A DNA stretch of 64,000 nucleotides from Bartonella sp. CM31XJBT (GTDB taxonomy: Bacteria; Pseudomonadota; Alphaproteobacteria; Rhizobiales; Rhizobiaceae): contig NZ_JAQITD010000007.1 in assembly GCF_028618555.1 (NCBI RefSeq), positions 1-64,000 of the forward strand, given 5' to 3'. The notes under the pieces are model-generated. The model was not told the DNA's origin and did no database searches. It was given only the letters and a program-made list of their open reading frames with translations. Position numbers and translations under genes: made by a program. Positions 1 through 64,000 of the stretch are shown one piece after another; the first letter of the stretch is position 1, and the number at the start of each line of letters is the position of its first letter.

Positions 1-693
1 CTCCTATCCATGCGCACTCTCTCCATTCTCCCTTCCCGTTTTGCTCTCCCGTCACACACTCACAACTTAACAGCACTCTTCCTCCCAACTTCCATTCACA
101 GACTCTTTCCCTCATTTATCTCGCCACATTTCTCACCATGACAAAAACACACACAACACATAGCCCCCCACTCCTTTCTCACAAACACATTTTTACGCTT
201 TTACATCTTTACAGAACGAAGCCAACGAAAGGTTCACCACCCCACACCGCTTTGTAAACACTGTTCTGTAAAAGAACCCAGCTTTTTGCCTAGTCCCCCG
301 TCTTCAGACTCCCCTCCTCAAACGACAGCACTTCATCAGGCTCAACAAATCAAGCTCTATCTCCTTAAATCACCATTCCTTCACGCATCTCTTTGCACCA
401 CCGCCTTACCAACACTCTCCTCCTATCCATGCGCACTCTCTCCATTCTCCCTTCCCGTTTTGCTCTCCCGTCACACACTCACAACTTAACAGCACTCTTC
501 CTCCCAACTTCCATTCACAGACTCTTTCCCTCATTTATCTCGCCACATTTCTCACCATGACAAAAACACACACAACACATAGCCCCCCACTCCTTTCTCA
601 CAAACACATTTTTACGCTTTTACATCTTTACAGAACGAAGCCAAGGAAAGGCTTACCACCCCACACCGCTTTGTAAACACTGTTCTGTAAATA
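1..693. repeat. Intergenic direct repeat, two copies 419 bp apart
   Basis: Bases 1-272 recur almost exactly at 420-692. The last ~90 bases (TTTTTACGCTTTTACATCTTTACAGAA ... CTGTTCTGTAAA in pieces) recur a third time at about 927-1015. The region is pyrimidine-rich and has no convincing gene; open frames here lack ribosome sites and change with each copy. The TTTACG/TTTACAGAA motif reappears near 7170, 8710, 9250 and in the 52-53 kb repeat, so it is a dispersed intergenic repeat family. 1016-1230 holds nothing I recognise. Confidence 0.8.
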
Positions 694-1274
694 ATTCAAA
701 TACTTGTCTAGCAAGTTTCCACCACTGACCACGCATTCGTTTCAGATCACCTTCCATTCCTCCCACACTCTTCTCCAACCAACGCACTCAACAACACTCT
801 CCATTTCTCTTCCAGTCTGGCACCTCCCCCAATCCTCTCACCACATTCTATGTCAGACAAAAGCCCAACGTAACCAAAACACGCACAATATATAAATCCA
901 CAAATCCTCCGCTTCACTTTTACGGATATACATTTTTACGCTTTTACATCTTTACAGAACAAAGCCAACGAAAGGTTCACCACTCCACACCGCTTTGTAA
1001 ACACTGTTCTGTAAACAATCCAACTTCTTATCTCAAAGGCCCCCTACTGATTACTTTGTATAGTTATCACCCACCCCACAAACGAAACTGTTTCATTAGA
1101 CTAGACAGATAAGTCCAGCCTAAAACATTTATCACACACTCTAAAAAACGCCTAAATGTGAATATTGATATGCTGATATCACACCCCTCCAAATAGCGCC
1201 GTTTTATGGCATAACAGAATAGAAAATTTTTGATTGTTCTTGCCAATCTTCTGAAATTACTTTATCACTTAAAG

Positions 1275-1473
1275 TGTCATTTTGATCGTCTACGCAGCGA
1301 TCAACAGGGAAAACAGGCCCTAAACCCTAGCGTACAATTGAGCCTACTCTTGTGGGTATCCCGGAATTCCGGGAGTTTTTTGCTATGTCCAGGTGCGTTT
1401 CCGCACTAAAAGCAAAAAGCTGACTAGGGTTCAGTACTTGTTGCTCCCGGAATACCAATGCGAGGGCGCTCGC
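1275..1473 (+). ncRNA. Brt-type structured regulatory RNA, copy A
   Basis: A probable promoter (TTGCCA 1240-1245, 17 bp, TATCAC 1263-1268) precedes a conserved unit. In order it has a stem GATCG/CGATC enclosing TCTACGCA, a stem CCTAC/GTGGG, a terminator-like hairpin CCCGGAATTCCGGG with six T (1360-1381), a pairing of ATTCCGGGAG with CTCCCGGAAT, and a final hairpin GCGAGGGCGCTCGC (1460-1473). Predicted start to last hairpin is 199 nt, matching the 194-203 nt reported for the Bartonella Brt RNAs, which lie directly upstream of XRE regulators (Trp). Assignment is by recalled family features. Ends are inferred. Confidence 0.75.
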
Positions 1474-1493
1474 AACCGGAGGGGGGGCTTGAA

Positions 1494-1535
1494 GTGCCAA
1501 CCAAAAATCCAAATTTTATCGACATTTCTGATTAA
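1494..1535 (+). pseudogene. Trp regulator remnant A (internal deletion)
   Basis: After the GGAGGGGGGG ribosome site, a GTG start encodes MPTKNPNFIDI as in the intact regulators. It then jumps to the last residues (SD, stop TAA, then GCAAAAG) found at the end of the full gene. The DNA-binding domain is missing. Copy B has the same junction, so the deletion preceded the duplication. Confidence 0.65.
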
Positions 1536-1593
1536 GCAAAAGACGCGATTTATAATCCATATTTCGCACTTTTTTAAAAAGTACCCAATCATA

Positions 1594-1614
1594 TAATCTC
1601 TTTGAGATTATTTT
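1594..1614 (+). terminator. Rho-independent terminator after unit A
   Basis: TAATCTC-TTT-GAGATTA followed by TTTT. A slightly weaker version (TAGTCTC) closes unit B at 1974-1994. Confidence 0.6.
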
Positions 1615-1657
1615 CATTTCTCTTGCCAATCTTCTGAAATTACTTTATCACTTAAAG

Positions 1658-1854
1658 TGTCATTTTGATCGTCTACGCAGCGACCAAAGGGAACTGAAAG
1701 CCCTAAACCCTAGCGTAAAAATGAGCCTACTCTTGTGGGTTTCCCGGATTCCGGGAGATTTTGCTATGTCCAGGTGCTTTAAGCACTAAAAGCAAAAAGC
1801 TGATTTAGGTTCAGTATTTTCAACCTCCCGGAATACCAATGCGAGGGCGCTCGC
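1658..1854 (+). ncRNA. Brt-type structured regulatory RNA, copy B
   Basis: Same architecture as copy A: TTGCCA 1623-1628 and TATCAC 1646-1651 as promoter, terminator-like CCCGGATTCCGGG at 1743-1755 followed by AGATTTT, and terminal hairpin GCGAGGGCGCTCGC at 1841-1854. The first stem has one A-C mismatch. Predicted length is 197 nt. A CCTCC immediately before CCGGAATACC could pair with the downstream GGAGG ribosome site. Confidence 0.72.
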
Positions 1855-1873
1855 AACCGGAGGGGAGCTTTAA

Positions 1874-1915
1874 GTGCCAACCAAAAATCCAAATTTTATC
1901 GACATTTCTGATTAA
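1874..1915 (+). pseudogene. Trp regulator remnant B (same internal deletion as A)
   Basis: GTG start, MPTKNPNFIDI, then the terminal SD and stop. It is identical in outline to remnant A, and its downstream sequence to about 1995 also matches. Confidence 0.6.
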
Positions 1916-2037
1916 GCAAAAGACGCGATTTATAATCCATATTTCGCACTTTTTTAAAAAGTACCCAATCATATAGTCTCTTTGAGATTATTTTCATTTC
2001 TCTTGCCAATCTTCTGAAATTACTTTACAAATTAAAA

Positions 2038-2235
2038 AATGTTTTTTGATCGTCTACGCAGCGATCAAGAGGGATTCAAAAACCCTAAGCTCTAGCGTAA
2101 AATGAGCCCACTCTTGTGGGTGTCCCGGAATTCCGGGAGTTTTTGCCATGTCCAGGTGCTTTAAGCACTAAAAGCAAAAAAACTGACTAGAGCTCAGTAT
2201 TTTGACTCCCGGAATACCAATGCGAGGGCGCTCGC
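2038..2235 (+). ncRNA. Brt-type structured regulatory RNA, copy C
   Basis: Promoter TTGCCA 2003-2008 with TACAAA 2026-2031. Stem GATCG/CGATC, stem CCCAC/GTGGG (fully Watson-Crick here), terminator-like CCCGGAATTCCGGG at 2124-2137 with five T, pairing to CTCCCGGAAT, terminal hairpin 2222-2235. Predicted length is 198 nt. It lies directly upstream of an intact Trp-type regulator. Confidence 0.76.
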
Positions 2236-2255
2236 AACCGGAGGGGGGGCTTGAA

Positions 2256-2627
2256 GTGCCAACTAAAAATCCAAATTTTATCGACATTCTGATAGGCAAA
2301 AGAATCCGCCACAGACGCATTTCAATGAGCCTTTCCCAAAAAGAATTAGGAAGCCATTTAGGTGTCAGTTTTCAACAAATCCAAAAATACGAAAAAGGCT
2401 TCAATCGTGTAAGCGCAGGATGTTTACTCAAAATCGCCCAAAAACTGGAAGTTCCTATAAGCTTTTTTTATGCAGACATTGCTACAAAAGAAGATATCTC
2501 AACAAAAAAAAATACCCCACTCCGTGATCAAGAAACCTATAGCGAAAAAGAACACACTCTTTTGAAAAACTTTAGAGACCTCCAGCCAAAAAAACAAAAA
2601 GCAATCTTGTGGTTGATTTCTGATTAG
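2256..2627 (+). CDS. Small XRE-family transcriptional regulator (Trp-type), copy C
   Basis: A 123-residue protein with an HTH_XRE domain at about residues 11-66: GKRIRHRRISMSLSQKELG, then GVSFQQIQKYEKGFNRVSAG and KIAQKLEVPISFFY. A charged tail follows (EKEHTLLKNFRDLQPKKQKAIL), typical of phage-like repressors. I chose the GTG at 2256 because GGAGGGGGGG sits 8-10 bases before it and all copies share this GTG. An ATG at 2220 is in frame here but lies inside the RNA hairpin and is out of frame in copies with six G. It probably binds DNA as a dimer. In B. henselae, such Trp proteins with their Brt RNA regulate the adhesin gene badA; the target here is unknown. Confidence 0.85.
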   Translation: MPTKNPNFIDILIGKRIRHRRISMSLSQKELGSHLGVSFQQIQKYEKGFNRVSAGCLLKIAQKLEVPISFFYADIATKEDISTKKNTPLRDQETYSEKEHTLLKNFRDLQPKKQKAILWLISD

Positions 2628-3057
2628 GAAAAAGAGCAACAATTAACATACCCCTCTGCCTAAAGTTTCCCATACCTGATATCACCATACCTCCAAGAGT
2701 GATGTTTTATGGCATATAAGATAATTCACACTATAGCTTGTTTTCTGTTTCCATTATTGCGTCAAGCCAAGCTGATTGAGGATTAGCAGCTGAGTTTTTA
2801 AGTTTGACTATTCGTAGCAAAGCGGAGTTAAACAAAAATGACATTATCGCTCAAAACCATGCCCCCTATTGAGTTTACGAGACGGTAGAACAGTGTCAAG
2901 AAAACAAAGCCCCGAAAAAAAACAAAAATATGAGCGGTTAAGTAAAAATCAAAAATTGAATCTATAACGTTGAAAAAGCTGCTCTATGTTGGATTATCTC
3001 CACGTCCTCTAAACCTCAGAAAAATGATTTAAAACATTTGTTTCGTTGATGAGCCAA
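2628..3057. other. Intergenic, nothing recognised
   Basis: AT-rich spacer. A TGATATCACCA ... TTTTATGGCATA segment near 2680-2725 resembles sequences near 1165-1210, 7380 and 42500, so a short dispersed repeat is present. No gene or terminator stands out. Confidence 0.5.
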
Positions 3058-4266
3058 TCATTGAGATCGAACAATAGACAAAGAACGGTTCACCAATATC
3101 CTGATAGCCAATAAACAGAATAATCCACTCAATCCAGAAAGAAGGAACAATTTTCCAGCCGAAGTGTGACCTAAAACAAACGCTCCAACAAACGGCGCCA
3201 CCAACATAGCTAAATTTTGTATAGACTGCACCCAGCCGGAAGCCAATCCAATCTGTTCATTGAAATTGCTTACCAGATAAACATTAGAAGATATGGAAAA
3301 GTAAGCGCTAACCATTCCAATAAGGAAAAAACAAAGCAACAAAGTCTCAATACGGAGTAAATCAAAGTAAAAAAAGCACACTGAGATCAAGACAAAACCA
3401 ATCATTGTTGACATTGCCGGCATTAACAACTCCGATATTTTGCCTGTAAGGGGTTTATGCTTTGATTGTTTCACACGCCAAAACCCATAGAGAAAATTAC
3501 CAATCGCTGAAGCAGATACCAGCATTCCAAGAGTCTGTTTATTCATTTTCATTGTGCTGAGAATAACGGGCAACTGATTATTCACCATAAAGACCATGGC
3601 AAAATACACAAACACCACCGCCACATAGGCATACCAAGCTGTCCCATAAAGCCTCTGCTGTGCTTGCGTGGTATTCGCTTTTTTTATTCTTAGCGACGAG
3701 ACAGGTTGTGCACCAAGACAACAAAACACGATAAAGCCTAGCAATGTCAAAAAACCAGAAAATAATAAAGTATAGGTATCTGATAAAAGTACAGACAGAG
3801 CACTCCCCAAAGCAGGTCCTATCATCTTTGCTGCGCTATTGATCATGTTAAGCACAGAATAGTAACGAGTCCGTCCGTGTTCAGGCACAGAATTTGCACT
3901 AAGAACGGAAATTGCAGGCATGGCTAGACTGTTGAATGTCGCTCGAATAACTGCCAGTATAATAAATCCTTGCAGACTCGTCGCCAGCAATAAACCGACA
4001 GTACATAGCGCCCGTAACAGCAGTGACGCCCGCAACCAATGGATCATAGAACGGTGACTTACCAACATTCCAATTGGCTTCGACAGAACGATACCAGGGA
4101 ATAATGTTGCCGCTCCAATAAAAGCGACATCATATTGATTAGCTTTCCAAGTGAACACAGATACGGTCAAAATCACGATATAATCAATCCAGCCCCCAAA
4201 TGACACCATACCATTACCCAGCAAAAGCACCAACAAGCGATTTTTTATTGCCCCACCTCTTTGCAC
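3058..4266 (-). CDS. MFS transporter
   Basis: About 402 residues with roughly twelve hydrophobic segments, a central loop around QPVSSLRIKKANTTQAQQR, and a second half starting near YAYVAVVFVYFAMVF, as in major facilitator superfamily carriers. The loop between TM2 and TM3 (GIVLSKPIGMLVSHR) fits the MFS position. Substrate unknown; the overall look is of a drug- or siderophore-export type permease of the inner membrane. The longest frame begins at GTG 4278, but that overlaps the AAGAAGGGG ribosome site, so TTG 4269 or GTG 4266 is more likely. The first ~38 bases of the gene lie inside the tandem repeat 4228-4790. Confidence 0.85.
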   Translation of the reverse strand: MQRGGAIKNRLLVLLLGNGMVSFGGWIDYIVILTVSVFTWKANQYDVAFIGAATLFPGIVLSKPIGMLVSHRSMIHWLRASLLLRALCTVGLLLATSLQGFIILAVIRATFNSLAMPAISVLSANSVPEHGRTRYYSVLNMINSAAKMIGPALGSALSVLLSDTYTLLFSGFLTLLGFIVFCCLGAQPVSSLRIKKANTTQAQQRLYGTAWYAYVAVVFVYFAMVFMVNNQLPVILSTMKMNKQTLGMLVSASAIGNFLYGFWRVKQSKHKPLTGKISELLMPAMSTMIGFVLISVCFFYFDLLRIETLLLCFFLIGMVSAYFSISSNVYLVSNFNEQIGLASGWVQSIQNLAMLVAPFVGAFVLGHTSAGKLFLLSGLSGLFCLLAIRILVNRSLSIVRSQ

Positions 4267-4790
4267 CAAAACACGCACCCCTTCTTTTTCGTTAGCAATA
4301 CTGATTGAACTATCAATTTTTTCTCACACCCTAAAAGCACCAACAACTTTCACGCAACAAAGCACCAACAAGCGATTTTTTATTGCCCCACCTCTTTGCA
4401 CCAAAACACACTCCCCCTCTTTTTTCGTTAGCAATACTGATTGAACTATCAATTTTTCCTCACACCCTAAAAGCATCAACAACTTTCACGCAACAAAGCA
4501 CCAACAAGCGATTTTTTATTGCCCCACCTCTTTGCACCAAAACACGCGCCCCTTCTTTTTTCGTTAGCAATACTGATTAGATGATCAATTTTTTCTTACA
4601 CCCTAAAAGCACCAACAACTTTCACGCAACAAAGCACCAACAAGCGATTTTTTATTGCCCCACCTCTTTGCACCAAAACACGCACCCCTTCTTTTTCGTT
4701 AGCAATACTGATTAGATGATCAATTTTTTCTCACACCCTAAAAGCATCAACAACTTTCACGCAACAAAGCACCAAAAGGCAATTTATAAT
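4228..4790. repeat. 135-136 bp tandem repeat containing the MFS gene 5' end
   Basis: Four copies start at 4228, 4363, 4499 and 4635, with a fragment at 4770. Each carries the same start region (ribosome site, GTG, about 17 codons) plus upstream sequence. Only the first copy leads into the gene; the others are abortive 5' ends. 4791-4960 holds nothing I recognise. Confidence 0.9.
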
Positions 4791-4963
4791 TATCCATGGT
4801 AACAAAACCACTGGGGATAAGTCTTAGATATGTATTAAAACTTCCATCGTTGATTGAACTTAATCTGCGTCTTTGCGAATGACGACAATAACCAAGCCGT
4901 TAATCCAGCTCTTGAATCCATTGATATAGGATAATCCCGCGCGCCTTCCTTTAGCTCCCACAC

Positions 4964-4982
4964 AAAAAAACGCTCTGAGCGT
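4964..4982 (-). terminator. Terminator of the infA-maf-yacG cluster
   Basis: On the minus strand ACGCT-CAG-AGCGT is followed by seven T, just downstream of yacG. Confidence 0.7.
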
Positions 4983-5006
4983 CCTCTTCTCAAGAGGAAG
5001 ACCCCT

Positions 5007-5288
5007 TTATTCTTCTTCATCACTTTTCTGTGGAGGAGGCGGTAAAATATAAGAGCCTGAAAGCCAACGATTAAGATCAATGGCTCGGCACCGTGTGGAA
5101 CAAAAAGGATATGAAGATTTTTGTGACATTTGACCACAAATAGGACAAGGATGCGGAGGACGGGTCTCTTTTTGCAAATTTAGCTCTTTTTGTTCTTGGC
5201 GCACCTTTGTCTTCTGCTCGTTCATTAACTTTTCTTCTGTTCCTTTTTTTTCATTTTTTTTCTCTTTTTGTTGCTTTTCACCTTGCAT
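5007..5288 (-). CDS. yacG: DNA gyrase inhibitor YacG
   Basis: A 93-residue protein with the YacG zinc-binding core CPICG (residues 48-52) and FCSTRCRAIDLNRWLSG, giving four cysteines in the C-x2-C/C-x3-C pattern, and an acidic tail SDEEE. In E. coli YacG binds the GyrB C-terminal region and blocks DNA binding. The usual length is about 65 residues. Here the first ~35 residues are a Lys/Glu-rich extension, so a start at the internal Met22 is possible. It lies 21 bp downstream of maf, the typical rhizobial order infA-maf-yacG. Confidence 0.88.
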   Translation of the reverse strand: MQGEKQQKEKKNEKKGTEEKLMNEQKTKVRQEQKELNLQKETRPPHPCPICGQMSQKSSYPFCSTRCRAIDLNRWLSGSYILPPPPQKSDEEE

Positions 5289-5309
5289 TGAACTTGCCTT
5301 ACAGTTTTT

Positions 5310-6023
5310 CTAATGCGTTTCTTCAGCCCAGTGAGTGAAAAGTGGATAGTGATAAGCGATCAAGAGATCGGCTGTTTCAGCCAAAGGCAATCCCACAACA
5401 TTAGAATAAGACCCCCTGATATAGACAACAAAAGCACCGGCTTTTCCTTGGATAGCGTAGCCACCCGCTTTCCCTTGCCATTCTCCTGAAGCAAGGTAAG
5501 CCTTCATCATGGCAGAGGTTAAGCGTCTAAAACGGACACGACTTTCAACCAATTTTACGGTTATTTTTCCATGTTCATTGAGCGCACAAATGGCGCCATA
5601 GACCTTATGCGAACGCCCAGAAAGGTATCGTAAACATTCATAAGCCTCATCCTCGCTTTCTGGTTTGGGGAGAATGGTCCGCCCCACAGCCACCACCGTA
5701 TCAGCCGCTAAGATAATCATTTTCTGTCCAGGTAATTTTTCTTGACCATTCTGCAACTCGTCTTGACCATTCTGACTGTACCAGCGCAAAATCTCTTGGG
5801 CTTTCAGCGCTTTTTCTTTTGCCAAACGTTTGGCAAGCTTTGCAGGATGTTCTTTTAATTTTGGTGTTTCATCAATATCACTTGCATAAACCTGCTGCGG
5901 ATCAATCCCTATTTGTGCCAAGAGCGCTAAACGCCTTGGCGAAGCGGAGGCAAGCACCAAATGAATTTCTTCTGTAAGAGTATCTGCCAAACGTTTTTCC
6001 CCCCACTCTCTTATATTTCTCAT
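5310..6023 (-). CDS. maf: Maf-family nucleotide pyrophosphatase
   Basis: About 237 residues. Maf/HAM1-fold signature LASASPRRLALL near the N-terminus, then AADTVVAVGRTILPKPESEDEA and LSGRSHKVYGAI, the conserved catalytic surfaces. Maf proteins hydrolyse non-canonical or specific NTPs to NMP plus PPi (housecleaning, linked to septum formation). The ATG at 6023 has AAGGGGTGG before it and is preferred to the longer frame from 6086, whose first residues come from a short tandem repeat. A QNGQDELQNGQEK duplication sits at about residues 86-98. Confidence 0.9.
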   Translation of the reverse strand: MRNIREWGEKRLADTLTEEIHLVLASASPRRLALLAQIGIDPQQVYASDIDETPKLKEHPAKLAKRLAKEKALKAQEILRWYSQNGQDELQNGQEKLPGQKMIILAADTVVAVGRTILPKPESEDEAYECLRYLSGRSHKVYGAICALNEHGKITVKLVESRVRFRRLTSAMMKAYLASGEWQGKAGGYAIQGKAGAFVVYIRGSYSNVVGLPLAETADLLIAYHYPLFTHWAEETH

Positions 6024-6055
6024 TTCCACCCCTTCACAATTGACTTCCCTCTCAC

Positions 6056-6140
6056 CCCCCTTTTTAAGCACCCCCTTTTTAAGCACCCCCTTTTACGCAC
6101 CCCCTTTTTAAGCACTCCCTTTTAAGCGCCCCTTTTCACC
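6056..6140. repeat. Short tandem repeat (CACCCCCTTTTTAAG, about 16 bp)
   Basis: Five degenerate units of AAGCACCCCCTTTT type between infA and maf, immediately upstream of the maf start. They may affect spacing between the two genes. Confidence 0.75.
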
Positions 6141-6299
6141 ATTAATCTCCTTATCCTTTTTTTGCATTGATTTTACAGTTTTTCAAGGACCTTCAAATAC
6201 TTCCCTTTTCTCACTCATGAAAAGCAAACTAAAAAACTGTTAAAAAATAATAGAAATAATATGATAGCTTTTAGAAAAAAGCACAAGCCACCCACGAGG

Positions 6300-6518
6300 C
6301 TACTTATAGCGATATGTAATACGCCCTTTTGTCAAATCATAAGGTGTCATTTCCACCATGATTTTATCACCGGCCAACACCCGTATACGATTTTTCCGCA
6401 TTCTACCAGCGGTATGGGCAATAATTTCATGATCATTTTCCAGTTTCACACGAAACATCGCGTTAGGTAAGAGTTCAGTAACGATACCAGAAAATTCTAA
6501 AACTTCTTCTTTTGACAT
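6300..6518 (-). CDS. infA: Translation initiation factor IF-1
   Basis: 72 residues, the usual length: [61 protein letters not shown], the full OB-fold. It binds the ribosomal A site with IF-2 and IF-3. The ATG at 6518 has AAGGAAA nine bases upstream; the TTG at 6524 is too close to it. First gene of the minus-strand cluster with maf and yacG. Confidence 0.97.
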
Positions 6519-6524
6519 AAACAA

Positions 6525-7429
6525 ACATTTCCTTTACAGTGCACATATTTTGTTAAGCTGCGCGTTATTTCCAGCGTTCATACCCTATTTTCTTAAGTTT
6601 GTGAATAAAAATTCCACAAAAAGGGAAAGGTTTTTCAAGTTTACTCTCTCATGTTCTCAAAAAACATCACCTCACACCTTAAGAATCAAAACTTTCTCTC
6701 CACCAATTTTACCCGCTAATTTCCTTCAATTTTTATGATGATTTTGGTTTCAGTATGACAAGAAATTACGCTAATTTTTCCCCTAAAGCATTTTCCCAAT
6801 ACCTCTGACTAATCCCTCCACAACTTACAAACAATCCTCCTCCCTCCAACTTTTCCTCACCTTCCGCCTTCCACACCTTAAACATGCGCCCTTCAGATAA
6901 ACACCACTCCCCACACCAAAAGCCCCCTCCTTTTTCAAAACCTTCTCCATTCTTCACACACCATTCACAACATGCTTCACCGCCCCCCTACACACTCTAT
7001 GTATTCCCGTACACCCTTGCCCCATTTTCTCTCTCTCCACACATTTCCTCTAAGCCACTCCTTTCATTTATGTTGCTCTCCCTACCTTCGAAAACACGAT
7101 CCCCATACATTGCGTATCATTAACCACAACGCCCCTAACAACATAAAGCCTTTCCTTTTTCACGAATATACGTTTTCACGCTTTTACAGATTCACAGAAT
7201 AAAGCCAAATGAAACTTCCACCCCTCGCCGCTCTATAAACAATAGTATTAACCCAGCCTCTTGCCTAGCCAATCTCCCCCAAGCACTTCAGATCACCCAC
7301 CCTCAAACGAGCTTATTTCATCAAACACGACAAAAAAATCCAGCCTAAAATATTCATCACACTCTAAAAAAACACGTTGATAAATTGATATGCCGGATAT
7401 CACCACCCCTATAAGCTCCCCTTCTAATC
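6525..7429. other. Long intergenic stretch
   Basis: Pyrimidine-rich sequence with no supported gene. It contains one copy of the TTTTCACGCTTTTACAGATTCACAGAA intergenic motif near 7165-7200 (given here only as the family name) and a TGATATGCCGGATATCACC segment near 7388, both found elsewhere in the window. Confidence 0.5.
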
Positions 7430-7645
7430 ATGATTTCGGAGCCGCGTGAGAGGGACAAAACAAGCCGTTAAGTTCTTGGGTCAAGGACGCCGTTAGGCGC
7501 CATGTAATGGTCTCCTTGACCTTAAGAACCTAGGATTGTTAGTCCCCTCATTAAACGCGGGTCTGATCTCATGATTTTGGTGAGCGTTCCGGAGAGTTTG
7601 AGAGGCGGAAAGCCTCTCATTAAAAAATAAAGTTTATAAATAAAA
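7430..7645 (+). ncRNA. Structured leader-like element upstream of Brt/Trp array 2
   Basis: A long stem pairs GTTCTT-GGTCAAGGA (about 7472-7488) with TCCTTGACC-AAGAAC (about 7512-7530), with GGCGCC in its loop. It is followed by TTAAACGCGGG ... ATCTCATGATTTTGG and a strong hairpin TGAGAGGC-GGAAA-GCCTCTCA near 7600. The downstream half recurs on the minus strand at 23265-23400, again just before a Brt/Trp array. Such compound leaders occur upstream of polyamine or metabolic genes in alphaproteobacteria, but I cannot name the class and no matching gene follows. Confidence 0.5.
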
Positions 7646-7691
7646 ACTATTTTTATTTGCCAATCTTCTGAAATTACTTTATCACTTAAAG

Positions 7692-7890
7692 TGTAAGTTT
7701 GGTCGTATACGCAACGACCAATAGGGAGCTAAAAGCCCGAAAGCTTAATACATAAATTTATCCCGCATTGCGAGTATCCCGGAAATTCCGGGGGCTTTTG
7801 TTATGTCCAAGTGCTTTAAGCACTAAAAACAAGAGACTGTTTAAGTTCAGTGAATCCAACCTCCCGGAATACCAATGCGAGGGCGCTCGC
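7692..7890 (+). ncRNA. Brt-type structured regulatory RNA, copy D
   Basis: Promoter TTGCCA 7657-7662 and TATCAC 7680-7685. First stem TTGGTCG/CGACCAA (seven pairs, changed on both sides relative to copies A-C), terminator-like CCCGGAAATTCCGGG at 7778-7792 with CTTTTG, terminal hairpin 7877-7890. Predicted length is 199 nt. Confidence 0.73.
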
Positions 7891-7909
7891 AACCGGAGGG
7901 GGGCTTGAA

Positions 7910-7969
7910 GTGCAAACCAAAAATCCAAATTTTATCGATATTTTGATAGCAAAAAAACGCGATTTATAA
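7910..7969 (+). pseudogene. Trp regulator remnant D
   Basis: GTG start and MQTKNPNFIDILIAKKRDL, then stop. The first 13 codons match the intact copy E, then the sequence joins the unit tail seen after remnants A and B. A six-G tract precedes the start. Confidence 0.6.
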
Positions 7970-8069
7970 TCCATATTTCGCACTTTTTTAAAAAGTACCC
8001 AATCTTATAGTCTTTGAGATTATTTTGATTTTTCTTGCCAATCTCCTGAAATTACTTTATTGATAAGCA

Positions 8070-8269
8070 CGTGTTTTTGATCGTCCACGCAACGATCAAA
8101 TAGGGAGCTAAAAGCCCGAAAGCTTAATACATAAATTTATCCCGCATTGCGGGTATCCCGGAATTCCGGGAGATTTTGCTATGTCCAGGTGCGTTTCCGC
8201 ACTAAAAGCAAAAAGCTGATTAAGCTCAGTACTTTTAGACTCCCGGAATACCAATGCGAGGGCGCTCGC
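8070..8269 (+). ncRNA. Brt-type structured regulatory RNA, copy E
   Basis: Promoter TTGCCA 8035-8040 with TATTGA 8058-8063. First stem TTGATCG/CGATCAA. Second stem CCCGC-ATT-GCGGG (8141-8153), replacing CCTAC/GTGGG of other copies with pairing kept. Terminator-like CCCGGAATTCCGGG 8157-8170 with AGATTTT. Terminal hairpin 8256-8269. Predicted length is 200 nt. Confidence 0.76.
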
Positions 8270-8288
8270 AACCGGAGGGGGGCTTGAA

Positions 8289-8660
8289 GTGCAAACCAAA
8301 AATCCAAATTTTATCGACATTTTGATAGGCAAAAGAATTCGTCAAAGAAGAATTGCCATGAGGCTTTCTCAAAAAGCATTAGGAAACTATTTAGGCGTCA
8401 GTTTCCAACAAATCCAAAAATATGAAAAAGGCTTCAATCGTGTAAGCGCAGGGTGTTTACTCAAAATCGCTCAAAAACTACAAGTTCCCATGAGCTTTTT
8501 TTATGCAGACATTGTGACAAAAGAAGATGTCTCAGTAGAAAAAATTGCCTCACACCATGATCAAGAAACATACAGCGAAAAAGAACATTCACTTTTGAAA
8601 AATTTTAGAGAGCTCCAGCCGAAAAAACAAAAAGCAATCTTATGGTTGATTTCTGATTAA
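8289..8660 (+). CDS. Small XRE-family transcriptional regulator (Trp-type), copy E
   Basis: 123 residues, about 85 percent like copy C by eye: KRIRQRRIAMRLSQKALGNYLGV, SFQQIQKYEKGFNRVSAG, KIAQKLQVPMSFFYAD, then the EKEHSLLKNFRELQPKKQKAIL tail. GTG start 8289 with GGAGGGGGG upstream. The ATG inside the Brt hairpin is out of frame here (six G instead of seven), which argues for the GTG in all copies. It is the regulator partner of Brt copy E. Confidence 0.85.
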   Translation: MQTKNPNFIDILIGKRIRQRRIAMRLSQKALGNYLGVSFQQIQKYEKGFNRVSAGCLLKIAQKLQVPMSFFYADIVTKEDVSVEKIASHHDQETYSEKEHSLLKNFRELQPKKQKAILWLISD

Positions 8661-9540
8661 GCAAAAGCGCACACAAAGCATAAATCCTCCGCATCATTTT
8701 ACATTTTACGGATCAACGTTTTGATGCTTCTCCACATTTACAGAAAGCAGCCAAATGAAACTTTCAAATTCCCCTCGCACCACTTTGTAAACATAGGTTT
8801 GTCAACAATACAGCTTCTTGCCTAGCCAATCTCCCCCAAGCACTTCAGATCACAACACCACAAAGAATGATGTTGCATCAAACGCGACAGATACGTCCTA
8901 TTTTAAAATATTCTTGCCCCTTCGCTATCCTAAAGTAAGATCACACAAAGCACCGGTCAATCTCACTTCAAAAGCAACTTTCCCCACACCCTCTCTCCTC
9001 TCTGGTCAACACACCCGCCTCTTCATCCCAACTCCCCCTCCCTCGCTTCATCCCAACTTCCCCCTTCCCTTCATAAACTCTTCACCCCCACACCCTCTCT
9101 CCTCTCCCATCAACACAACCCACCTCTTCATCCCCACACCCTCTCTCGTCAACACCCCCGCCTCTTCATCCCCCCAAATCTTCTCTCCACATTCCATACC
9201 ATGATAAAATCATACACCACGCATAAAGTCCCAGCTTCCTTTTTTACATATTTCCGTTTTTACGCTTTTACGCATTTACAGAAAGCAGAAAATCTGTAAA
9301 AAATGCATTACACAATAACGTATTCAACAACTGTCATTAAAATCTCGCCTCCCTTTTCATCTAAATCCCCCCTATTTTCACTTAAATCATAGATATAAAC
9401 TGCCCTATTATTTGTATTGACCAGCATAAAATTTTTTGACAAATTCTAGCCATCAAAAGGGGTTGTAAGAAGCATTTTACGACTTTTAAAAGAATTTTTA
9501 TTTACATCCAGTGCTTTTTTGTAACGTAGAAGAGTACATT
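8661..9540. other. Intergenic, pyrimidine-rich
   Basis: Contains two copies of the TTTTACG/TTTACAGAAAGCAG intergenic motif (about 8700-8755 and 9240-9290) and a run of degenerate CCACACCCTCTCTCCTC units around 8985-9170. No supported gene. Confidence 0.55.
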
Positions 9541-9800
9541 TAATTAATTGACTATAAGAAAGTTTGAGATGAGAGAAGCTTTTCGTTTTTCTCATTCAAC
9601 ATTCGCAACGATAACTTATCCTTATAAGTCAATATTTTTTCGTAATACAAAACGCACCAAAAGGAATAGACTTGCGTTGCATATTCACACGCTTATTTTA
9701 AAGAAAGATCTCTCAACGCTCGTCACACCCATTTTGCAAAACGCCGCCCGTAAAGGAATGGTTAAAGCCCCCATGAAGTGTATAAAATCCATTCAGCCCC
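9540..9800 (-). pseudogene. Remnant of the ORF duplicated at 49.8-50.4 kb
   Basis: On the minus strand the stretch from about 9780 to 9660 aligns by eye with the duplicated 49.8-50.4 kb sequence (shared GTTGAGAGAT-TTCTTTAAAA-AAGC). No continuous frame remains, and the function of the original is unknown. The rest, to 10180, shows nothing I can assign. Confidence 0.35.
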
Positions 9801-10182
9801 CTTATCTTTACGCTTATGGAGAAACAAGTTTACGCTTATGGAAGAACAAGGCTGGCATCATCACAAAAACTCTGCCAGCTCCCAATGTTGCAGACAGCCT
9901 TCGGTTCAAGAGATAATTCATTAAAGGCATGCCTTTCTTGTACAGTTTTGCCCCACATGCACGCCCCACCACTTATGATGTACAAGCAAGTAATTTTAAT
10001 TGATTTAATATGAGAGAACTGGTGATGAGAAATTTTTATTATATTCAGCGAAGTGCTTTATGTTAAGAATGGTTATTTATCATTATAAATCAATATATTA
10101 ATAAAGAAGAGAGTCATCATCAAGACGCTTACCTTTTTCTAAAAAAGGCTTCACACTGAAAGAGAACATCTAAAACTTAGAT

Positions 10183-10215
10183 AAAAAAAAAGGTTTGCCT
10201 CTAATAAACAAACCT
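10183..10215 (-). terminator. Possible minus-strand terminator
   Basis: AGGTTTG-loop-CAAACCT with eight T on the minus strand. No clear gene lies just upstream; 10216-10590 holds only a start-less open frame. Confidence 0.45.
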
Positions 10216-10591
10216 CTGCAGAAAATTATTCACATAACTTTCAAAATTTTAAATTAATCCCTCTAGAAGCAATAAAAACGCTTTAGAAGCACCAAAATGA
10301 ATACAAAAACTTATTTAACACAATGTTACGAAAAATCAAGAACAAAAATTTTTTATCGTTAATGCTCTAAAAAAACGAGGCTTCTTAACCCACGTGGCTC
10401 AGCAGTCCGGGGCTTCTCTACAAACGCCTCCAAGCCAATCAATCCCTTCATCTCTCTCAAAAGACAGCATAAAAGGTGCACAGTACAAGTCTTCGCTAAA
10501 AAAATATCAATCGCCAGCGCTCATAAAAGCCAGCGTTAGTATAAAAGATCAGATTATCGAACAATCTTGCTAAAATGTCTTCCCAATAAAT

Positions 10592-10624
10592 AAAAAAGAA
10601 GCGGATTTTTAAATATTCCGCCTC
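10592..10624 (-). terminator. Terminator downstream of dsbB
   Basis: Minus strand GAGGCGGA ... TCCGCTTC followed by TTTTTT, 47 bp after the dsbB stop. Confidence 0.75.
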
Positions 10625-10670
10625 TTTAACAATAAAAATTACGATGAGGGATTATTAAACAAATTCGAAA

Positions 10671-11246
10671 CTATGAAGGGAACCAACTTGATAACAACTC
10701 ATACCTTACAGGATCATCGGCACATTGCCCACCACCACATTCCAGTATGGTAGAAATCAAATTTGCCGCAATCAAAAATACAAATAAGAAACTTGCTGCT
10801 TTACTCAAGACTGGAAAAGGAGAAAATTCTTTGAACTTGTGTGCCAATTCGCCTAAAATCATGACAAATGAGACAGCAAAGATACAAAGGACAGAAATAA
10901 TGAAAGCCCAAGTATAAAAATGCAATCCAAAGAACGTTGAACCGTATCCTAAATCATCGGGTGTGATATGCAAAAACACTTGTCGTGCTGCCACAGCACT
11001 GGTTACCATACAACCGAGAATAACCATACCATAATGGGTATTTTTCACCTTATGGTGAATATTGAGCAAGAACCCACAACCTGCCAGTATCAATCCAACG
11101 CGCTGCAGCAAACAAAGGGGACAAGGTAACTCAAACTTTACCAATTGATAATAAAAAGCCACCACCAAGACAATGGATAACCCCAAGAGTCCTAGCGTAT
11201 TCATAAAGATGACGAAGTGAGGGTTTTTTTGTTCAACATGTTCCAT
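10671..11246 (-). CDS. Disulfide bond formation protein B (DsbB family)
   Basis: 191 residues with about four or five membrane segments. The quinone-reactive loop motif CPLCLLQR (residues 42-49) follows TM1, as in DsbB, and a second cysteine pair lies in ECGGGQCADDP near residues 168-177. DsbB reoxidises periplasmic DsbA and passes electrons to quinone. The second pair sits at the C-terminal end rather than in a central loop as in E. coli, so it is a DsbB-like variant. It is preceded, 10 bp away, by a DUF5993-like small gene, a pairing known for this family. No dsbA nearby. Confidence 0.88.
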   Translation of the reverse strand: MEHVEQKNPHFVIFMNTLGLLGLSIVLVVAFYYQLVKFELPCPLCLLQRVGLILAGCGFLLNIHHKVKNTHYGMVILGCMVTSAVAARQVFLHITPDDLGYGSTFFGLHFYTWAFIISVLCIFAVSFVMILGELAHKFKEFSPFPVLSKAASFLFVFLIAANLISTILECGGGQCADDPVRYELLSSWFPS

Positions 11247-11256
11247 GGCTATTCTC

Positions 11257-11409
11257 TCAAAAAGATAAATTTAAAGTAGAAGTTGCGTGATGATTGAAAG
11301 TGAGAAGAATGACAACGAATAAAATTGCCCACAAAGCATAACTTATATTTTTTTTACCACACATAGTCGTTACAGCAGTACCTAAAGCGATTAAAAATGG
11401 AAGAAACAT
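11257..11409 (-). CDS. DUF5993-like small membrane protein
   Basis: A 50-residue protein: MFLPFLIALGTAVTTMCGKK, SYALWAILFVVILLTF, NHHATSTLNLSF. The pattern of two short helices around GKK and a HH-x-T-x-L-x-L end is that of DUF5993 proteins, which lie directly upstream of DsbB-like genes in many proteobacteria. AAAGGAG lies 11 bases before the ATG. It is probably co-transcribed with the DsbB gene and may act with it in the inner membrane; that role is inferred. Confidence 0.75.
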   Translation of the reverse strand: MFLPFLIALGTAVTTMCGKKNISYALWAILFVVILLTFNHHATSTLNLSF

Positions 11410-12234
11410 AGCTTTTAAATCTCCTTTACATCCGTTGTTTAACTCTTATTTATTTCAGCATTCACCATATTACAAAATTGGGCAAAAAAGAGACCATGGA
11501 TTTATTATTCACAATTCGTCATTCGCGATTGATATTGCCATTATATTTAAGGGAAAAAACGATATAATCGCTAAGAAACAGATCGCAACAAAAGCGTTAA
11601 AAGCACAAAAGCGTTGATTATTCGCTTCCCCTTAATATCAGCCATTGTTAAATATATATTGACAATTATAAAGATTATATCCCCCCACTCACAAAAGAAT
11701 CACTTGAACAACAAAATAAATAGGCTTTGAAATCGAGAGATATACATCTCTTTATTTCTCAAAAGAATATCCTTATTTCTCAAAAGAATATCCTCACTTT
11801 GCAACGCATTTTCGCCATAAAAATCTCTTTTTCTCATAAGCAATGTTTCAAATTGCAACAGATTTTATATCATATGGTGATCTTGTTTATTTTAGCAAAT
11901 AAAAAGTAAGACATTTTTTTAAAAAACTTATAATCAATGTATTTTTCCCAATATATTTTTCCCTTTTACAATGCCGCAAGCTTAACAGCCTCATGGATCC
12001 AACACCACCCCTTAACACCTCTCCTCAAAATTCATCTCCCCCCAAAAAAAGAAGTGCTTCATGCCTTCAATACTTTAGTTTTTCATCTCTTGGTCTCCCC
12101 CTTTAAATTTTTAGCTTTCCACCTTATTTGAAAAATAACTGTTTCTCTGTCATCAATTGGCTTTGCAAAGAGAATATAAAACTTTAAAAAAATAATGATA
12201 AAGAATCGCATTGAACCTTTGAAAAGGATAGTGA
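11410..12234. other. Intergenic, nothing recognised
   Basis: AT-rich. One small direct repeat (TTTCTCAAAAGAATATCC at about 11753 and 11772). No open frame with a ribosome site. Confidence 0.5.
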
Positions 12235-12732
12235 ATGATGAAAAAATCATGTGATGTCGCGATTTTAATGGGGAGCCAATCGGATTGGCAAACGATGTGC
12301 CATAGTGCAGATATTTTGACGAGTCTTGGTATTTCTCATAGTTCGCATATTGTCTCAGCACACCGAACTCCTGAACGCCTTTATCAATTTGCAAAAGAAG
12401 CAAAAGAAGCAGGGTTTAAAGTTTTAATTGCCGGAGCGGGGGGTGCAGCGCATCTTCCAGGTATGTTAGCAGCCCTTACTCCTCTTCCTGTTTTTGGCGT
12501 TCCAGTGCATTCTCATTCTCTTTCTGGTCAAGATTCTTTGCTTTCAATCGTGCAAATGCCAGCAGGGATACCCGTTGGCACATTAGCAATTGGCAAAGCA
12601 GGCGCAATTAATGCAGCACTTTTAGCCGCAGCCGTTATGGCCGTTTATGACCATGATCTCGCCCAACGATTAGAAGATTGGCGTCAACAACAAACAGCCA
12701 ATGTTGCCCAAACGCCTGTAACGGAGGTTTAA
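12235..12732 (+). CDS. purE: 5-(carboxyamino)imidazole ribonucleotide mutase PurE
   Basis: 165 residues (usual 160-175). Class I PurE motifs: [68 protein letters not shown]. It converts N5-CAIR to CAIR in purine synthesis. AAGGA is six bases before ATG 12235 and nine before ATG 12238, so either Met may be used. purK starts one base after its stop, with GGAGG inside the purE end, so the two form one operon. Confidence 0.96.
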
Positions 12733-12733
12733 A

Positions 12734-14098
12734 ATGGCACCGTTTTTCAACGCCCCCTCAGCCAACACTACTCCCTCAGCCAACACTGCCCCTTCAGCCA
12801 ACACCACTCTCTCCTCCAACACCGCCCCCTCAGCCAACGCCACCCCTTCAGCCAACACCGCCCCCTCAGCCAACGCCGCCCCCTCAGCCAACACCACTCC
12901 CTCAGCCAACACTACTCCCTCAGCCAACACCACTCCCTCAGCCAACACTACTCCCTCAGCCAACGCCACCCTCTCCTCCAACACCACTCCCTCAGCCAAC
13001 GCCACTCCCTCCACCATGTTACCTCCAGGCAGCGTCATTGGTTTAATCGGGGGCGGACAATTAGCACGGATGCTCGCCATAGCGGCCGCAGAATTAGGAT
13101 TTCGAACCGTTATTTTTTGCCCTGAGGCCGATTGCCCAGCCGCTCAAACAGCAAACAACCATATTGTTTCCTCCTATGACGATACATCAGCTTTAGATCA
13201 TTTTATTTCTCAATGTGATGTTGTCAGCTATGAATTTGAAAATCTTTCTCTTCAAACGGTTCAATATGTAGAAAAGAGTAAGCCTGTTTATCCTTCTTCC
13301 AAAGCATTAGAGATCACACAAGATCGACTTTTTGAGAAGCAATTTTTGCGTGATCAAGGGATTGGCACCGCGTCATGGCACGCTATTGACAATTCTTCTT
13401 CTCTTCTTTCCGCTCTTGATACTTTAGGCGGACGTGGTCTTTTAAAGACGCGTCGTTTTGGTTATGACGGAAAAAACCAGATCAAGCTTGATCACCCCAA
13501 TGAACAAACCCTTGACGAAGCCTTAAGGACTTTTCAGGAACAGCCTTGTATTTTGGAAGAAATAGTTCCTTTTTTATCGGAAATTTCGGTTCTTTCTGCC
13601 CGCACAAAACAAGGGGAACATATTTTTTATGATTGCCCTGAAAACCAACACAAACACGGAATTCTTCATAAATCCTTTGTTCCATCCCATATACCACTTG
13701 ACGTGCAAAAAGCAGCTCAAGAAATCAGCTTAACAGTCATGGATGCCCTCGATTATGTTGGTGTTCTTTGTATTGAGTTTTTTGTCTTAACGGATGGTCA
13801 TCTTTTAGTGAATGAATTAGCGCCGCGTGTCCATAATTCTGGTCATTGGACACAAAAGGCATGCATAACTTCACAATTTGAACAGCATATCCGTGCTATT
13901 TGCGGGCTTCCCTTAGGCAGTCCCTATCGCCATAGCGATTGCCAAATGACCAATCTTCTTGGTAACAATTTTAGCACGTTAAAATATTTTCTGAAGCAAG
14001 AGCGCACCTCGATCCATTTATATGGCAAAAGCACTGTTCACCCCCACCGCAAAATGGGGCACGTCATCCAATTATTGGGACCAGCCAACAAATCTTAA
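12734..14098 (+). CDS. purK: 5-(carboxyamino)imidazole ribonucleotide synthase PurK with repeat extension
   Basis: 454 residues, where about 355-360 is usual. The ATP-grasp core starts at residue 95: MLPPGSVIGLIGGGQLARML, then YEFENLSLQTVQ, KTRRFGYDGKNQ, LEEIVPFLSEISVL, FVLTDGHLLVNELAPRVHNSGHW. It makes N5-CAIR from AIR, ATP and bicarbonate, feeding PurE. Residues 8-91 are fourteen six-residue repeats (PSANTT type) encoded by an 18-bp minisatellite. The strong GGAGG seven bases before ATG 12734 means the extension is probably translated. The ancestral start was likely ATG 13016. Confidence 0.95.
   Translation: MAPFFNAPSANTTPSANTAPSANTTLSSNTAPSANATPSANTAPSANAAPSANTTPSANTTPSANTTPSANTTPSANATLSSNTTPSANATPSTMLPPGSVIGLIGGGQLARMLAIAAAELGFRTVIFCPEADCPAAQTANNHIVSSYDDTSALDHFISQCDVVSYEFENLSLQTVQYVEKSKPVYPSSKALEITQDRLFEKQFLRDQGIGTASWHAIDNSSSLLSALDTLGGRGLLKTRRFGYDGKNQIKLDHPNEQTLDEALRTFQEQPCILEEIVPFLSEISVLSARTKQGEHIFYDCPENQHKHGILHKSFVPSHIPLDVQKAAQEISLTVMDALDYVGVLCIEFFVLTDGHLLVNELAPRVHNSGHWTQKACITSQFEQHIRAICGLPLGSPYRHSDCQMTNLLGNNFSTLKYFLKQERTSIHLYGKSTVHPHRKMGHVIQLLGPANKS
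12755..13006 (+). repeat. 18-bp coding minisatellite in purK
   Basis: Fourteen in-frame units of CCC TCA GCC AAC ACN NCN type, two of them changed to CTC TCC TCC AAC. The copy number is likely variable between strains. Confidence 0.92.
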
Positions 14099-15265
14099 GC
14101 CCACATACATACAAATGCTTTTTCACACTATCCCCCAATGAACTGAAAAAACAAAGCTTCACCCCACACCGATATCCCGCGGCTTCAACAGCGCCCCTAA
14201 CCTTTTAATTCGCCCTGAAAGGGCGTGAAGCCCTCCTACAAGCTCCTTCTCTTCCATGCCCCCACCCTCAAAGATACAAAACCACACCAATCAACAATCC
14301 AACAGCTCCTCCTCCTTTTCTCAAAAAAGTCCCCCCACGGCTAAAAACAATCCACCAGCCCCCAAGTTCATCACCCCTCCACCTTCCACCGCATAAATAT
14401 TCCCCCATAACATACGCAGCCCCTTCATTTTTCTTTTAATGCCAATCTTTAGGCCTTTTAATTCCAACCTTTAGAGGATAAACTTACCTCTTGCAGCCTA
14501 TAGAGAACATTCTAACAATGCGTTCTCATTGCCTCTAGTCTCCCTTCTTGTGTTCATTCTTTCACAAAAGTGCCAAGCGCCGCTCCGCACCACCCCTTGA
14601 GTTTCATGTCAAAGATATAATTACAGTACTAAGCTTATCCATCATAGCAATATCCTCTCTCCCCTCATAAGGCGATATTACCTGTGTCGTATTTTCTAGA
14701 GCTTGAAGCGTCTCTCCTTATTTCATTTCGCAATAAAGCTTAAAATAGCAGATAAACATACAACTACACACCGAAAGAAAACCGTAAATTTAGCTTACAC
14801 TCTAAAACAACAACCGTTTAAAATATCACTCACTTTAATATCTGTAATATTTGTCACCTTCGTTATGTCTATCGCCTTCGTTCTTTCCCCTATAAAATTA
14901 CGTTATTCAAATTTGAGCGCCTAACCGCGCTCAAGGACGAAGATTCCTGTGCCGATCTGTCAACAATCAAGCTTTTCTTAAGTAAATTCAACCGGCTAAA
15001 CACTTCAATATTAAATGCCTCTTCGCCTGTAGTTTAGTGATAAAATATAATTGTACTCACAAAACGAATCTTTTATACAGCGGCACGAAAAATTGTACAT
15101 GCCTCATAATAATAAAGGGAAGATGCGCTACAGACGTAGCAAGTCATTCGTATTATCATTTTAACAAGTACAGAAATCTTTTTTCATTTCATAAAAATAG
15201 TCTGAGAAACTGAGTTATTCGCTTTATCAAAAGACAAAACCTTCAAGAAACAAACGAATATCAAC
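14099..15265. other. Intergenic, nothing firm
   Basis: Contains a hairpin CGCCCT-GAA-AGGGCG near 14214-14226 without a T run. A weak frame at 14703-14924 would give a single-TM peptide from a TTG start without a ribosome site; I do not support it. Confidence 0.5.
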
Positions 15266-15640
15266 ATGACAAAACCAAACCTATCAAATGCATCACCAAA
15301 AGAACAAAATGATACATCTTCTCAATGGGACTTAGTCCTCGATATCCAAAAAGAAGTTAAGGAAACATTAAAGGCTGGTGTTGTTTCACTGAGAGAGTTT
15401 ATATTCATAATTTTTATAAGCGTCTGTTTATACATTTTCCTCTCAATATTAGGCAGTGCGGATAAACCTCAGATGAATGTAGCAACTGCAATCGGGCTGA
15501 TATGCGCATTAATTCTGTACGGTTCGATACCAATCTTTTTGGTGCTACGGATCATAGTAAAGAAGAAACTGAAAAAAGTAATGAAACAACTAGACGAAGC
15601 GGTTGCTAATCAAAATACAATAAGGAGAGAAAATGACTGA
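15266..15640 (+). CDS. Small membrane protein, M-module family
   Basis: 124 residues: a hydrophilic N-terminus, TM at about 43-62 (EFIFIIFISVCLYIFLSIL), TM at about 74-96, then a basic coiled tail VKKKLKKVMKQLDEAV. This is the layout of the M proteins in the 46-64 kb array (two TMs then RxLKKKIxxLEEAI). Unknown function, inner membrane. Its stop overlaps the next start (ATGACTGA), so the pair is translationally coupled. Confidence 0.7.
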   Translation: MTKPNLSNASPKEQNDTSSQWDLVLDIQKEVKETLKAGVVSLREFIFIIFISVCLYIFLSILGSADKPQMNVATAIGLICALILYGSIPIFLVLRIIVKKKLKKVMKQLDEAVANQNTIRREND

Positions 15641-15806
15641 AGCTATAATATTAGGGCGCATTCTAGGGATCATTGTCGGTTGTGCAATAATAACATTATC
15701 CGTTTGGCTTGTTTATTCTACCATTAAATATCGAAAACTGTACCGTAAAGCGCTTACAGGACTAAACTTAGCAATTCAAAAATGGAATAAAGAAATTAAT
15801 AAATAA
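15633..15806 (+). CDS. Small membrane protein, S-module family
   Basis: 57 residues: one TM (LGIIVGCAIITLSVWLVYS) followed by a basic stretch TIKYRKLYRKALTGLNLAI. It resembles the S proteins of the 46-64 kb array (TM then LFIKRARLYCRVKKELKCVL). AAGGAG lies 9 bases upstream, inside the end of the M gene. This lone M-S pair is 30 kb from the array. Confidence 0.65.
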   Translation: MTEAIILGRILGIIVGCAIITLSVWLVYSTIKYRKLYRKALTGLNLAIQKWNKEINK

Positions 15807-15823
15807 AAAAATCGTGAAAAACG

Positions 15824-15853
15824 TGGTATTAAAATACCATAATTCTTATTTTC
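15824..15853 (+). terminator. Weak terminator after the M-S pair
   Basis: TGGTAT-TAAA-ATACCA followed by a T-rich stretch. Confidence 0.45.
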
Positions 15854-16584
15854 ATATTTCTAGACGTATTTAATGTGATTCCCAGTTATTGAAGGCCCAT
15901 ATTGAGGGTATGAGATTTTTCATAAGGGGACGTTTGAAACTATAGGCACGGCGTACACAAATACAAGAAACAATTCCAACGGCGCCCCCTCTTCCCCCAC
16001 TTCAAGCATTTCAGCCGGCGCACGCACCTGACAGGGCTTCACAAGCCCCCACAAACAAGCCCCTTGCGTTTTAAGAAGCCCCCCTTGCCCTTAACGACAA
16101 AAAAACCACACCAACTTCAACAATCCAACGGCTCAACAGCGCTCCTGATCTTTCAACACTCCCTAACAGAGCTTATTTGTTTAAAGCTGAAAAGGCTTTT
16201 ACTTTTTTCCACTCTTTGTGCTTTTTTGTGTCCTTTTTTTACGAGAAAATTTTTACCTTCAAGGCAACCATTAACACACCCTAAGGAATTTGTAAGGGAT
16301 ATACCCTTGACAAGAATAAGACTTCTTGCTAGATCTCTCCTACTTTTTTTGCAATTTTCACTTATCGTTGTGCTAATGAAGTGGTTAGTGCGTACCTTAA
16401 GAGTGCGCTTTTCTTTTTGTGATCACAGTGAAAAAGTGTATCGTGTGATGTTATAATGCAAGTACGATATCGCAATGCAATGCTCATAGAGTAAGCAGTC
16501 TATTGGGGTTGTGGTATTATATTTTAGTGTTGTATTATAGTATTATAGTATTGTGTTACGTAAACTATTTAAACGGTGAATATG
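15854..16584. other. Intergenic upstream of rpmJ
   Basis: Pyrimidine-rich, then a low-complexity TATTATAG/TATTATAGTAT stretch at about 16515-16556 that probably contains the rpmJ promoter. A 130-codon frame at 16064 looks like translated intergenic sequence and I do not support it. Confidence 0.45.
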
Positions 16585-16710
16585 ATGAAAATTAAAAATT
16601 CGCTTAAAGCACTAAAAGAGCGCCACCGTAACAATCGTTTGGTGCGTCGTAAGGGTCGTGTTTATATTCTTAATAAAACGAACCCACGTTTTAGAGCACG
16701 TCAGGGCTAA
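16585..16710 (+). CDS. rpmJ: 50S ribosomal protein L36 (YkgO type)
   Basis: 41 residues: [41 protein letters not shown]. This is the zinc-free YkgO-type L36 usual in alphaproteobacteria, lacking the C-x2-C motif. A second ATG lies one codon upstream (16582). Single gene with a terminator after it. Confidence 0.95.
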
Positions 16711-16749
16711 TTCTTTTAGGGCTAATTTCTTTAAGGTCAATGTTTTTAT

Positions 16750-16785
16750 GCCTACTTTTATTGTAGGCTTAAAAGTTTTTTCTTG
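16750..16785 (+). terminator. Terminator after rpmJ
   Basis: GCCTAC-TTTTATT-GTAGGC, then TTAAAAG and a T run. Confidence 0.6.
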
Positions 16786-16867
16786 CGTTTTTTTGGTTAT
16801 AAGTCCGTTGATTACAAGTCTAGTATTTGATAATATTTGGTGATTTATCTTTTGGGGGCTTGTTTTT

Positions 16868-17653
16868 ATGGATTCTTTTATTTTTTTTAAAGCCTTTCGA
16901 TTTTTTCAGCTGCGTTTTTTCTGTATTTTTCAGCGCGCGTTTTTTCTTTTTTTTGTTGGCGTTTTTTGTTTTGTTCCCTCGAGCTATGGGCAAAATCCTC
17001 CTTCTCTTCCTGAAGATCGGCCTTCTCCACAATCGCTTTTACCGTTAGATGATCTTATTCCCAATTCTCCTCCCCCTTCCTCAACGCCCTCCGATTCTGA
17101 TTCCTCGGCGGTTATTCTTGAAGATCTTGACAAAGAGCAGCTTTCCCATGTTGACAGAGTTAAGCAACGCAAAGAAGCAGAAATTTCACGTTTACTCAAA
17201 GAATTGAAATATTGTGCTGATGTTGCTAAAGCGAAAAAGATCAGTCAACAACTTCAACATTTATGGTCCCAATCGGGGAGTGAGACGATTGATCTTTTAA
17301 TGTCATGGGCTGAAAATGCACTCAACAGCGATGATTATGGACTTGCGCTTGATTATATTGACAATGCTCTTGCACTTTTACCTACTCATTCTGAAGCTTG
17401 GGTAAGGCGTGCTTGGATTCACATTCAACTGAACGATTTCAAGCTTGCCCTGCTTGATCTCAACCATGCTCTTGAACTTGAGCCGCGCAATTATAGTGCT
17501 TTTTTTGAACTTGGCGTTGTCATGGAAGCAACGGAGCGTCCAAAACTTGCTCTTAAAGCTTATGAAACAGCATTGGATTACTATCCACAAATGCGCAGAA
17601 TTCAAAAGCGCGTGCAAGCTCTGTTAGACGAACAATCACCCCAAGCTCTTTAA
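16868..17653 (+). CDS. Secreted TPR-repeat protein
   Basis: 261 residues. N-terminal hydrophobic signal around FFLFFVGVFCFVPSSYG with a likely cleavage before QNPPS, then a Pro/Ser-rich linker, a charged coiled region (KQRKEAEISRLLKEL) and about three TPR units (AENALNSDDYGLALDYIDNA, AWVRRAWIHIQLNDFKLALL, AFFELGVVMEATERPKLALK). Periplasmic scaffold or assembly role is likely, with no known partner. Similar TPR proteins lie next to rpmJ in related genomes. The 3' end is duplicated twice downstream. Confidence 0.85.
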   Translation: MDSFIFFKAFRFFQLRFFCIFQRAFFLFFVGVFCFVPSSYGQNPPSLPEDRPSPQSLLPLDDLIPNSPPPSSTPSDSDSSAVILEDLDKEQLSHVDRVKQRKEAEISRLLKELKYCADVAKAKKISQQLQHLWSQSGSETIDLLMSWAENALNSDDYGLALDYIDNALALLPTHSEAWVRRAWIHIQLNDFKLALLDLNHALELEPRNYSAFFELGVVMEATERPKLALKAYETALDYYPQMRRIQKRVQALLDEQSPQAL

Positions 17654-17810
17654 AACCATTCAAGAACAAGACACTTTACGGCATCCTTTCAAACCTAGAT
17701 AAGACGCAAGCCGGCTTCACATTCCACTCAATAAACTAAAAGCCCCCTGCTTATAACCACACCCCCCACACACAATTGACAGTGCCTTTTTTTGAAACTT
17801 AGCCATTACC

Positions 17811-17943
17811 ATGGAAGCAACAGAGCGTCCAAAACTTGGCTCTTAAGATTGATGAAACAGCATTGGATTACACTCCACAAATGCGCAGAATTCAAAAGCG
17901 CGTGCAAGCTCTATTAGACGAACAATCACCCCAAGCTCTTTAA
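17811..17943 (+). pseudogene. Broken copy 1 of the TPR gene 3' end
   Basis: Begins ATGGAAGCAACAGAG. An extra G shifts the frame to a stop after eleven codons. The last ~20 codons are preserved to the original stop. Confidence 0.8.
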
Positions 17944-18100
17944 AACCATTCAAGAACGAGACACTTTACGGCATCCTTTCAAACCTAGATAAAACGCAAG
18001 CCGGCTTCACATTCCACTCAATAAACTAAAAGCCCCCTGCTTATAACCACACCCCACACACACAATTGACAGTGCCTTTTTTTGAAACTTAGCCATTACC

Positions 18101-18233
18101 ATGGAAGCAACAGAGCGTCCAAAACTTGGCTCTTAAGATTGATGAAACAGCATTGGATTACACTCCACAAATGCGCAGAATTCAAAAGCGCGTGCAAGCT
18201 CTGTTAGACGAACAATCACCCCAAGCTCTTTAA
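18101..18233 (+). pseudogene. Broken copy 2 of the TPR gene 3' end
   Basis: Same extra G as copy 1, so it was duplicated after the frameshift. 18376-19037 downstream has no recognised feature. Confidence 0.8.
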
Positions 18234-19037
18234 AACCATTCAAGAACGAGACACTTTACGGCATCCTTTCAAACCTAGATAAAACGCAAGCCGGCTTCAC
18301 ATTCCACTCAATAAATTAAAAGCCCCCTGCTTATAACCACACCCCCCACACACAATTGACAGTGCCTTTTTTGAATTTGGACCTTTTTTGTATTGCAGGC
18401 AGCGTCCAAACATTTCCAATATACCCCCTACAGAATTTCTCTCATAGCAAGCAAACGCTTCACGCTTGAGTCCTCTTCAGCCGTTTCTTCTTTTCACACC
18501 TTCCATCATGGATAAAAAAAATTTGTAAACACGATCCTCAAAAAATACTTTTTTAAAAAAGCTTACAACATCGCTTAGCGCCTCTGATAAACTATCATCA
18601 TCTGTTTTTTATTTTTAAGCTTCAACCATAGCAGCACATACCGTATCGGCTCTCCTCCCCCCCTCAAAGTTGATAAAACAGCCCTGAAATATGGCTTCAC
18701 AAGGCAAAAACTTCAAAGGTGCAACACCAGTTCAACCAACATCCTTGAATAAGAAATATTCTCTTCAAAGCTCCTCCAAGTATTCCCGCGAAACATAAAA
18801 ATCAAGCATTGTCCCAAAAGAGCCAATCAAGCCATTGCCAATAAACCGTTCTACGTCACTCAAACACCCACCCCCACTCATATTTTTTGCTTTTTTACTT
18901 TGAATAAGCCATCCATCATACAGCCATTTCGAGCAACCACCAACAATATCATCAATCTCTCCTGAAATACTTTATGAAAAAGAAGAGAGCGAGGTTATTT
19001 TATCTCTAGCAGAAACTCTGAAATTGTTTTATATTAA

Positions 19038-19205
19038 GGAGGGTGTTCTGCGCTTCTCGACAGGAAATAACGTATTCCTGAGACCTTAATGATCTCCAAG
19101 GGAGCTGTCCCTGATCAAGCCCGTGGGCTTTTTCATATGGCGCCCACCTATTTGTATAGGTTCCCGGGATCAGCTTTTTCCATCGGCTGTTGTGGATCAC
19201 CCTTT
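19038..19205 (+). ncRNA. ssrS: 6S RNA
   Basis: About 168 nt closing with GGAGGGTG (19038) against CACCC (19198-19202). The interior has paired arms around TTCTGCGCTTCTCGACAGG, GTATTCCTGAGACCTT, GGGAGCTGTCCCTGATCAAG and GGTTCCCGGGATCAGC, the long interrupted hairpin with a central bubble typical of 6S RNA. 6S RNA traps the housekeeping RNA polymerase holoenzyme. It lies directly upstream of the 5-formyl-THF cyclo-ligase gene, the common 6S neighbourhood. Ends are approximate. Confidence 0.8.
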
Positions 19206-19339
19206 ATTTGTATAACTTTTTTGCATAAAAATTTTTCCAGCTAAAATTGAGAGCGTCCTTTTACATAAGACCAATGACGATACTCTCTTTTCAAGAAATA
19301 AAAATGACGAGGGGCTTTATTTTATAAAACAGACAGCAC

Positions 19340-19406
19340 TGACAAAATAATCCCCTCTGTGAATCTGCTTCACCCCTTCGCACGCAAGCAACGCAAAAGC
19401 AGCTTG
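19340..19406 (+). repeat. Degenerate copy of the cyclo-ligase 5' end
   Basis: TGACAAAATAATCCCCTCTG to GCAAAAGCAGCTTG closely matches 19546-19605 inside the gene, about 206 bp upstream of it. It produces a spurious in-frame N-terminal extension. Confidence 0.75.
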
Positions 19407-19547
19407 TTGCACCAAGATACCCCCTATAAAGAGCACACACTTTTTTTCATGCTTTTTTTCATGAGCACAGCTCTTGTCCTAACAGAGATTTACAAAACGC
19501 CAACAATGGATAAAATACCAGCATCTTATAAAACAATTGACGAGACA

Positions 19548-20153
19548 ATGACAAATAATCCCCTCTGTGAATCTGCTTCATCTCTTCGCACACAGCAACG
19601 CAAAAGCGGTTTATCGCGTCGTGATGCTCTTTTAACAGAAGAGCGTGCACTCTTTTCGCAACGTGCTTGTTGCCACTTTATTGAATACCTTGAAAAGAAG
19701 GGAACCGATTTTTCACGCCTCATTTTAGCAGGCTATTGGCCCATTAAATCGGAAATTGACCCGCGTCCTTTACTGGATGCTGTAGCGTTACGCGGTGGGC
19801 ATTTAGCCTTACCAGCAGTTCTTGATTCCACCACCATGATTTTCCGTGCATTTTCGCCCAGCACGATTTTAGAGCCCATGCGTTTTGGCACCTTTGGTCC
19901 CAGCGCCGACAATGAGGTTGTTGTCCCCAATAATATTATTGTTCCGCTTTCTGCGTTTGATCGTCACTGTCACCGTCTTGGCTATGGAGGAGGATACTAT
20001 GACCGTGCGGTTGAAGCTCTTGAAAAACAAGGGCATCAAATGACATTATGGGGCATAGGGTTTTCATGTCAGGAGGTTTTCTCTATTCCCGCAGCAGAAC
20101 ATGATCTACAAGTACAAGGAATTTTTACAGAAAAAGGTTTCTTAAAATGTTAA
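19548..20153 (+). CDS. 5-formyltetrahydrofolate cyclo-ligase
   Basis: 201 residues from ATG 19548, close to the family length. Motifs: LRTQQRKSGLSRRDAL, AGYWPIKSEIDPRPLL, GHLALPAV, FGTFGPSAD, VVPNNIIVPLSAFDRHCHRLGYGGGYYDRA (nucleotide- and folate-binding loop). It converts 5-formyl-THF to 5,10-methenyl-THF using ATP. The frame is open back to 19359, but the extra residues come partly from a duplicated 5' end, so I chose the internal Met; ATG 19506 is another option. Downstream of 6S RNA and just before the YmdB-like gene. Confidence 0.9.
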   Translation: MTNNPLCESASSLRTQQRKSGLSRRDALLTEERALFSQRACCHFIEYLEKKGTDFSRLILAGYWPIKSEIDPRPLLDAVALRGGHLALPAVLDSTTMIFRAFSPSTILEPMRFGTFGPSADNEVVVPNNIIVPLSAFDRHCHRLGYGGGYYDRAVEALEKQGHQMTLWGIGFSCQEVFSIPAAEHDLQVQGIFTEKGFLKC

Positions 20154-20171
20154 AGTGTGATTAAAGCGCCT

Positions 20172-20993
20172 ATGCGTTTTTTATTTTTAGGTGACATTGT
20201 TGGTAGCACAGGCTGTAAAGCTGTTTTTGAACACCTTCCTCAACTGATTGAGAAATGGCAGCTTGATTTTGTTGTGGTAAATGGTGAAAATGCCTCTGGT
20301 GGTTTTGGTCTTAAGCAAGAGACATATCAAGATCTTTTGATGACCGGTGTTGATGTTGTCACCACGGGCAATCATGCTTTTTCTCACAAAGAAGCATTGC
20401 AGTATGCCCATGAGAGTGATCGTTTTTTACGCCCTGCCAATTTTTCGAAAGAAACTCCCGGAAAAGGTGCTGGTGTTTTTACGGCAAAAAATGGCGCCCG
20501 TGTTCTTGTCGCCAATCTGTTGGGCAACGTTTTTATGCCGTGCAAAGTAGAAGATCCATTTGAAACAGCGGAAAATATTCTTCTTGCCTGTTCGTTGATG
20601 GAGCAAGCCGATACGATTATTTTTGACTTTCACGCAGAAACGACAAGCGAGAAGCAATGTTTAGGCCATTTTCTGGATGGTCGTGTGAGTGTTATCGTTG
20701 GCACACATACGCACATTCCCACGGCTGACGCGCAGATCTTAGAAGGTGGGAGCGCCTATTTAACAGATGCAGGCATGTGTGGAGATTATAACTCCTCTCT
20801 TGGAATGGATAAAGAAGAACCCTTACACCGTTTTCTTTATAAGACGAAGCAAGACCGTTTTGAACCGGCGTGTGGTCCCGCCACCCTTTGTGGTTTAGCG
20901 GTTGAGATTTCAGATCGCACCGGTTTAGCAGAAAAGGTCTCAGCGGTACGGATTGGTCCTCATTTAAAGCCTGAAGTTCCGGATTTTTGGTAG
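20172..20993 (+). CDS. YmdB-family metallophosphoesterase
   Basis: 273 residues. Calcineurin-like di-metal motifs: FLGDIVGSTG (Asp), VNGENASGGFG (Asn-Glu-Asn), TTGNHAFSHKE (Asn-His), DFHAETTSEK, GTHTHIPTAD (His-x-His). This is the TIGR00282/DR1281 type, cyclic-nucleotide or 2',3'-cyclic phosphodiesterase of the cytoplasm. MRFLFLGD at 20172 is the family N-terminus. A GTG at 20157 would add five residues. It follows the cyclo-ligase gene closely, so the two are probably one transcript. Confidence 0.92.
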   Translation: MRFLFLGDIVGSTGCKAVFEHLPQLIEKWQLDFVVVNGENASGGFGLKQETYQDLLMTGVDVVTTGNHAFSHKEALQYAHESDRFLRPANFSKETPGKGAGVFTAKNGARVLVANLLGNVFMPCKVEDPFETAENILLACSLMEQADTIIFDFHAETTSEKQCLGHFLDGRVSVIVGTHTHIPTADAQILEGGSAYLTDAGMCGDYNSSLGMDKEEPLHRFLYKTKQDRFEPACGPATLCGLAVEISDRTGLAEKVSAVRIGPHLKPEVPDFW

Positions 20994-21359
20994 CTTCTTT
21001 TAAGCCGCCCCTTTGATGATCGCTCTCCACTGTGCGCCCTTTGGATGATTGCTCTCCAAGATTTCCTTTTGAGAACTCTATTTGGCAAGATGATTTTTCA
21101 AGCCCTTCCCAAATCCTAAAAACACCCCGCCCTCCAATTTGCCTAATACAGCAACTTTTCTAGCACAAATAAGTCACTCTTTTTAAAAGGATAAAAGATA
21201 AAGGATAAAAATTTTCGTGATTTTTAAAATGATGAGAAGGAGGTTTTATTTGGACATTTCTGCGGGGGGGGGGAGGAGAAATGTTAACCCCCTTCTCTAG
21301 AAAAAGCTTTATATAATAATTTATTATTTAGCAAGAGCCTCTTTAATTTTTTTTTGATT

Positions 21360-21716
21360 CTAACGAAAATTTAATCTTAAAATTGCTTTCTGCTTTTTAG
21401 GTTTGAGCTCTCTAAAACTTTTCAAAAGGATATGCTCTTCTTTACTTCCGATTCTTTCATCACAGTAATACAAAGCATTTTCTTTTGTTGAGAGATCAGC
21501 GTAAAAAAAAGAAATGGGAACATTGAGAATATCGGCAATTTCTTGTAAACGCCCAGCTCCTATACGATTAGAGCCTTTTTCATATTTTTGGATTTGTTGA
21601 AAAGTCACACCTAACTGGCTGCCTAATTTCTTTTGCGACATTCCCAGCATTGTTCTTTTAAAGCGAATTTTTCTGCCTATCGCAATGTCGTTAAAGTGTG
21701 GATTTTTAGCTTTCAC
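21360..21716 (-). CDS. Small XRE-family transcriptional regulator (Trp-type), copy F
   Basis: 118 residues: HTH at GRKIRFKRTMLGMSQKKLG, GVTFQQIQKYEKGSNRIGAG, EIADILNVPISFFY, then EEHILLKSFRELKPKKQKAIL. The last five residues (RLNFR) differ from the CLIVS of copies G and H, so the end is frameshifted or diverged. GTG start at 21716, with GGTAGGGGAG upstream. Confidence 0.83.
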   Translation of the reverse strand: MKAKNPHFNDIAIGRKIRFKRTMLGMSQKKLGSQLGVTFQQIQKYEKGSNRIGAGRLQEIADILNVPISFFYADLSTKENALYYCDERIGSKEEHILLKSFRELKPKKQKAILRLNFR

Positions 21717-21736
21717 TTCAAGCTCCCCTACCGGTT

Positions 21737-21935
21737 GCGAGCGCCTCTTATGCGTATTCCGGGAGTCAAAAACACTGAGTTCAGTCAGCTTTTTTGCTTT
21801 TAGTGCTAGAGCGCACTTGGACATGGCAAAAACTCCCGGAATCTCGCGATACTTATAAAGCAGGCTAATGTTTCATCTTGGATTTTCAGGCTTTGGGTTC
21901 CACCATTCAACCACACTGTACGACGAGAACCCTGG
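21737..21935 (-). ncRNA. Brt-type RNA, copy F (degenerate)
   Basis: TTGCTG (21965-21970) and TATGAA (21942-21947) as promoter. The pairing partners ATTCCGGGAG and CTCCCGGAAT are kept. The terminator-like hairpin has decayed to TCGCGAGATTCCGGGA, the first stem is not clear, and the terminal GCGAG hairpin is mutated. This copy may no longer attenuate its regulator. Confidence 0.5.
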
Positions 21936-21995
21936 TGCTTGTTCATAAAATAATTTCTGGAGACCAGCAATAAAATTTAAAACAGTGTTTTTATC

Positions 21996-22352
21996 TCATG
22001 AGACAATCAAACACAAAATTGCCTTCTGCTTTTTAGGTTTAAGCTCTCTAAAACTTTTCAAAAGGATATGCTCTTCTTTACTTGAAATCCTTTCATCACA
22101 GCAATACAAGACATTTTCTTTTGTTGAGAGATCGGAGTAGAAAAAAGAAATAGGAACATTGAGAATATCGGCAATTTCTTGTAAACGCCCAGCTCCTATA
22201 CGATTAGAGCCTTTTTCATATTTTTGGATTTGTTGAAAAGTCACACCTAACTGACTGCCTAATTGCTTTTGCGACATTCCGATCATTGTTCTTTTAAAGC
22301 GAATTTTTCTGCCTATCGAAATGTCGTTAAAGTGTGGATTTTTAGCTTTCAC
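21996..22352 (-). CDS. Small XRE-family transcriptional regulator (Trp-type), copy G
   Basis: 118 residues, nearly identical to copy H and close to F: GRKIRFKRTMIGMSQKQLG, GVTFQQIQKYEKGSNRIGAG, ILNVPISFFYSD. GTG start at 22352 behind GCAGGGGAG. An ATG at 22388 is also in frame but lies in the Brt hairpin. It is the downstream partner of Brt copy G. Confidence 0.85.
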   Translation of the reverse strand: MKAKNPHFNDISIGRKIRFKRTMIGMSQKQLGSQLGVTFQQIQKYEKGSNRIGAGRLQEIADILNVPISFFYSDLSTKENVLYCCDERISSKEEHILLKSFRELKPKKQKAILCLIVS

Positions 22353-22372
22353 TTCAAGCTCCCCTGCCGGTT

Positions 22373-22572
22373 GCGAGCGCCCTCGCATTGGTATTCCGGG
22401 AGTCTGAAAGTACTGAGTTCAGTCAGCTTTTTTTGCTTTTAGTGCTCATCGCACCTGGACATGGCAAAAACTCCCGGAATCCCGGGAAACCCACAAGAGT
22501 AGGCTAATCTTATGTACTGAACTTTAGGGCTTTCAGACCCTACTGATCGTTGCGTAGACGACCAAAGTTACA
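22373..22572 (-). ncRNA. Brt-type structured regulatory RNA, copy G
   Basis: Stem TGGTCG/CGATCA (one G-U pair) enclosing TCTACGCA, stem CCTAC/GTGGG, terminator-like CCCGGGATTCCGGG with five T, pairing to CTCCCGGAAT, terminal hairpin GCGAGGGCGCTCGC at 22373-22386. Predicted length is 200 nt. It has the best promoter of the set. Confidence 0.76.
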
Positions 22573-22578
22573 GTGTTA

Positions 22579-22607
22579 TTTATAAAGTAATTTCATGAAA
22601 TTAGCAA
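22579..22607 (-). promoter_or_regulatory. Promoter of Brt copy G
   Basis: TTGCTA (22602-22607), 17-bp spacer, TATAAA (22579-22584). The same spacing is conserved in the other seven Brt units. Confidence 0.65.
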
Positions 22608-22631
22608 TAAATTTAAAACAGTGTTTTTATC

Positions 22632-22988
22632 TCATGAGACAATCAAACACAAAAATGCCTTCTGTTTCTTAGGTTTGAGCTCTCTAAAACTTTTCAAAAG
22701 GACTTGCTCTTCTTTACTTCCGATCCTTTCATCACAAGGATACAAAGCATTTTCCTTTGTTGAGAGATCAGCGTAAAAAAAAGAAATGGGAACATTGAGA
22801 ATATCAGCAATTTCTTGTAAACGCCCAGCTCCTATACGATTAGAGCCTTTTTCATATTTTGGGATTTGTTGAAAAGTCACACCTAACTGACTGCCTAATT
22901 GCTTTTGCGACATTCCGATCATTGTTCTTTTAAAGCGAATTTTTCTGCCTATCGAAATGTCGTTAAAGTGTGGATTTTTAGCTTTCAC
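22632..22988 (-). CDS. Small XRE-family transcriptional regulator (Trp-type), copy H
   Basis: 118 residues: GRKIRFKRTMIGMSQKQLG, GVTFQQIPKYEKGSNRIGAG (a Pro replaces the Gln of QQIQKYEKG, inside or next to the recognition helix), EIADILNVPISFFYADLS. GTG start at 22988; the frame stays open to 23216 through the Brt region, which is not expected to be translated. The Pro may weaken DNA binding. Confidence 0.83.
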   Translation of the reverse strand: MKAKNPHFNDISIGRKIRFKRTMIGMSQKQLGSQLGVTFQQIPKYEKGSNRIGAGRLQEIADILNVPISFFYADLSTKENALYPCDERIGSKEEQVLLKSFRELKPKKQKAFLCLIVS

Positions 22989-23008
22989 TTCAAGCTCCCC
23001 TGCCGGTT

Positions 23009-23206
23009 GCGAGCGCCCTCGCATTGGTATTCCGGGAGTTGAAAGAGCTGAAACTTGACTCAGCCTTTTGCTTTTAGTGCTAGAGAGCACCTGGACATAA
23101 CAAAAGCTCCCGGAAATCCGGGATATCCATAAAGCTGGATAAATACGTGTCTCAAGTTTAGGGTCTTTCATTCCCTGTTGATCGCTGCGTAGACGACCAA
23201 AACATT
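23009..23206 (-). ncRNA. Brt-type structured regulatory RNA, copy H
   Basis: TTGCTA (23236-23241) and TATTGG (23213-23218). First stem TTGGTCG/CGATCAA. Second stem ATCCA/TGGAT in place of CCTAC/GTGGG. Terminator-like CCCGGATTTCCGGG with CTTTTG. Terminal hairpin 23009-23022. Predicted length is 198 nt. Confidence 0.74.
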
Positions 23207-23264
23207 CTCTTACCAATAAAGTAATTTCATGAAATTAGCAATAAAATTTAAAAACAGTCTCTAT

Positions 23265-23400
23265 TTGTTTGTTTTATGAGCCCCACCCGCCTCTCAAACT
23301 TTTATGCCCGCTCGTAAAAGCTCCAAAACCATGAGATAAGCCCCGCGTTTATTGAGAAAATGAACAAAGCTTGCTTCTTGAGATCAAACCCCTTAAAGGC
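23265..23400 (-). ncRNA. Leader-like element upstream of Brt/Trp array 3
   Basis: On the minus strand, TCAATAAACGCGGGGCTTATC, TCATGGTTTTGG and GTTTGAGAGGCGG match the 3' half of the 7430-7645 element (TTAAACGCGGG, TCATGATTTTGG, GTTTGAGAGGCGG). The long 5' stem is not seen here. In both places it sits ahead of the first Brt unit. Confidence 0.45.
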
Positions 23401-23423
23401 AGACCGAATACCTTCGAAGAGAA

Positions 23424-24719
23424 TTACACTGTGATGCGTTGGATTTTTGCGCCACAACGGACTAATTTTTCTTCTAATCTCTCAAATCCACGATCAAGAT
23501 GATAGACACGATTGACGATTGTTTCCCCCTTTGCCGCCAATGCTGCAATCACAAGAGAAACAGAAGCACGCAAATCCGTCGCCATAACGGGAGCCCCTTG
23601 CAAATTCTCTGTTCCATAGACGGTTGCCGTCTGCCCATCAAGCTTTATCTGTGCTCCTAAGCGATTGAGTTCTTGAACATGCATAAAACGATTTTCGAAA
23701 ACCGTCTCTGTAATATGCGCGGTTCCTTCAGCCCGTGTCATGAGCGCCATGAATTGGGCTTGGAGATCGGTTGGAAAAGCAGGATAAGGTCCTGTTTTAA
23801 TATCAACGGGCATAATTTTGGTGTTCTTTGGATTTCGCTTAACATGAATTCCTTGAGGTTCTATTTGAATCTCGAGTCCTGTTTTTTGGAGCACCTTAAG
23901 CACTTTTGTGAGATGATTAGGATTTGCATTTTTAAGAAAGACATCTCCTCCTGTCATAGCAACAGCCATTGCATATGTCCCCGCTTCGATTCGATCAGCA
24001 ATAACGCGTATTTTTGTCCCTTTAAGTTTTTTCACCCCTTCAATTGTAAGCGTTGTTGTTCCTTCACCGGTTATTTGAGCCCCCATAGCATTCAGGGTTC
24101 GAATAAGGTTTGTCACTTCTGGCTCACAAGCCGCATTCTCAAGAACGGTTGTTCCCTTTGCCGTTGTCGCCGCCATCAGCAGCACATGGGTTCCCCCAAC
24201 AGTGACTTTAGGGAAACGATAGTGAGCACCTTTTAAGCCCCTTGGCGCTTTTGCATGAACATATCCATTTTCGATCGAAATCTGTGCGCCTAAAGTTTTG
24301 AGTCCTTCAAGGATAAAATCGACAGGTCTTGTTCCAATAGCACATCCTCCAGGAAGCGAAACATAAGCCTCTGCGCATCGTGCAAGCAGAGGTCCGATAA
24401 CCCAAAAGCTTGCACGCATTTTTTTCACCAGTTCGTATGGCGCCCGTGTTGTGGCTATTTTTTGCGCCGTAAAATGAATTGTTCTTGAATTCACACATTC
24501 ATCGTTAAACTCTTGTCCATCAACGGCATATCCCACACCATGATTATTGAGAATACGAATAAGCAATTCGACATCGGCCAGATGAGGAATATTTTCTAAA
24601 GTAAGCGTTTCTTCTGTCAAAAGCGCCGCAATCATAAGAGGCAAGGCAGCATTTTTTGCTCCTGATATAGGAATTGTTCCTTTAAGTTTTTCTCCCCCAA
24701 CAATTTGAATAGAATCCAT
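23424..24719 (-). CDS. murA: UDP-N-acetylglucosamine 1-carboxyvinyltransferase
   Basis: 431 residues, the typical length. GGEKLKGTIPISGAKNAALP, KMRASFWVIGPLLARCAEAYVSLPGGCAIGTRP (active-site Cys in the RCAEA region), TVLENAACEPEV, DRIEAGTYAMA, PYPAFPTDLQAQFMAL, FENRFMHVQELNRLGA. It transfers enolpyruvate from PEP to UDP-GlcNAc, the first committed step of peptidoglycan synthesis. ATG with AAAGGAAAAGAGG upstream. A small basic gene precedes it. Confidence 0.97.
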   Translation of the reverse strand: MDSIQIVGGEKLKGTIPISGAKNAALPLMIAALLTEETLTLENIPHLADVELLIRILNNHGVGYAVDGQEFNDECVNSRTIHFTAQKIATTRAPYELVKKMRASFWVIGPLLARCAEAYVSLPGGCAIGTRPVDFILEGLKTLGAQISIENGYVHAKAPRGLKGAHYRFPKVTVGGTHVLLMAATTAKGTTVLENAACEPEVTNLIRTLNAMGAQITGEGTTTLTIEGVKKLKGTKIRVIADRIEAGTYAMAVAMTGGDVFLKNANPNHLTKVLKVLQKTGLEIQIEPQGIHVKRNPKNTKIMPVDIKTGPYPAFPTDLQAQFMALMTRAEGTAHITETVFENRFMHVQELNRLGAQIKLDGQTATVYGTENLQGAPVMATDLRASVSLVIAALAAKGETIVNRVYHLDRGFERLEEKLVRCGAKIQRITV

Positions 24720-24895
24720 AGTGTTTTCCCTCTTTTCCTTTGTGCCTGCCCTTCCAAAGGATTGTCCCCCTTCGGGAAGTTATGCTTTATTAATCGTTTT
24801 AGAACGCATTCTAAATATGAGAACAAATTATTGAGAAGTTTGGTTGCAAAGCTTCACTAAAAAACATTTTTTTGCATTTTAGAGCTTTTTGCATT

Positions 24896-25048
24896 TTAGA
24901 GCTCTGTTTGTGCTCTTTTTCGGCATTGTTCTTTTCGACGTTTCAGGTTTTGACGCAATTGTTGCGCCAATCTTTCTTGACGTCGTTTTGCTTTTTCATC
25001 TTGATGATTCATTTCATTTTGTTTTTGTTTTTGATACATTTGTGTCAT
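24896..25048 (-). CDS. Small basic conserved protein upstream of murA
   Basis: 50 residues: MTQMYQKQKQNEMNHQDEKA, KRRQERLAQQLRQNLKRRKE, QCRKRAQTEL. Arg/Lys/Gln-rich, probably one long helix. Small proteins with this AKRR-x-ERL-x-QQLR-x-NLKRRK pattern precede murA in Hyphomicrobiales. Function unknown. The stop overlaps a short direct repeat (GCATTTTAGAGCT twice at 24875-24903). Confidence 0.65.
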   Translation of the reverse strand: MTQMYQKQKQNEMNHQDEKAKRRQERLAQQLRQNLKRRKEQCRKRAQTEL

Positions 25049-25224
25049 TGCGCAACCTTTTAAACAGTGTTGAGCTTCTATCCAAGCAACTCATAACCTT
25101 AAATATTTAAGCATATAAGAAACATATGTCATGACATAAGATACGTTTTCTTGCAAGAATATACAAATGTTCTCTTGCCTATTTTCTGACAATATGGCAC
25201 AAGACAGCGCAAAGATTGAAAAGG

Positions 25225-25299
<75 letters not shown>

Positions 25300-26873
25300 T
25301 TTTATTCTTCTTTTGCCTCTCTCTTCTTTCCCCTATAAGCCTTCTCTATAAACCTCAATTTTTTCCCCCAGCCTCCATTGGCTTCATCAAATCCTCCATC
25401 CTTTAAACCATGCGCTTCAATGGCTACAAAATCAATGGCTTCAATGACACGCTTAATCTCCAAAATGCTTTATGAGCGGCTTTTGAAATTGACACACCCC
25501 AAAGAATAGCCCCCCTCCCATTGGCTTCCCCCTTTTTCCTTGCCTCTCCCTCTTTCCTTTCTGTAAGATTTGCCCTATCCTCCACTTTGCCAAGCCTCAC
25601 TGTTGCAACAGCTCTTGGCACTTGAGACGGTATAGGCATTTTTATTTCTTGAATATTTTCCCCACAAGCTCACCCCACTTGTAATATGCAGACAAACGAT
25701 TTTACTTGTTTCAATATAAGAGCGTTTGAATAAGAAGGTTTGAAATAAGAACATCTCACACTATTTCGGGCTCTCATTGAAATTCAAATTAAGTCTCAAT
25801 AATGAATTATTATAAACTCATTGTTTGAACACATCCCATTGATACCCTTAAAGCCCCCCTAAATCAATTATCTTATCTTTCTAGCCTCTCTATCCACCTC
25901 AAGCAACACAAGTATTCCCTCTAAAAATTAGAATAAGCTTCATCGATCCTATTCGTCATTTACAACAAATCTAACAGAGCCATTTCCAGAACCTCCTCTC
26001 AACTCAATTCCTTCCCCATTCTCCCCACCCCTTACCAAAAGAAAAAAACCAAACAGTGATAAAGCCCCCCCTCAATAAAGCTTTCAATAAGTCACCCCAC
26101 GCTCCCATATGGCAAACATCTCATATGACAGACATCCCCATATACTAGGCATCCCATATACCAGAAAATTGATAGCCCGCCGTTTCAAAGAAGATCCCTC
26201 ATTACCAATTTTATACACTATGATTTTCCACGTGCTCTAAGCCATCCCTCTTTCAAGACGCTCTTTTTTATACGAATACTTTAATTTATACGGATAGCGT
26301 TATTCCTCTTGCAGAAGAACCCTAAGAGCGAAGAATTCTCTTCCCCTCTATTCTATTGAAATCAAACACCCCTCTTCGCTTACAGTTCACAAGGCTTACA
26401 GTTCACAAGCAGAAAGATCCGTATGGCATAAAACTTTTCAAGAAAAGCCTACCTTTTATGAAAAGTCCCCCCACAGTGAATGAGATTATGAATCATCCCA
26501 AGAGCTAAAGCCCATGTCGCAATCTTGAGAACGAGCTCAAGATGATACCAACTTACTTTTTCATAAAGTAAAGATGAGGTGTGTAATATTTATAATCTAC
26601 GATGTTTTATCGTTACCTCTCACGATACCATTTACAAGCCCCAGCATGAAGTTCACGAACGCCGGTATGAAATGGGCATGAAATGAGTATAAAAAGAGCT
26701 TGGAGCAAGATGTCTCTTTAAAACAAGCGCATGACTATGCACAACAAGTATATTTCGTTTAGAGCATTTTGGATATTCCCCACTCCCGCCCTAGAACAAA
26801 CATTTTGGTGACAGGACCTCCCTTATATTTTCTACTGTCCTTGTCTCCTCTGTCCTTGTCTTCTTCAGCGAAT
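25300..26873. other. Long intergenic stretch
   Basis: 1.6 kb without a supported gene. Pyrimidine-rich to about 26100, with short local repeats (CATATGGCAAACATCTCATATG near 26107 in shortened form; TTACAGTTCACAAG twice near 26391-26408). It may be decayed coding sequence; I see no recognisable remnant. Confidence 0.5.
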
Positions 26874-26897
26874 AAAACCCCGCATGTGCGGGGTTTT
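26874..26897. terminator. Bidirectional terminator
   Basis: AAAACCCCGC-ATGT-GCGGGGTTTT, a perfect ten-pair hairpin with A and T flanks. Confidence 0.8.
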
Positions 26898-27033
26898 ATC
26901 CTGTACTACACCCTTATTTAGATACAGTATGATCACTATCGCTGTTTTCATTAAATACATTTTTTACATATATTTTCAACACAAAAATAACACATATTGA
27001 TTTATTCAACAAAAATCATTAAACGTTAAAATG

Positions 27034-27768
27034 ATGAAATTATTATTCAAAACGTACGTCATAATATTTATAACGTTTTTTTCTGTATCCCTATTATTGG
27101 GTTGTACTCAAGTAAGCGATCTCGCTGAATACGATAGGCTTTACCAAAAATATGTCCATGAAAATTACACTCCTTTAGCATATTCTCAGAAATTAGAAAA
27201 AGCAAAAAAAGAGGTAGAATATTTAAAAGCGTATATGGAATGGACTGTAGACATACCCCATGACAAAAGTCAATTTTGGAGGCATTTAATAACATTGCCC
27301 AGTAATCCTCCAGAATTCAATATTTTTAAACATTATCACATATTGCTTGTTTTTTGTGGACGTTTTTTTGATTTATGGCAAGGTGATAAAACGATGCCCA
27401 CACTTACCTTTAACGACTTACCAACAAGACTTAGGGCTTTTAAAGCTAACGGGATGAAATACAGGAAAAATTGGGATTATATAGAAAATATTTTCCTCAA
27501 CGCAAAGTTTGAAACAAACTTTGATGATCCAATGTTTGCGTACGCAGAAAAATTTTTGGATTCCCCTAATGGCATTAGTCGAAAAGAACAAACTCTCCAG
27601 ACAGAGCTGCTCATAATAGGCAATGAACTCACTCGTTTTAGAAACACAGCAACAATGTGCGTTATGGCTAGAGAGGTATACCTTGCCATGATGCCCAAAG
27701 AAAATGTAAAACCGCCCGTAAGATATAGCACTTTTGAAAAATGGAAGCAGTATTTAAAAAATCTTTAA
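27034..27768 (+). CDS. Putative lipoprotein
   Basis: 244 residues. Lipoprotein signal: MKLLFKTYVI, a hydrophobic stretch, and lipobox LLGC with the modified Cys at residue 24. The mature part is mostly helical and charged (KLEKAKKEVEYLKAYMEW, FEKWKQYLKNL) with no motif I recognise. An adjacent Met lies one codon upstream (27031). No ribosome site is obvious. First of a plus-strand group of cell-envelope genes preceded by similar AT-rich upstream sequences (ACATATTGATTTATTCAA at about 26992 and 28543). Confidence 0.7.
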   Translation: MKLLFKTYVIIFITFFSVSLLLGCTQVSDLAEYDRLYQKYVHENYTPLAYSQKLEKAKKEVEYLKAYMEWTVDIPHDKSQFWRHLITLPSNPPEFNIFKHYHILLVFCGRFFDLWQGDKTMPTLTFNDLPTRLRAFKANGMKYRKNWDYIENIFLNAKFETNFDDPMFAYAEKFLDSPNGISRKEQTLQTELLIIGNELTRFRNTATMCVMAREVYLAMMPKENVKPPVRYSTFEKWKQYLKNL

Positions 27769-27860
27769 ACGGATAATAAAACGCCTTTCAAAATACTTCT
27801 AAAGAACCATTAAGCCCTCTCACAATGACTATAATCAATCACAAAAAGGGTATAAAAAAA

Positions 27861-28394
27861 ATGTTAATTAAACAGTCTTTATTGAGAAACGTCTTAATTA
27901 TCGCCCTTTTAACAACGCATCTTTTTTATTCTTCAAAGGGATATACTCATTCGAATGAACTATTCTCTTCAAAAGAGATTACAGAAAGAGAGAGATTGTT
28001 CCGCATTTTCCTCGTTAATGGAAGTAGTTGGTGGTCAGAAAAATTCTACCAAATTCTCTGGATAGAAAAAACATTTTTTTTGGAAAACAAGTGGCGGTTA
28101 TCGCAACCTCTCTATGAAAAACATGTCAATATAATAAAAAAATGGCAGAATATAATCAAAAAACGACATCATGTATTTAATACTCTGTGTAGCCTTATAG
28201 AATTAGAAATAGATGCAATGCGACATGTGAATGAAGCAAAACACTCTAATGAGCATACCCGTCTCTCAAACAGTATGAAACACATAGAGACATATCAAGA
28301 GCGTATAGCTAAAAACAAGAAAGAACTTGAGAAACTTGATCATGAAATTGAGATCTTATACAGAGTTATCATAGAGTATACAAAATTACCATAA
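27861..28394 (+). CDS. Putative secreted protein
   Basis: 177 residues from ATG 27861 (AAAGGG about ten bases upstream); an upstream ATG at 27825 adds twelve residues. Signal peptide LLRNVLIIALLTTHLFYSS, then a helical body rich in Lys/Glu/His ending in a coiled-coil stretch (YQERIAKNKKELEKLDHEIE). No recognised domain. It follows the lipoprotein gene by 93 bp. Confidence 0.65.
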   Translation: MLIKQSLLRNVLIIALLTTHLFYSSKGYTHSNELFSSKEITERERLFRIFLVNGSSWWSEKFYQILWIEKTFFLENKWRLSQPLYEKHVNIIKKWQNIIKKRHHVFNTLCSLIELEIDAMRHVNEAKHSNEHTRLSNSMKHIETYQERIAKNKKELEKLDHEIEILYRVIIEYTKLP

Positions 28395-28612
28395 ACTTTG
28401 ATCTATTCATTCCATAACTTTATGAAAAGTGCTTCTCAAAGGGTATTCTGCATTTTCAAGCATTTTGAACTATCTATCGCCATCTTTAGATACAAAGTGC
28501 CAAAGTACATACAATTTGTTTTATTTTACCAACATAAAAATAACATATATTGATTTATTCAATAGAAACTACTTATCAAAGCTCGTTAGAAACAAAAGAC
28601 AATAAATACCCT

Positions 28613-29126
28613 ATGTTTAAACACTTTATTTTATTTGCTATAGCAATAAGCGCTGTTTTTATTCACGCATCATACAACCCGTGGATGTAGAAAAGACGAA
28701 TTTTTTGTTGGGAATACTTCTCCGATCAATTGTATTTCCAAAGAATATATAAAACAAAAAATAGAAAAGAAGATATTGGAAAAAGAACGCGAAAGATAAT
28801 GGTTAGAGCTTGAAAAATTTGCTGTTATTGCTTGTCCAAGTAGAGAGTTTCCTGTTTACCCTGTTTTTTCTATTATCGATTGTATTTCAGAGGAAGAACT
28901 CAAACAAAATCGTTTTAATAAAGATAAAATCAATATAATGTACTTATTCATGCAATGGTTTATCGTAGGATTCATCATAACAACGATAACGTCCGTTCCC
29001 ATTAGTTTACTTTGGCGTTTTAGATTTAAGGTTCCTGCCTGTTTATTTACAATAATGACAACCTTGGCTATTATTGCCGTCCCTTTATATTTGATTTATC
29101 GTCTCTCTTTTAATCTATTTTTTTAA
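28613..29126 (+). pseudogene. Broken gene for a secreted/membrane protein
   Basis: Starts MFKHFILFAIAISAVFIHAS, a signal-like sequence. A frameshift near 28680 and an in-frame TAA at 28797 interrupt it. The downstream frame continues with a repeated motif (CRKDEFF ... INCISKEYIKQK, then CPSREFPVYPV ... IDCISEEELKQN) and ends in two TMs (WFIVGFIITTITSVPISLLW, LFTIMTTLAIIAVPLYLIY). The last 62 codons are open from ATG 28938 and could still be expressed. Family unknown. Confidence 0.6.
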
Positions 29127-29340
29127 AAAATATTTCTAAAATATTAAAAACACCCTGCATTTTTAAGCGTTTTGAACTGTATCTCCTCTCATTTAGAGAC
29201 AATAGCCCCAAGTACAGCCATGCCATTCAATACAATTTTCACCATACTTTAAACATAAGATAATACCCATTGATATATTCAACAAAAATCAGTTAAGCTA
29301 TCCTATAAAAATAAGAGCAATACACAAGTAGCAGTATTTA

Positions 29341-29712
29341 ATGATATTAAATGAAGACGATTATTATGGAATTCTTGATGTAAGCTACGCATGCAACGAT
29401 AAACAGATAAAATCTGCTTTTCGTAAATTAGCTCTGCAATACCATCCTGATCATAATCCTAGTACCGAAGCTGAACAAAAATTCAGAAAAATTCTTGAAG
29501 CCTATGAAGTTCTTAAAGATCCTCGAAAGAAAGCTGCTTACAATCAGTTCTACCATAAAACCTTTGAAAACAATCACAAGACCTCTGAAAGAAGTAGAAA
29601 CCAAGAGAACAGAATAAGAGATAATATAAATATAAATAATATCAAGCGTGTAATTTTCATTACTTGTGGAATAACGCCTCTAATTTATGGTACAATTTCA
29701 CTCTTTACGTAG
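29341..29712 (+). CDS. DnaJ-domain membrane protein, probably truncated
   Basis: 123 residues. J domain at residues 6-70: [34 protein letters not shown] with the HPD motif that triggers DnaK ATPase, [21 protein letters not shown] polar linker and a TM ([19 protein letters not shown]) follow. The stop TAG at 29710 is followed in the same frame by about 50 more hydrophobic codons (NIPLGIISIGLLILISIKGY and on) to TGA at 29862, so an ancestral longer protein was probably cut by a nonsense mutation. No Cys-rich or C-terminal DnaJ domain, so a specialised co-chaperone. Confidence 0.8.
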
Positions 29713-29862
29713 AATATACCACTAGGAATAATAAGTATAGGGTTATTAATTCTCATCAGTATAAAAGGATATTTGGTAAAGATTGGTAAATTGATATTCT
29801 GGCTCATACTCATACAACAATTTTTAATGTTTACCAGATTTATATTGAAAATTATCTCATGA

Positions 29863-30340
29863 AAATGCTTTTGAAGAGTATTAAGAGCGACCCACAGTGA
29901 ATTCATAAAATGTGGTCATTTTTGATTTTCTATAACAAGGTAATGTAGAGAAACATAAAGATTATAATATCTCTATCCGTTCTTTCCCTATTCTCCCGTT
30001 TTCCCCACCCCTTTATTTTCTTCCACAATCCGCCCGCCACCCTTTCCCCCAACAAGCCCACTTGACTCCACACAGACTTTTTCTCATGCTCCTACATTCT
30101 TTTCCCCATATCGGCTAAAAAACTCCCCCCCCTTAATCTTCCCCCTTATCTCCCCCCCTTAACACGCAACACAAAAGCTCCCAGCCCCCTCGGATCTCGA
30201 CGTCTAAACATCTGTCTCACTTCTCCCGTAAAACATCTCCTTCCATTTTCCAGCATGCTTTACCTATCACTCCAAGCTCCCTACTTGCGTGCCCAGAAAA
30301 CACAAAAAACCGGCTCTTTTCTCCCTCTGCTCTTTCCTTT
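29863..30340. other. Intergenic, pyrimidine-rich
   Basis: Boundary between the envelope-gene group and the prophage-type module. C-rich from about 29990. No gene, tRNA or clear attachment site seen. Confidence 0.5.
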
Positions 30341-31105
30341 TTATAGAACTTTGCCTCTCCTCAACGCTGCACACGATCCCTTTCTTGCCCGCCTCATTCT
30401 TGTTTTGCCCTCCAGCAGACGCTTTGTCTTCATTCCAAGCACCCTTTCTTCCCCCTCCTTCAAAGCAATTTCTGTCCTTAGATGAAAACCTGTCCCAACA
30501 CTCTTAATTTGCTGTACCATCTTCTCCAAAGCCTCATTAAAACGGCTAATTTCATTTTCAAGCTTGCAAATATACGCTTCATCACGATAAGCCCGTTTAA
30601 TCAAAGGAGGCATATCCGGCCAATAGAGCATTAAATCCACCCATTCGCGTTGAGAAATCCATAATCCCCCTTGACATTGTGCTTTATGTTCTGCTGGAAA
30701 ATTCTTTTGCATGAAATGAGGGATCAAAATTTCAGGTTTTTTTGTTTTAATTTCTAATAAGCCATTTTTTCCCACAAAAGCATCGGGGGAAAATCCTTGT
30801 CCGCGATCATCAGCCAAAACAAAGCCAATACATTCAGGTTCTGTATGTGTAAGTTCCCCATAAAGCTGTCGTGCGATTGGTTCTAATTCTGTTCCACGTC
30901 GCTGAGAAAGCGTTGTTCCTTCCTCAACGGTTTTTCCTGTAATTCTTTCTCCCGCCAATTTCATCATCACACTCTGATAGCGTGAAGTTTTTTGCCCCTG
31001 TTTTTTTTGTGCCATAACCATCTCAAACAAAGAAGCCGTAATCAAACCATTACGCACTTTCTGCCATTCTTCTGTTCCTTGAATACAATCGATAATAATT
31101 GGCAT
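30341..31105 (-). CDS. YqaJ-type viral recombinase / phage exonuclease
   Basis: 254 residues from ATG 31105 (GGAGAAAGG upstream). PD-(D/E)xK nuclease core: GTEEWQKVRNGLITASLF, RGTELEPIARQLYGE, GFSPDAFVGKNGLLEIKTKKP (Asp, then Glu-x-Lys), AQCQGGLWISQREWVDLMLY (Gln motif). This is the lambda-exonuclease/YqaJ family, a 5'-3' exonuclease for phage recombination. The C-terminal ~45 residues are Arg/Lys-rich and reach into C-rich DNA, so the end may be altered. 31106-31471 upstream holds no supported gene. Confidence 0.88.
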   Translation of the reverse strand: MPIIIDCIQGTEEWQKVRNGLITASLFEMVMAQKKQGQKTSRYQSVMMKLAGERITGKTVEEGTTLSQRRGTELEPIARQLYGELTHTEPECIGFVLADDRGQGFSPDAFVGKNGLLEIKTKKPEILIPHFMQKNFPAEHKAQCQGGLWISQREWVDLMLYWPDMPPLIKRAYRDEAYICKLENEISRFNEALEKMVQQIKSVGTGFHLRTEIALKEGEERVLGMKTKRLLEGKTRMRRARKGSCAALRRGKVL

Positions 31106-31471
31106 GACCTTTCTCCCCTTCATCTTTAAAGTGTTTTTTGCAATATATCCTCTTTGAAACATTCATATTTTTAAAGCCTGTGTCCCTCACACGGACTAAA
31201 GGCGACAACATCCTTCAATGCATCCTTCAATATTGTGCCGCTGAAAACACAAAAACTGCTGCCCCCCTCAACATCCCCCCTCCGCAATTTCTCATATATA
31301 GGCTCTTTTTTTCATGCCCCCCTTTCCCATGTCGGCTAAAAAAACCCCCGCAAAGCTCCCCCCTAAGCTTCCCTAAGCTTCCCTCCAAGAACGAAAGCAT
31401 AATGCACACCATTGTCACCGCAATGAAAAAGCACTTGGACCCTTTCATTGCGGCTTCCTTTTTCAACCCTG

Positions 31472-31660
31472 CTATTGCACGACGGAAAAATCATGGCGGC
31501 AATATTCTTCCTCCAATTTTTTTGCCATAGACTGAGCCACCTCTTGCGATATAAAAAGTATAGCGTTGTGTTTTTGTGGTTCGAGTCTGATTAAATTTCG
31601 CATATTTCCAGCATAATAAAGTGGAATCCCTTGATAAGAAGTCTTGAGATAACTTGGCAT
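31472..31660 (-). CDS. Small phage-type hypothetical protein
   Basis: 62 residues: MPSYLKTSYQGIPLYYAGNM, RNLIRLEPQKHNAILFISQE, VAQSMAKKLEEEYCRHDFSV. No family recognised. It starts two bases after the stop of the next gene upstream (TAA-AC-ATG), so it is co-translated with it. Confidence 0.65.
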   Translation of the reverse strand: MPSYLKTSYQGIPLYYAGNMRNLIRLEPQKHNAILFISQEVAQSMAKKLEEEYCRHDFSVVQ

Positions 31661-31662
31661 GT

Positions 31663-32052
31663 TTACCACCAATAATCTGTCAAGACATCACATGGGCGTA
31701 AACGATGCTGTTTTTCATAAGAGCCATAGAGATTATCTTCATAATCGCAAGCCGCTCTTTCATTTAAACAAGCATGATAAGCTTCACTATTCAAAATGAA
31801 GGGCTGCAATTGTGTATTTTCTTCATTCATTTCATGATTTTCGACATAAAAATCAGCGATTTGTTCCGTAACATCTTCAGCATGAGAAGTTGTCAGATCG
31901 AGTCGTAAAACTCTATAAACAGTTTCACATTCTTCAATCAGTTCGAGCACTTCTTCGATTTCGTCGATTGGTCCTTCATAAGTACAAGGATTTTCCTCTT
32001 CGCATAAAACGATAATGATTTCATCCTCTTTAACGAATGAAATATTTTTCAT
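31663..32052 (-). CDS. Acidic phage-type hypothetical protein
   Basis: 129 residues, strongly acidic (EEENPCTYEGPIDEIEEVLE, LIEECETVYRVLRLDLTT), Cys at several positions, no membrane segment. Start MKNISFVKED behind AAGGGGGAAATC. First gene of the minus-strand early operon that includes the YqaJ nuclease. It could be a DNA-mimic or anti-host protein, but only the acidity suggests that. Confidence 0.65.
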   Translation of the reverse strand: MKNISFVKEDEIIIVLCEEENPCTYEGPIDEIEEVLELIEECETVYRVLRLDLTTSHAEDVTEQIADFYVENHEMNEENTQLQPFILNSEAYHACLNERAACDYEDNLYGSYEKQHRLRPCDVLTDYWW

Positions 32053-32075
32053 GATTTCCCCCTTTAGATAGTTGA

Positions 32076-32141
32076 TAAAGCATAGCCTTGTCTTGACAAG
32101 ACTAAATATAGCGTTAGTCTTATCTCCTCTATAGGAGAGAT
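32076..32141 (-). promoter_or_regulatory. Early promoter/operator region of the prophage module
   Basis: Three overlapping inverted repeats: GTCTTG-A-CAAGAC (32090-32102), AAGACTAA-8-TTAGTCTT (32098-32121) and CTCCT-CTAT-AGGAG (32124-32137). On the minus strand TTGTCA (32094-32099) with TATCAA 16 bases later would drive the 32052 operon, so the first palindrome covers its -35. It is a likely binding site for the nearby XRE repressor. Confidence 0.55.
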
Positions 32142-32303
32142 GTCAACCATTTTATCCTTCATAAAAGATATATTTTAAATATCTACGGGGTTCAAATGAC
32201 ATATGTAAATAAAAATCTATTATTCTTTGTTCCTCTCATGCCCCTTTGTTGTTCTCTATTTGTTCTTACAAAATTGCAATTATAAACACACAGGAGAGAT
32301 AAA

Positions 32304-32444
32304 ATGAGTGACATAATATTAATAAAATACTGGAGTCGCCTTGATTCAAAAGCACAGAAGGAAGTTATTTTGAAGCTTCGTCAATTGGCCGCCGCAAAAG
32401 AGTCAAAATCGCCTGTCTCTCTTGCGGAGAGAGTTTCGAAATAA
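32304..32444 (+). CDS. Small ORF convergent with the repressor
   Basis: 46 residues: MSDIILIKYWSRLDSKAQKE, VILKLRQLAAAKESKSPVSL, AERVSK. CAGGAGAG lies eight bases before the ATG, an excellent ribosome site. Its last 80 bases overlap the repressor gene 3' end on the other strand. No family recognised; it may be a small regulator or chance. Confidence 0.4.
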   Translation: MSDIILIKYWSRLDSKAQKEVILKLRQLAAAKESKSPVSLAERVSK

Positions 32445-32682
32445 GCTCTATAAATTCTTTATCTTCAGGGCTAGCCCCTTTTCCATAAAGAATATAATTC
32501 ATACTGATATTAATTTCGTGACAAATTCGCGAGAGAGATTCGATTGTTGGTTCTTTTCCTTCAGAAAGAATAGAATGAAGGTACCCCGCGCCTTTACCGG
32601 CAGCGAGGGAGATAGATCTTTTTGACCGCCCACTTTTTTCCAAAGCGATTCTTAATCTTTGACGCCAACCATCGATATTCAT
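32365..32682 (-). CDS. XRE-family phage repressor-like protein
   Basis: 105 residues. HTH: WRQRLRIALEKSGRSKRSIS, LAAGKGAGYLHSILSEGKEP, TIESLSRICHEINISMNYIL. A short tail LSPQERQAILTLLRR follows. No LexA-type peptidase domain, so it would not be self-cleaved. Its upstream region has TTTTTATAAAAAGGACGTG and AAAAAGACGCG boxes on the minus strand that could be operators. It most likely controls the prophage-type operons on both sides. Confidence 0.85.
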   Translation of the reverse strand: MNIDGWRQRLRIALEKSGRSKRSISLAAGKGAGYLHSILSEGKEPTIESLSRICHEINISMNYILYGKGASPEDKEFIELISKLSPQERQAILTLLRRPIDEASK

Positions 32683-32780
32683 AATTTCACCATATAGCGC
32701 GTCTTTTTAAAAAAACACGTCCTTTTTATAAAACGAGCTTGCATTATCCTCTAAAAAGGATAAAATTAAGGAAACAAATT

Positions 32781-32969
32781 TTACTTTTTCGGGGGAAATT
32801 TTTTTATTTTTGGATCATAAAAACACTTTAACCACCCTACAGGATATAAAAGACCACTCTCCAAAGCTTCTGCCCAAAAGCAAGTACGTTGAGAATGTGT
32901 GGTATTCTTTATTTTTTCCATCACCGCAATCTTAAATCGTAAGTTTGCATGCTCTTCAAGCACAGCCAA
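32781..32969 (-). CDS. Small hypothetical protein
   Basis: 62 residues from a TTG start: MAVLEEHANLRFKIAVMEKI, then TCFWAEALESGLLYPVGWLK and KIKKFPPKK. A start at Met17 is also possible. No family recognised. It lies between the repressor and the plus-strand replication genes. Confidence 0.4.
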   Translation of the reverse strand: MAVLEEHANLRFKIAVMEKIKNTTHSQRTCFWAEALESGLLYPVGWLKCFYDPKIKKFPPKK

Positions 32970-33098
32970 TCATTTATAAGCGTCGTAAAGAAGCCTCTAG
33001 TCATCATCGAACAGAGCCAAAAGCAACACAAGTTAAATCCTTATTTGAGCTTTTATCATCAATAAAAATGTATAAAAAAGAAGAAAGTAGATTGCAGT

Positions 33099-34169
33099 AT
33101 GAAACACGCTAATCAACAAGAAACTCCTCATTATGAATCGTCTAGGCTTCCATATGTTTGTTGGTATCAAAATGACTTTCTAGGAGGTGTACGTGGGATG
33201 CGCGCACACGAAATTGGAATCTATACGATTCTTCTCAATGAAATGTATGCCCGTGGACGACCTTTAGAAATATCGAAAGAACGTTTAGCGCGTCTTTGTG
33301 GTTGTGACAAGCGAACTTTTGTTAATGTTTTAGAAATGCTCATCCAAGAGGGTAAGATTTTAAATTTAGCCAATGGATTATGGAACAAGCGTTGCGAAAA
33401 TATTTTTCAAGAGCGTGAAAAATTGCTTGAACAAAAATCCTTTGCGGGTCGTTCTTCGGCAAAAAAACGCAAAAAAATCAATGCAGAGATGCAACAACTG
33501 CTTAACGAAAGTCCAAAAGATGCTGCACAAAGCTCAGAAGCTCAAAAGACAGAAGAAAAGGAAACACCTTACGGTGTTTTAGAAAAGAAAATTTTGTTTG
33601 ATGAGACAGAGCCTTGTTTTTCCTTCGAAGAGAACTTTGAACAAAGCGATCATCCATCCCCCTCATCGGCTCTTGATTCACCTCTCTCTTCCCCTCCACA
33701 AGAAGAAGCGGAGCAAAAAAACGCCCCCTCTTTAACTGCTCCCCAAGCCGAGTTTACCTCCGCCCCTATCGCGCAAATTGTCACGGGGGAAAAAACAAAA
33801 TCCGCCACCACTCTTCCCCCCAGCAATCTTTCTGCCTCCATCCCGCTTTGCACCAACAAAAAAACCACTTCCTCAGTTGCCAAAGGGCACCGTCTTCCTG
33901 AGCATTGGCAAGCAGACATCAAGGCGGCAGTTTCAGAAGGTTTGAGTGAAAGCCAAGCCCATTGGCAAGAAAAGAAGTTTCGCGACTATTGGCAAGCCAA
34001 GAGCGGCAAAGAAGCTCTCAAAGTAGACTGGCAAGCCACATGGCGCAACTGGTTTCGCCGTGAGATCGAACGGCAAGAACAGCAAAAACAGGGAAGCTCC
34101 TCATCTTTCATCTCTGAGAACAACGACACCCTTTACCGCAGTTTGATCAACTATAATGACAATTTTTGA
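33099..34169 (+). CDS. DUF1376 phage replication-initiation-type protein
   Basis: 356 residues. DUF1376 domain at about 18-105: LPYVCWYQNDFLGGVRGMRA, HEIGIYTILLNEMYARGRPL, ARLCGCDKRTFVNVLEMLIQ, a winged-helix fold. Then a Lys-rich coil, a Pro/Ser/Thr-rich low-complexity linker (about 200-285) and a C-terminal motif HWQEKKFRDYWQAKSGKEAL, DWQATWRNWFRREIE, usual at the end of phage replisome organiser (lambda O/DnaT-like) proteins. It probably loads the helicase encoded downstream. Its 3' part is duplicated and decayed in the following 850 bp. Confidence 0.85.
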   Translation: MKHANQQETPHYESSRLPYVCWYQNDFLGGVRGMRAHEIGIYTILLNEMYARGRPLEISKERLARLCGCDKRTFVNVLEMLIQEGKILNLANGLWNKRCENIFQEREKLLEQKSFAGRSSAKKRKKINAEMQQLLNESPKDAAQSSEAQKTEEKETPYGVLEKKILFDETEPCFSFEENFEQSDHPSPSSALDSPLSSPPQEEAEQKNAPSLTAPQAEFTSAPIAQIVTGEKTKSATTLPPSNLSASIPLCTNKKTTSSVAKGHRLPEHWQADIKAAVSEGLSESQAHWQEKKFRDYWQAKSGKEALKVDWQATWRNWFRREIERQEQQKQGSSSSFISENNDTLYRSLINYNDNF

Positions 34170-34189
34170 CATCACAAAAACAACGTATT

Positions 34190-35045
34190 TTTCAAGCACG
34201 CGCGGGGATAAAAATGTTTCAAAACCACAACAGCATCGGACAAAATAACACAGAACAAAACAAAGGGCGGCAAAACAACACTTGGATAGGCGATTCACAC
34301 AGCAAAACGCGTCAACATCGACCATTTTGCTCTCATCACAAAAGCGTTTTCCCCACACAAGGACATCCACAGGCACCCCAACACAAGGCACCCAACAGGA
34401 CTCCAGCATGCACCACACCCTCACAGGCATCCGCCCCACCTTCTTGCATCCTTCCTCCTTTCCGCCTTCCTCCTTTTCTCAAGGCGCCACTTCCCATGCT
34501 CTTGGCAAACAAACACCAACAGAGCCATTTCAGAAAAACTCAATGAAAAGCAAACTCTTTGGCAACACCCCCCCACACACAGGCACCCCAACAGGACACT
34601 CCAACACAAGGCACCCCAACAAGACTCCAGCATGCACCACACCCTCACAGGCATCCGCCCCACCTTCTTGCATCCTTCCTTCTTTCACCCCCTTCCTCCT
34701 TTCCTCAAGGCACCACTTCCCATGCTCTTGGCAAACAAACTCTTTGGCAACAAACCCACCCCCTCCACACAGGCACCCCAACAGACACCCCAACAGGACC
34801 CAAGCATGCACCACACCCTCAAAACAGGCATACCCACCCCGCCCTTCTTGCATCCTTCCTTCTTTCCCCTTCCTCCTTTTTCTCAAGGCACCACTTCCCA
34901 TGCTCTTGGCAAGAAGACATCAACACAGCCATTTCAAAAAGGTTTGAGTGAGAGTCTAGCCCTTTGGCAAGCCAAGAGGTTTCGCGACTATTGGCAAGAA
35001 AAGAGCGGCAAAGAAGCTCTCAAAGTAAACTGGCAAGCCCCATAG
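34190..35045 (+). pseudogene. Decayed tandem copies of the DUF1376 gene 3' end
   Basis: Three degenerate units (landmark GCATGCACCACACCCTCA at about 34408, 34630 and 34804) each contain TTCCCATGCTCTTGGCAA..., derived from the CATTGGCAAGCAGACATC part of the gene. The last unit (about 34905-35045) still encodes FRDYWQEKSGKEALKVNWQA before a stop. Open frames here are translated repeat and are not genes. Confidence 0.75.
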
Positions 35046-35140
35046 CACCACGGGACTTTACGATCAGATCGAATGGTGAGAACAGCAAAAACAGAATTCT
35101 CACCTCCCACATCTTGAGAAAAACGACAATAATATCACGA

Positions 35141-37438
35141 ATGACCATGAGCACAATTTTTGAAATCAAACAAAAACTTATCTCACAAGCCGATAAAATA
35201 GTAGAAATGCTTCTTCCCCAAGGGCACAAACGAGGCAACAATTGGATTGTAGGCAACACACGTGGTGAAGCTGGTCAAAGTTTATCGATTTGCTTAAGTG
35301 GTAGTAAAGCAGGACTTTGGTATGATTTTGCAGAAAGCACAGGAGGAGATCTTTTAGACCTTTGGTGTGAAGTCAAAGGCATTAGCCTCTCTCAAGCCTT
35401 AGAAGAAGCACGCGCGACTCTCAATCTGACACGCCCCAAACCCTTTATGGCGCCTCATCGTTCCTATCGCCGTCCACCGGTTCCTACAGGGCAGAGCCCG
35501 CAGAATCTTGTAAAAACCTATCTCCATGAAGAACGCCGCATTCCTCTAGAGATTATAAAGCGTTACCGCATAGGAGAAAATGGCGAAAAAATCATTTTCC
35601 CCTTTTATAAACCCGACGGCACCCTTGCTTTAGTCAAAGAACGGCTTGCGCAAACGGGAGCAAAAACCAAACCAACAGCCTCCCAATGTGAACCGATTTT
35701 ATTTGGTTGGCAAGCCCTTTACCCCACAAACCACGCCTCCACGCACACATCCCAGCAGGCGACCCAGCACACACCTCAGCAAATATTCCAACACACACCT
35801 CAGCAGGTACCCTCAACTAACCCCGCCTCTACACAGGCGCCCCAAAACACCGCCACAACCAACCACCCCTCCACACAGGCACCCCAAAACACCGCCTCAA
35901 CCAACCACCCCTCCACACAGGCGCCCCAAAACACCGCCTCAACCAACCCCACCTCCACACAGGCACCCCAAAACACCGCCTCAACCAACCACCCCTCCAC
36001 ACAGGCGCCCCAAAACACCGCCTCAACCAACCACACCTCTACACAGGCGCCCCAAAACACCGCCTCAACCAACCACCCCTCCACACAGGCGCCCCAAAAC
36101 ACCGCCTCAACCAACCACGCCTCTACACAGGCGCCCCAAAACACCGCCTCAACCAACCACGCCTCCACGCACACACCCCAGCAGGCACCCACGCACGCGC
36201 CCCAACAGGCGCCATTCCCCAATTTTTCTTCAACAAACCGTACCATTGTTATCACTGAAGGAGAAATTGATGCGCTATCCTTAGCCGCCTATGGATATCC
36301 GGCGGTTTCTGTTCCCTTTGGAGGAGGCAGTGGAGGAAAACACAACTGGATTGAAAATGAATTTGATCATTTAGAATCTTTTGAAACGATTTTTTTAGCC
36401 ACCGATATGGATCCGCCCGGAGAAGAAGCAGCCCGTGAGATTGCCAGCAGGCTTGGACGCCACCGTTGCTACCGTGTCCGTTTACCCCTTAAAGATGCCA
36501 ATGACTGTTTAACCGCAGGGATTGATAAAGCCACCATAAAAGCTGCCTTTTCCTCAGCACAAAGCTTTGCACCAGAAGGTTTACGGCGCGCCTCAGACTA
36601 TAAAGATCAAGTGATTGGGCTTTTTTGGCCAGAGCCTGAAAAACATCTTGGTTATACGGTTCCCTATCCTAAACTGAAGGACAAATTGCATTTCCGCCCA
36701 GCAGAATTAACGCTCTGGAGTGGTGCGAGTGGTGCAGGTAAAAGCCAATTATTATCAGACTGTATTCCCCATTGGATTGCACAAAAGAGTCGCCTTTGCT
36801 TAGCGTCTCTAGAAATGAAAGGAGAACAATCACTTCGCCGTTTAACCAAACAAACGGGCGGCTTAGAACAGCCTACAAAAGAAACGATTGAACGGATTCT
36901 TCATTTTTTAGACGAAGGGCTTATTCTTTATGAGCATGTTGGCAAATCGAGCGTAGATACCTTGCTTGAAGTCTTTGACTATTGCCGTGCGCGCTATGGC
37001 TGCGATCAATTTATCATCGACAGTTTGATGCGGCTTGGCATTGCCTCTGATGATTATGCAAGACAAGAACAAGCCGTTTATAAAATGGTTGATTGGGCTG
37101 TTTTAAACAATGTGCATATTCACCTTGTCGCCCATGCCCGCAAAGGCGGTCTGGATAAAGATATCCCCAGCACAGAAGACATTAAAGGCGCCTCAGAAAT
37201 TGGTGCCAATGCCTTTAACATCATCACCATTTGGCGCAATCGGTCGTTGGAAGATAAAATCTTTGCCGCCTCTCTAGCACAAGAAAAAGCAGATTTAGCA
37301 AAACGCCCAGGCGTTATTATGAATATTGCCAAACAACGTTCTGGTGATTTTGAAGGCAAAATAGGGCTTTGGTTTGATCCCCAAACCTACCGCTATCGCT
37401 GTTCTTTTGAACAATCATTCCCTCGACGTTATCTGTAA
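35141..37438 (+). CDS. Phage primase-helicase (Toprim plus DnaB/RecA-like)
   Basis: 765 residues from ATG 35141 (ATG 35147 also possible). N-terminal primase-like domain (GNNWIVGNTRGEAGQSLSIC, LWYDFAESTGGDLLDLW), Toprim (TIVITEGEIDALSLAAYGYP, ATDMDPPGEEAAREI), then a RecA-fold helicase: Walker A SGASGAGKSQLL, LASLEMKGEQSLRRL, Walker B CDQFIIDSLMRLG, VHIHLVAHARKGG. This is the T7 gp4/Twinkle-like layout: it primes and unwinds DNA at the phage fork. Between the primase part and Toprim lies a 14-residue repeat (about residues 200-370) from a 42-bp minisatellite. The frame opens at 34964 through decayed repeat, so I did not use that start. Confidence 0.92.
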   Translation: MTMSTIFEIKQKLISQADKIVEMLLPQGHKRGNNWIVGNTRGEAGQSLSICLSGSKAGLWYDFAESTGGDLLDLWCEVKGISLSQALEEARATLNLTRPKPFMAPHRSYRRPPVPTGQSPQNLVKTYLHEERRIPLEIIKRYRIGENGEKIIFPFYKPDGTLALVKERLAQTGAKTKPTASQCEPILFGWQALYPTNHASTHTSQQATQHTPQQIFQHTPQQVPSTNPASTQAPQNTATTNHPSTQAPQNTASTNHPSTQAPQNTASTNPTSTQAPQNTASTNHPSTQAPQNTASTNHTSTQAPQNTASTNHPSTQAPQNTASTNHASTQAPQNTASTNHASTHTPQQAPTHAPQQAPFPNFSSTNRTIVITEGEIDALSLAAYGYPAVSVPFGGGSGGKHNWIENEFDHLESFETIFLATDMDPPGEEAAREIASRLGRHRCYRVRLPLKDANDCLTAGIDKATIKAAFSSAQSFAPEGLRRASDYKDQVIGLFWPEPEKHLGYTVPYPKLKDKLHFRPAELTLWSGASGAGKSQLLSDCIPHWIAQKSRLCLASLEMKGEQSLRRLTKQTGGLEQPTKETIERILHFLDEGLILYEHVGKSSVDTLLEVFDYCRARYGCDQFIIDSLMRLGIASDDYARQEQAVYKMVDWAVLNNVHIHLVAHARKGGLDKDIPSTEDIKGASEIGANAFNIITIWRNRSLEDKIFAASLAQEKADLAKRPGVIMNIAKQRSGDFEGKIGLWFDPQTYRYRCSFEQSFPRRYL
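35818..36171 (+). repeat. 42-bp coding minisatellite in the primase-helicase
   Basis: About eight in-frame units encoding STNHPSTQAPQNTA with N-H/N-P and P/T/A changes, flanked by related THTPQQ segments at 35745-35815 and 36165-36210. Confidence 0.92.
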
Positions 37439-38001
37439 TACCCCATAAACCCCACTCTCTTTAAAAACGCCTCCGCCTTCACACGCGCACGCCTTGCTCC
37501 CACAGAAACAACAGGAAGGATCAATCCACAAATGACGAAAAACACCCAATCCTTCGCGAACCAAAGCCAGCTCAACCCTAGATTCTCTGCTCCCAAAGAC
37601 AAACAAAAAAAGGTCGCTCCAGCAATGGCGCAAAACACCAACCCCTTCAATAACCACAAACAACGCGTCACCACCCCATCTTGCCGCCCCCTTATATGCA
37701 AAATCAAGAACCACTCCAACACTACAGCAAACACGATCCCCATCAAGGACAGGAGTCCCCACGGTATGTCCATACTCTCCATCCCCCAAAGAGCCAAAAA
37801 AAGGACGACTCCTAAAATGCAGTAAAACAGCACTTCCTTCAAAAAGAGGGAAATACCACAAATACAATAAAACGCCGCCCGCCACCTCGGAATATCGAAG
37901 CGCTTGGAAACTTTATAAGTACAAATAACGACAACAATAAAAAGGTAGGAAACCACCAACAACAGCAAAAAAACACCCCCTACTTTAAGAACCAAGCCCA
38001 T
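37429..38001 (-). CDS. Polytopic membrane protein of the A/B array
   Basis: 190 residues, about six hydrophobic segments, with internal repeats of a TM plus xGAxx(L/M)GxSW unit (LVFCAIAGATFFCLSLGAEN, LGLSWLWFAKDWVFFVICGL). Start ATG 38001 lies inside the end of the upstream gene (CTATGG). Its 3' end overlaps the primase-helicase stop by 10 bp on the other strand. Last gene of a minus-strand series. Function unknown. Confidence 0.65.
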   Translation of the reverse strand: MGLVLKVGGVFLLLLVVSYLFIVVVICTYKVSKRFDIPRWRAAFYCICGISLFLKEVLFYCILGVVLFLALWGMESMDIPWGLLSLMGIVFAVVLEWFLILHIRGRQDGVVTRCLWLLKGLVFCAIAGATFFCLSLGAENLGLSWLWFAKDWVFFVICGLILPVVSVGARRARVKAEAFLKRVGFMGYYR

Positions 38002-38663
38002 AGAACACGCGCACACCTTGCTCCCTCACAAACAAAAGGAAGGGTAAATCCAAAAATGAATAAAAACACCCAATCCTTCGAGAACCAAAGCCAGCTCAAC
38101 CCTAGATTCTCTGCTCCCAGACGGGTAAAAAAAAGGAGAGTACCCAAAATGCAGGAAAACAGCACAAAATTCAAAGCACGCAACAACCTCTGTAACACCG
38201 TATCACTTTGCTCGCGTATAAAGAACCCCAAGAGCACTTTCAACAATACAGACAAGAGCAATCCCTTTAAGAATACCGCCCTTATGCTATCCATATCTCT
38301 GACGCCCACAGTGGCACACCACAGGATAAAGCCCATCATGCAACAAAACATAACCGCCTTTAAGAACACTTGCCAAGCAACAGGCATGCTCTTGACGCCC
38401 AGATGCACCAAACCAAGGACAGTTGCAAAAATGCAAGAAAACACCGCCCCCTTCAAGAGCAGCTCCCCGTCAACAGCGCGCCTGCCCACGCCCACATAAA
38501 CAAAACCAAGGTAGGTGGCAACAACGCCATAAAGCACCACCCATCTCCAAAACACCCACTCTGTAACAGAGCGACGCTTTGCTCCCACATAAATAAAAAT
38601 CAAGGCCAGAGAAAAAAAGCAGAAAACCCCCAACAACTGCCAAAACATCACATCGTTCGACAT
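37980..38663 (-). CDS. Polytopic membrane protein, long A-type
   Basis: 227 residues starting MSNDVMFWQLLGVF behind GAGGGG. Seven or so TMs arranged as repeats of about 33 residues, each with FLK-x-(hydrophobic)-G-(V/A)-(K/R) (LLLKGAVFSCIFATVLGLVH, VFLKAVMFCCMMGFILWCAT, VFLKGLLLSVLLKVLLGFF). It ends GFTLPFVCEGARCARVL like the B proteins. It looks like a full-length relative of which A and B genes are halves. No known family. Confidence 0.7.
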   Translation of the reverse strand: MSNDVMFWQLLGVFCFFSLALIFIYVGAKRRSVTEWVFWRWVVLYGVVATYLGFVYVGVGRRAVDGELLLKGAVFSCIFATVLGLVHLGVKSMPVAWQVFLKAVMFCCMMGFILWCATVGVRDMDSIRAVFLKGLLLSVLLKVLLGFFIREQSDTVLQRLLRALNFVLFSCILGTLLFFTRLGAENLGLSWLWFSKDWVFLFIFGFTLPFVCEGARCARVLWAWFLK

Positions 38664-38687
38664 CAAATACCCCTCACAGAAAGAACA

Positions 38688-38849
38688 TCAAAGACCACGC
38701 CCGTGGAAAAGAAAAATGCTCATTCTTTTTAAGCACCACCCCAACAGTACACGCACACACCTTATACCTTCATAAGCAAAAAAAGGAACAAGTCCAACAA
38801 CGCAGCAAAACACCAGAAACTTCAAAAACATGTCCCGCGCAACCACCAT
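38688..38849 (-). CDS. Short B-type membrane protein (B0)
   Basis: 53 residues: MVVARDMFLKFLVFCCVVGL, VPFFAYEGIRCVRVLLGWCL, KRMSIFLFHGRGL. It is B2 with an internal deletion joining the first TM to the terminal FFALEGVRCVRV part. AAAGGAG lies eight bases before the ATG, as in the other B genes. Confidence 0.55.
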   Translation of the reverse strand: MVVARDMFLKFLVFCCVVGLVPFFAYEGIRCVRVLLGWCLKRMSIFLFHGRGL

Positions 38850-38907
38850 ACGCCCCGCTCCTTTATTAAGTAAAAATCAGAGACCATGCCAAAAATGCAA
38901 CAAAAGA

Positions 38908-39231
38908 TCAATCCTTTGCAAAGAATGAAAGCCTAAAACCAAGACGCTTTGCCCCTAGACAAATAAGCCCAAGGATAAGACCAAAGACAACGCCAAAAAG
39001 AATGTGAAAGACCCACTTGTTTGAAAACCACACCTGAGTCAAACCAAAGTGCTCAGCTTGCCCATAAACAAACTTAGAGACAGCGATAATAATGAAGCTC
39101 AACGCCAAATTTTTTAAAAAAGCCTTCCTTGTAACCCCGAAAAACCTCATTGCCGCATAAATAGAAACAAAGGCGAGAACCAAAGGACAGAAAAGCGCCA
39201 ACCACTGCCAAAACATCAAATCGTTCGACAT
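38908..39231 (-). CDS. A-type membrane protein, copy A1
   Basis: 107 residues: MSNDLMFWQWLALFCPLVLA, FVSIYAAMRFFGVTRKAFLK, NLALSFIIIAVSKFVYGQAE, HFGLTQVWFSNKWVFHILFG, then GLILGLICLGAKRLGFRLSF. Three or four TMs. GAGGGG lies six bases before the ATG. Ends FAKD-TGA. The B gene that follows lies in the same frame beyond the stop. Confidence 0.7.
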   Translation of the reverse strand: MSNDLMFWQWLALFCPLVLAFVSIYAAMRFFGVTRKAFLKNLALSFIIIAVSKFVYGQAEHFGLTQVWFSNKWVFHILFGVVFGLILGLICLGAKRLGFRLSFFAKD

Positions 39232-39287
39232 CAAATACCCCTCACAGAAAGAACATCAAAGACCACGCCCGTGGGGAAGAGAAATGC

Positions 39288-39695
39288 TCATTTTTTTAAG
39301 CACCACCCCAACAGTACACGCACACACCGTACCCCCTCCAGAGCAAAAAAAGGAACAAGTCCAATAGTGCCCACAAACACCCCATTGTTAGAGATCAAAA
39401 ACCAGTGAACCCCCATATGCTTGGCTCCGTTATACGCCAACCCAACAACAGCTCCAACAACGCCGCAAAACACCAGAAACCTCAAAAAAGACACCCCACG
39501 CGATATCCCCTTACCCCGCATCCTCATAAGCAAAACCAAGGACAGGTCCAGCAATGCAACAAACACCGCTCCTATCACTAAAAATTCCCACGATATATCA
39601 AAACGCTTCGCTCCCTTATAAGCAAAGCCAAGAACCACTACAGCAATGGCGCAAAACACCAGCCCCTTCAAAAACATGTCCCGCGCAACCACCAT
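39288..39695 (-). CDS. B-type membrane protein, copy B1
   Basis: 135 residues from ATG 39695, which has AAAGGAG eight bases upstream; the frame is open 14 codons further (TTG 39737). MVVARDMFLKGLVFCAIAVV, VLGFAYKGAKRFDISWEFLV, FLRFLVFCGVVGAVVGLAYN, NGVFVGTIGLVPFFALEGVR. Four or so TMs in ~33-residue repeats. Confidence 0.7.
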   Translation of the reverse strand: MVVARDMFLKGLVFCAIAVVVLGFAYKGAKRFDISWEFLVIGAVFVALLDLSLVLLMRMRGKGISRGVSFLRFLVFCGVVGAVVGLAYNGAKHMGVHWFLISNNGVFVGTIGLVPFFALEGVRCVRVLLGWCLKK

Positions 39696-39752
39696 ACGCC
39701 CCGCTCCTTTATAAGTAAAAATCAGAGACCATGCCAAAAATGCAGCAAAAGA

Positions 39753-40076
39753 TCAATCCTTTTCAAAGAATGAAAGCCTAAACCCAAGACGCCTTGCCCC
39801 TAGACAAATAAACCCAAGGATAAGACCAAAGACAACGCCAAAAAGAATGTTAAAGACCCACTTTTTTGAAAACCACAACCAAGCCAAACCAAAGTGCTCA
39901 GCTTGCCCATAAACAAACTTAGAGGTCACGCCAACAAAGAATGCAAGCACTCCACCCTTAAAAAAGTCCTTCCTTGTAAACCCGAAAAACCTTATTCCCG
40001 CATAAATAGAAACAAAGGCGAGAACCAAAGGACAGAAAAGCGCCAACCACTGCCAAAACATCAAATCGTTCGACAT
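39753..40076 (-). CDS. A-type membrane protein, copy A2
   Basis: 107 residues, close to A1: MSNDLMFWQWLALFCPLVLA, IRFFGFTRKDFFKGGVLAFF, HFGLAWLWFSKKWVFNILFG. Ends FEKD-TGA, with B1 in the same frame after the stop. Confidence 0.7.
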   Translation of the reverse strand: MSNDLMFWQWLALFCPLVLAFVSIYAGIRFFGFTRKDFFKGGVLAFFVGVTSKFVYGQAEHFGLAWLWFSKKWVFNILFGVVFGLILGFICLGARRLGFRLSFFEKD

Positions 40077-40100
40077 CAAATACCCCTCACAGAAAGAACA

Positions 40101-40352
40101 TCAAAGACCACGCCCGTGGGGAAGAGAAATGCTCATTCTTTTTAAGCCCCCCAACAGTACACGCATACACCTTACCCCCTCCAGAGCAAAAAAAGGAACA
40201 AGTCCAACAGTGCCCACAAACACCCCATTGTTCGAGATCAAAAACCAGTGAACCCCCATATGCTTGGCTCCGTTATACGCCAACCCAACAACAGCTCCAA
40301 CAACACAGCAAAACACCAGCCCCTTCAAAAACATGTCCCGCGCAACCACCAT
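40101..40352 (-). CDS. B-type membrane protein, copy B2
   Basis: 83 residues: MVVARDMFLKGLVFCCVVGA, VVGLAYNGAKHMGVHWFLIS, GLVPFFALEGVRCMRVLLGG, LKRMSISLPHGRGL. Compared with B1 a central ~50-residue repeat is missing. Same AAAGGAG site. Confidence 0.65.
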   Translation of the reverse strand: MVVARDMFLKGLVFCCVVGAVVGLAYNGAKHMGVHWFLISNNGVFVGTVGLVPFFALEGVRCMRVLLGGLKRMSISLPHGRGL

Positions 40353-40409
40353 ACGCCCCGCTCCTTTATAAGCAAAAATCAGAGACCATGCCAAAAATGC
40401 AGCAAAAGA

Positions 40410-40733
40410 TCAATCCTTTGCAAAGAATGAAAGCCTAAACCCAAGACGCTTTGCCCCTAGACAAATAAGCCCAAAGATAAGACCAAAGACAACGCCAAAA
40501 AGAATGTGAAAGACCTAACTGTTTGAAAACCACACCTGAGCCAAACCAAGATGCTCAGCTTGCGCATAAACAAACTTAGAGCTCACGCCAACAAAGAATG
40601 CAAGCACCCCACTCTTAAAAAAGCCCTTCCTTGTAAACCCGAAAAACCTTATTCCCGCATAAATAGAAACAAAGGCGAGAGCCAAAGGGCAGAAAAATAC
40701 CAACCACGGCAGAAAAACCAAATCATGCGGCAT
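40410..40733 (-). pseudogene. A-type membrane protein, copy A3 with a premature stop
   Basis: MPHDLVFLPWLVFFCPLALA and onward matches A2, but AACAAGTGG became AACAGTTAG, giving a stop at 40515-40517. The frame then continues FHILFGVVFGLIFGLICLGA to FAKD-TGA at 40410. Confidence 0.65.
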
Positions 40734-41035
40734 CAATATCCCCCACAGCAGTAAAATTAAAGGTAACGCCCATCATGCAAAAAAATGCCAATCCTTTCAA
40801 GAAGCAAATCCACGCGAGACAACACACTTTTCTCCCATACAGCCTCCCCTATAAACCCCTCTCTTATAAAACAATGACAACACCCACAGAAAGCGACCCC
40901 TCACCCTTTTTTTGAAACTTCCCCTCACGCAAAAAGCAGACATAAAAACGTATCCCTCAACAAGCATACAACAGCACAATCCCGTTTCTTTGCATAAACA
41001 TAAAGAAGCAAAATTAAAATTTTTAAGGAGATGCT
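40734..41035. other. Remnant of a further B-type unit, then spacer
   Basis: On the minus strand about 40750-40930 resembles the tail of a B unit (AAAAGGATTGGCATTTTT, then GATGGGCGTTAC before the A3 start) but carries stops. AAGGAG before the next plus-strand gene is at about 41023. Confidence 0.4.
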
Positions 41036-41605
41036 ATGACCCATAAGCAGAAAAAAAATATGCAAACCTGCCCGCTTGATCATCAAAATCAAGAAAAGCA
41101 CATTGGTCATTTAAAGACGCAAGAAATCCCTGTTGAAACGCGTAATCCTTATTTTAAACCCAATCATCGAGAAAGTTCCAGCAACCCGCGCACCATCAAT
41201 GCCATTGCCAATGCACAAAGCCATCCCATTGCACTTTTATATGCGAAAGGACATCTCAGCAAAGCCCAATATAAAGCGGCAGAACGTTTTTATTTTTACT
41301 GGCGTCAAAGCCAAGCCGATCTCCACATGAGCCTTGACTACACCCGTGAAAAGGTTTCCTGTAGCCAAGGGTACATACACCCCATTGAACGTCAAATAGA
41401 AGCCTCCAATCATTTAAGAACAATCAAAGTTCAACTGGGTATTCTTGGCTATTCACTGCTTGAACGCGTTATCGGCCATGGACAAGCGATAAAAGAATTA
41501 AGTTCTTCAAAACGCAAACAAAACTCCCTTGCCGATCATTTACGAGATTGTTTAGACTTGCTCGCATTTCATTGGGGATATGCAAACCATAAACATTTTG
41601 AATAA
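41036..41605 (+). CDS. Phage-associated hypothetical protein
   Basis: 189 residues. Hydrophilic N-terminus, then ALLYAKGHLSKAQYKAAERF and YFYWRQSQADLH. The C-terminal half LGILGYSLLERVIGHGQAIK, ELSSSKRKQNSLADHLRDCL, DLLAFHWGY resembles the helical C-terminal domain of small phage/GTA-linked regulators in alphaproteobacteria. AAGGAG eight bases before ATG. It marks the right end of the prophage-type module; no integrase or structural genes are present. Confidence 0.65.
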   Translation: MTHKQKKNMQTCPLDHQNQEKHIGHLKTQEIPVETRNPYFKPNHRESSSNPRTINAIANAQSHPIALLYAKGHLSKAQYKAAERFYFYWRQSQADLHMSLDYTREKVSCSQGYIHPIERQIEASNHLRTIKVQLGILGYSLLERVIGHGQAIKELSSSKRKQNSLADHLRDCLDLLAFHWGYANHKHFE

Positions 41606-42137
41606 TCCCCCTCCTCGCCATTTTAAGCGGCCTCCCATGTTGCCCCCGCCCCCTCTAAAGAAACCTCCCCCACACGGGCTCAAGCATCCAGCAGCTCTCG
41701 CCTCCATTTTCATTACCTTGCCCCCCACACCCAAAAGGACAATACTTCACCCCCTACACATACTGAAGATACACCCCACACTCTTAAAAACAAAAAGCCT
41801 TCCCCCATATCAGTCCTATAATCATGAGGGGCTCTTAATTCGTTTTTGATTGAAGAATATTATCAAGATGCTTGCATGCATCATAATATTTTTAAATATA
41901 GTTTAATTAATATCGAGTCTTAAAACAAATATTCAATTGAAAAAAGTATTAAGTTTTAATGCAAAATGACAAAATTTTTTGTAAAAAGTATTTTTTATAT
42001 TGCTATTTTTTCAATTCTCTGCTAATTATAATGTGGTAGGTTCTTTAAGTATGATTTTTTGTATTTAGTACGGCCTTTTGAATTTATTCTTTTTTGACAC
42101 GTCCTGCGAGTCAATGTTAAAATTCTCCTGCTCTTTG
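41606..42137. other. Intergenic
   Basis: C-rich to about 41830, then very AT-rich. No supported gene. Confidence 0.5.
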
Positions 42138-42168
42138 GTCCTCTAATTGCGACGGAGGACTTTTTTTT
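42138..42168 (+). terminator. Strong terminator, possibly of a short RNA
   Basis: GTCCTC-loop-GAGGAC followed by eight T. No open frame precedes it for several hundred bases, so it may end an untranslated RNA from the AT-rich region 42010-42137. Confidence 0.6.
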
Positions 42169-43650
42169 ATAACTGTACTTTTTTATGACTGTATTGTCTT
42201 AAATCACTTCCTTATGAGCTTTGTTATATTCCTCCATAAGGTCTACCCGCAAAATAGATCATTCTTTTGTCAAATTGACTTGCGTTTCATTCTCAAAGAA
42301 CAAAGATTCTTAACTCAATCTGATTTACAAACAGCTTGGATACACTTCTCTCTTGGCTTCCATTCACTCTTGGCTTCCATTCAGGGATTTTCAGCTAAAC
42401 TCAAGGCGCAACAGAAGCTTGCTCTGTCTTAAAGATTCACCACGCCCTTAAAAAAACACTTAAAACATATCCAAAGAAGCTTGCTTCATATCACCAAACT
42501 TCAAATGACAGTGTTTTACGACATAACAGAATGACTTAACTACTGGATAACTTTCTTTATCGCATAGTCCACCAACAGGTTGATGTATCACGGTAATAAT
42601 TTGATTTATAATAATAATTTCCAGTTATCCATATAAAATTTAAGAGACCCGGATATCATAGGGATTCTCTCATTTTAAATTTATTTCATGTTGCATCAAT
42701 CAACACCTTGTCTTTTCCACATTACAAACATGAGAGACATATGAAATAAAACACTAGCAAGATAAAGAATCAAAATGCCTCTTATGAACACGCTCAAGAG
42801 CCAAAGGCTGTCATCACATGAGGCGCGAATAGTATGATAGTGCAGGCTTTCCCCTTATGAGATTTTAAAGAAGGGCTTATCCACTTCGCAAGAGATTTCT
42901 CCATTATCCCATTCATCAATATCCCCATTCATCAACATCCCCATTCATCAACATCATTGTGATGATAAGACAACATAATGTTTTTTAAACAAGTACGTAA
43001 ATGTGCAACACAAATATATTCTATTTAGAACATTCTGTTTTACGTGATTCGCGTAAAACCCCATTAAAAACAAAATCTCTATGAGAAAAAATCTAAAGCG
43101 TGAGGATAAAAACATGAAGCAAGCGTGATTCCATTCAGCTATTGCTCTTTAACCGTCAAACCAAATAAAAATAGATCCGGCCAAATAAAAATAGATCCAG
43201 AAAGTATGTTAATCTTCCTACCTTAAGAGATAAGCTAAGAATATAGACAACATCTCTCCTAACATTCCCCTTTTTCTAGCATCGCGTAAGAATCAAAAGT
43301 TATAAAGCTTATTTTGTCATATTATAAAGCACTGTTTTTTTAAGGCGGTATTGAAGCAGTTAAAACAATTGAAGTGTTTAGCCAACGCCATTAGCAAAGC
43401 TAAAAAAACAAACTGTTGAAAAGCCGTGCATATCTTGTGTAAACACAAAAAAAACAAGAAAAAGGCACAAAAATATCTTAATTTTTATAAAAATGCTCAG
43501 CGTCTTTTACGATTGTATTGACGAACAACCCTTATCACATAATCATCTTAAATATTGAGAATAAAGAATGAATAGCCCTCGCAAATACAGCAACCTATCA
43601 ATAAAAATATAAAAACAAATCTTTTGGTTATCTCTGTTTCTTATGGAATA
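42169..43650. other. Long intergenic stretch
   Basis: 1.5 kb without a supported gene. A segment near 42480-42535 (ATATCACCA ... GTTTTACGACATAACAGAATG) resembles 1165-1220, and ATATATTCTATTTAGAACATT near 43014 resembles 26747. CCCCATTCATCAACAT is repeated near 42915-42955. Confidence 0.5.
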
Positions 43651-43654
43651 TGCC

Positions 43655-44520
43655 TTTCCCTATGGATGCACTTTAGCCTCCAAAGAGTGCGTTCAATCCA
43701 TGGAAAGGATGCACTCCAGCCCTTAAAGAGTGCATCCTTCCCCTCAACGGAAACTGCCGAACCCTCATAAAGGCAGTATCCAATCCATAAGAGGATGCAC
43801 TCCGCCTTCAAAAGAGTGCATCCTTCCCCTCAACAGATACTGCCGAACCCTCATGAAGCAGTATCCAATCCATAAGAGGATGCACTCCGCCTTCAAAAGA
43901 GTGCATCCTTCCCCTCAACGGAAACTGCCGAACCCTCATAAAGGCAGTATCCAATCCATGAGAGGATGCACTCTAGCCCTCAAAAAGAGTGCATCCTTCC
44001 CCTCAACGGATACCGCCAAACCCTCATAAGGCAGTATCCTATCCCTAAGAGGATGCACTCTAGCCCTCAAAAAGAGTGCATCCTTCCCCTCAACGGATAC
44101 CGCCAAACCCTCATAAGGCAGTATCCAATCTATAAGAGGATGCACTCTAGCCCTCAAAAGAGTGCATCCTTCCCCTCAACGGAAACTGCCGAACCCTCAT
44201 GAAGCAGTATCCAATCCATAAGAGGATGCACTCTAGCCTTCAAAAGAGTGCATCCTTCCCCTCAACGGAAACTGCCGAACCCTCATAAGGCAGTATCCAA
44301 TCCATAAGAGGATGCACTCTAGCCCTCAAAAGAGTGCATCCTTCCCCTCAACGGAAACTGCCGAACCCTCATAAGGCAGTATCCAATCTATAAGAGGATG
44401 CACTCTAGCCCTCAAAAAGAGTGCATCCTTCCCCTCAACGGAAACTGCCAAACCCTCATAAGGCAGTATCCGATCCATAAGAGGATTCACTCCGCCTTCA
44501 ATAGAGTGAATCCTTCCCTT
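43655..44520. repeat. Array of palindromic hairpins, 86-bp period
   Basis: Eleven units begin with GGATGCACTC at 43664 (degenerate), 43707, 43793, 43878, 43964, 44051, 44138, 44224, 44310, 44396 and 44483. Each unit forms hairpin 1, GGATGCACTC-loop-GAGTGCATCC (10 pairs), and hairpin 2, ACTGCC-loop-GGCAGT, extended in some units to GATACTGCC/GGCAGTATC. The last unit has GGATTCACTC-GAGTGAATCC, changed on both arms. Frames across it are repeat translation only. No protein gene is adjacent for 300 bp on either side. Confidence 0.92.
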
Positions 44521-44856
44521 CAAGGGTTTTACTCAATTTTCATCGCATCTCATTATTTATGAACCCTCATTTTTATGAATCCTTGGTCAAAGGCACAAAA
44601 GGAAGTTTTCTAGCGACTGCCGTATCACCCATCTTATGGGATTCCACTTGCCTACAGAGCTTTCAAACCTTTTTACGCCTTCATAAAATCGAATCTAAAA
44701 GAATTCATTAAGGCAATTAAGGGTAAATTTTGTCAAAATATAGACAAAGTTTATTCTTTTTTGTGATTGTTGTATTTTTACTATAGTTATTTAAATCGAA
44801 TTTATATATGATACGTATCGATATTTATTTATCGAAATAAATATAGGAGAAAAACT

Positions 44857-45180
44857 ATGAATATCAGATATTTTTTCATAGCGGGGGCTATCACAAGTGG
44901 TTTAGCTCTCGCGATTCAAAAATCTGATCGTATAGTCAATAAACAGCCCTCTCCTATTGTTGCACCTTATACTATTGAGAAAACAAATTTACAGTTTGTT
45001 AAACAAGTAAGGGACACATCGGATACATTGAATATACTGAGAGTCAGTAATAGAAGCGCATCAGAACAAGCATCAATAAACGATATATACGAGAAAGGAA
45101 AAAGTTTATTGAATGCAATAGCTAGTTTTTTAGGATCAATTATTATATATTTCATACAACTTGTTTCTACTAGAGTATAA
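44857..45180 (+). CDS. Small exported or membrane-anchored hypothetical protein
   Basis: 107 residues: MNIRYFFIAGAITSGLALAI as a signal/anchor, a polar middle, and a C-terminal TM LLNAIASFLGSIIIYFIQLV. AGGAG lies nine bases before the ATG. A strong terminator follows at 45241. It stands alone between the hairpin array and the membrane-protein array. No family recognised. Confidence 0.7.
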   Translation: MNIRYFFIAGAITSGLALAIQKSDRIVNKQPSPIVAPYTIEKTNLQFVKQVRDTSDTLNILRVSNRSASEQASINDIYEKGKSLLNAIASFLGSIIIYFIQLVSTRV

Positions 45181-45240
45181 GATACAAAAAGTTCTTAAAG
45201 TAAAGTTATATACATTTTGTATATATTGTAAAATTTAAAT

Positions 45241-45272
45241 AAAAAGGCCCTTTTTAAATGGGGCCTTTTTTA
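45241..45272 (+). terminator. Terminator after the 44857 gene
   Basis: AAAAAGGCCC-loop-GGGCCTTTTTT, also usable on the minus strand. Confidence 0.8.
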
Positions 45273-45345
45273 GTTTAATTTTTCCTTTGTTTTAGTTTAA
45301 TTTTTATTGTGTTTTTATTTTTATTGGCCAAATATCACAGCCTTC

Positions 45346-45775
45346 AAAAATGCCATTTTTTGCCTTCCTCTCCCCTCAAATGACAAAGGCTCTAACCCTT
45401 AAAGCTCCCCCCCATAGCGCTTTAATCAATGAGAATCCGCAATCCTTTTATTCTTCTTGTTCTTCCCAAAAATTCCTCTGTTTCAAGAAAATGACCATGC
45501 ATCCCCTACATCATCGGATTGGCTTACAGATCTCCATGAAGCAGACTGAAAAACACAAAAATACCATATAAATTTTTGTATCAAGATCACCATACTGAAA
45601 CGTTGTTGCAGCTTAACAAGCGCTGCTTCATTGGCAAGAACAGCTTAAAGACAAAAAACACCTCAAAGGAAAAAGACCCTAACACTGCTCAAAAATGCCA
45701 TTTTTTGCCTTCCTCTCCCCTCAAATGACAAAGGCTCTAACCCTTAAAGCTCCCCCCATAGCGCTTTAGTCAATG
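45346..45775. repeat. Direct repeat of about 85 bp, 344 bp apart
   Basis: AAAATGCCATTTTTTGCC to CATAGCGCTTTA at 45346-45425 recurs at 45690-45768. No gene is associated with either copy; 45776-46067 is otherwise empty. Confidence 0.8.
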
Positions 45776-46067
45776 GACCTTTTCCTCATACCGCTTGAAT
45801 AAGGCACTTGAATAAGCGATAATTTATGAGCATTTTCTAACAAAACAACAGAACAGTCTTAAAGAAGAGAGTAGAATTTATAATTGATTTTTCCCCCTAT
45901 TCTTGAGGATCAAGCTATTTCCAGTCTATTTTTTAAAATCTTGGCTATTATTCTTGATTTTTCGAGCCCTTTATTTGGCTCTGGTAAGAAAGGTGTGAAA
46001 GTGCCTCAATCATGGCGCTTTCACATCTTTTAAATAAGAGTGTTTTCTTCAACAGGAGAGTACAACA

Positions 46068-47228
46068 CTAATCAATTTTTATATCCATAAATGCAGGTTC
46101 ACCATCTTTAATATAAGTAATATCAGGAGCATGTTTTACCCCCTCTGCTTCAAACACGAACTGTTCATCACTCACATCAAATCCTTGTTCCCTTAATTCT
46201 TGTTTTTTCTCCTCGACTAATTTTTTATGAAAAGCACGTTTTTGATTACACGTATTAGGGGATCTCACTCTGAAAAGCTGATAGTCCATGGCTATAGACC
46301 ACTTCTCAGCAACCCGTTCCAGTAGATCGTAACTGAACTTTCCTTCCCTTTTCACTTCTTGAGCGATCACCATCGCGCGTTCCAAATGGACTTTTTCAAT
46401 GGTTTCATCAAAGCCAAGCTTCTCCCCTGCCGTAAAACTTTCGTCATAAGAAGCTAAAGTCTCAACATCGCCCAGTAAGGCAAGAGCAGCAAGATGCAGC
46501 AAAGCATAAGGTGCGAGCTCTATGTCATCATCCGGTGCCCAAGATAAAGAGTCTTTTTCCCAAGGGGGAATACCATATTGAGAGCGAAACATTTCATGCA
46601 AAGAATCATCTTCCATTGTCCATTTTAAAGTTTTATCGAGTGCTTTCTTTAAAAGCTGGACGCTCACTTTTTCTTCAAAAATTTCCAATCCATTGGATAC
46701 AAAATTCATAAATACCGTTGGCACAACCCCAGAATTATGAGGATTAATCGTCTGACAAGCCGCCGCAAAAATACCGCTCATAATTAAAAGTCCGCGATCA
46801 AAAGGCGAAAACTCTTCCACTCGTTGCTCGTTATAAAGAAACTGCACTTCGCGATCTGGTAAAAAGAGGGTTGCCAAATAATCTCCCTTTCCCTCGATTT
46901 CCACCGACCATCCCAAGCTTTTTAAAAGCCCTGTTGCACTTTCTATCGTGAGAATTTCATCATCATCATAATCGGCAGAGAACTCTTTTTCCTTTAGTTG
47001 CAAACGCCTCTTCTGCACCACGGCTTCATCTTTCCAAAACTGCTGCGTTGCAAGATCATTTTCTTTAAGCACTCTTTCCAGCTCGCCTTTCACTTGGAAA
47101 TTCATTTTCATCCGTTTAAAGACAGAGATATAAAGAGCTAAAATAAGCATGATAATGATCATGCAAATAACAATCATCACCCAGAATCCGGGATCTAATA
47201 GAAATACGGCTATAGGATCACTGTTCAT
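46068..47228 (-). CDS. L-type protein of the M/S/L family, copy L1
   Basis: 386 residues. N-terminal S module: TM at about 14-36 (FWVMIVICMIIIMLILALYI), then SVFKRMKMNFQVKGELERVL. The soluble domain follows: ESATGLLKSLGWSVEIEGKG, LFLPDREVQFLYNEQ, IFAAACQTINPHNSG, LEIFEEKVSVQLLKKALDKT, YGIPPWEKD, LLGDVETLASYDESF, LERAMVIAQEV, NTCNQKRAFHKKLVEEKKQE, ITYIKDGEPAFMDI. No catalytic motif recognised. Close relative of L2 (54932). It starts 10 bp after an M gene, behind AGAGGGG. Confidence 0.75.
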   Translation of the reverse strand: MNSDPIAVFLLDPGFWVMIVICMIIIMLILALYISVFKRMKMNFQVKGELERVLKENDLATQQFWKDEAVVQKRRLQLKEKEFSADYDDDEILTIESATGLLKSLGWSVEIEGKGDYLATLFLPDREVQFLYNEQRVEEFSPFDRGLLIMSGIFAAACQTINPHNSGVVPTVFMNFVSNGLEIFEEKVSVQLLKKALDKTLKWTMEDDSLHEMFRSQYGIPPWEKDSLSWAPDDDIELAPYALLHLAALALLGDVETLASYDESFTAGEKLGFDETIEKVHLERAMVIAQEVKREGKFSYDLLERVAEKWSIAMDYQLFRVRSPNTCNQKRAFHKKLVEEKKQELREQGFDVSDEQFVFEAEGVKHAPDITYIKDGEPAFMDIKID

Positions 47229-47238
47229 TTTTCCCCTC

Positions 47239-47616
47239 TCAGTCTTTACAAAGCCCGTGCGACAGAGAGCTTATGTGCTCTCGCACCGAGATTGCTTCTT
47301 CTAGTTTCTGAATATTTTTTCGCAACTCACCCGTCACTTTGGTGCGAAGCCGTAACATAACCGGAATAAAAATAATAACACAAACCGTTATGATGTCCGT
47401 TGTTTTAAAGAGAACGGCATGCACAACATATTGCCACCCTGTCAGCTGCCAATTCAATACACCTGGTATTTCTAGAACCATTTTCCACATGATAATGAGA
47501 ACCGCAATAGCAAAGATAATTTTATAATCCTTTGCTGAGAGCAACGCTTGCTGGAGCGAAAAAGAATGCACTCCTTTATGCGTTTCTTGCTCTGATGCCC
47601 AATTTTGCTCCTTCAT
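47239..47616 (-). CDS. M-type membrane protein (M1)
   Basis: 125 residues: cytoplasmic VHSFSLQQALLSAKDYKIIF, TM IIFAIAVLIIMWKMVLEI, TM TDIITVCVIIFIPVMLRL, then KVTGELRKNIQKLEEAISVR. AGAGGGG lies before the ATG. Operon with L1. Confidence 0.72.
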   Translation of the reverse strand: MKEQNWASEQETHKGVHSFSLQQALLSAKDYKIIFAIAVLIIMWKMVLEIPGVLNWQLTGWQYVVHAVLFKTTDIITVCVIIFIPVMLRLRTKVTGELRKNIQKLEEAISVREHISSLSHGLCKD

Positions 47617-47658
47617 GTATTCCCCTCTCTCTTTGAAAAGACCTGTGCGACAGAGAGC

Positions 47659-47825
47659 TTATTTGCTATCACACAGAGATTGCCTCTTCTCGTTTCTAGA
47701 TCTTTTTTCCAATTTACGCATTATGATGATGCAAAACCCAAATACCACCGGAATAAAGAAAAGTACACAGGCCATTATGGTTTGCGTCATAATAAAAATG
47801 ATAATATTCGTGGTACCTTGCTACC
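47659..47825 (-). pseudogene. 5'-truncated M-type gene
   Basis: The frame TNIIIFIMTQTIMACVLFFI, PVVFGFCIIIMRKLEKRSR matches the second TM and basic tail of M proteins, but the first half is missing. Stop TAA at 47659. Confidence 0.5.
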
Positions 47826-48210
47826 CTCTTACCTTCCTCACATTGCAAACAATAAAGATTTTCAAACCACGCCAATCTGTAAACAATAGTCACAATTCAG
47901 CTTTTTCTTCCCAAAAATTCTCCTATTTTCAAGAAAATGACCCTGCAACCCCACTTCAATAGGATTCATTTCAAAGCTTGAATGAACAAGGCTCCTAAAA
48001 ATACGAAAACAACCCATATATCGCGACCACCTACAAGCAAAACCGTTCCTTCCTCACACCTCAAACGATAAAGTAAGTCCCAAGCACTCACTCTAGGCTC
48101 TAAACCCCAAGGGCTCTTATTCCCTTTTATCAATACTAATCCATAATCGGCTTTTCTTTCACTCAATGCCACCCTCAACACTGCTCCTTAGAGCAATGTT
48201 TACGGACACC

Positions 48211-48285
48211 TCATGAAAGAGCACCAAAACATATCAGAAGCAAAATGGTATAGAGAGCAATCCCTATAAAGGCTGAATCTCTCAT
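48211..48285 (-). pseudogene. S-type remnant
   Basis: MRDSAFIGIALYTILLLICF, GALS then stop: the TM of an S module without its basic tail. It lies where an S gene is expected between M-type genes. Confidence 0.35.
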
Positions 48286-48309
48286 AATTTCTTCATTATT
48301 TTTTCCCTC

Positions 48310-48885
48310 TCATGACTTCTCAAACGCTGTATCCTGTTCTTGCAAGACGTTTTTCAGTTCTTTTCTTAAACAGCGATACGTTCTCACCTGCTTAAAGACA
48401 CCATAATAAAGTTCTAAAATCATCATGGGAATACAAGCAACCCACAGTGTCACGAACAGAAGCACGAGACCGAATATTGTAACAAGAATATCACTCCATT
48501 TTTCTCTATCGCCTTTTTTATACCAATCCTTTTGATCGGTTATTTTACCCCGTTGCTGATCTATTCCTTTCAATTTCCGAATATTTTTTCTCAACAAAAA
48601 CCACAATATGATGCCGAGTATCAATATAACTGGGAACAAGACCAAAACACACACTATAATAACTTTCCAAAACGCATACAAAGAGAGAAAAAGAGGTGTA
48701 TCCCACCACCCTGTCCGTTCTCCATTGCTACCCAAGGATAGGAGAAAGAAAATCCTGTTCCATAGCTCAATGAGGGAGAGGAAACAAATGACAACATGCT
48801 CTCGCACAGAAAAATAATCTTTCCCAAAAAAATAGCGCAGTCCATTATAAAATGCTGAATAAAATTCTGACTTTTTCCCCTTCAT
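48310..48885 (-). CDS. M-S fusion membrane protein
   Basis: 191 residues. M part first: FGKDYFSVREHVVICFLSLI, two TMs, FLLRKNIRKLKGIDQQRG. S part next: TM TIFGLVLLFVTLWVACIPMM, LELYYGVFKQVRTYRCLRKE, LKNVLQEQD. The order M then S in one chain mirrors the gene order of separate M and S genes. GAAGAG before ATG. Confidence 0.7.
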   Translation of the reverse strand: MKGKKSEFYSAFYNGLRYFFGKDYFSVREHVVICFLSLIELWNRIFFLLSLGSNGERTGWWDTPLFLSLYAFWKVIIVCVLVLFPVILILGIILWFLLRKNIRKLKGIDQQRGKITDQKDWYKKGDREKWSDILVTIFGLVLLFVTLWVACIPMMILELYYGVFKQVRTYRCLRKELKNVLQEQDTAFEKS

Positions 48886-49179
48886 TGCTCTTCTTTTTTT
48901 TTATGAAAAATGCACTTCTTTATCTCATGCCCGCTCTTTTAAGAACCACGAAAAGTGCGATGCATGGCGCTTCCCTTATTTTCAATAAAAACCCCCAACT
49001 TTCTAAAAGCGCGGTTACTCTTCCAAATGATTAAGAGCATCCTCCTCATTACAAACAAAAATAGACTCTCTTCTTTGCCTGATGATTTTCCAACCATCCC
49101 CTCTTCTCTATGTCACGAGAGCTTCTAAACATTGCCTCTTACCCCTTACGATAGCTACAAAAGCGCCTTGTCACTCTCT
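48886..49179. other. Spacer between M-S genes
   Basis: 294 bases, pyrimidine-rich on the plus strand, without a supported gene. Confidence 0.4.
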
Positions 49180-49713
49180 TTATCTTACGCGTTTTAGTAG
49201 CCGTCTCATTCTACGATACTTTCTCACCTGCTTGAAAACAAAATAGTAAAATTCTAAAATGAGCATGACAACACCCGCAGGAAAAAAGACCTCTAGCAGA
49301 AATATCAACCAAAAGTATACGATAAAAAAACTGCTTATTTTTTCTCTATTGTTTTTTACTGGATTATTTTGTTGATCGGTTGTGTAACCCCGTTGCTGGA
49401 TAACCTCTTCTAACTGCTGAATCTTTTTTTTCAACAAATACGTTAAGATGAGATAAAGCACCAATAAAACAGGCATCAAGGCAACAACAACAACCATGAT
49501 GACTTCACGCAGCACAAAAAGCGCCAAAAGAGTGCTATCCTGCGATACACTCAACGACCACTTGGCTTCTAATGGGATCAAAAGAGCTTTATAACCTATC
49601 CCAATAAGGATAGAAATAAGACAAATAATCATATGATCTTTATAAGAACGAAATGATTTTCCAAAAAAAAGAGAGCACCGTTTGTTATAAAATGTGGAAT
49701 TTTCCCCCTTCAT
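49180..49713 (-). CDS. M-S fusion membrane protein
   Basis: 177 residues from MKGENSTFYNKR at 49713 (GGGAAGAG upstream; an upstream frame to 49776 is open). M part: FGKSFRSYKDHMIICLISIL, VLYLILTYLLKKKIQQLEEV. S part: FFIVYFWLIFLLEVFFPAGV, LILEFYYFVFKQVRKYRRMR, RLLKRVR. Confidence 0.7.
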   Translation of the reverse strand: MKGENSTFYNKRCSLFFGKSFRSYKDHMIICLISILIGIGYKALLIPLEAKWSLSVSQDSTLLALFVLREVIMVVVVALMPVLLVLYLILTYLLKKKIQQLEEVIQQRGYTTDQQNNPVKNNREKISSFFIVYFWLIFLLEVFFPAGVVMLILEFYYFVFKQVRKYRRMRRLLKRVR

Positions 49714-49774
49714 TTGCTCTTCCCTTTTATGCAACTGTTTGTCCCTAACTTTATAAGGACACGCATAATCTCTC

Positions 49775-50405
49775 AAAGCACAATTGCATCCATTATCGTC
49801 AAACAGAACACCCCAGAAAATACTCGTATTGCATATTTATGTTGCCAATACTTTTGCCAATTCACGTGCTTGTTTTAAAGAAATCTCTCAACACTTCCAA
49901 ACCAACGCGCATACACCCCATTTCATGAACATCCCCCATGAAAGGGATAACAATAGCGCTCCCATGAATATATCCCCTTACTATAAACTCTATCACTACC
50001 ATTGTTTCAATAAAAAATGTAATCCGGCACCATTCATATACGCCCCCTGCGGCCTCTACAATAGCCTTACCCTCCCTTGTAATACGCATAATCTCTCAAA
50101 GCACCATTGCGTCCATTGTCGTCAAACAGAATACCCAAAGAACACTCGTATTGCATATTCATGTTGCCAATACTTTTGCCAATTCACGTGCTTGTTTTAA
50201 AGAAACATCTCTCAACACTTGCAAACCACCGCGCATCACCCCCATTTCATAAACAGCCCCCATGAAGGGGATAACAATAGCGCTCCCATGAATATATCCC
50301 CTTACTATAAACTCTATCACTACCATTGTTTCAATAAAAAATGTAATCCGGCACCATTCATATACGCCCCCTGCGGCCTCTACAATAGCCTTACCCTCCC
50401 TTGCA
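49775..50405 (-). pseudogene. Tandem pair of a broken ORF, about 315 bp each
   Basis: CATAATCTCTCAAAGCAC begins both copies (about 49766 and 50088). On the minus strand each starts REGKAIVEAAGGVYEWCRIT and runs FIETMVVIEFIVRGYIHGSA, IVIPFMGDVHEMG before stops. The first copy keeps 75 codons (49862-50089). A more decayed copy is at about 9660-9780. I do not recognise the original. 50406-51019 is empty. Confidence 0.55.
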
Positions 50406-51019
50406 ACAAGCTACGCCATAACTCGTTCCTCAACACGGACAACCCCATTAGCCTAAGGCTCCTACGACAACCCCACCTCTTGCCCTAAAAACAAGCATAT
50501 CTAGCTTCTACGATAGCCTTTATCCCTTGAAAAGACAGAAGCATTTTTATTCTTTTCTCAATTGTTTTCGGACCCCCACTTAAGACATGAAAAAAGGAAC
50601 TTCCATTGATTTGCAAATGATCGCGCAATAAGAGCATTTGAAATGAGAAAATCTTACAACTTTCTTATTCCAATTAAAAAGGATCAATGATCATTCAAAA
50701 TATGACGATATATTCCATTTTTCATTGGGGATCTTGCAAGCCAATAGCTCAGAATATATTCATCAAAGCGCTTCTAAGACAGAGAGACAGCCGCAATTCT
50801 TGAGATCAAGCATTTTAATATTAATGAAAGCACTAACATTCCCTTGCAAGTTTGAGGTGTTGTTTTGTCAACAATCTTGTTAGCATGGATTGATTCTATA
50901 ACTATGCGATATCAGCACAATTGCTCTTTATAAACAGCATTGATACGCGCCATTTTACTCACACTTCTTTATAAGCCTTGCGTTATAGGCTTGTGGGGAA
51001 AAGATAAAGGAGAATCCTG

Positions 51020-51583
51020 TTGAATATAGCAATTATTTTGGGGTCTGTGCGTCAACCTTCCTTAACAAGAACTTTAGCCAATTATTTAGCGGATTGCCTC
51101 ATAAAGCGGGGTGCATCACTTCAGTGGGTTGATTTGCGTGAACAGCCCTTGCCGATGACAGATCCCGATTATCATCAGCAGGTAGAGGCTAATCCAAGTG
51201 CTGCGGTCCGTGAGTTTGTAAAAACCATTGCAGCGGCTGATGGCGTTATTCTAGCAAGCCCCGTTTATCAAGGGTCTTATTCGGGTGTTTTAAAAAATGC
51301 TCTTGATAATTTGAGCTATAATGCCTTTTTAAATAAACCTGTTGGGCTTATCTCTCATGGGAGTACGGCCAAAAAATGCGCACAACCGTGTGAACATTTA
51401 GTTCCGGTGGTGCACACGCTTTATGGTTATACACTCCAATGTCAAATCGCCTCTTCCAACGAAGATTTTTCCTCAGATGATGAAGGTCGTACTTGGAAAG
51501 TTACAAGTGAAGAGGTACAAACACGTTGTGAAAGACTTGCTGATGAAATGTACACATTTTTAAAGCAAAGAGGTGGGATTTAA
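51020..51583 (+). CDS. NAD(P)H-dependent FMN reductase
   Basis: 187 residues, flavodoxin-like fold: MNIAIILGSVRQPSLTRTLA (phosphate loop GSVR-x-x-S), WVDLREQPLPM, DGVILASPVYQGSYSGVLKN, ALDNLSYNAFLNKPVGLISH. SsuE/chromate-reductase class. It starts at TTG 51020 with AAGGAG upstream. The next gene begins 18 bp after its stop, so the two form a unit. The plus strand here interrupts the minus-strand membrane array. Confidence 0.88.
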   Translation: MNIAIILGSVRQPSLTRTLANYLADCLIKRGASLQWVDLREQPLPMTDPDYHQQVEANPSAAVREFVKTIAAADGVILASPVYQGSYSGVLKNALDNLSYNAFLNKPVGLISHGSTAKKCAQPCEHLVPVVHTLYGYTLQCQIASSNEDFSSDDEGRTWKVTSEEVQTRCERLADEMYTFLKQRGGI

Positions 51584-51601
51584 AGTAATAAGGGAGGGGG
51601 C

Positions 51602-52117
51602 ATGAAAAAAAAGGATGCGCACTATCGTTATTTAGTGGTAGGGGGTACAGGGATGCTAGCCCCTTTGTATCAATCACTAAAGCCGCAAGAAGTGATTATT
51701 GCTGCACGCTTTCTTTCCCATAAAGTCCAGCTTGAGGCATTGCACAACAAACAGTTGTGTGTGTCGTTGGATTATGATTGTGCGGCATCAAAGGCGCAAT
51801 TTTTAGAAGCTGTGAAGCAATGGCATGATCTAAAATATTGCATATTATGGATTCATTCGCCCGCCCATGCATTTTCTTGCGCATTAATTGAGCAGTTAGC
51901 TCTTTTACCTAAACCGCCATGTATTCTTCATATTTTTGGTTCCAACACGCATGATCAAATGATCCTCGAGTGCGCGCGCAAAAACAAGGTTGATTTTATC
52001 CCCATTCAATTAGGACAAAAAACAACGCCCAAAGGTTTACGATGGCTGACCCATAAGGAGATAAGCCAACAGGTACTGGATGCCATAAAAAAACATATGA
52101 ATAAACAAAACTTATGA
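51602..52117 (+). CDS. Small Rossmann-fold protein, SDR-like
   Basis: 171 residues. YRYLVVGGTGMLAPLYQSL at the N-terminus is a dinucleotide-binding Gly loop. AVKQWHDLKYCILWIHSPAH and CILHIFGSNTHD follow, as in short-chain dehydrogenase-like proteins, but no Tyr-x3-Lys catalytic pair is seen. GGGAGGGGG before ATG. Probably an NAD(P)-binding partner of the flavin reductase; substrate unknown. A fragment (GTGAAGCAATGGCATGATCT) recurs at 53625-53660. Confidence 0.7.
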   Translation: MKKKDAHYRYLVVGGTGMLAPLYQSLKPQEVIIAARFLSHKVQLEALHNKQLCVSLDYDCAASKAQFLEAVKQWHDLKYCILWIHSPAHAFSCALIEQLALLPKPPCILHIFGSNTHDQMILECARKNKVDFIPIQLGQKTTPKGLRWLTHKEISQQVLDAIKKHMNKQNL

Positions 52118-52332
52118 GCAACACCTATGGCTTTGCAAAGAAGCAGTGCCCCTTCAATCTCTATCCATACCCGAACACCCTCTTGAATAGCCCATACTCT
52201 CTTACATCATAGGCTTTGAGAACGAACAATCCCCCTCCCTTACGCCTCTAAACAGCATGCCTATATCAACAGCTCCAAAACCAAACGTTTTTCTAACCCT
52301 TCTCACACGGGCTTATCCCCCTCTCACAACCC

Positions 52333-53568
52333 TCACGGCTCTTGAGCAACCACACACCATTTTACAGTTTCACGCTTTTACGATTTTAAAAATTTACAGA
52401 AAACAACAAACTTCCGATCAACCGCCCCATTAAAGCCTATACAAGCCTATTACAAACCTATCATCAGCCTATTCATTGCCATCAACCCTTTTCCCCAACG
52501 CCCTCCATTACTCCATTCCAATTTTGACGCATTTCACAATCCAACCATCCTCCATTGGCACCTTTTCTCCCCAACCGCCCCACAACCATCACGGCTCTTG
52601 AGCAACCACACACCCTTTTACAGTTTCACGTTTTTACGATTTTGCAAATTCACAGAAAACTAGCAAACTGCCGATAAACCGCCCCATTAAAGCCTATCAC
52701 CAGCCTATTACAAACCTATCACCAGCCTATTCATTGCCATCAACCCTTTTCCCCCAACGCCCTCCATTCCCCCATTCCAATTTTGACGCATTGCACAATC
52801 CAACCATCCTCCATTGGCACCTTTTCTCCCCAACCGCCCCACAACCATCACGGCTCTTGAGCAACCACATACCCTTTTACAGTTTCACGCTTTTACGATT
52901 TTGCAAATTCACAGAAAACTAGCAAACTGCCGATAAACCGCCCCATTAAAGCCTATACAAGCCTATTACAAACCTATCATCAGCCTATTCATTGCCATCA
53001 GCCCTTTTCCCCCAACGCCCTCCATTACCCCATTCCTCCATTACCCCATTCCAATTTTGACGCATTGCACAATCCAACCATCCTCCATTGACACCTCTTC
53101 TCCCCAACCGCCCCACAACCATCACGGCTCTTGACCAACCACACACCCTTTTACAGTTTCACGTTTTTACGATTTTGCAAATTCACAGAAAACAAGCAAA
53201 CTGCCGATAAACCGCCCCATTAAAGCCTATACAAACCTATTACAAACCTACCATCAGCCTATTCATTGCCATCAGCCCTTTTCCCCCAACGCCCTCCATT
53301 CCCCCAACGCGCCCTCCATTACCCCATTCCAATTTTGACGCATTGCACAATCCAACCTTTATGCCTCCATTGGCACCTTTTCTCCCCAACCGCCCCACAA
53401 CCATCACGGCTCTTGAGCAACCACACGCCCTATTACAGTTTCACGTTTTTACGATTTTGCAAATTCACAGAAAACAACAAACTTCCGATCAACCGCCCCA
53501 TTAAAGCCTATACAAGCCTATTACAAACCTATCACCAGCCTATTCATTGCCATCAACCCTTTTCCCCA
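52333..53568. repeat. Tandem repeat of 257-282 bp, nearly five units
   Basis: Landmark CACGGCTCTTGA at 52333, 52590, 52849, 53123 and 53405. Each unit has TTTTACAGTTTCACG-TTTTTACGATTTT, a run of GCCTAT/ACAAACCTAT elements (itself a 9-10 bp repeat) and CCAACGCCCTCCATT. No gene. The unit contains the same TTTACG/TTTACAGAAA motif as 1-1015. 52118-52332 is similar C-rich spacer. Confidence 0.88.
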
Positions 53569-53690
53569 GAGATCAGCGTAAAATGAGAAAAACAATCGAT
53601 GCCCTCCTCCCAAGCCGTGAAGCAATGGCATGCCCAAGCCGTGAAGCAATGGCATGATCTAAAACTTATGCCTCCCCCATGACACGAGCA

Positions 53691-53867
53691 CTACATGCGC
53701 TTTTTCAGCGCTGCGTTTAATTGTTTGGTAACCTTGTAATACGAGATCAAACGCTTGATAAAAGAAATATACAGTGCCACAATGGGTATTGTTAAGAAAA
53801 AATCAAAAACACCCCCCAGCAGAATGATCAAAATCACCGTCCAAGCTGCCGCCATTTCGTAATGCAT
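53691..53867 (-). CDS. S-type small membrane protein
   Basis: 58 residues: MHYEMAAAWTVILIILLGGV, FDFFLTIPIVALYISFIKRL, ISYYKVTKQLNAALKKRM. One long TM then the basic S tail. AAGGGG seven bases before the ATG. It starts 15 bp after the frameshifted S-M gene. Confidence 0.65.
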   Translation of the reverse strand: MHYEMAAAWTVILIILLGGVFDFFLTIPIVALYISFIKRLISYYKVTKQLNAALKKRM

Positions 53868-53882
53868 TTTATCCCCTTCTCT

Positions 53883-54459
53883 TTATAAATTGATTGATTG
53901 GGTTGCTTCAGTCACTTCTTCCAACTGCTGAATCTTCTTTTTCAATCGATGGGTTAAAATTTCACGAAGGATCACAACAACAGGGATCGTTGCAAAAATA
54001 CATACCGATAAAAAAAACCAGAAAAGCAAGAGAATGGCAAGATATTCAAATCTGCTCTCATCTACCTCAGCAGCTATCCCTTTAGAGAAAATCACATAGA
54101 CATAAGCTTTGAAAAACATAATGATGAAAGAGAGGCATGCGTGGAGGATATAATCTTTGCGTGAAAAAGCGAGCCATTTTTTTTAACGAATAGGAACTTA
54201 TCTGTGTTTCTAGTGCTAAGTTTTGCGGCACTCTCTCTTTTTCTTTTCCGCTTTTTTCAAAGAAACAAAAACGCTGTGGATGTTCTTTCATCAAACGTCT
54301 TTGTTTTTTCACTCTGTAATAGAGCCTCAAACGCTTGATTAAAGAATAATAAGGCGCCACAATAATCATATTCACAAAAATGGCAAAAACTGTAACTGCA
54401 TTTAGAAGAAAATATCCAACCGGCAGAAACAAAATAAAAAACGCGATCTCACCCCTCAT
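53883..54459 (-). pseudogene. S-M fusion gene with a poly-A frameshift
   Basis: S part: MRGEIAFFILFLPVGYFLLN, IIVAPYYSLIKRLRLYYRVK. Then QISSYSLKK meets a run of eight A (T on plus, about 54178-54185), after which the M part continues one frame over: WLAFSRKDYILHACLSFIIM, FFKAYVYVIFSKG, FWFFLSVCIFATIPVVVILR, EILTHRLKKKIQQLEEV. The joined length is about 191 residues, like other fusions. The A run suggests slippage, so it may be phase-variable rather than dead. Confidence 0.65.
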
Positions 54460-54492
54460 GTGTATAACCTCATTGATTAATCTCTTGCTGCT

Positions 54493-54843
54493 TTATTTTT
54501 TTTTTAGTTTTTTCTTTATTTTTTCCAATTTACGCTCTTTAAAACGACAAATGCCCCACAAAATAGGAAGGGGTGTGAGAAGACAAAACCATATCAACAC
54601 TGGTAAGAGAAAAATAAGAGAACCAATTCCTTCCCATCTTGTCCATTGCAACGGCTGTACCAGAGATTTTGCACCCGCAGAAACTTCTAAAGCCATCATG
54701 ATAAGGCATGTACAAAACATGATAAAAAAGCGGCACCCTATTATTTTACACCTTCCCACCCCTTTACGCCTTTCCACTGAAGACACCATAAATTTTCTAA
54801 ATGAAAAGAAAGACTCTTCAAATGTTGCTTTTTTCTCCTGCAT
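54493..54843 (-). CDS. Divergent M-type membrane protein
   Basis: 116 residues: ATFEESFFSFRKFMVSSVER, TM CRFFIMFCTCLIMMALEV, TM GSLIFLLPVLIWFCLLTPLP, then a very basic tail FKERKLEKIKKKLKKK. M layout with little sequence identity to the others. GAGGGGAACA before ATG. Confidence 0.6.
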   Translation of the reverse strand: MQEKKATFEESFFSFRKFMVSSVERRKGVGRCKIIGCRFFIMFCTCLIMMALEVSAGAKSLVQPLQWTRWEGIGSLIFLLPVLIWFCLLTPLPILWGICRFKERKLEKIKKKLKKK

Positions 54844-54931
54844 TGTTCCCCTCTGCTTTTACGCTTCGCGCTTTTTACGCTCTATTTTTAGGTTTAAGCT
54901 CTTTTTAACTTATCTAAACTCTTTATTTTTC

Positions 54932-56083
54932 TCAATAAATTTTTTCCTCAACCCTAATTTCTACATCCATATATTCTAACTCCCCATCCTTTATGTAAAG
55001 AATATGAGGACGATAGTTTTTTCCATCAACTTCACAAATCGCGTCCTTTTCGTAAACAAAATATCCCTGTTGCCTTAATTCTTCTCTTTTTTCCTCGATC
55101 AATTTTTCATAAGAATCTCTTCTTCTATTGCACAAATTGGGATCTGTAGCTCTAAAACATTCATAGCTTTCTACCTCCATGGAAAAATCCTTTGCCGCCT
55201 GTTGAAGCAAATCGTAACTGGGTTGCTTTGTCTTTTCTACCGCTTGAGCGATCACCATTGCGCGTTCCAGATGCTCCTCTTCGATGCTTGTTTCAAAGCC
55301 CAGCTTCTCACCTTCCATAAAGCTTTTCTGATAAGAGTGTAAAGTTTCAACATCGCCCATCAAAGCCAGAGCTGCAAGATAACGCAGGGAATAAGAAGCC
55401 AACCGAGGGACCACAGTTTTGTTTTCCCAAGGCAGGATTCTATATTGAGAGTGAAGCATCTTGCCAAGATCAACCTCAGTCATTGCCTTTTCTAAAGCTT
55501 TCTCGAGTGCACGACGTAAACATCCAACGCTTACCTTTTCTTCAAAAATTTCCACCCCCTTCACATCAAAACTCAATTCAAGAGCAATCAAGCCTCCAGA
55601 ATTATAAGGGTCTATCGTTTGGCAAGCCGCCGCATGGATACCAGAAACCACCGCAATTGCACAATCAAATCGCGGATACCCCTTCTCAGCATTATAAAGA
55701 AACTGCACTTCACGATCTGGTAAATAATAGGTGGCCAAATGATCCCCTTTTCCCTCAATTTCCACCTTCCACCCCAAACTCTTTAAAAGCGCCGTTGCAC
55801 TTTCCATCGTTAAGATTTCTTCATCAGAAAGAGAAAACTCTTTTTCCTCAGATAACGGCTTAATCATCGGCGTTTCTCCACTAGACGGCTCAAAAGCGAC
55901 AGGTTGTTCAAGCACGCGGCTTAATTCTTTTGTCACTTGGCAATACAGTCTCACCCGCTTGAAAGTAGAGTAATACAATGCCCAAATAAACATCACGCAC
56001 ACAGCAGAAAGCAGCGTGAAAAGCGTCAAGCCCACACCCCACGAGAGTACAACAACAATATCCATCATTTTAATATCTATCAT
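54932..56083 (-). CDS. L-type protein of the M/S/L family, copy L2
   Basis: 383 residues. TM at about 10-33 (VVVLSWGVGLTLFTLLSAVC), S tail ALYYSTFKRVRLYCQVTKEL, then the L domain: ESATALLKSLGWKVEIEGKG, YYLPDREVQFLYNAEKGYP, IHAAACQTIDPYNSG, VEIFEEKVSVGCLRRALEKA, MGDVETLHSYQKSFMEGEKL, LERAMVIAQAVEK, NLCNRRRDSYEKLIEEKREE, ILYIKDGELEYMDVEI. The conserved blocks between L1 and L2 cover the whole domain, so it is under constraint. It starts 13 bp after an M gene. Confidence 0.75.
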   Translation of the reverse strand: MIDIKMMDIVVVLSWGVGLTLFTLLSAVCVMFIWALYYSTFKRVRLYCQVTKELSRVLEQPVAFEPSSGETPMIKPLSEEKEFSLSDEEILTMESATALLKSLGWKVEIEGKGDHLATYYLPDREVQFLYNAEKGYPRFDCAIAVVSGIHAAACQTIDPYNSGGLIALELSFDVKGVEIFEEKVSVGCLRRALEKALEKAMTEVDLGKMLHSQYRILPWENKTVVPRLASYSLRYLAALALMGDVETLHSYQKSFMEGEKLGFETSIEEEHLERAMVIAQAVEKTKQPSYDLLQQAAKDFSMEVESYECFRATDPNLCNRRRDSYEKLIEEKREELRQQGYFVYEKDAICEVDGKNYRPHILYIKDGELEYMDVEIRVEEKIY

Positions 56084-56096
56084 TTTCCCTGCCCCT

Positions 56097-56462
56097 TCAT
56101 GCGCTGTTTTGTTGAGAAGCGGTTTTTCTCCGCTTCCAGATTGCTTGCTCCAACATATCGATCTTTTCTTTCAACAGAACCGTGAAAATGATACGAACCA
56201 CAAAGGCAACAGGGATGAACAAAAAAATAAACCATGATATAAGCTGCATGATTAACGAGAGAGCTGCCACGACATCCCCTTCCCACTCCGCCAACTTCCA
56301 CCCAAGCAACATGGGTACGAAGCGAAGAGCCATTCTTAAAGCTGCCACAATGAAAGCAATACAAAAGATGACTTTATAATTTTTGCGTGTCAGAAACGCT
56401 TCTTCAAGCGCAAAAGACCGTAATTCCTCATCCAATGATACATTTTTTCCATTGCCCCTCAT
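56097..56462 (-). CDS. M-type membrane protein (M2)
   Basis: 121 residues: LDEELRSFALEEAFLTRKNY, KVIFCIAFIVAALRMALRFV, then WFIFLFIPVAFVVRIIFTVL, LKEKIDMLEQAIWKRRKTA. It forms a pair with L2. Confidence 0.75.
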   Translation of the reverse strand: MRGNGKNVSLDEELRSFALEEAFLTRKNYKVIFCIAFIVAALRMALRFVPMLLGWKLAEWEGDVVAALSLIMQLISWFIFLFIPVAFVVRIIFTVLLKEKIDMLEQAIWKRRKTASQQNSA

Positions 56463-56693
56463 TTTTTATCCCTCATTTGTTTCAATTTTCAAGCCATTTT
56501 CATGAACCGAAGCTTTCGTCCTCACAATGAATGAGGGTTCATCAATATCAAGCGCTTGTATCCCTCATCTTTTATAAAGACAATATCAAGGGTGCATTTT
56601 TTTTCCATCACCTTCAAACATCGCACGAATAGAAGGTCTCTCCTACAACGCATGAGAATATATAAAGACCAGTATTCATTTTCTGCCCTCCCT

Positions 56694-57059
56694 TCACGCG
56701 CTGTTTTGTTGAGAAGCGGTTTTTCTTCGCTGCCAGATTTCTTGATCCAACATATCGATCTTTTTTTTCAACAAACGCGTAAAGATGATACGGACCACAA
56801 AGGCAACAGGAATGAGTACAAAAATTAAATCTAATATAACCTGCACGATGCAAAAGAGAACTGTTATAACATCCCCTTCCCACCCCGCCAACTTCCACTC
56901 AAGCCACATGAGTAAGAAGAGAAGAGCCGTTCTTAAAGCTGCCACAATGAAAGCAATACAAAAGATGACTTTATAATTTTTGCTTGTCAAAAACGCTTCT
57001 TCAAGCGAAAAAGACCGTGGTTCTTTATCCAATGGTGAATTTTTTCCATTGCCCCTCAT
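56694..57059 (-). CDS. M-type membrane protein (M3)
   Basis: 121 residues, near-identical ends to M2 with a changed middle (LLFLLMWLEWKLAGWEGDVI, LDLIFVLIPVAFVVRIIFTR). Part of a 597-bp tandem duplication. A degenerate end of an L gene (YIKDG-like codons with stops) follows at about 56520-56640. Confidence 0.73.
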   Translation of the reverse strand: MRGNGKNSPLDKEPRSFSLEEAFLTSKNYKVIFCIAFIVAALRTALLFLLMWLEWKLAGWEGDVITVLFCIVQVILDLIFVLIPVAFVVRIIFTRLLKKKIDMLDQEIWQRRKTASQQNSA

Positions 57060-57290
57060 TTTTTATCCCTCATTTGTTTCAATTTCTAAGCCATTTTCAT
57101 GAACCGAAGCTTTCGTCCTCACAATGAATGAGAGTTCATCAATATCAAGCGCTTGTATCCTTCATCTTTTATAAAGACAATATCAAGAGTGCATTTTTTT
57201 TCCATCACCTTCAAACATCGCACGAATAGAAGGTCTCTCCTACAACGCATGAGAATATATAAAGACCAGTATTCATTTTCTGCCCGCCCT

Positions 57291-57647
57291 TCACGCGCTG
57301 TTTTGTTGGTAAGCGGTTTTTCTTCGCTGCCAGATTTCTTGATCCAACTTATCGATCTTTTTTTTCAACAAACGCGTAAAGATGATACGGACCACAAAGG
57401 CAACAGGAATGAGCACAAAAAGAAGCATTGATATAAAACCCAATATTAATGTTAAAATGAACAGGATATAATTCGACCACTCTGTCAAATCCCACTCAAA
57501 AAATATAACGAGTGCCACTTTAAAAGCGGTAATAATGAAAGCAATGCAAAAGATGACTTTATAATTTTTGCTTGTCAAAAACGCTTCTTCAAGCGAAAAA
57601 GACCGTAACTCTTCATACAATGGTGCATTTTTTCCATTGCCCCTCAT
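57291..57647 (-). CDS. M-type membrane protein (M4)
   Basis: 118 residues. It shares its first 40 and last 40 residues with M3, but the segment between the TMs differs (VIFFEWDLTEWSNYILFILT, LILGFISMLLFVLIPVAFVV). Followed by the same L-tail debris at about 57115-57240. Confidence 0.73.
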   Translation of the reverse strand: MRGNGKNAPLYEELRSFSLEEAFLTSKNYKVIFCIAFIITAFKVALVIFFEWDLTEWSNYILFILTLILGFISMLLFVLIPVAFVVRIIFTRLLKKKIDKLDQEIWQRRKTAYQQNSA

Positions 57648-57799
57648 TTTTTATCCCTCATTTGTTTCAATTTTCAAGCCATTTTCATGAACCGAAGCTT
57701 TCGTCCTCACAATGGATGAGGGTTCATCAATATCAAGCGTTTGTATCCCTCATCTTTTATAAAGACAATATCAGGGGTGCTTTTTTTTCATCAACTTCA

Positions 57800-58920
57800 A
57801 ACATCATGTTTTTATTTCCCCACAATATATTCTCTGCTGTCTTAAGGCTTCTCTTTTCTCGTCGATCAAATTTTCATAAAAATATCTTCTTCTATTGCAC
57901 AAATTTGGGTCTCTGACTCTAAAATTCTAAGTGCTCTTTTTATTTTCAGGAAGATAAGCTGCTTTCCAAAGAAGAAGCAAACGAGTGCAAGAAAATCGTA
58001 ACGAAGTTGCTTTGTCTTTATGACGATTTGAATCATCAACAACAAAACCGGCCCAAATTGATTTTTTCGATATTTTTTTCAAAGCCAAAACTTTCATCTT
58101 CCATAAAGCTTTTATGAGAAAGCTGCCAAATGTTAACATCAGCAAGCAATGTCAAAGCCCCAAGGGTGTGCAAGTAAAGAAGAAGCCACTTGAGAGATAG
58201 AACAATTTCCTTTCCCCAAGGTGGTGCCCCCATATTGAAAGCCCAAACACGCGGCCAAGATCACCCTCAGTCCCAGATCAACCTCAGTCATCGCCTTATC
58301 TCAAGCTTCCTCAAGCACACGACGTAAACGCCCTACGCTTACCTTTTCCTCAAAAATTTTCAATCTCTTTTCCTTAAAACCCACCCCTTTGCCTCAATGC
58401 CTCGTTGTCAATCTGGCACCCCCCCAAAATGATAAAGCCCCAAAATGATAAGGATTAATTATTTGGCAAGCCGCCGCATGAATACCAGCGTCTCTCACAA
58501 TTCCATAACCAAATTGCACAAAACCTTTTTCATCCAGAGAGAGAGAAACTGTCCTTAGCGGTCTCGTAAATAAATAACGGTCTCGTAAATAAATAGATAT
58601 CTCTCTTTTCTTTCAATTTCCCCCCTCCACCCCAAGCTCTTTAAAAGCACTATTACACTTTCCATAGAGCAAAACGTCTTGATCAAAAACTTAAGCTTTT
58701 GGCGCGTCTTCTCTATGCGTCTTGCCTCTCCACCTGCAAGAAAATGGGCTCTTCTTCCCCAAACACCAGAATATCTTTTGCTTCAAGTATCGATTTTTCG
58801 CTCTCAATATCGCTTGGTAAGACAGATTTTTATGCTTGATAAAAGAAAATAAGTTACAAGATTTTCACTCTTTAAGAAAACACCAACAGCAAGTAAAATC
58901 CAAGAGCAGCCCCTCTTCAC
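57800..58920 (-). pseudogene. Decayed L-type gene, left copy
   Basis: Pieces in several frames match L1/L2: AVGVFLKSENLVTYFLLSSI, SMESVIVLLKSLG-like, IHAAACQIINPYHFG, KIFEEKVSVGRLRRVLEEA, MGAPPWGKE, LGALTLLADVNIWQLSHKSF and RVRDPNLCNRRRYFYENLID. No continuous frame. Confidence 0.7.
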
Positions 58921-59139
58921 TTTCCCCTTAAAAGCTCACAAGAATCCCCACTCAAGCAAGAATCCCCACTCAAGCAAGAGCACCTCTCAAGCAAAAGCAC
59001 CTCTCAAGCAAAAGCACCAATTCTTTAAAAAACACGACACAAATATAAAAAAGCATAAAACGAGAAGTACACCCATGCACCTTAATGAACAAGTCAAAAG
59101 CAAGGCTCAACAAAAGCCTCTCTTCACTTTTTCCCCTCG
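58921..59139. other. Spacer with short repeats
   Basis: CACTCAAGCAAGAATCCC and CTCTCAAGCAAAAGCAC units repeat near 58950-59010. The stretch recurs in the right copy at about 62520-62690. Confidence 0.6.
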
Positions 59140-59435
59140 CTCATTTTCCCCTCGCTCATTTTCCCCTCGCTCACTTTCCCTCGCTCACTTTCCCTCGCTC
59201 ACTTTCCCTCGCTCACTTTCCCTCGCTCACTTTCCCTCGCTCACTTTCCCTCGCTCACTTTCCCTCGCTCACTTTCCCTCGCTCATTTTTCTCTCGCTCA
59301 CTTTCCCTCGCTCACTTTCCCCTCGCTCACTTTCCCTCGCTCATTTTTCTCTCGCTCACTTTCCCTCGCTCATTTTCCCCTCGCTCACTTTCCCCTCGCT
59401 CACTTTCCCTTCGCTCACTTTCCCCTCGCTCACAT
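59140..59435. repeat. 14/15-bp VNTR (CCCTCGCTCACTTTC)
   Basis: About twenty units, a mixture of 14-bp (CCCTCGCTCACTTT) and 15-bp (CCCCTCGCTCACTTT) forms. On the minus strand the 15-bp units encode VSEGK and form the C-terminus of the M gene at 59356. The right copy at 62700-62745 has only three units. Confidence 0.92.
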
Positions 59436-59730
59436 CGTATAATATGACGGGAGCTCCTTTCTGCTCAACCTCTTCTTCTAATTGCCGTATCATTTTGTTC
59501 AACTGACGGGTCACGATAAAACGCATAATAAAAACAATCGGTAAGAATAAAAAAGTACAGGCAAGCATCCATGCTAGTGGCTCGAATACGACAAGAGAAA
59601 CAAAGTCCTCCCCTCTCCATATCTTAACGACAGCAGTTATAACTATTGGAGCAGTCACTATAACCGTAGAAAGATAGAATATTTTTTTATAGTCTTGCCA
59701 AACAAGAGAAAGCTGTTTTTTATCAAACAT
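59356..59730 (-). CDS. M-type membrane protein with SEGKV repeat tail (M5)
   Basis: 124 residues: MFDKKQLSLVWQDYKKIFYL, TM STVIVTAPIVITAVVKIW, TM MLACTFLFLPIVFIMRFI, tail VTRQLNKMIRQLEEEVEQKG, then about five VSEGK repeats. The reading frame ends where a 14-bp unit shifts it to a TGA. It follows the S gene by 12 bp. Confidence 0.75.
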   Translation of the reverse strand: MFDKKQLSLVWQDYKKIFYLSTVIVTAPIVITAVVKIWRGEDFVSLVVFEPLAWMLACTFLFLPIVFIMRFIVTRQLNKMIRQLEEEVEQKGAPVILYDVSEGKVSEGKVSEGKVSEGKMSEGK

Positions 59731-59742
59731 TCTGCTGCTTTT

Positions 59743-59940
59743 TTATTTTGGGGAGATCTGTTTTAAGGCAATATCGCGTTCACTCAGCACGCATTTCAGT
59801 TCCTTTTTCACGCGGCAATACAACCGCGCACGCTTGATAAACAGGTAATAAATGACAACGATTGGCACCCATATTAAAACACTTAAGAGCGTAAAGAACA
59901 GGAAAGAAATGGCTATTAATGTTATAAGACTACTCGTCAT
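59743..59940 (-). CDS. S-type small membrane protein (S5)
   Basis: 65 residues: MTSSLITLIAISFLFFTLLS, VLIWVPIVVIYYLFIKRARL, YCRVKKELKCVLSERDIALK. ATG 59940 has AAGGGGG upstream. It overlaps the end of the S-M gene by about 11 bases, indicating coupled translation. Confidence 0.73.
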   Translation of the reverse strand: MTSSLITLIAISFLFFTLLSVLIWVPIVVIYYLFIKRARLYCRVKKELKCVLSERDIALKQISPK

Positions 59941-60487
59941 TTTGTCCCCCTTCCACATTCTGCATACGCATTGCCTGATCGCGTTGTTGTATCGCTTCTT
60001 CCAATTGTTGAAGTATTTTGTTCAATTTTCTCGTTAACTTTATGCACATGATCCCAATGATCGGAAAAAAGAGAAGAACCCCTAACCATATAAGGCTCAA
60101 CAGCTGCATGATAAAGGCAACATTATCATTTTTCCACCATACAAAATTTGCGATAGAGAAAGCAGATTGCAAAACAGAAAAGAGAATAAGGATAAAAAAG
60201 ATTATTTTACATTCTTTTGAATAAAAAGGCAGAGATTCTTTGAAGTTAAGAAAGCGCATTTTCGCATCAAGGGTCTTATGGGCGAGATTGTGTCTTTTCA
60301 TTTCTCCCCGATCATTGCGCAATTGTTGTATGGCTTGCTTTTGTTGCGTCGTACTCTTTTTCAAGCCTTGAGCGAGTTTAAAAGATAACCTGATATATTT
60401 GATCAACAGGTAAGGAAGCCTAACAATGACCATAACCATTAAAATGGCAATGACGATGCCCCCTAAAAAAGCTAAATGTTGCATCAT
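59930..60487 (-). CDS. S-M fusion membrane protein
   Basis: 185 residues. S part: LAFLGGIVIAILMVMVIVRL, PYLLIKYIRLSFKLAQGLKK, coiled linker QKQAIQQLRNDRGEMKRHNL. M part: MRFLNFKESLPFYSKECKII, FFILILFSVLQSAFSIANFV, VLLFFPIIGIMCIKLTRKLN, KILQQLEEAIQQRDQAM. Confidence 0.75.
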   Translation of the reverse strand: MMQHLAFLGGIVIAILMVMVIVRLPYLLIKYIRLSFKLAQGLKKSTTQQKQAIQQLRNDRGEMKRHNLAHKTLDAKMRFLNFKESLPFYSKECKIIFFILILFSVLQSAFSIANFVWWKNDNVAFIMQLLSLIWLGVLLFFPIIGIMCIKLTRKLNKILQQLEEAIQQRDQAMRMQNVEGGQNDE

Positions 60488-60544
60488 AATGCTCCCTTTT
60501 TTTCCCTATCGTATTGATGTGAAATCATCATTTTTATTCTCTTC

Positions 60545-61093
60545 TCAAGCAAATGTTTCTAATTCCTTTACTGTTTCTTGCACGCCATACTGAAGGAAAC
60601 TATGGAGAATTAAAATGACAGGTAAAGAAACAACAATACATGCCCAGACCCAAAACAGCAGTTTCATGACAAAATCAATAATGTGAAGCACTATAGGCGC
60701 GTAATTGTGCAAAAAAACCGCAGATTTTGGAAGAAAAGCTGAAAAAACGACAAAACCTGTGCAAAGTGCAACCATAACGAAGGCGATAGAAAAGATCATA
60801 AAATAATCTTTTTTTGAGAGAAGCAAAGATTCTTGAAAAGAAAAGGCACGCAACTGTGTTGTAAGAACTGTCCTCTGTCCTCTACCCTCTACCTGATAAT
60901 GCCCTAAATTCTGCGCTGCACCCTTTTTTAATTTTCGCTGCGTCACCAATAACAAGATTGTCCGTTTTATCAACGAATAATAAAGTGCAACGATTGTCAC
61001 CACGGTAGAAAGGAATACCATAAAAATTGCAGAACAAATAAAAATTGTCGTCCCTACGGCAGTCAACATTCCAATGATTAAAGAAGCGGTCAC
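60545..61093 (-). CDS. S-M fusion membrane protein
   Basis: 182 residues. S part: TIFICSAIFMVFLSTVVTIV, ALYYSLIKRTILLLVTQRKL. M part: QLRAFSFQESLLLSKKDYFM, IFSIAFVMVALCTGFVVFSA, WACIVVSLPVILILHSFLQY, GVQETVKELETFA. Confidence 0.74.
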   Translation of the reverse strand: MTASLIIGMLTAVGTTIFICSAIFMVFLSTVVTIVALYYSLIKRTILLLVTQRKLKKGAAQNLGHYQVEGRGQRTVLTTQLRAFSFQESLLLSKKDYFMIFSIAFVMVALCTGFVVFSAFLPKSAVFLHNYAPIVLHIIDFVMKLLFWVWACIVVSLPVILILHSFLQYGVQETVKELETFA

Positions 61094-61101
61094 TTTCCCC
61101 C

Positions 61102-61620
61102 CTATTGTCTTCTGTTAAGAGATTGGTTGTCTAGCTGTTGCTGCTCTGGCAAGGTTTCCCATTGTAGCATCATTTCCTTCACATCCCGTTTAAATACGGC
61201 GTTAAAGACAAAAAAGAGCGGACAAAAACCAAAAAGAACGCCAAAAATCATTTGCGGTAAGAGACATAAAAAAGCCCAAACACTATTCCACCCCGCATCA
61301 AGAACATGCTGAATTATAGGATTTTGGAAAGGGTGTTTAAGACTTTCCTGAAGTCTTTCCTGAAGACTTTCTTGTTTCATTTGTCCCAGTGCTTGGAGCT
61401 GTTCTTTGGATATAACGTGAAAAAATTCCAAAGGATCCATATAGGCAGACGCGGAAAAAAGCACCAACAAGAGGATAGCCAAACAACAAATGATGATATA
61501 ATCGCTTGTTGAAAGCATCATCCATTTTTTGAAAGTTGCCGATTGATTCAACACTGGCTGTGATACAAAAGCCTTATCTCCCTTATGGGCAAATTGGTGT
61601 TGTGATTTATCTTCGATCAT
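61102..61620 (-). CDS. Long M-type membrane protein
   Basis: 172 residues: FKKWMMLSTSDYIIICCLAI, LLLVLFSASAYMDPLEFFHV, then an insert with MKQESLQERLQESLKHPFQN between the TMs, TM WAFLCLLPQMIFGVLFGFCP, LFFVFNAVFKRDVKEMMLQW. The 20 bp to the next gene include CAATAGGGGGG. First gene of this sub-array. Confidence 0.68.
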   Translation of the reverse strand: MIEDKSQHQFAHKGDKAFVSQPVLNQSATFKKWMMLSTSDYIIICCLAILLLVLFSASAYMDPLEFFHVISKEQLQALGQMKQESLQERLQESLKHPFQNPIIQHVLDAGWNSVWAFLCLLPQMIFGVLFGFCPLFFVFNAVFKRDVKEMMLQWETLPEQQQLDNQSLNRRQ

Positions 61621-61796
61621 ACGGATACTCCCCCACTTCTAAAATTCCCACTCTTCAATATTTGATAGCACGCCACCAGCGCGGTAAATTCGCTTAGCAC
61701 CCTTCTCAGAGTAATGCAAGCACTATAAATCCCCTCTACGTATTTTATTCATTTGCCCTATACGCGCTTATACATGAAGCACTATACGTGAGGCGC

Positions 61797-62507
61797 TTAC
61801 AAGCCAAAACACCCCTTTCCCCAAGGTGGTGCCCCCATATTGAAAGCCAAGCACGCTGCCAAGATCACCCTCAGTCCCAGATCAACCTCAGTCATTGCCT
61901 CATCTAAAGCTTCCTCAAGCACACGACGTAAACGCCCTACGCTTACCTTTTCCTCAAAAATTTTCAATCTCTTTTCCTTAAAACCCACCCCTTTGCCTCA
62001 ATGCCTCGTTGTCAATCTGGCCCCCCCAAAATGATAAAGCCCCAAAATGATAAGGATTAATTATTTGGCAAGCCGCCGCATGAATACCAGCGTCTCTCAC
62101 AATTCCATAACCAAATTGCACAAAACCTTTTTCATCCAGAGAGAGAGAGAAACTGTCCTTAGCGGTCTCGTAAATAAATAGATGTCCCTCTTTTCTTTCA
62201 ATTTTCCCCCTCCACCCCAAGCTCTTTAAAAGCACTATTACACTTTCCATGGAGCAAAACGTCTTGATCAAAAACTTAAAGCTTTTGGCGCGTCTTCTTT
62301 ATGCGTCTTACCTCTCCACCTGCAAAAAAATGGGCTCTTCTTCCCCAAACACCAGAATATCTTTTGCTTTAAGTATAGATTTTTCGCTCTCAATATCGCT
62401 TGGTAAAACACATTTTTATGCTTGATAAAAAGACAATAAGTTACAAGATTTTCTCTCTTTAAGAAAACACCAACAGCAAGTAAAATCCAAGAGCAGCCCC
62501 TCTTCAC
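61797..62507 (-). pseudogene. Decayed L-type gene, right copy
   Basis: Near-identical to 58220-58900: SWILLAVGVFLKRENLVTYC, ESVIVLLKSLGWRGKIERKE, IHAAACQIINPYHFGALSFW, KIFEEKVSVGRLRRVLEEAL in different frames. The part matching 57800-58200 is missing. 61621-61796 is spacer. Confidence 0.7.
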
Positions 62508-62699
62508 TTTCCCCTTAAAAGCTCACAAGAATCCCACTCAAACAAAAGTACCACTCAAGCAAGAGCACCTCTCAAGCAAAAGCACCAATTCTTTAAAAAA
62601 CACGACACAAATATAAAAAAGCATAAAACGAGAAGTACACCCATGCACCTTAATGAACAAGTCAAAAGCAAGGCTCAACAAAAGCCTCTCTTCACTTTT

Positions 62700-62745
62700 T
62701 CCCCTCGCTCACTTTCCCTCGCTCACTTTCCCCTCGCTCACATCG
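62700..62745. repeat. Short copy of the 14/15-bp VNTR
   Basis: Three CCCTCGCTCACTTT-type units at the position equivalent to 59140-59435. Confidence 0.85.
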
Positions 62746-63038
62746 TATAATATGACGGGAGCTCCTTTCTGCTCAACCTCTTCTTCTAATTGCCGTATCA
62801 TTTTGTTCAACTGACGGGTCACGATAAAACGCATAATAAAAACAATCGGTAAGAATAAAAAAACACAGGCAAGCATCCATGCTAGTGGCTCGAATACGAC
62901 AAGAGAAACAAAGTCCTGCCCTCTCCATATTTTAACGACAACAGTTATAACTATTGGAGCAGTCGCCATGACCGTAGAAAGATAGAATATTTTTTTATAG
63001 TCTTGCCAAACAAGAGAAAGCTGTTTTTTATCAAACAT
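62709..63038 (-). CDS. M-type membrane protein (M6), duplicate of M5
   Basis: 109 residues, differing from M5 in a handful of positions (ATAPIVITVVVKIWRGQDF, LACVFLFLPIVFIMRFIVTR) and ending after two SEGK repeats. Confidence 0.75.
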   Translation of the reverse strand: MFDKKQLSLVWQDYKKIFYLSTVMATAPIVITVVVKIWRGQDFVSLVVFEPLAWMLACVFLFLPIVFIMRFIVTRQLNKMIRQLEEEVEQKGAPVILYDVSEGKVSEGK

Positions 63039-63050
63039 TCTGCTGCTTTT

Positions 63051-63248
63051 TTATTTTTGGGAGATCTGTTTTAAGGCAATATCGCGTTCATTCAGCACGC
63101 ATTTCAGTTCCTTTTTCACGCGACAATAAAGCCTCGCACGCTTGATAAACAAGTAACAAATTGTCCAAACTGGCACCCACAATAAAATATTTACGATCAT
63201 ATATAACAGGAAAGAAATGGCTATTAATGTTATAAGACTACCCGTCAT
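63051..63248 (-). CDS. S-type small membrane protein (S6), duplicate of S5
   Basis: 65 residues: MTGSLITLIAISFLLYMIVN, ILLWVPVWTICYLFIKRARL, YCRVKKELKCVLNERDIALK. The second half of the TM has changed from S5 while the basic tail is identical. GGAGG before ATG 63248, one base after the stop of the S-M gene. Confidence 0.73.
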   Translation of the reverse strand: MTGSLITLIAISFLLYMIVNILLWVPVWTICYLFIKRARLYCRVKKELKCVLNERDIALKQISQK

Positions 63249-63249
63249 T

Positions 63250-63807
63250 TTATCCTCCACGCCCATTCTGCATACGAATTGCCTGATCGCGTTGTTTTAT
63301 TGCTTCTTCCAATTGTGGAAGTATTTTGTTCAATTTTCTTGTTAACTTTATGCACATCACCCAAATGATCGGAAAAAAGAAAAGAAATCCAATCCATAGA
63401 GAAGCGTTCAACAGTGACATGATCCCGCTGATCATATCACTCTTCCACCATACCAAATTTGCGATAGAGCAAGCAGCCCGCAAAACAGAAAAGAGGACAA
63501 AGATAAAAAAGATTATTTTACATTCTTTTGAAGAAAGAGGCAGAGATTCTTTGAAGTTAAGAAAGCGCATTTTCGCATCAAGGGTCTTATGCACAAGATT
63601 GTGTCTTTTCATTTCTCCCTGATCATTGCGCAATTGTTGTATGGCTTGTTTTTGTTGCATCGTACTCTTTTTCAAGTCTTGAGCGATTTTAAAAGATAAC
63701 CTCATATGCTTGATCAACAGGTAAGGAAGCCTGACCATAACTATAGCCATTAAAATGGCAATGATGGTGATCCCTAAAACAGCCAAACATTTTATAACAA
63801 TAGTCAC
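63250..63807 (-). CDS. S-M fusion membrane protein, duplicate of 59930
   Basis: 185 residues: CLAVLGITIIAILMAIVMVR, LPYLLIKHMRLSFKIAQDLK, KSTMQQKQAIQQLRNDQGEM, MRFLNFKESLPLSSKECKII, WVMCIKLTRKLNKILPQLEE. Differences from the left copy cluster in the loop between the M-part TMs. Confidence 0.75.
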   Translation of the reverse strand: MTIVIKCLAVLGITIIAILMAIVMVRLPYLLIKHMRLSFKIAQDLKKSTMQQKQAIQQLRNDQGEMKRHNLVHKTLDAKMRFLNFKESLPLSSKECKIIFFIFVLFSVLRAACSIANLVWWKSDMISGIMSLLNASLWIGFLFFFPIIWVMCIKLTRKLNKILPQLEEAIKQRDQAIRMQNGRGG

Positions 63808-63855
63808 TTTTCCCCCCTATCGCATTGATATGAAATCATCATTTTTATCCTCTGC

Positions 63856-64000
63856 TCAAACAAATGTTTCTAACCTCTTCATTGTTTTTTCCACGCCATA
63901 CTGAAGGAAACTATGGAGAATTAAAATGACAGGTAAAAAAACAATAATCCATAGCCAGAACCACAACAGCAGCTGCATGACAAACATGCCAACCGTAAAC
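63856..64000 (-). CDS. S-M fusion membrane protein, 3' part (cut by window end)
   Basis: 48 codons: FTVGMFVMQLLLWFWLWIIV, FLPVILILHSFLQYGVEKTM, KRLETFV. It matches the end of the 60545 gene, so the segmental duplication continues past the window. Confidence 0.7.
   Translation of the reverse strand, partial: FTVGMFVMQLLLWFWLWIIVFLPVILILHSFLQYGVEKTMKRLETFV

Follow-up and report, generated by a model that had tools for sequence, protein, structure and literature searches.

An array of small membrane protein genes lies on the minus strand of the window, which is the whole 64,000-nucleotide stretch of Bartonella DNA that we analyzed. It encodes paired modules, M and S, with a larger protein, L, at intervals, and is found in rodent-associated Bartonella. 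The open reading frames listed for it in an earlier, sequence-only reading were all present at their coordinates. Unless stated otherwise, features were assigned with profile hidden Markov models (HMMs). The first L protein, L1 (46068..47228), has an S anchor with a transmembrane helix predicted at about residues 19 to 37, then a DUF6990 domain, and then a truncated PD-(D/E)XK toxin-like tail ending in PDITYIKDGEPAFMDIKID. Ten base pairs upstream is an M module with two predicted transmembrane helices and a basic tail (47239..47616), and beyond it are an M remnant (47662..47820; E = 1.4e-7) and two fused M-S genes (48310..48885 and 49180..49713). After an S module (53694..53882; E = 2.3e-8) comes what had been read as one S-M gene starting at 54459. 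It is a single frame in six related loci (L041 to L044, L046, and L050) but two frames in the window, an M half (53883..54182; E = 1.6e-13) and an S half (54082..54459; E = 1.8e-9). Next are an M module (54493..54843; E = 0.019 against the seed profile but 3e-24 against the iterated one) and L2 (54932..56083), which has the same three parts as L1. The M module 13 bp upstream of L2 (56097..56462) and two further copies (56694..57059 and 57291..57647) form a tandem repeat with a 597-bp unit. Beyond a decayed L copy (57729..58680; 65% DNA identity to L2) are an M module with its C-terminal end inside a 14-bp repeat array (59356..59730), an S module (59743..59958), two fused S-M genes (59930..60487 and 60545..61093), and a long form of M (61102..61620; seed profile, E = 3e-5; iterated, 4e-22).

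The array had been taken to end at 61620, which was wrong. A second decayed L copy (61812..62286) is followed by a further M/S/S-M block at 62698-64996, an 83% duplicate of 59389-61679 that extends beyond the window. This block has an M module (62709..63038), an S module (63051..63266), a fused S-M gene (63250..63807), and the end of an S-M frame (63859..64000) that continues outside the window (63859-64506 of the contig, C67), after which an M frame extends to 64952 of C67. Similarly, 61814-62741 is a 93% duplicate of 58209-59174. L debris had also been proposed between the tandem M genes. An L profile found pieces at 57.7 to 58.7 kb and 61.8 to 62.3 kb but none in the two 231-bp spacers of the tandem repeat; the equivalent B. 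grahamii spacer (L041, 9479-9547) has a weak match to the L tail (E = 2e-3). The region between 44 kb and a point 4 kb beyond the window holds 15 full and 3 partial M modules, 12 S modules, 2 full L genes, and 6 L pieces. Scans of the array for promoters and terminators found no excess over shuffled sequence. Elsewhere in the window, the sole M/S matches at E < 0.04 were at 15.2 to 15.8 kb, where a lone M-S pair, also supported by transmembrane prediction, lies on the plus strand downstream of purK (15266..15806, as overlapping frames 15266-15640 and 15633-15806).

The proposal that M and S alternate as partners held up. Separate searches with seed HMMs built from six M copies and four S copies recovered nearly all of the other array modules, including those in fused S-M and M-S genes. 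In the window, 22 of 28 steps alternated between M and S, against a shuffled mean of 14.4 (fraction of shuffles at or above the observed value, 0.002). Module order in other species was alike rather than random. Across the 26 loci with runs of at least four modules, 297 of 359 steps alternated, compared with a mean of 190.8 (standard deviation, 9.0; maximum, 220) in 2,000 shuffles, although these steps are not independent events because the loci share ancestry. Both modules occurred in one frame 76 times across 27 loci, once with DUF6990 in between. A structure model of one S-M fusion had three long helices (pLDDT, 66; pTM, 0.37) and was uninformative about an M-S interface.

The array has a single conserved position next to the run-off-replication (ROR) genes. 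The ROR origin is phage derived and over-replicates neighboring DNA, which the Bartonella gene transfer agent (GTA) preferentially amplifies and packages. In the window, the ROR locus comprises an exonuclease (30341-31162, minus strand), a primosomal protein (33099-34169, plus strand), and the phage primase/helicase that anchors the conserved locus (34964..37438, plus strand). The array lies 8.6 to 27.5 kb from the helicase gene. It is flanked on the ROR side by a phrog_21451 protein (41036..41605, plus strand) and bounded on the other side by phrog_15385 and an endolysin, with phrog_15385 present in 25 of 26 loci besides the window. (We considered whether the two flanking phage proteins were paralogs bracketing the array, but rejected this at a BLAST E value of 0.41.) An island with the ROR exonuclease and helicase genes in B. 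grahamii is BgGI 15, listed as "Phage cluster III" in the available text of PMC2697382, and ROR is described in that of PMC3610622. The array resembles this island in adjoining the same two genes; in those portions of the two papers, we found no description of the array, its M/S modules, or L.

This conserved place could mean that the M/S pairs descend from membrane proteins of a phage or of the GTA and are tied to ROR, acting in superinfection exclusion, in a holin-like way, or in uptake control, with L added later. We think that this is improbable. M was detected in 41 of 71 Bartonella genomes and S in 39, so neither is kept throughout the genus as a core BaGTA/ROR gene would be. M was not found in 30 of the 71, whereas PMC3610622 reports ROR genes in all genomes examined there. 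Therefore, M is not a core ROR/GTA part. Lone M-S pairs also exist away from ROR, beside housekeeping genes. For ten array proteins (M, S-containing fusions, and both L proteins), searches of Pfam, NCBIfam, and PHROGs found nothing credible besides DUF6990, with no PHROG match below E = 0.006. L had no relative in 50,697 phage records, and viral-contig scans with L and with a protein containing four DUF6990 domains (4xDUF6990) were also empty. Low-E matches of M/S, such as those to SUR7, F0F1 subunit B, and MSC_0882, fell below curated cut-offs, and we took them to be typical of short hydrophobic proteins. PADLOC had no match for the two L proteins and one M protein, which does not support a known anti-phage defense system; one S-M fusion had two weak matches, the better one to ZorA (E = 0.0019).

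L had been described as belonging to no known family. However, it carries Pfam DUF6990 (PF22499), with scores of 72.3 bits for L2 (E = 6.3e-20) and 65.1 bits for L1 (E = 1.1e-17) against a curated cut-off of 27, which places both in the family. The suggestion that L docks through its own S module fits most copies, which have that module. A literature search found no paper naming DUF6990, and neither the DUF6990 nor the M profile matched PDB sequences.

The neighbors of other DUF6990 genes suggest a role. In 15 of the 20 Bartonella loci retained, an open reading frame matching a toxin profile lies 0 to 12 bp ahead of a DUF6990 frame (10 longer frames and 5 orphan pieces of 117 amino acids); the remaining five comprise three array loci and two loci in which no toxin frame was scored. 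These toxin ends are of the PD-(D/E)XK type, in FhaB/CdiA-type genes or orphan pieces. On Sinorhizobium meliloti pSymB, a 187-amino-acid DUF6990 protein (E = 2.8e-62) is encoded in a frame that shares 4 bp with the end of the gene for a hemagglutinin-repeat protein, whose C terminus reads RPDIVYQ..GIIEVKTGD and has no Pfam name. This is the classical position of a contact-dependent inhibition (CDI) immunity gene. The C-terminal part of the type VI secretion effector RhsA, whose toxin is a predicted DNase (PMC8765631), also matches the toxin profile (E = 5e-9). Members of the toxin alignment have Pfam matches below cut-off only, including VRR_NUC and PDDEXK_1. In another Bartonella class, an LHH nuclease end is followed by SUKH immunity genes and then by tandem DUF6990 (by Pfam in L054 and L055, and by eye in L067). 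The 4xDUF6990 protein occurs at Bartonella toxin loci, and the L domain groups with its domain 4 (support, 100/99) rather than with domain 1, the one nearest the toxin; L2 is 50 to 52% identical to domain 4 and 16 to 24% identical to domains 1 to 3. DUF6990 is rare outside the genus (2 other genomes among 398 in a phylum sample and 1 other among 397 in an order sample). Of the five non-Bartonella cases, S. meliloti alone is directly adjacent. Two are looser, with a DUF637 protein followed 1.4 kb downstream by a fragment in Agrobacterium tumefaciens and an order-level genome with DUF6990 1.7 kb downstream of a DUF637/PT-VENN piece, and two class-level genomes have no CdiA nearby.

By eye, there is no FhaB/CdiA gene among the frames of the window or the rest of C67, so L does not sit where an immunity gene paired with a toxin would. 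Therefore, we call it orphan and immunity-like. An alternative that we regard as rather unlikely is that the whole array is a polyimmunity locus. In that case, M and S would each act as membrane immunity proteins, like two-helix CdiI, to counter toxins that target membranes, and L would be one more member, facing the cytoplasm. The array does have tandem paralogs without toxin genes, including several L copies, its copies decay frequently, and an immunity-type domain is fused to S; PMC3482391 describes both two-transmembrane CdiI-type immunity families and polyimmunity loci of the homogeneous kind. However, most of its genes are M and S, which alternate as fixed partners, unlike interchangeable immunity genes, and which as lone pairs adjoin housekeeping genes. 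Furthermore, 28 stretches with toxin or tandem-DUF6990 genes, some overlapping, had no credible M or S match, and no M protein sat beside a cdiA toxin end as a two-transmembrane CdiI-type protein. (We scanned 29 stretches, one of which is an array contig. A match to M near a tandem-DUF6990 gene in L066, at E = 0.0019, was judged false, having no hydrophobic stretch.) Therefore, we do not extend the immunity reading to the whole array.

The C-terminal 65 or so residues of L are homologous to the front of the PD-(D/E)XK toxin domain. (A single-sequence search for a wider family of this tail in the genome had found only L copies; the toxins were found later by profile.) Four L proteins scored 19.4 to 41.6 bits against the toxin HMM, and shuffled tails reached at most 12.2. 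L1 had the highest of these scores, and L2 matched weakly, at 19.4 bits (E = 4e-4), with PH at the PD site and DVE at the (D/E)XK site. Among 7,905 frames searched, 30 matched at E ≤ 0.0011 (best, 2e-11), and all 30 were L frames. The toxin profile matched 41 of 43 L frames scored, some of them genes counted twice in two fetched stretches, and none extended beyond position 77 of 170. The tail is presumably catalytically inactive, because it ends at or just after the (D/E)XK strand. It is not indispensable, because it is absent from an S-DUF6990-M fusion (L076) and shorter in the L protein of another genome (G012, L058), which stops ahead of that strand. The tail and the family's place in FhaB/CdiA loci also argue against the earlier idea that L is an effector or adaptor.

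AlphaFold2 modeling of L2 with 16 sequences gave a mean pLDDT of 48 and an unusable DUF6990 core, but the tail formed a helix and four short strands (pLDDT, 59 to 88 over residues 321 to 370). VIA-align found 53 chains at Z ≥ 2 and none at Z ≥ 5. Among the 10 rows shown that start at or after residue 313, 8 chains (four R2 endonucleases, two XisH-type proteins, PspGI, and Can2) are ones that we take to be of the PD-(D/E)XK type; at Z scores of 2.2 to 3.1, these are weak matches and a hint only.

We also weighed whether L is a by-product, formed when a deletion joined the front part of an orphan toxin cassette to the immunity gene that precedes it, and now a decaying passenger of a membrane-protein array with no immunity role. 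Immunity followed by the next toxin is the order that such a deletion would leave, the motif residues vary, as in L2, and two L frames lack all or part of the tail. A full-length L frame is also missing from 14 of 27 loci, whereas M/S are kept in all 27 (in two as remnants only). However, selection on L, which the sequence-only reading had inferred, is purifying (dN/dS, 0.35 for L1 and 0.26 for L2) in every part measured, including the tails (0.34 and 0.42, respectively), many alignment columns are invariant, and a similar truncation point is retained in most copies. We consider the by-product explanation unlikely. From the domain homologies, gene order, and truncation, L is an S membrane anchor joined to an immunity-type domain and a truncated toxin half. 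It usually occurs in genomes that have no unbroken toxin of that type (19 of 26).

Together, these sequence comparisons lead us to lean, with modest confidence, toward L being a membrane-tethered orphan immunity or decoy protein of CDI, with M and S as a scaffold. M, with two helices, and S, with one, would be partner membrane modules that form this scaffold. The S module of L would be a single-helix anchor that leaves the rest of the protein on the cytoplasmic side of the inner membrane, where CdiA-CT toxins leave their receptor in that membrane. There, the DUF6990 domain of L, whose relatives are encoded immediately after the PD-(D/E)XK nuclease toxins of FhaB/CdiA proteins, could bind an incoming nuclease before it reaches DNA, and the toxin half may serve as an internal placeholder or decoy. 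Because the array is close to the GTA-packaged origin, it might be readily shared among kin. A bolder version seems to us a long shot. In it, L, on an M/S inner-membrane platform, displays an immunity domain preloaded with a dead half of its own toxin and intercepts CdiA nucleases at their inner-membrane entry, and the position of the array at the run-off origin places it with the DNA that is packaged and transferred most easily, so that kin immunity spreads by GTA.

CdiA-CT/CdiI pairs of the PD-(D/E)XK class, reviewed in PMC9086364, resemble the DUF6990 genes directly behind FhaB/CdiA C termini in Bartonella and S. meliloti, and L has the same domain. However, L is distant from any FhaB/CdiA gene, is membrane tethered, and includes part of a toxin. 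Orphan cdiA-CT/cdiI modules in that review likewise have adjacent toxin and immunity pieces displaced from cdiA, but L is one protein in the order immunity-toxin that also has a membrane anchor and whose toxin part breaks off near the (D/E)XK strand. The 4xDUF6990 protein is like a polyimmunity protein in its tandem immunity domains, and the several L copies without toxins are like a polyimmunity locus, but the array is mostly paired membrane modules of no known immunity family (PMC3482391, whose available text does not mention Bartonella).

These findings offer a lead to the function of Pfam DUF6990 and point to an immunity-type domain that is both membrane tethered and fused to a truncated toxin. 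They would connect a membrane gene array of Bartonella with competition among bacteria rather than with host interaction. Because the array is beside the origin that feeds the Bartonella GTA, the spread of kin immunity by GTA becomes testable.

Both L genes of the array, L1 (46068 to 47228, minus strand) and L2 (54932 to 56083, minus strand), matched the Pfam domain DUF6990, which we found in 36 of 71 Bartonella genomes. Within the genus, this domain occurs mainly in two contexts, namely the L genes of arrays and long proteins (about 600 to 890 residues, carrying as many as four DUF6990 domains in tandem) encoded behind FhaB/CdiA-type genes. At 15 of 20 loci, a PD-(D/E)XK-type toxin ORF ended 0 to 12 bp ahead of the DUF6990 ORF, as a longer frame (at least 206 residues) in 10 cases and as a 117-residue orphan piece in 5. 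The other five were two loci without a scored toxin frame (L117 and L126) and three array loci (L128, L129, and L132). On S. meliloti pSymB, the single-domain DUF6990 gene LZK74_19680 overlaps the end of a hemagglutinin-repeat gene by 4 bp. The slot directly behind or overlapping the end of a toxin gene is the textbook position of a contact-dependent inhibition (CDI) immunity gene, and the S. meliloti gene shares it. A DUF6990 fragment lies 1.4 kb behind a DUF637 protein on A. tumefaciens pLN1, and DUF6990 lies 1.7 kb behind a DUF637/PT-VENN piece in one order-level genome. Two class-level genomes with DUF6990 had no CdiA neighbor within the stretch examined.

The genome of the window (2.35 Mb in 85 contigs) also has two gene sets (L054:2-2509 and L055:2-2990) in which an LHH nuclease toxin end, identified with Pfam, is followed by SUKH-like genes (three and four, respectively; one checked in each) and then by tandem DUF6990. 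The same arrangement was seen by eye in a relative (L067). Judged by gene content, the two sets are putative compact polyimmunity clusters. In a tree, the DUF6990 domain of L clustered with the fourth domain of the long protein at a support of 100/99 (40 rows; one empty row dropped, and a long-branch warning for other parts of the tree). Identity agreed with the tree, at 50 to 52% to domain 4 versus 16 to 24% to domains 1 to 3. One L protein, of 596 residues (L077:8504-10294), has its S-DUF6990 linker expanded by a tandem repeat of about 10 residues, which is possibly length-variable.

The tail of L resembles the toxin itself. We built a 170-position profile from eight toxin C termini (seven from Bartonella and one from S. 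meliloti) and ran it against 7905 frames from 27 array loci. All 30 matches at E values of 0.0011 or below were L frames (best, 2e-11), and of the 12 weaker matches listed, all with E values of at least 0.02, 3 were L frames and 9 were not. Four L proteins scored 19.4 to 41.6 bits; in a shuffled-tail control, 4715 of 8000 copies were reported, with a top score of 12.2 bits. The profile matched 41 of 43 L ORFs (from 39 stretches, with several genes counted in two of them), never past model position 77. In 40 of the 43, the end lies no more than 14 residues from the (D/E)XK strand. The other three are an ORF truncated where its stretch ends (L043), a tail that stops earlier, at position 46 (L058, from genome G012), and an S-DUF6990-M fusion with M where the tail would be (L076).

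The toxin belongs to the polymorphic-toxin nucleases, as its profile matched the C-terminal part of the type VI secretion effector RhsA (5e-9). The RhsA toxin is a predicted DNase and has an immunity protein of its own that counteracts it (PMC8765631). The motif residues are PD..DIK in L1, PH..DVE in L2, and DVS, DIN, or DVK in other L copies. Catalysis by the L tail is not expected, because it lacks the next helix, which bears a conserved Q.

The gene positions given for the array in the sequence-only reading were borne out by the ORFs of the window. HMMs built on six copies of M and four of S recovered nearly all remaining modules, including those in fused genes, and an iterated profile recovered the M at 54493 to 54843. 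That reading had also described M and S as alternating nearly throughout, and the wider comparison upheld this. With iterated profiles run on 27 loci (the window and 26 fetched stretches, two of which share one genome), M and S alternated at 297 of 359 steps versus 190.8 ± 9.0 after shuffling within runs (26 loci with runs of at least four modules; these are related by descent, so the steps are not independent events). In the window alone, the count was 22 of 28. Shared frames across the 27 loci numbered 76 for S+M, 19 for S+L, and 1 for L+M, the last also counted in the other two classes. The array extends past the window end and contains two recent duplications. Long tandem repeats lie in or beside the region, with 274-bp units at 52325 to 53567 and 86-bp units at 43694 to 44523.

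Hydropathy gave S one helix and M mostly two. The C termini of both are predicted to be cytoplasmic by the positive-inside rule, because basic residues follow the last helix in most copies. The M-S pair also occurs outside the array, as lone pairs with overlapping genes sit downstream of purK in the window (15266 to 15806, plus strand, away from the array) and in a relative (L103, 8284 to 8852) near genes that we take to be dapB and gpmA. A scan of 28 stretches around toxin or tandem-DUF6990 genes, some of them overlapping, yielded no credible M or S. M and S are linked to immunity solely by fusion, of S to L and of both to DUF6990 in the S-DUF6990-M protein of L076.

Of the 71 genomes, 41 had M and 39 had S. 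L2 had its closest named relatives in B. grahamii, at 90% identity, and in ten further Bartonella records, presumably mostly rodent associated. An L-type tail, intact or decayed, was present in 25 genomes and an unbroken full-length toxin end in 10, with both in 6; G012 has the shorter-tailed L and also a toxin. L or its debris occurred without an unbroken PD-(D/E)XK-type toxin in 19 of 26 genomes, although draft assemblies may hide some toxins. Three genomes had the toxin without an L tail, and one (G046) had a broken match only. Mean pairwise dN/dS was 0.26 for L2 (45 pairs) and 0.35 for L1 (10 pairs). By part, the L2 and L1 values were 0.21 and 0.31 for DUF6990, 0.34 and 0.42 for the tail, and 0.35 and 0.34 for S. 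A full-length L frame was found at only 13 of 27 loci. L is constrained in some lineages and lost from others, as orphan immunity genes might be.

The array has a recurrent neighborhood. With the window left out, a flanking phrog_15385 gene was present at 25 of 26 loci, phrog_21451 on the other flank at 13, and the helicase at 8 (some stretches stop short of these genes). Remnants only were found at the array site of two Bartonella genomes (1,931,047 and 1,588,683 bp). In the window, the YqaJ exonuclease, primosomal protein, and primase/helicase genes (30341 to 37438) match the Bartonella run-off-replication (ROR) module as described in PMC3610622. The array lies between 8.6 kb and about 27.5 kb away from the helicase gene. 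The helicase frame has a long Thr/Gln/Pro-rich repeat stretch ahead of its Toprim part. Just behind it, on the opposite strand, are two hydrophobic repeat-like frames (37429 to 38666); the one searched against Pfam (37980 to 38666) had no match. A YopJ-family acetyltransferase gene (PF03421, 5e-75) lies beside the array (L052:4806-5765, which is positions 68806 to 69765 of the window's contig), and four YopJ-like genes in a row, the last cut at the stretch end, were seen by eye in a related genome (L076:15681-19999).

DUF6990 or PF22499 was not mentioned in the literature searched, and no such array appeared in the titles or abstract openings of the matches listed for Bartonella CDI/CdiA immunity. 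A cdiA gene with variable repeats is noted in desert-rodent Bartonella (PMC11466379). CdiA toxins pass the inner membrane via particular membrane proteins, and cdi loci often carry orphan immunity genes (PMC9086364). If anchored at that membrane, the putative immunity domain of L would encounter a CdiA toxin as it enters. We are highly confident in the homologies, we lean modestly toward an immunity role for L, and we only tentatively suggest that M and S are its scaffold, which falls somewhat short of an even chance. The array is predicted to be readily shared through gene transfer agents, because ROR-near DNA is over-represented in their particles (PMC2697382, PMC6899734).
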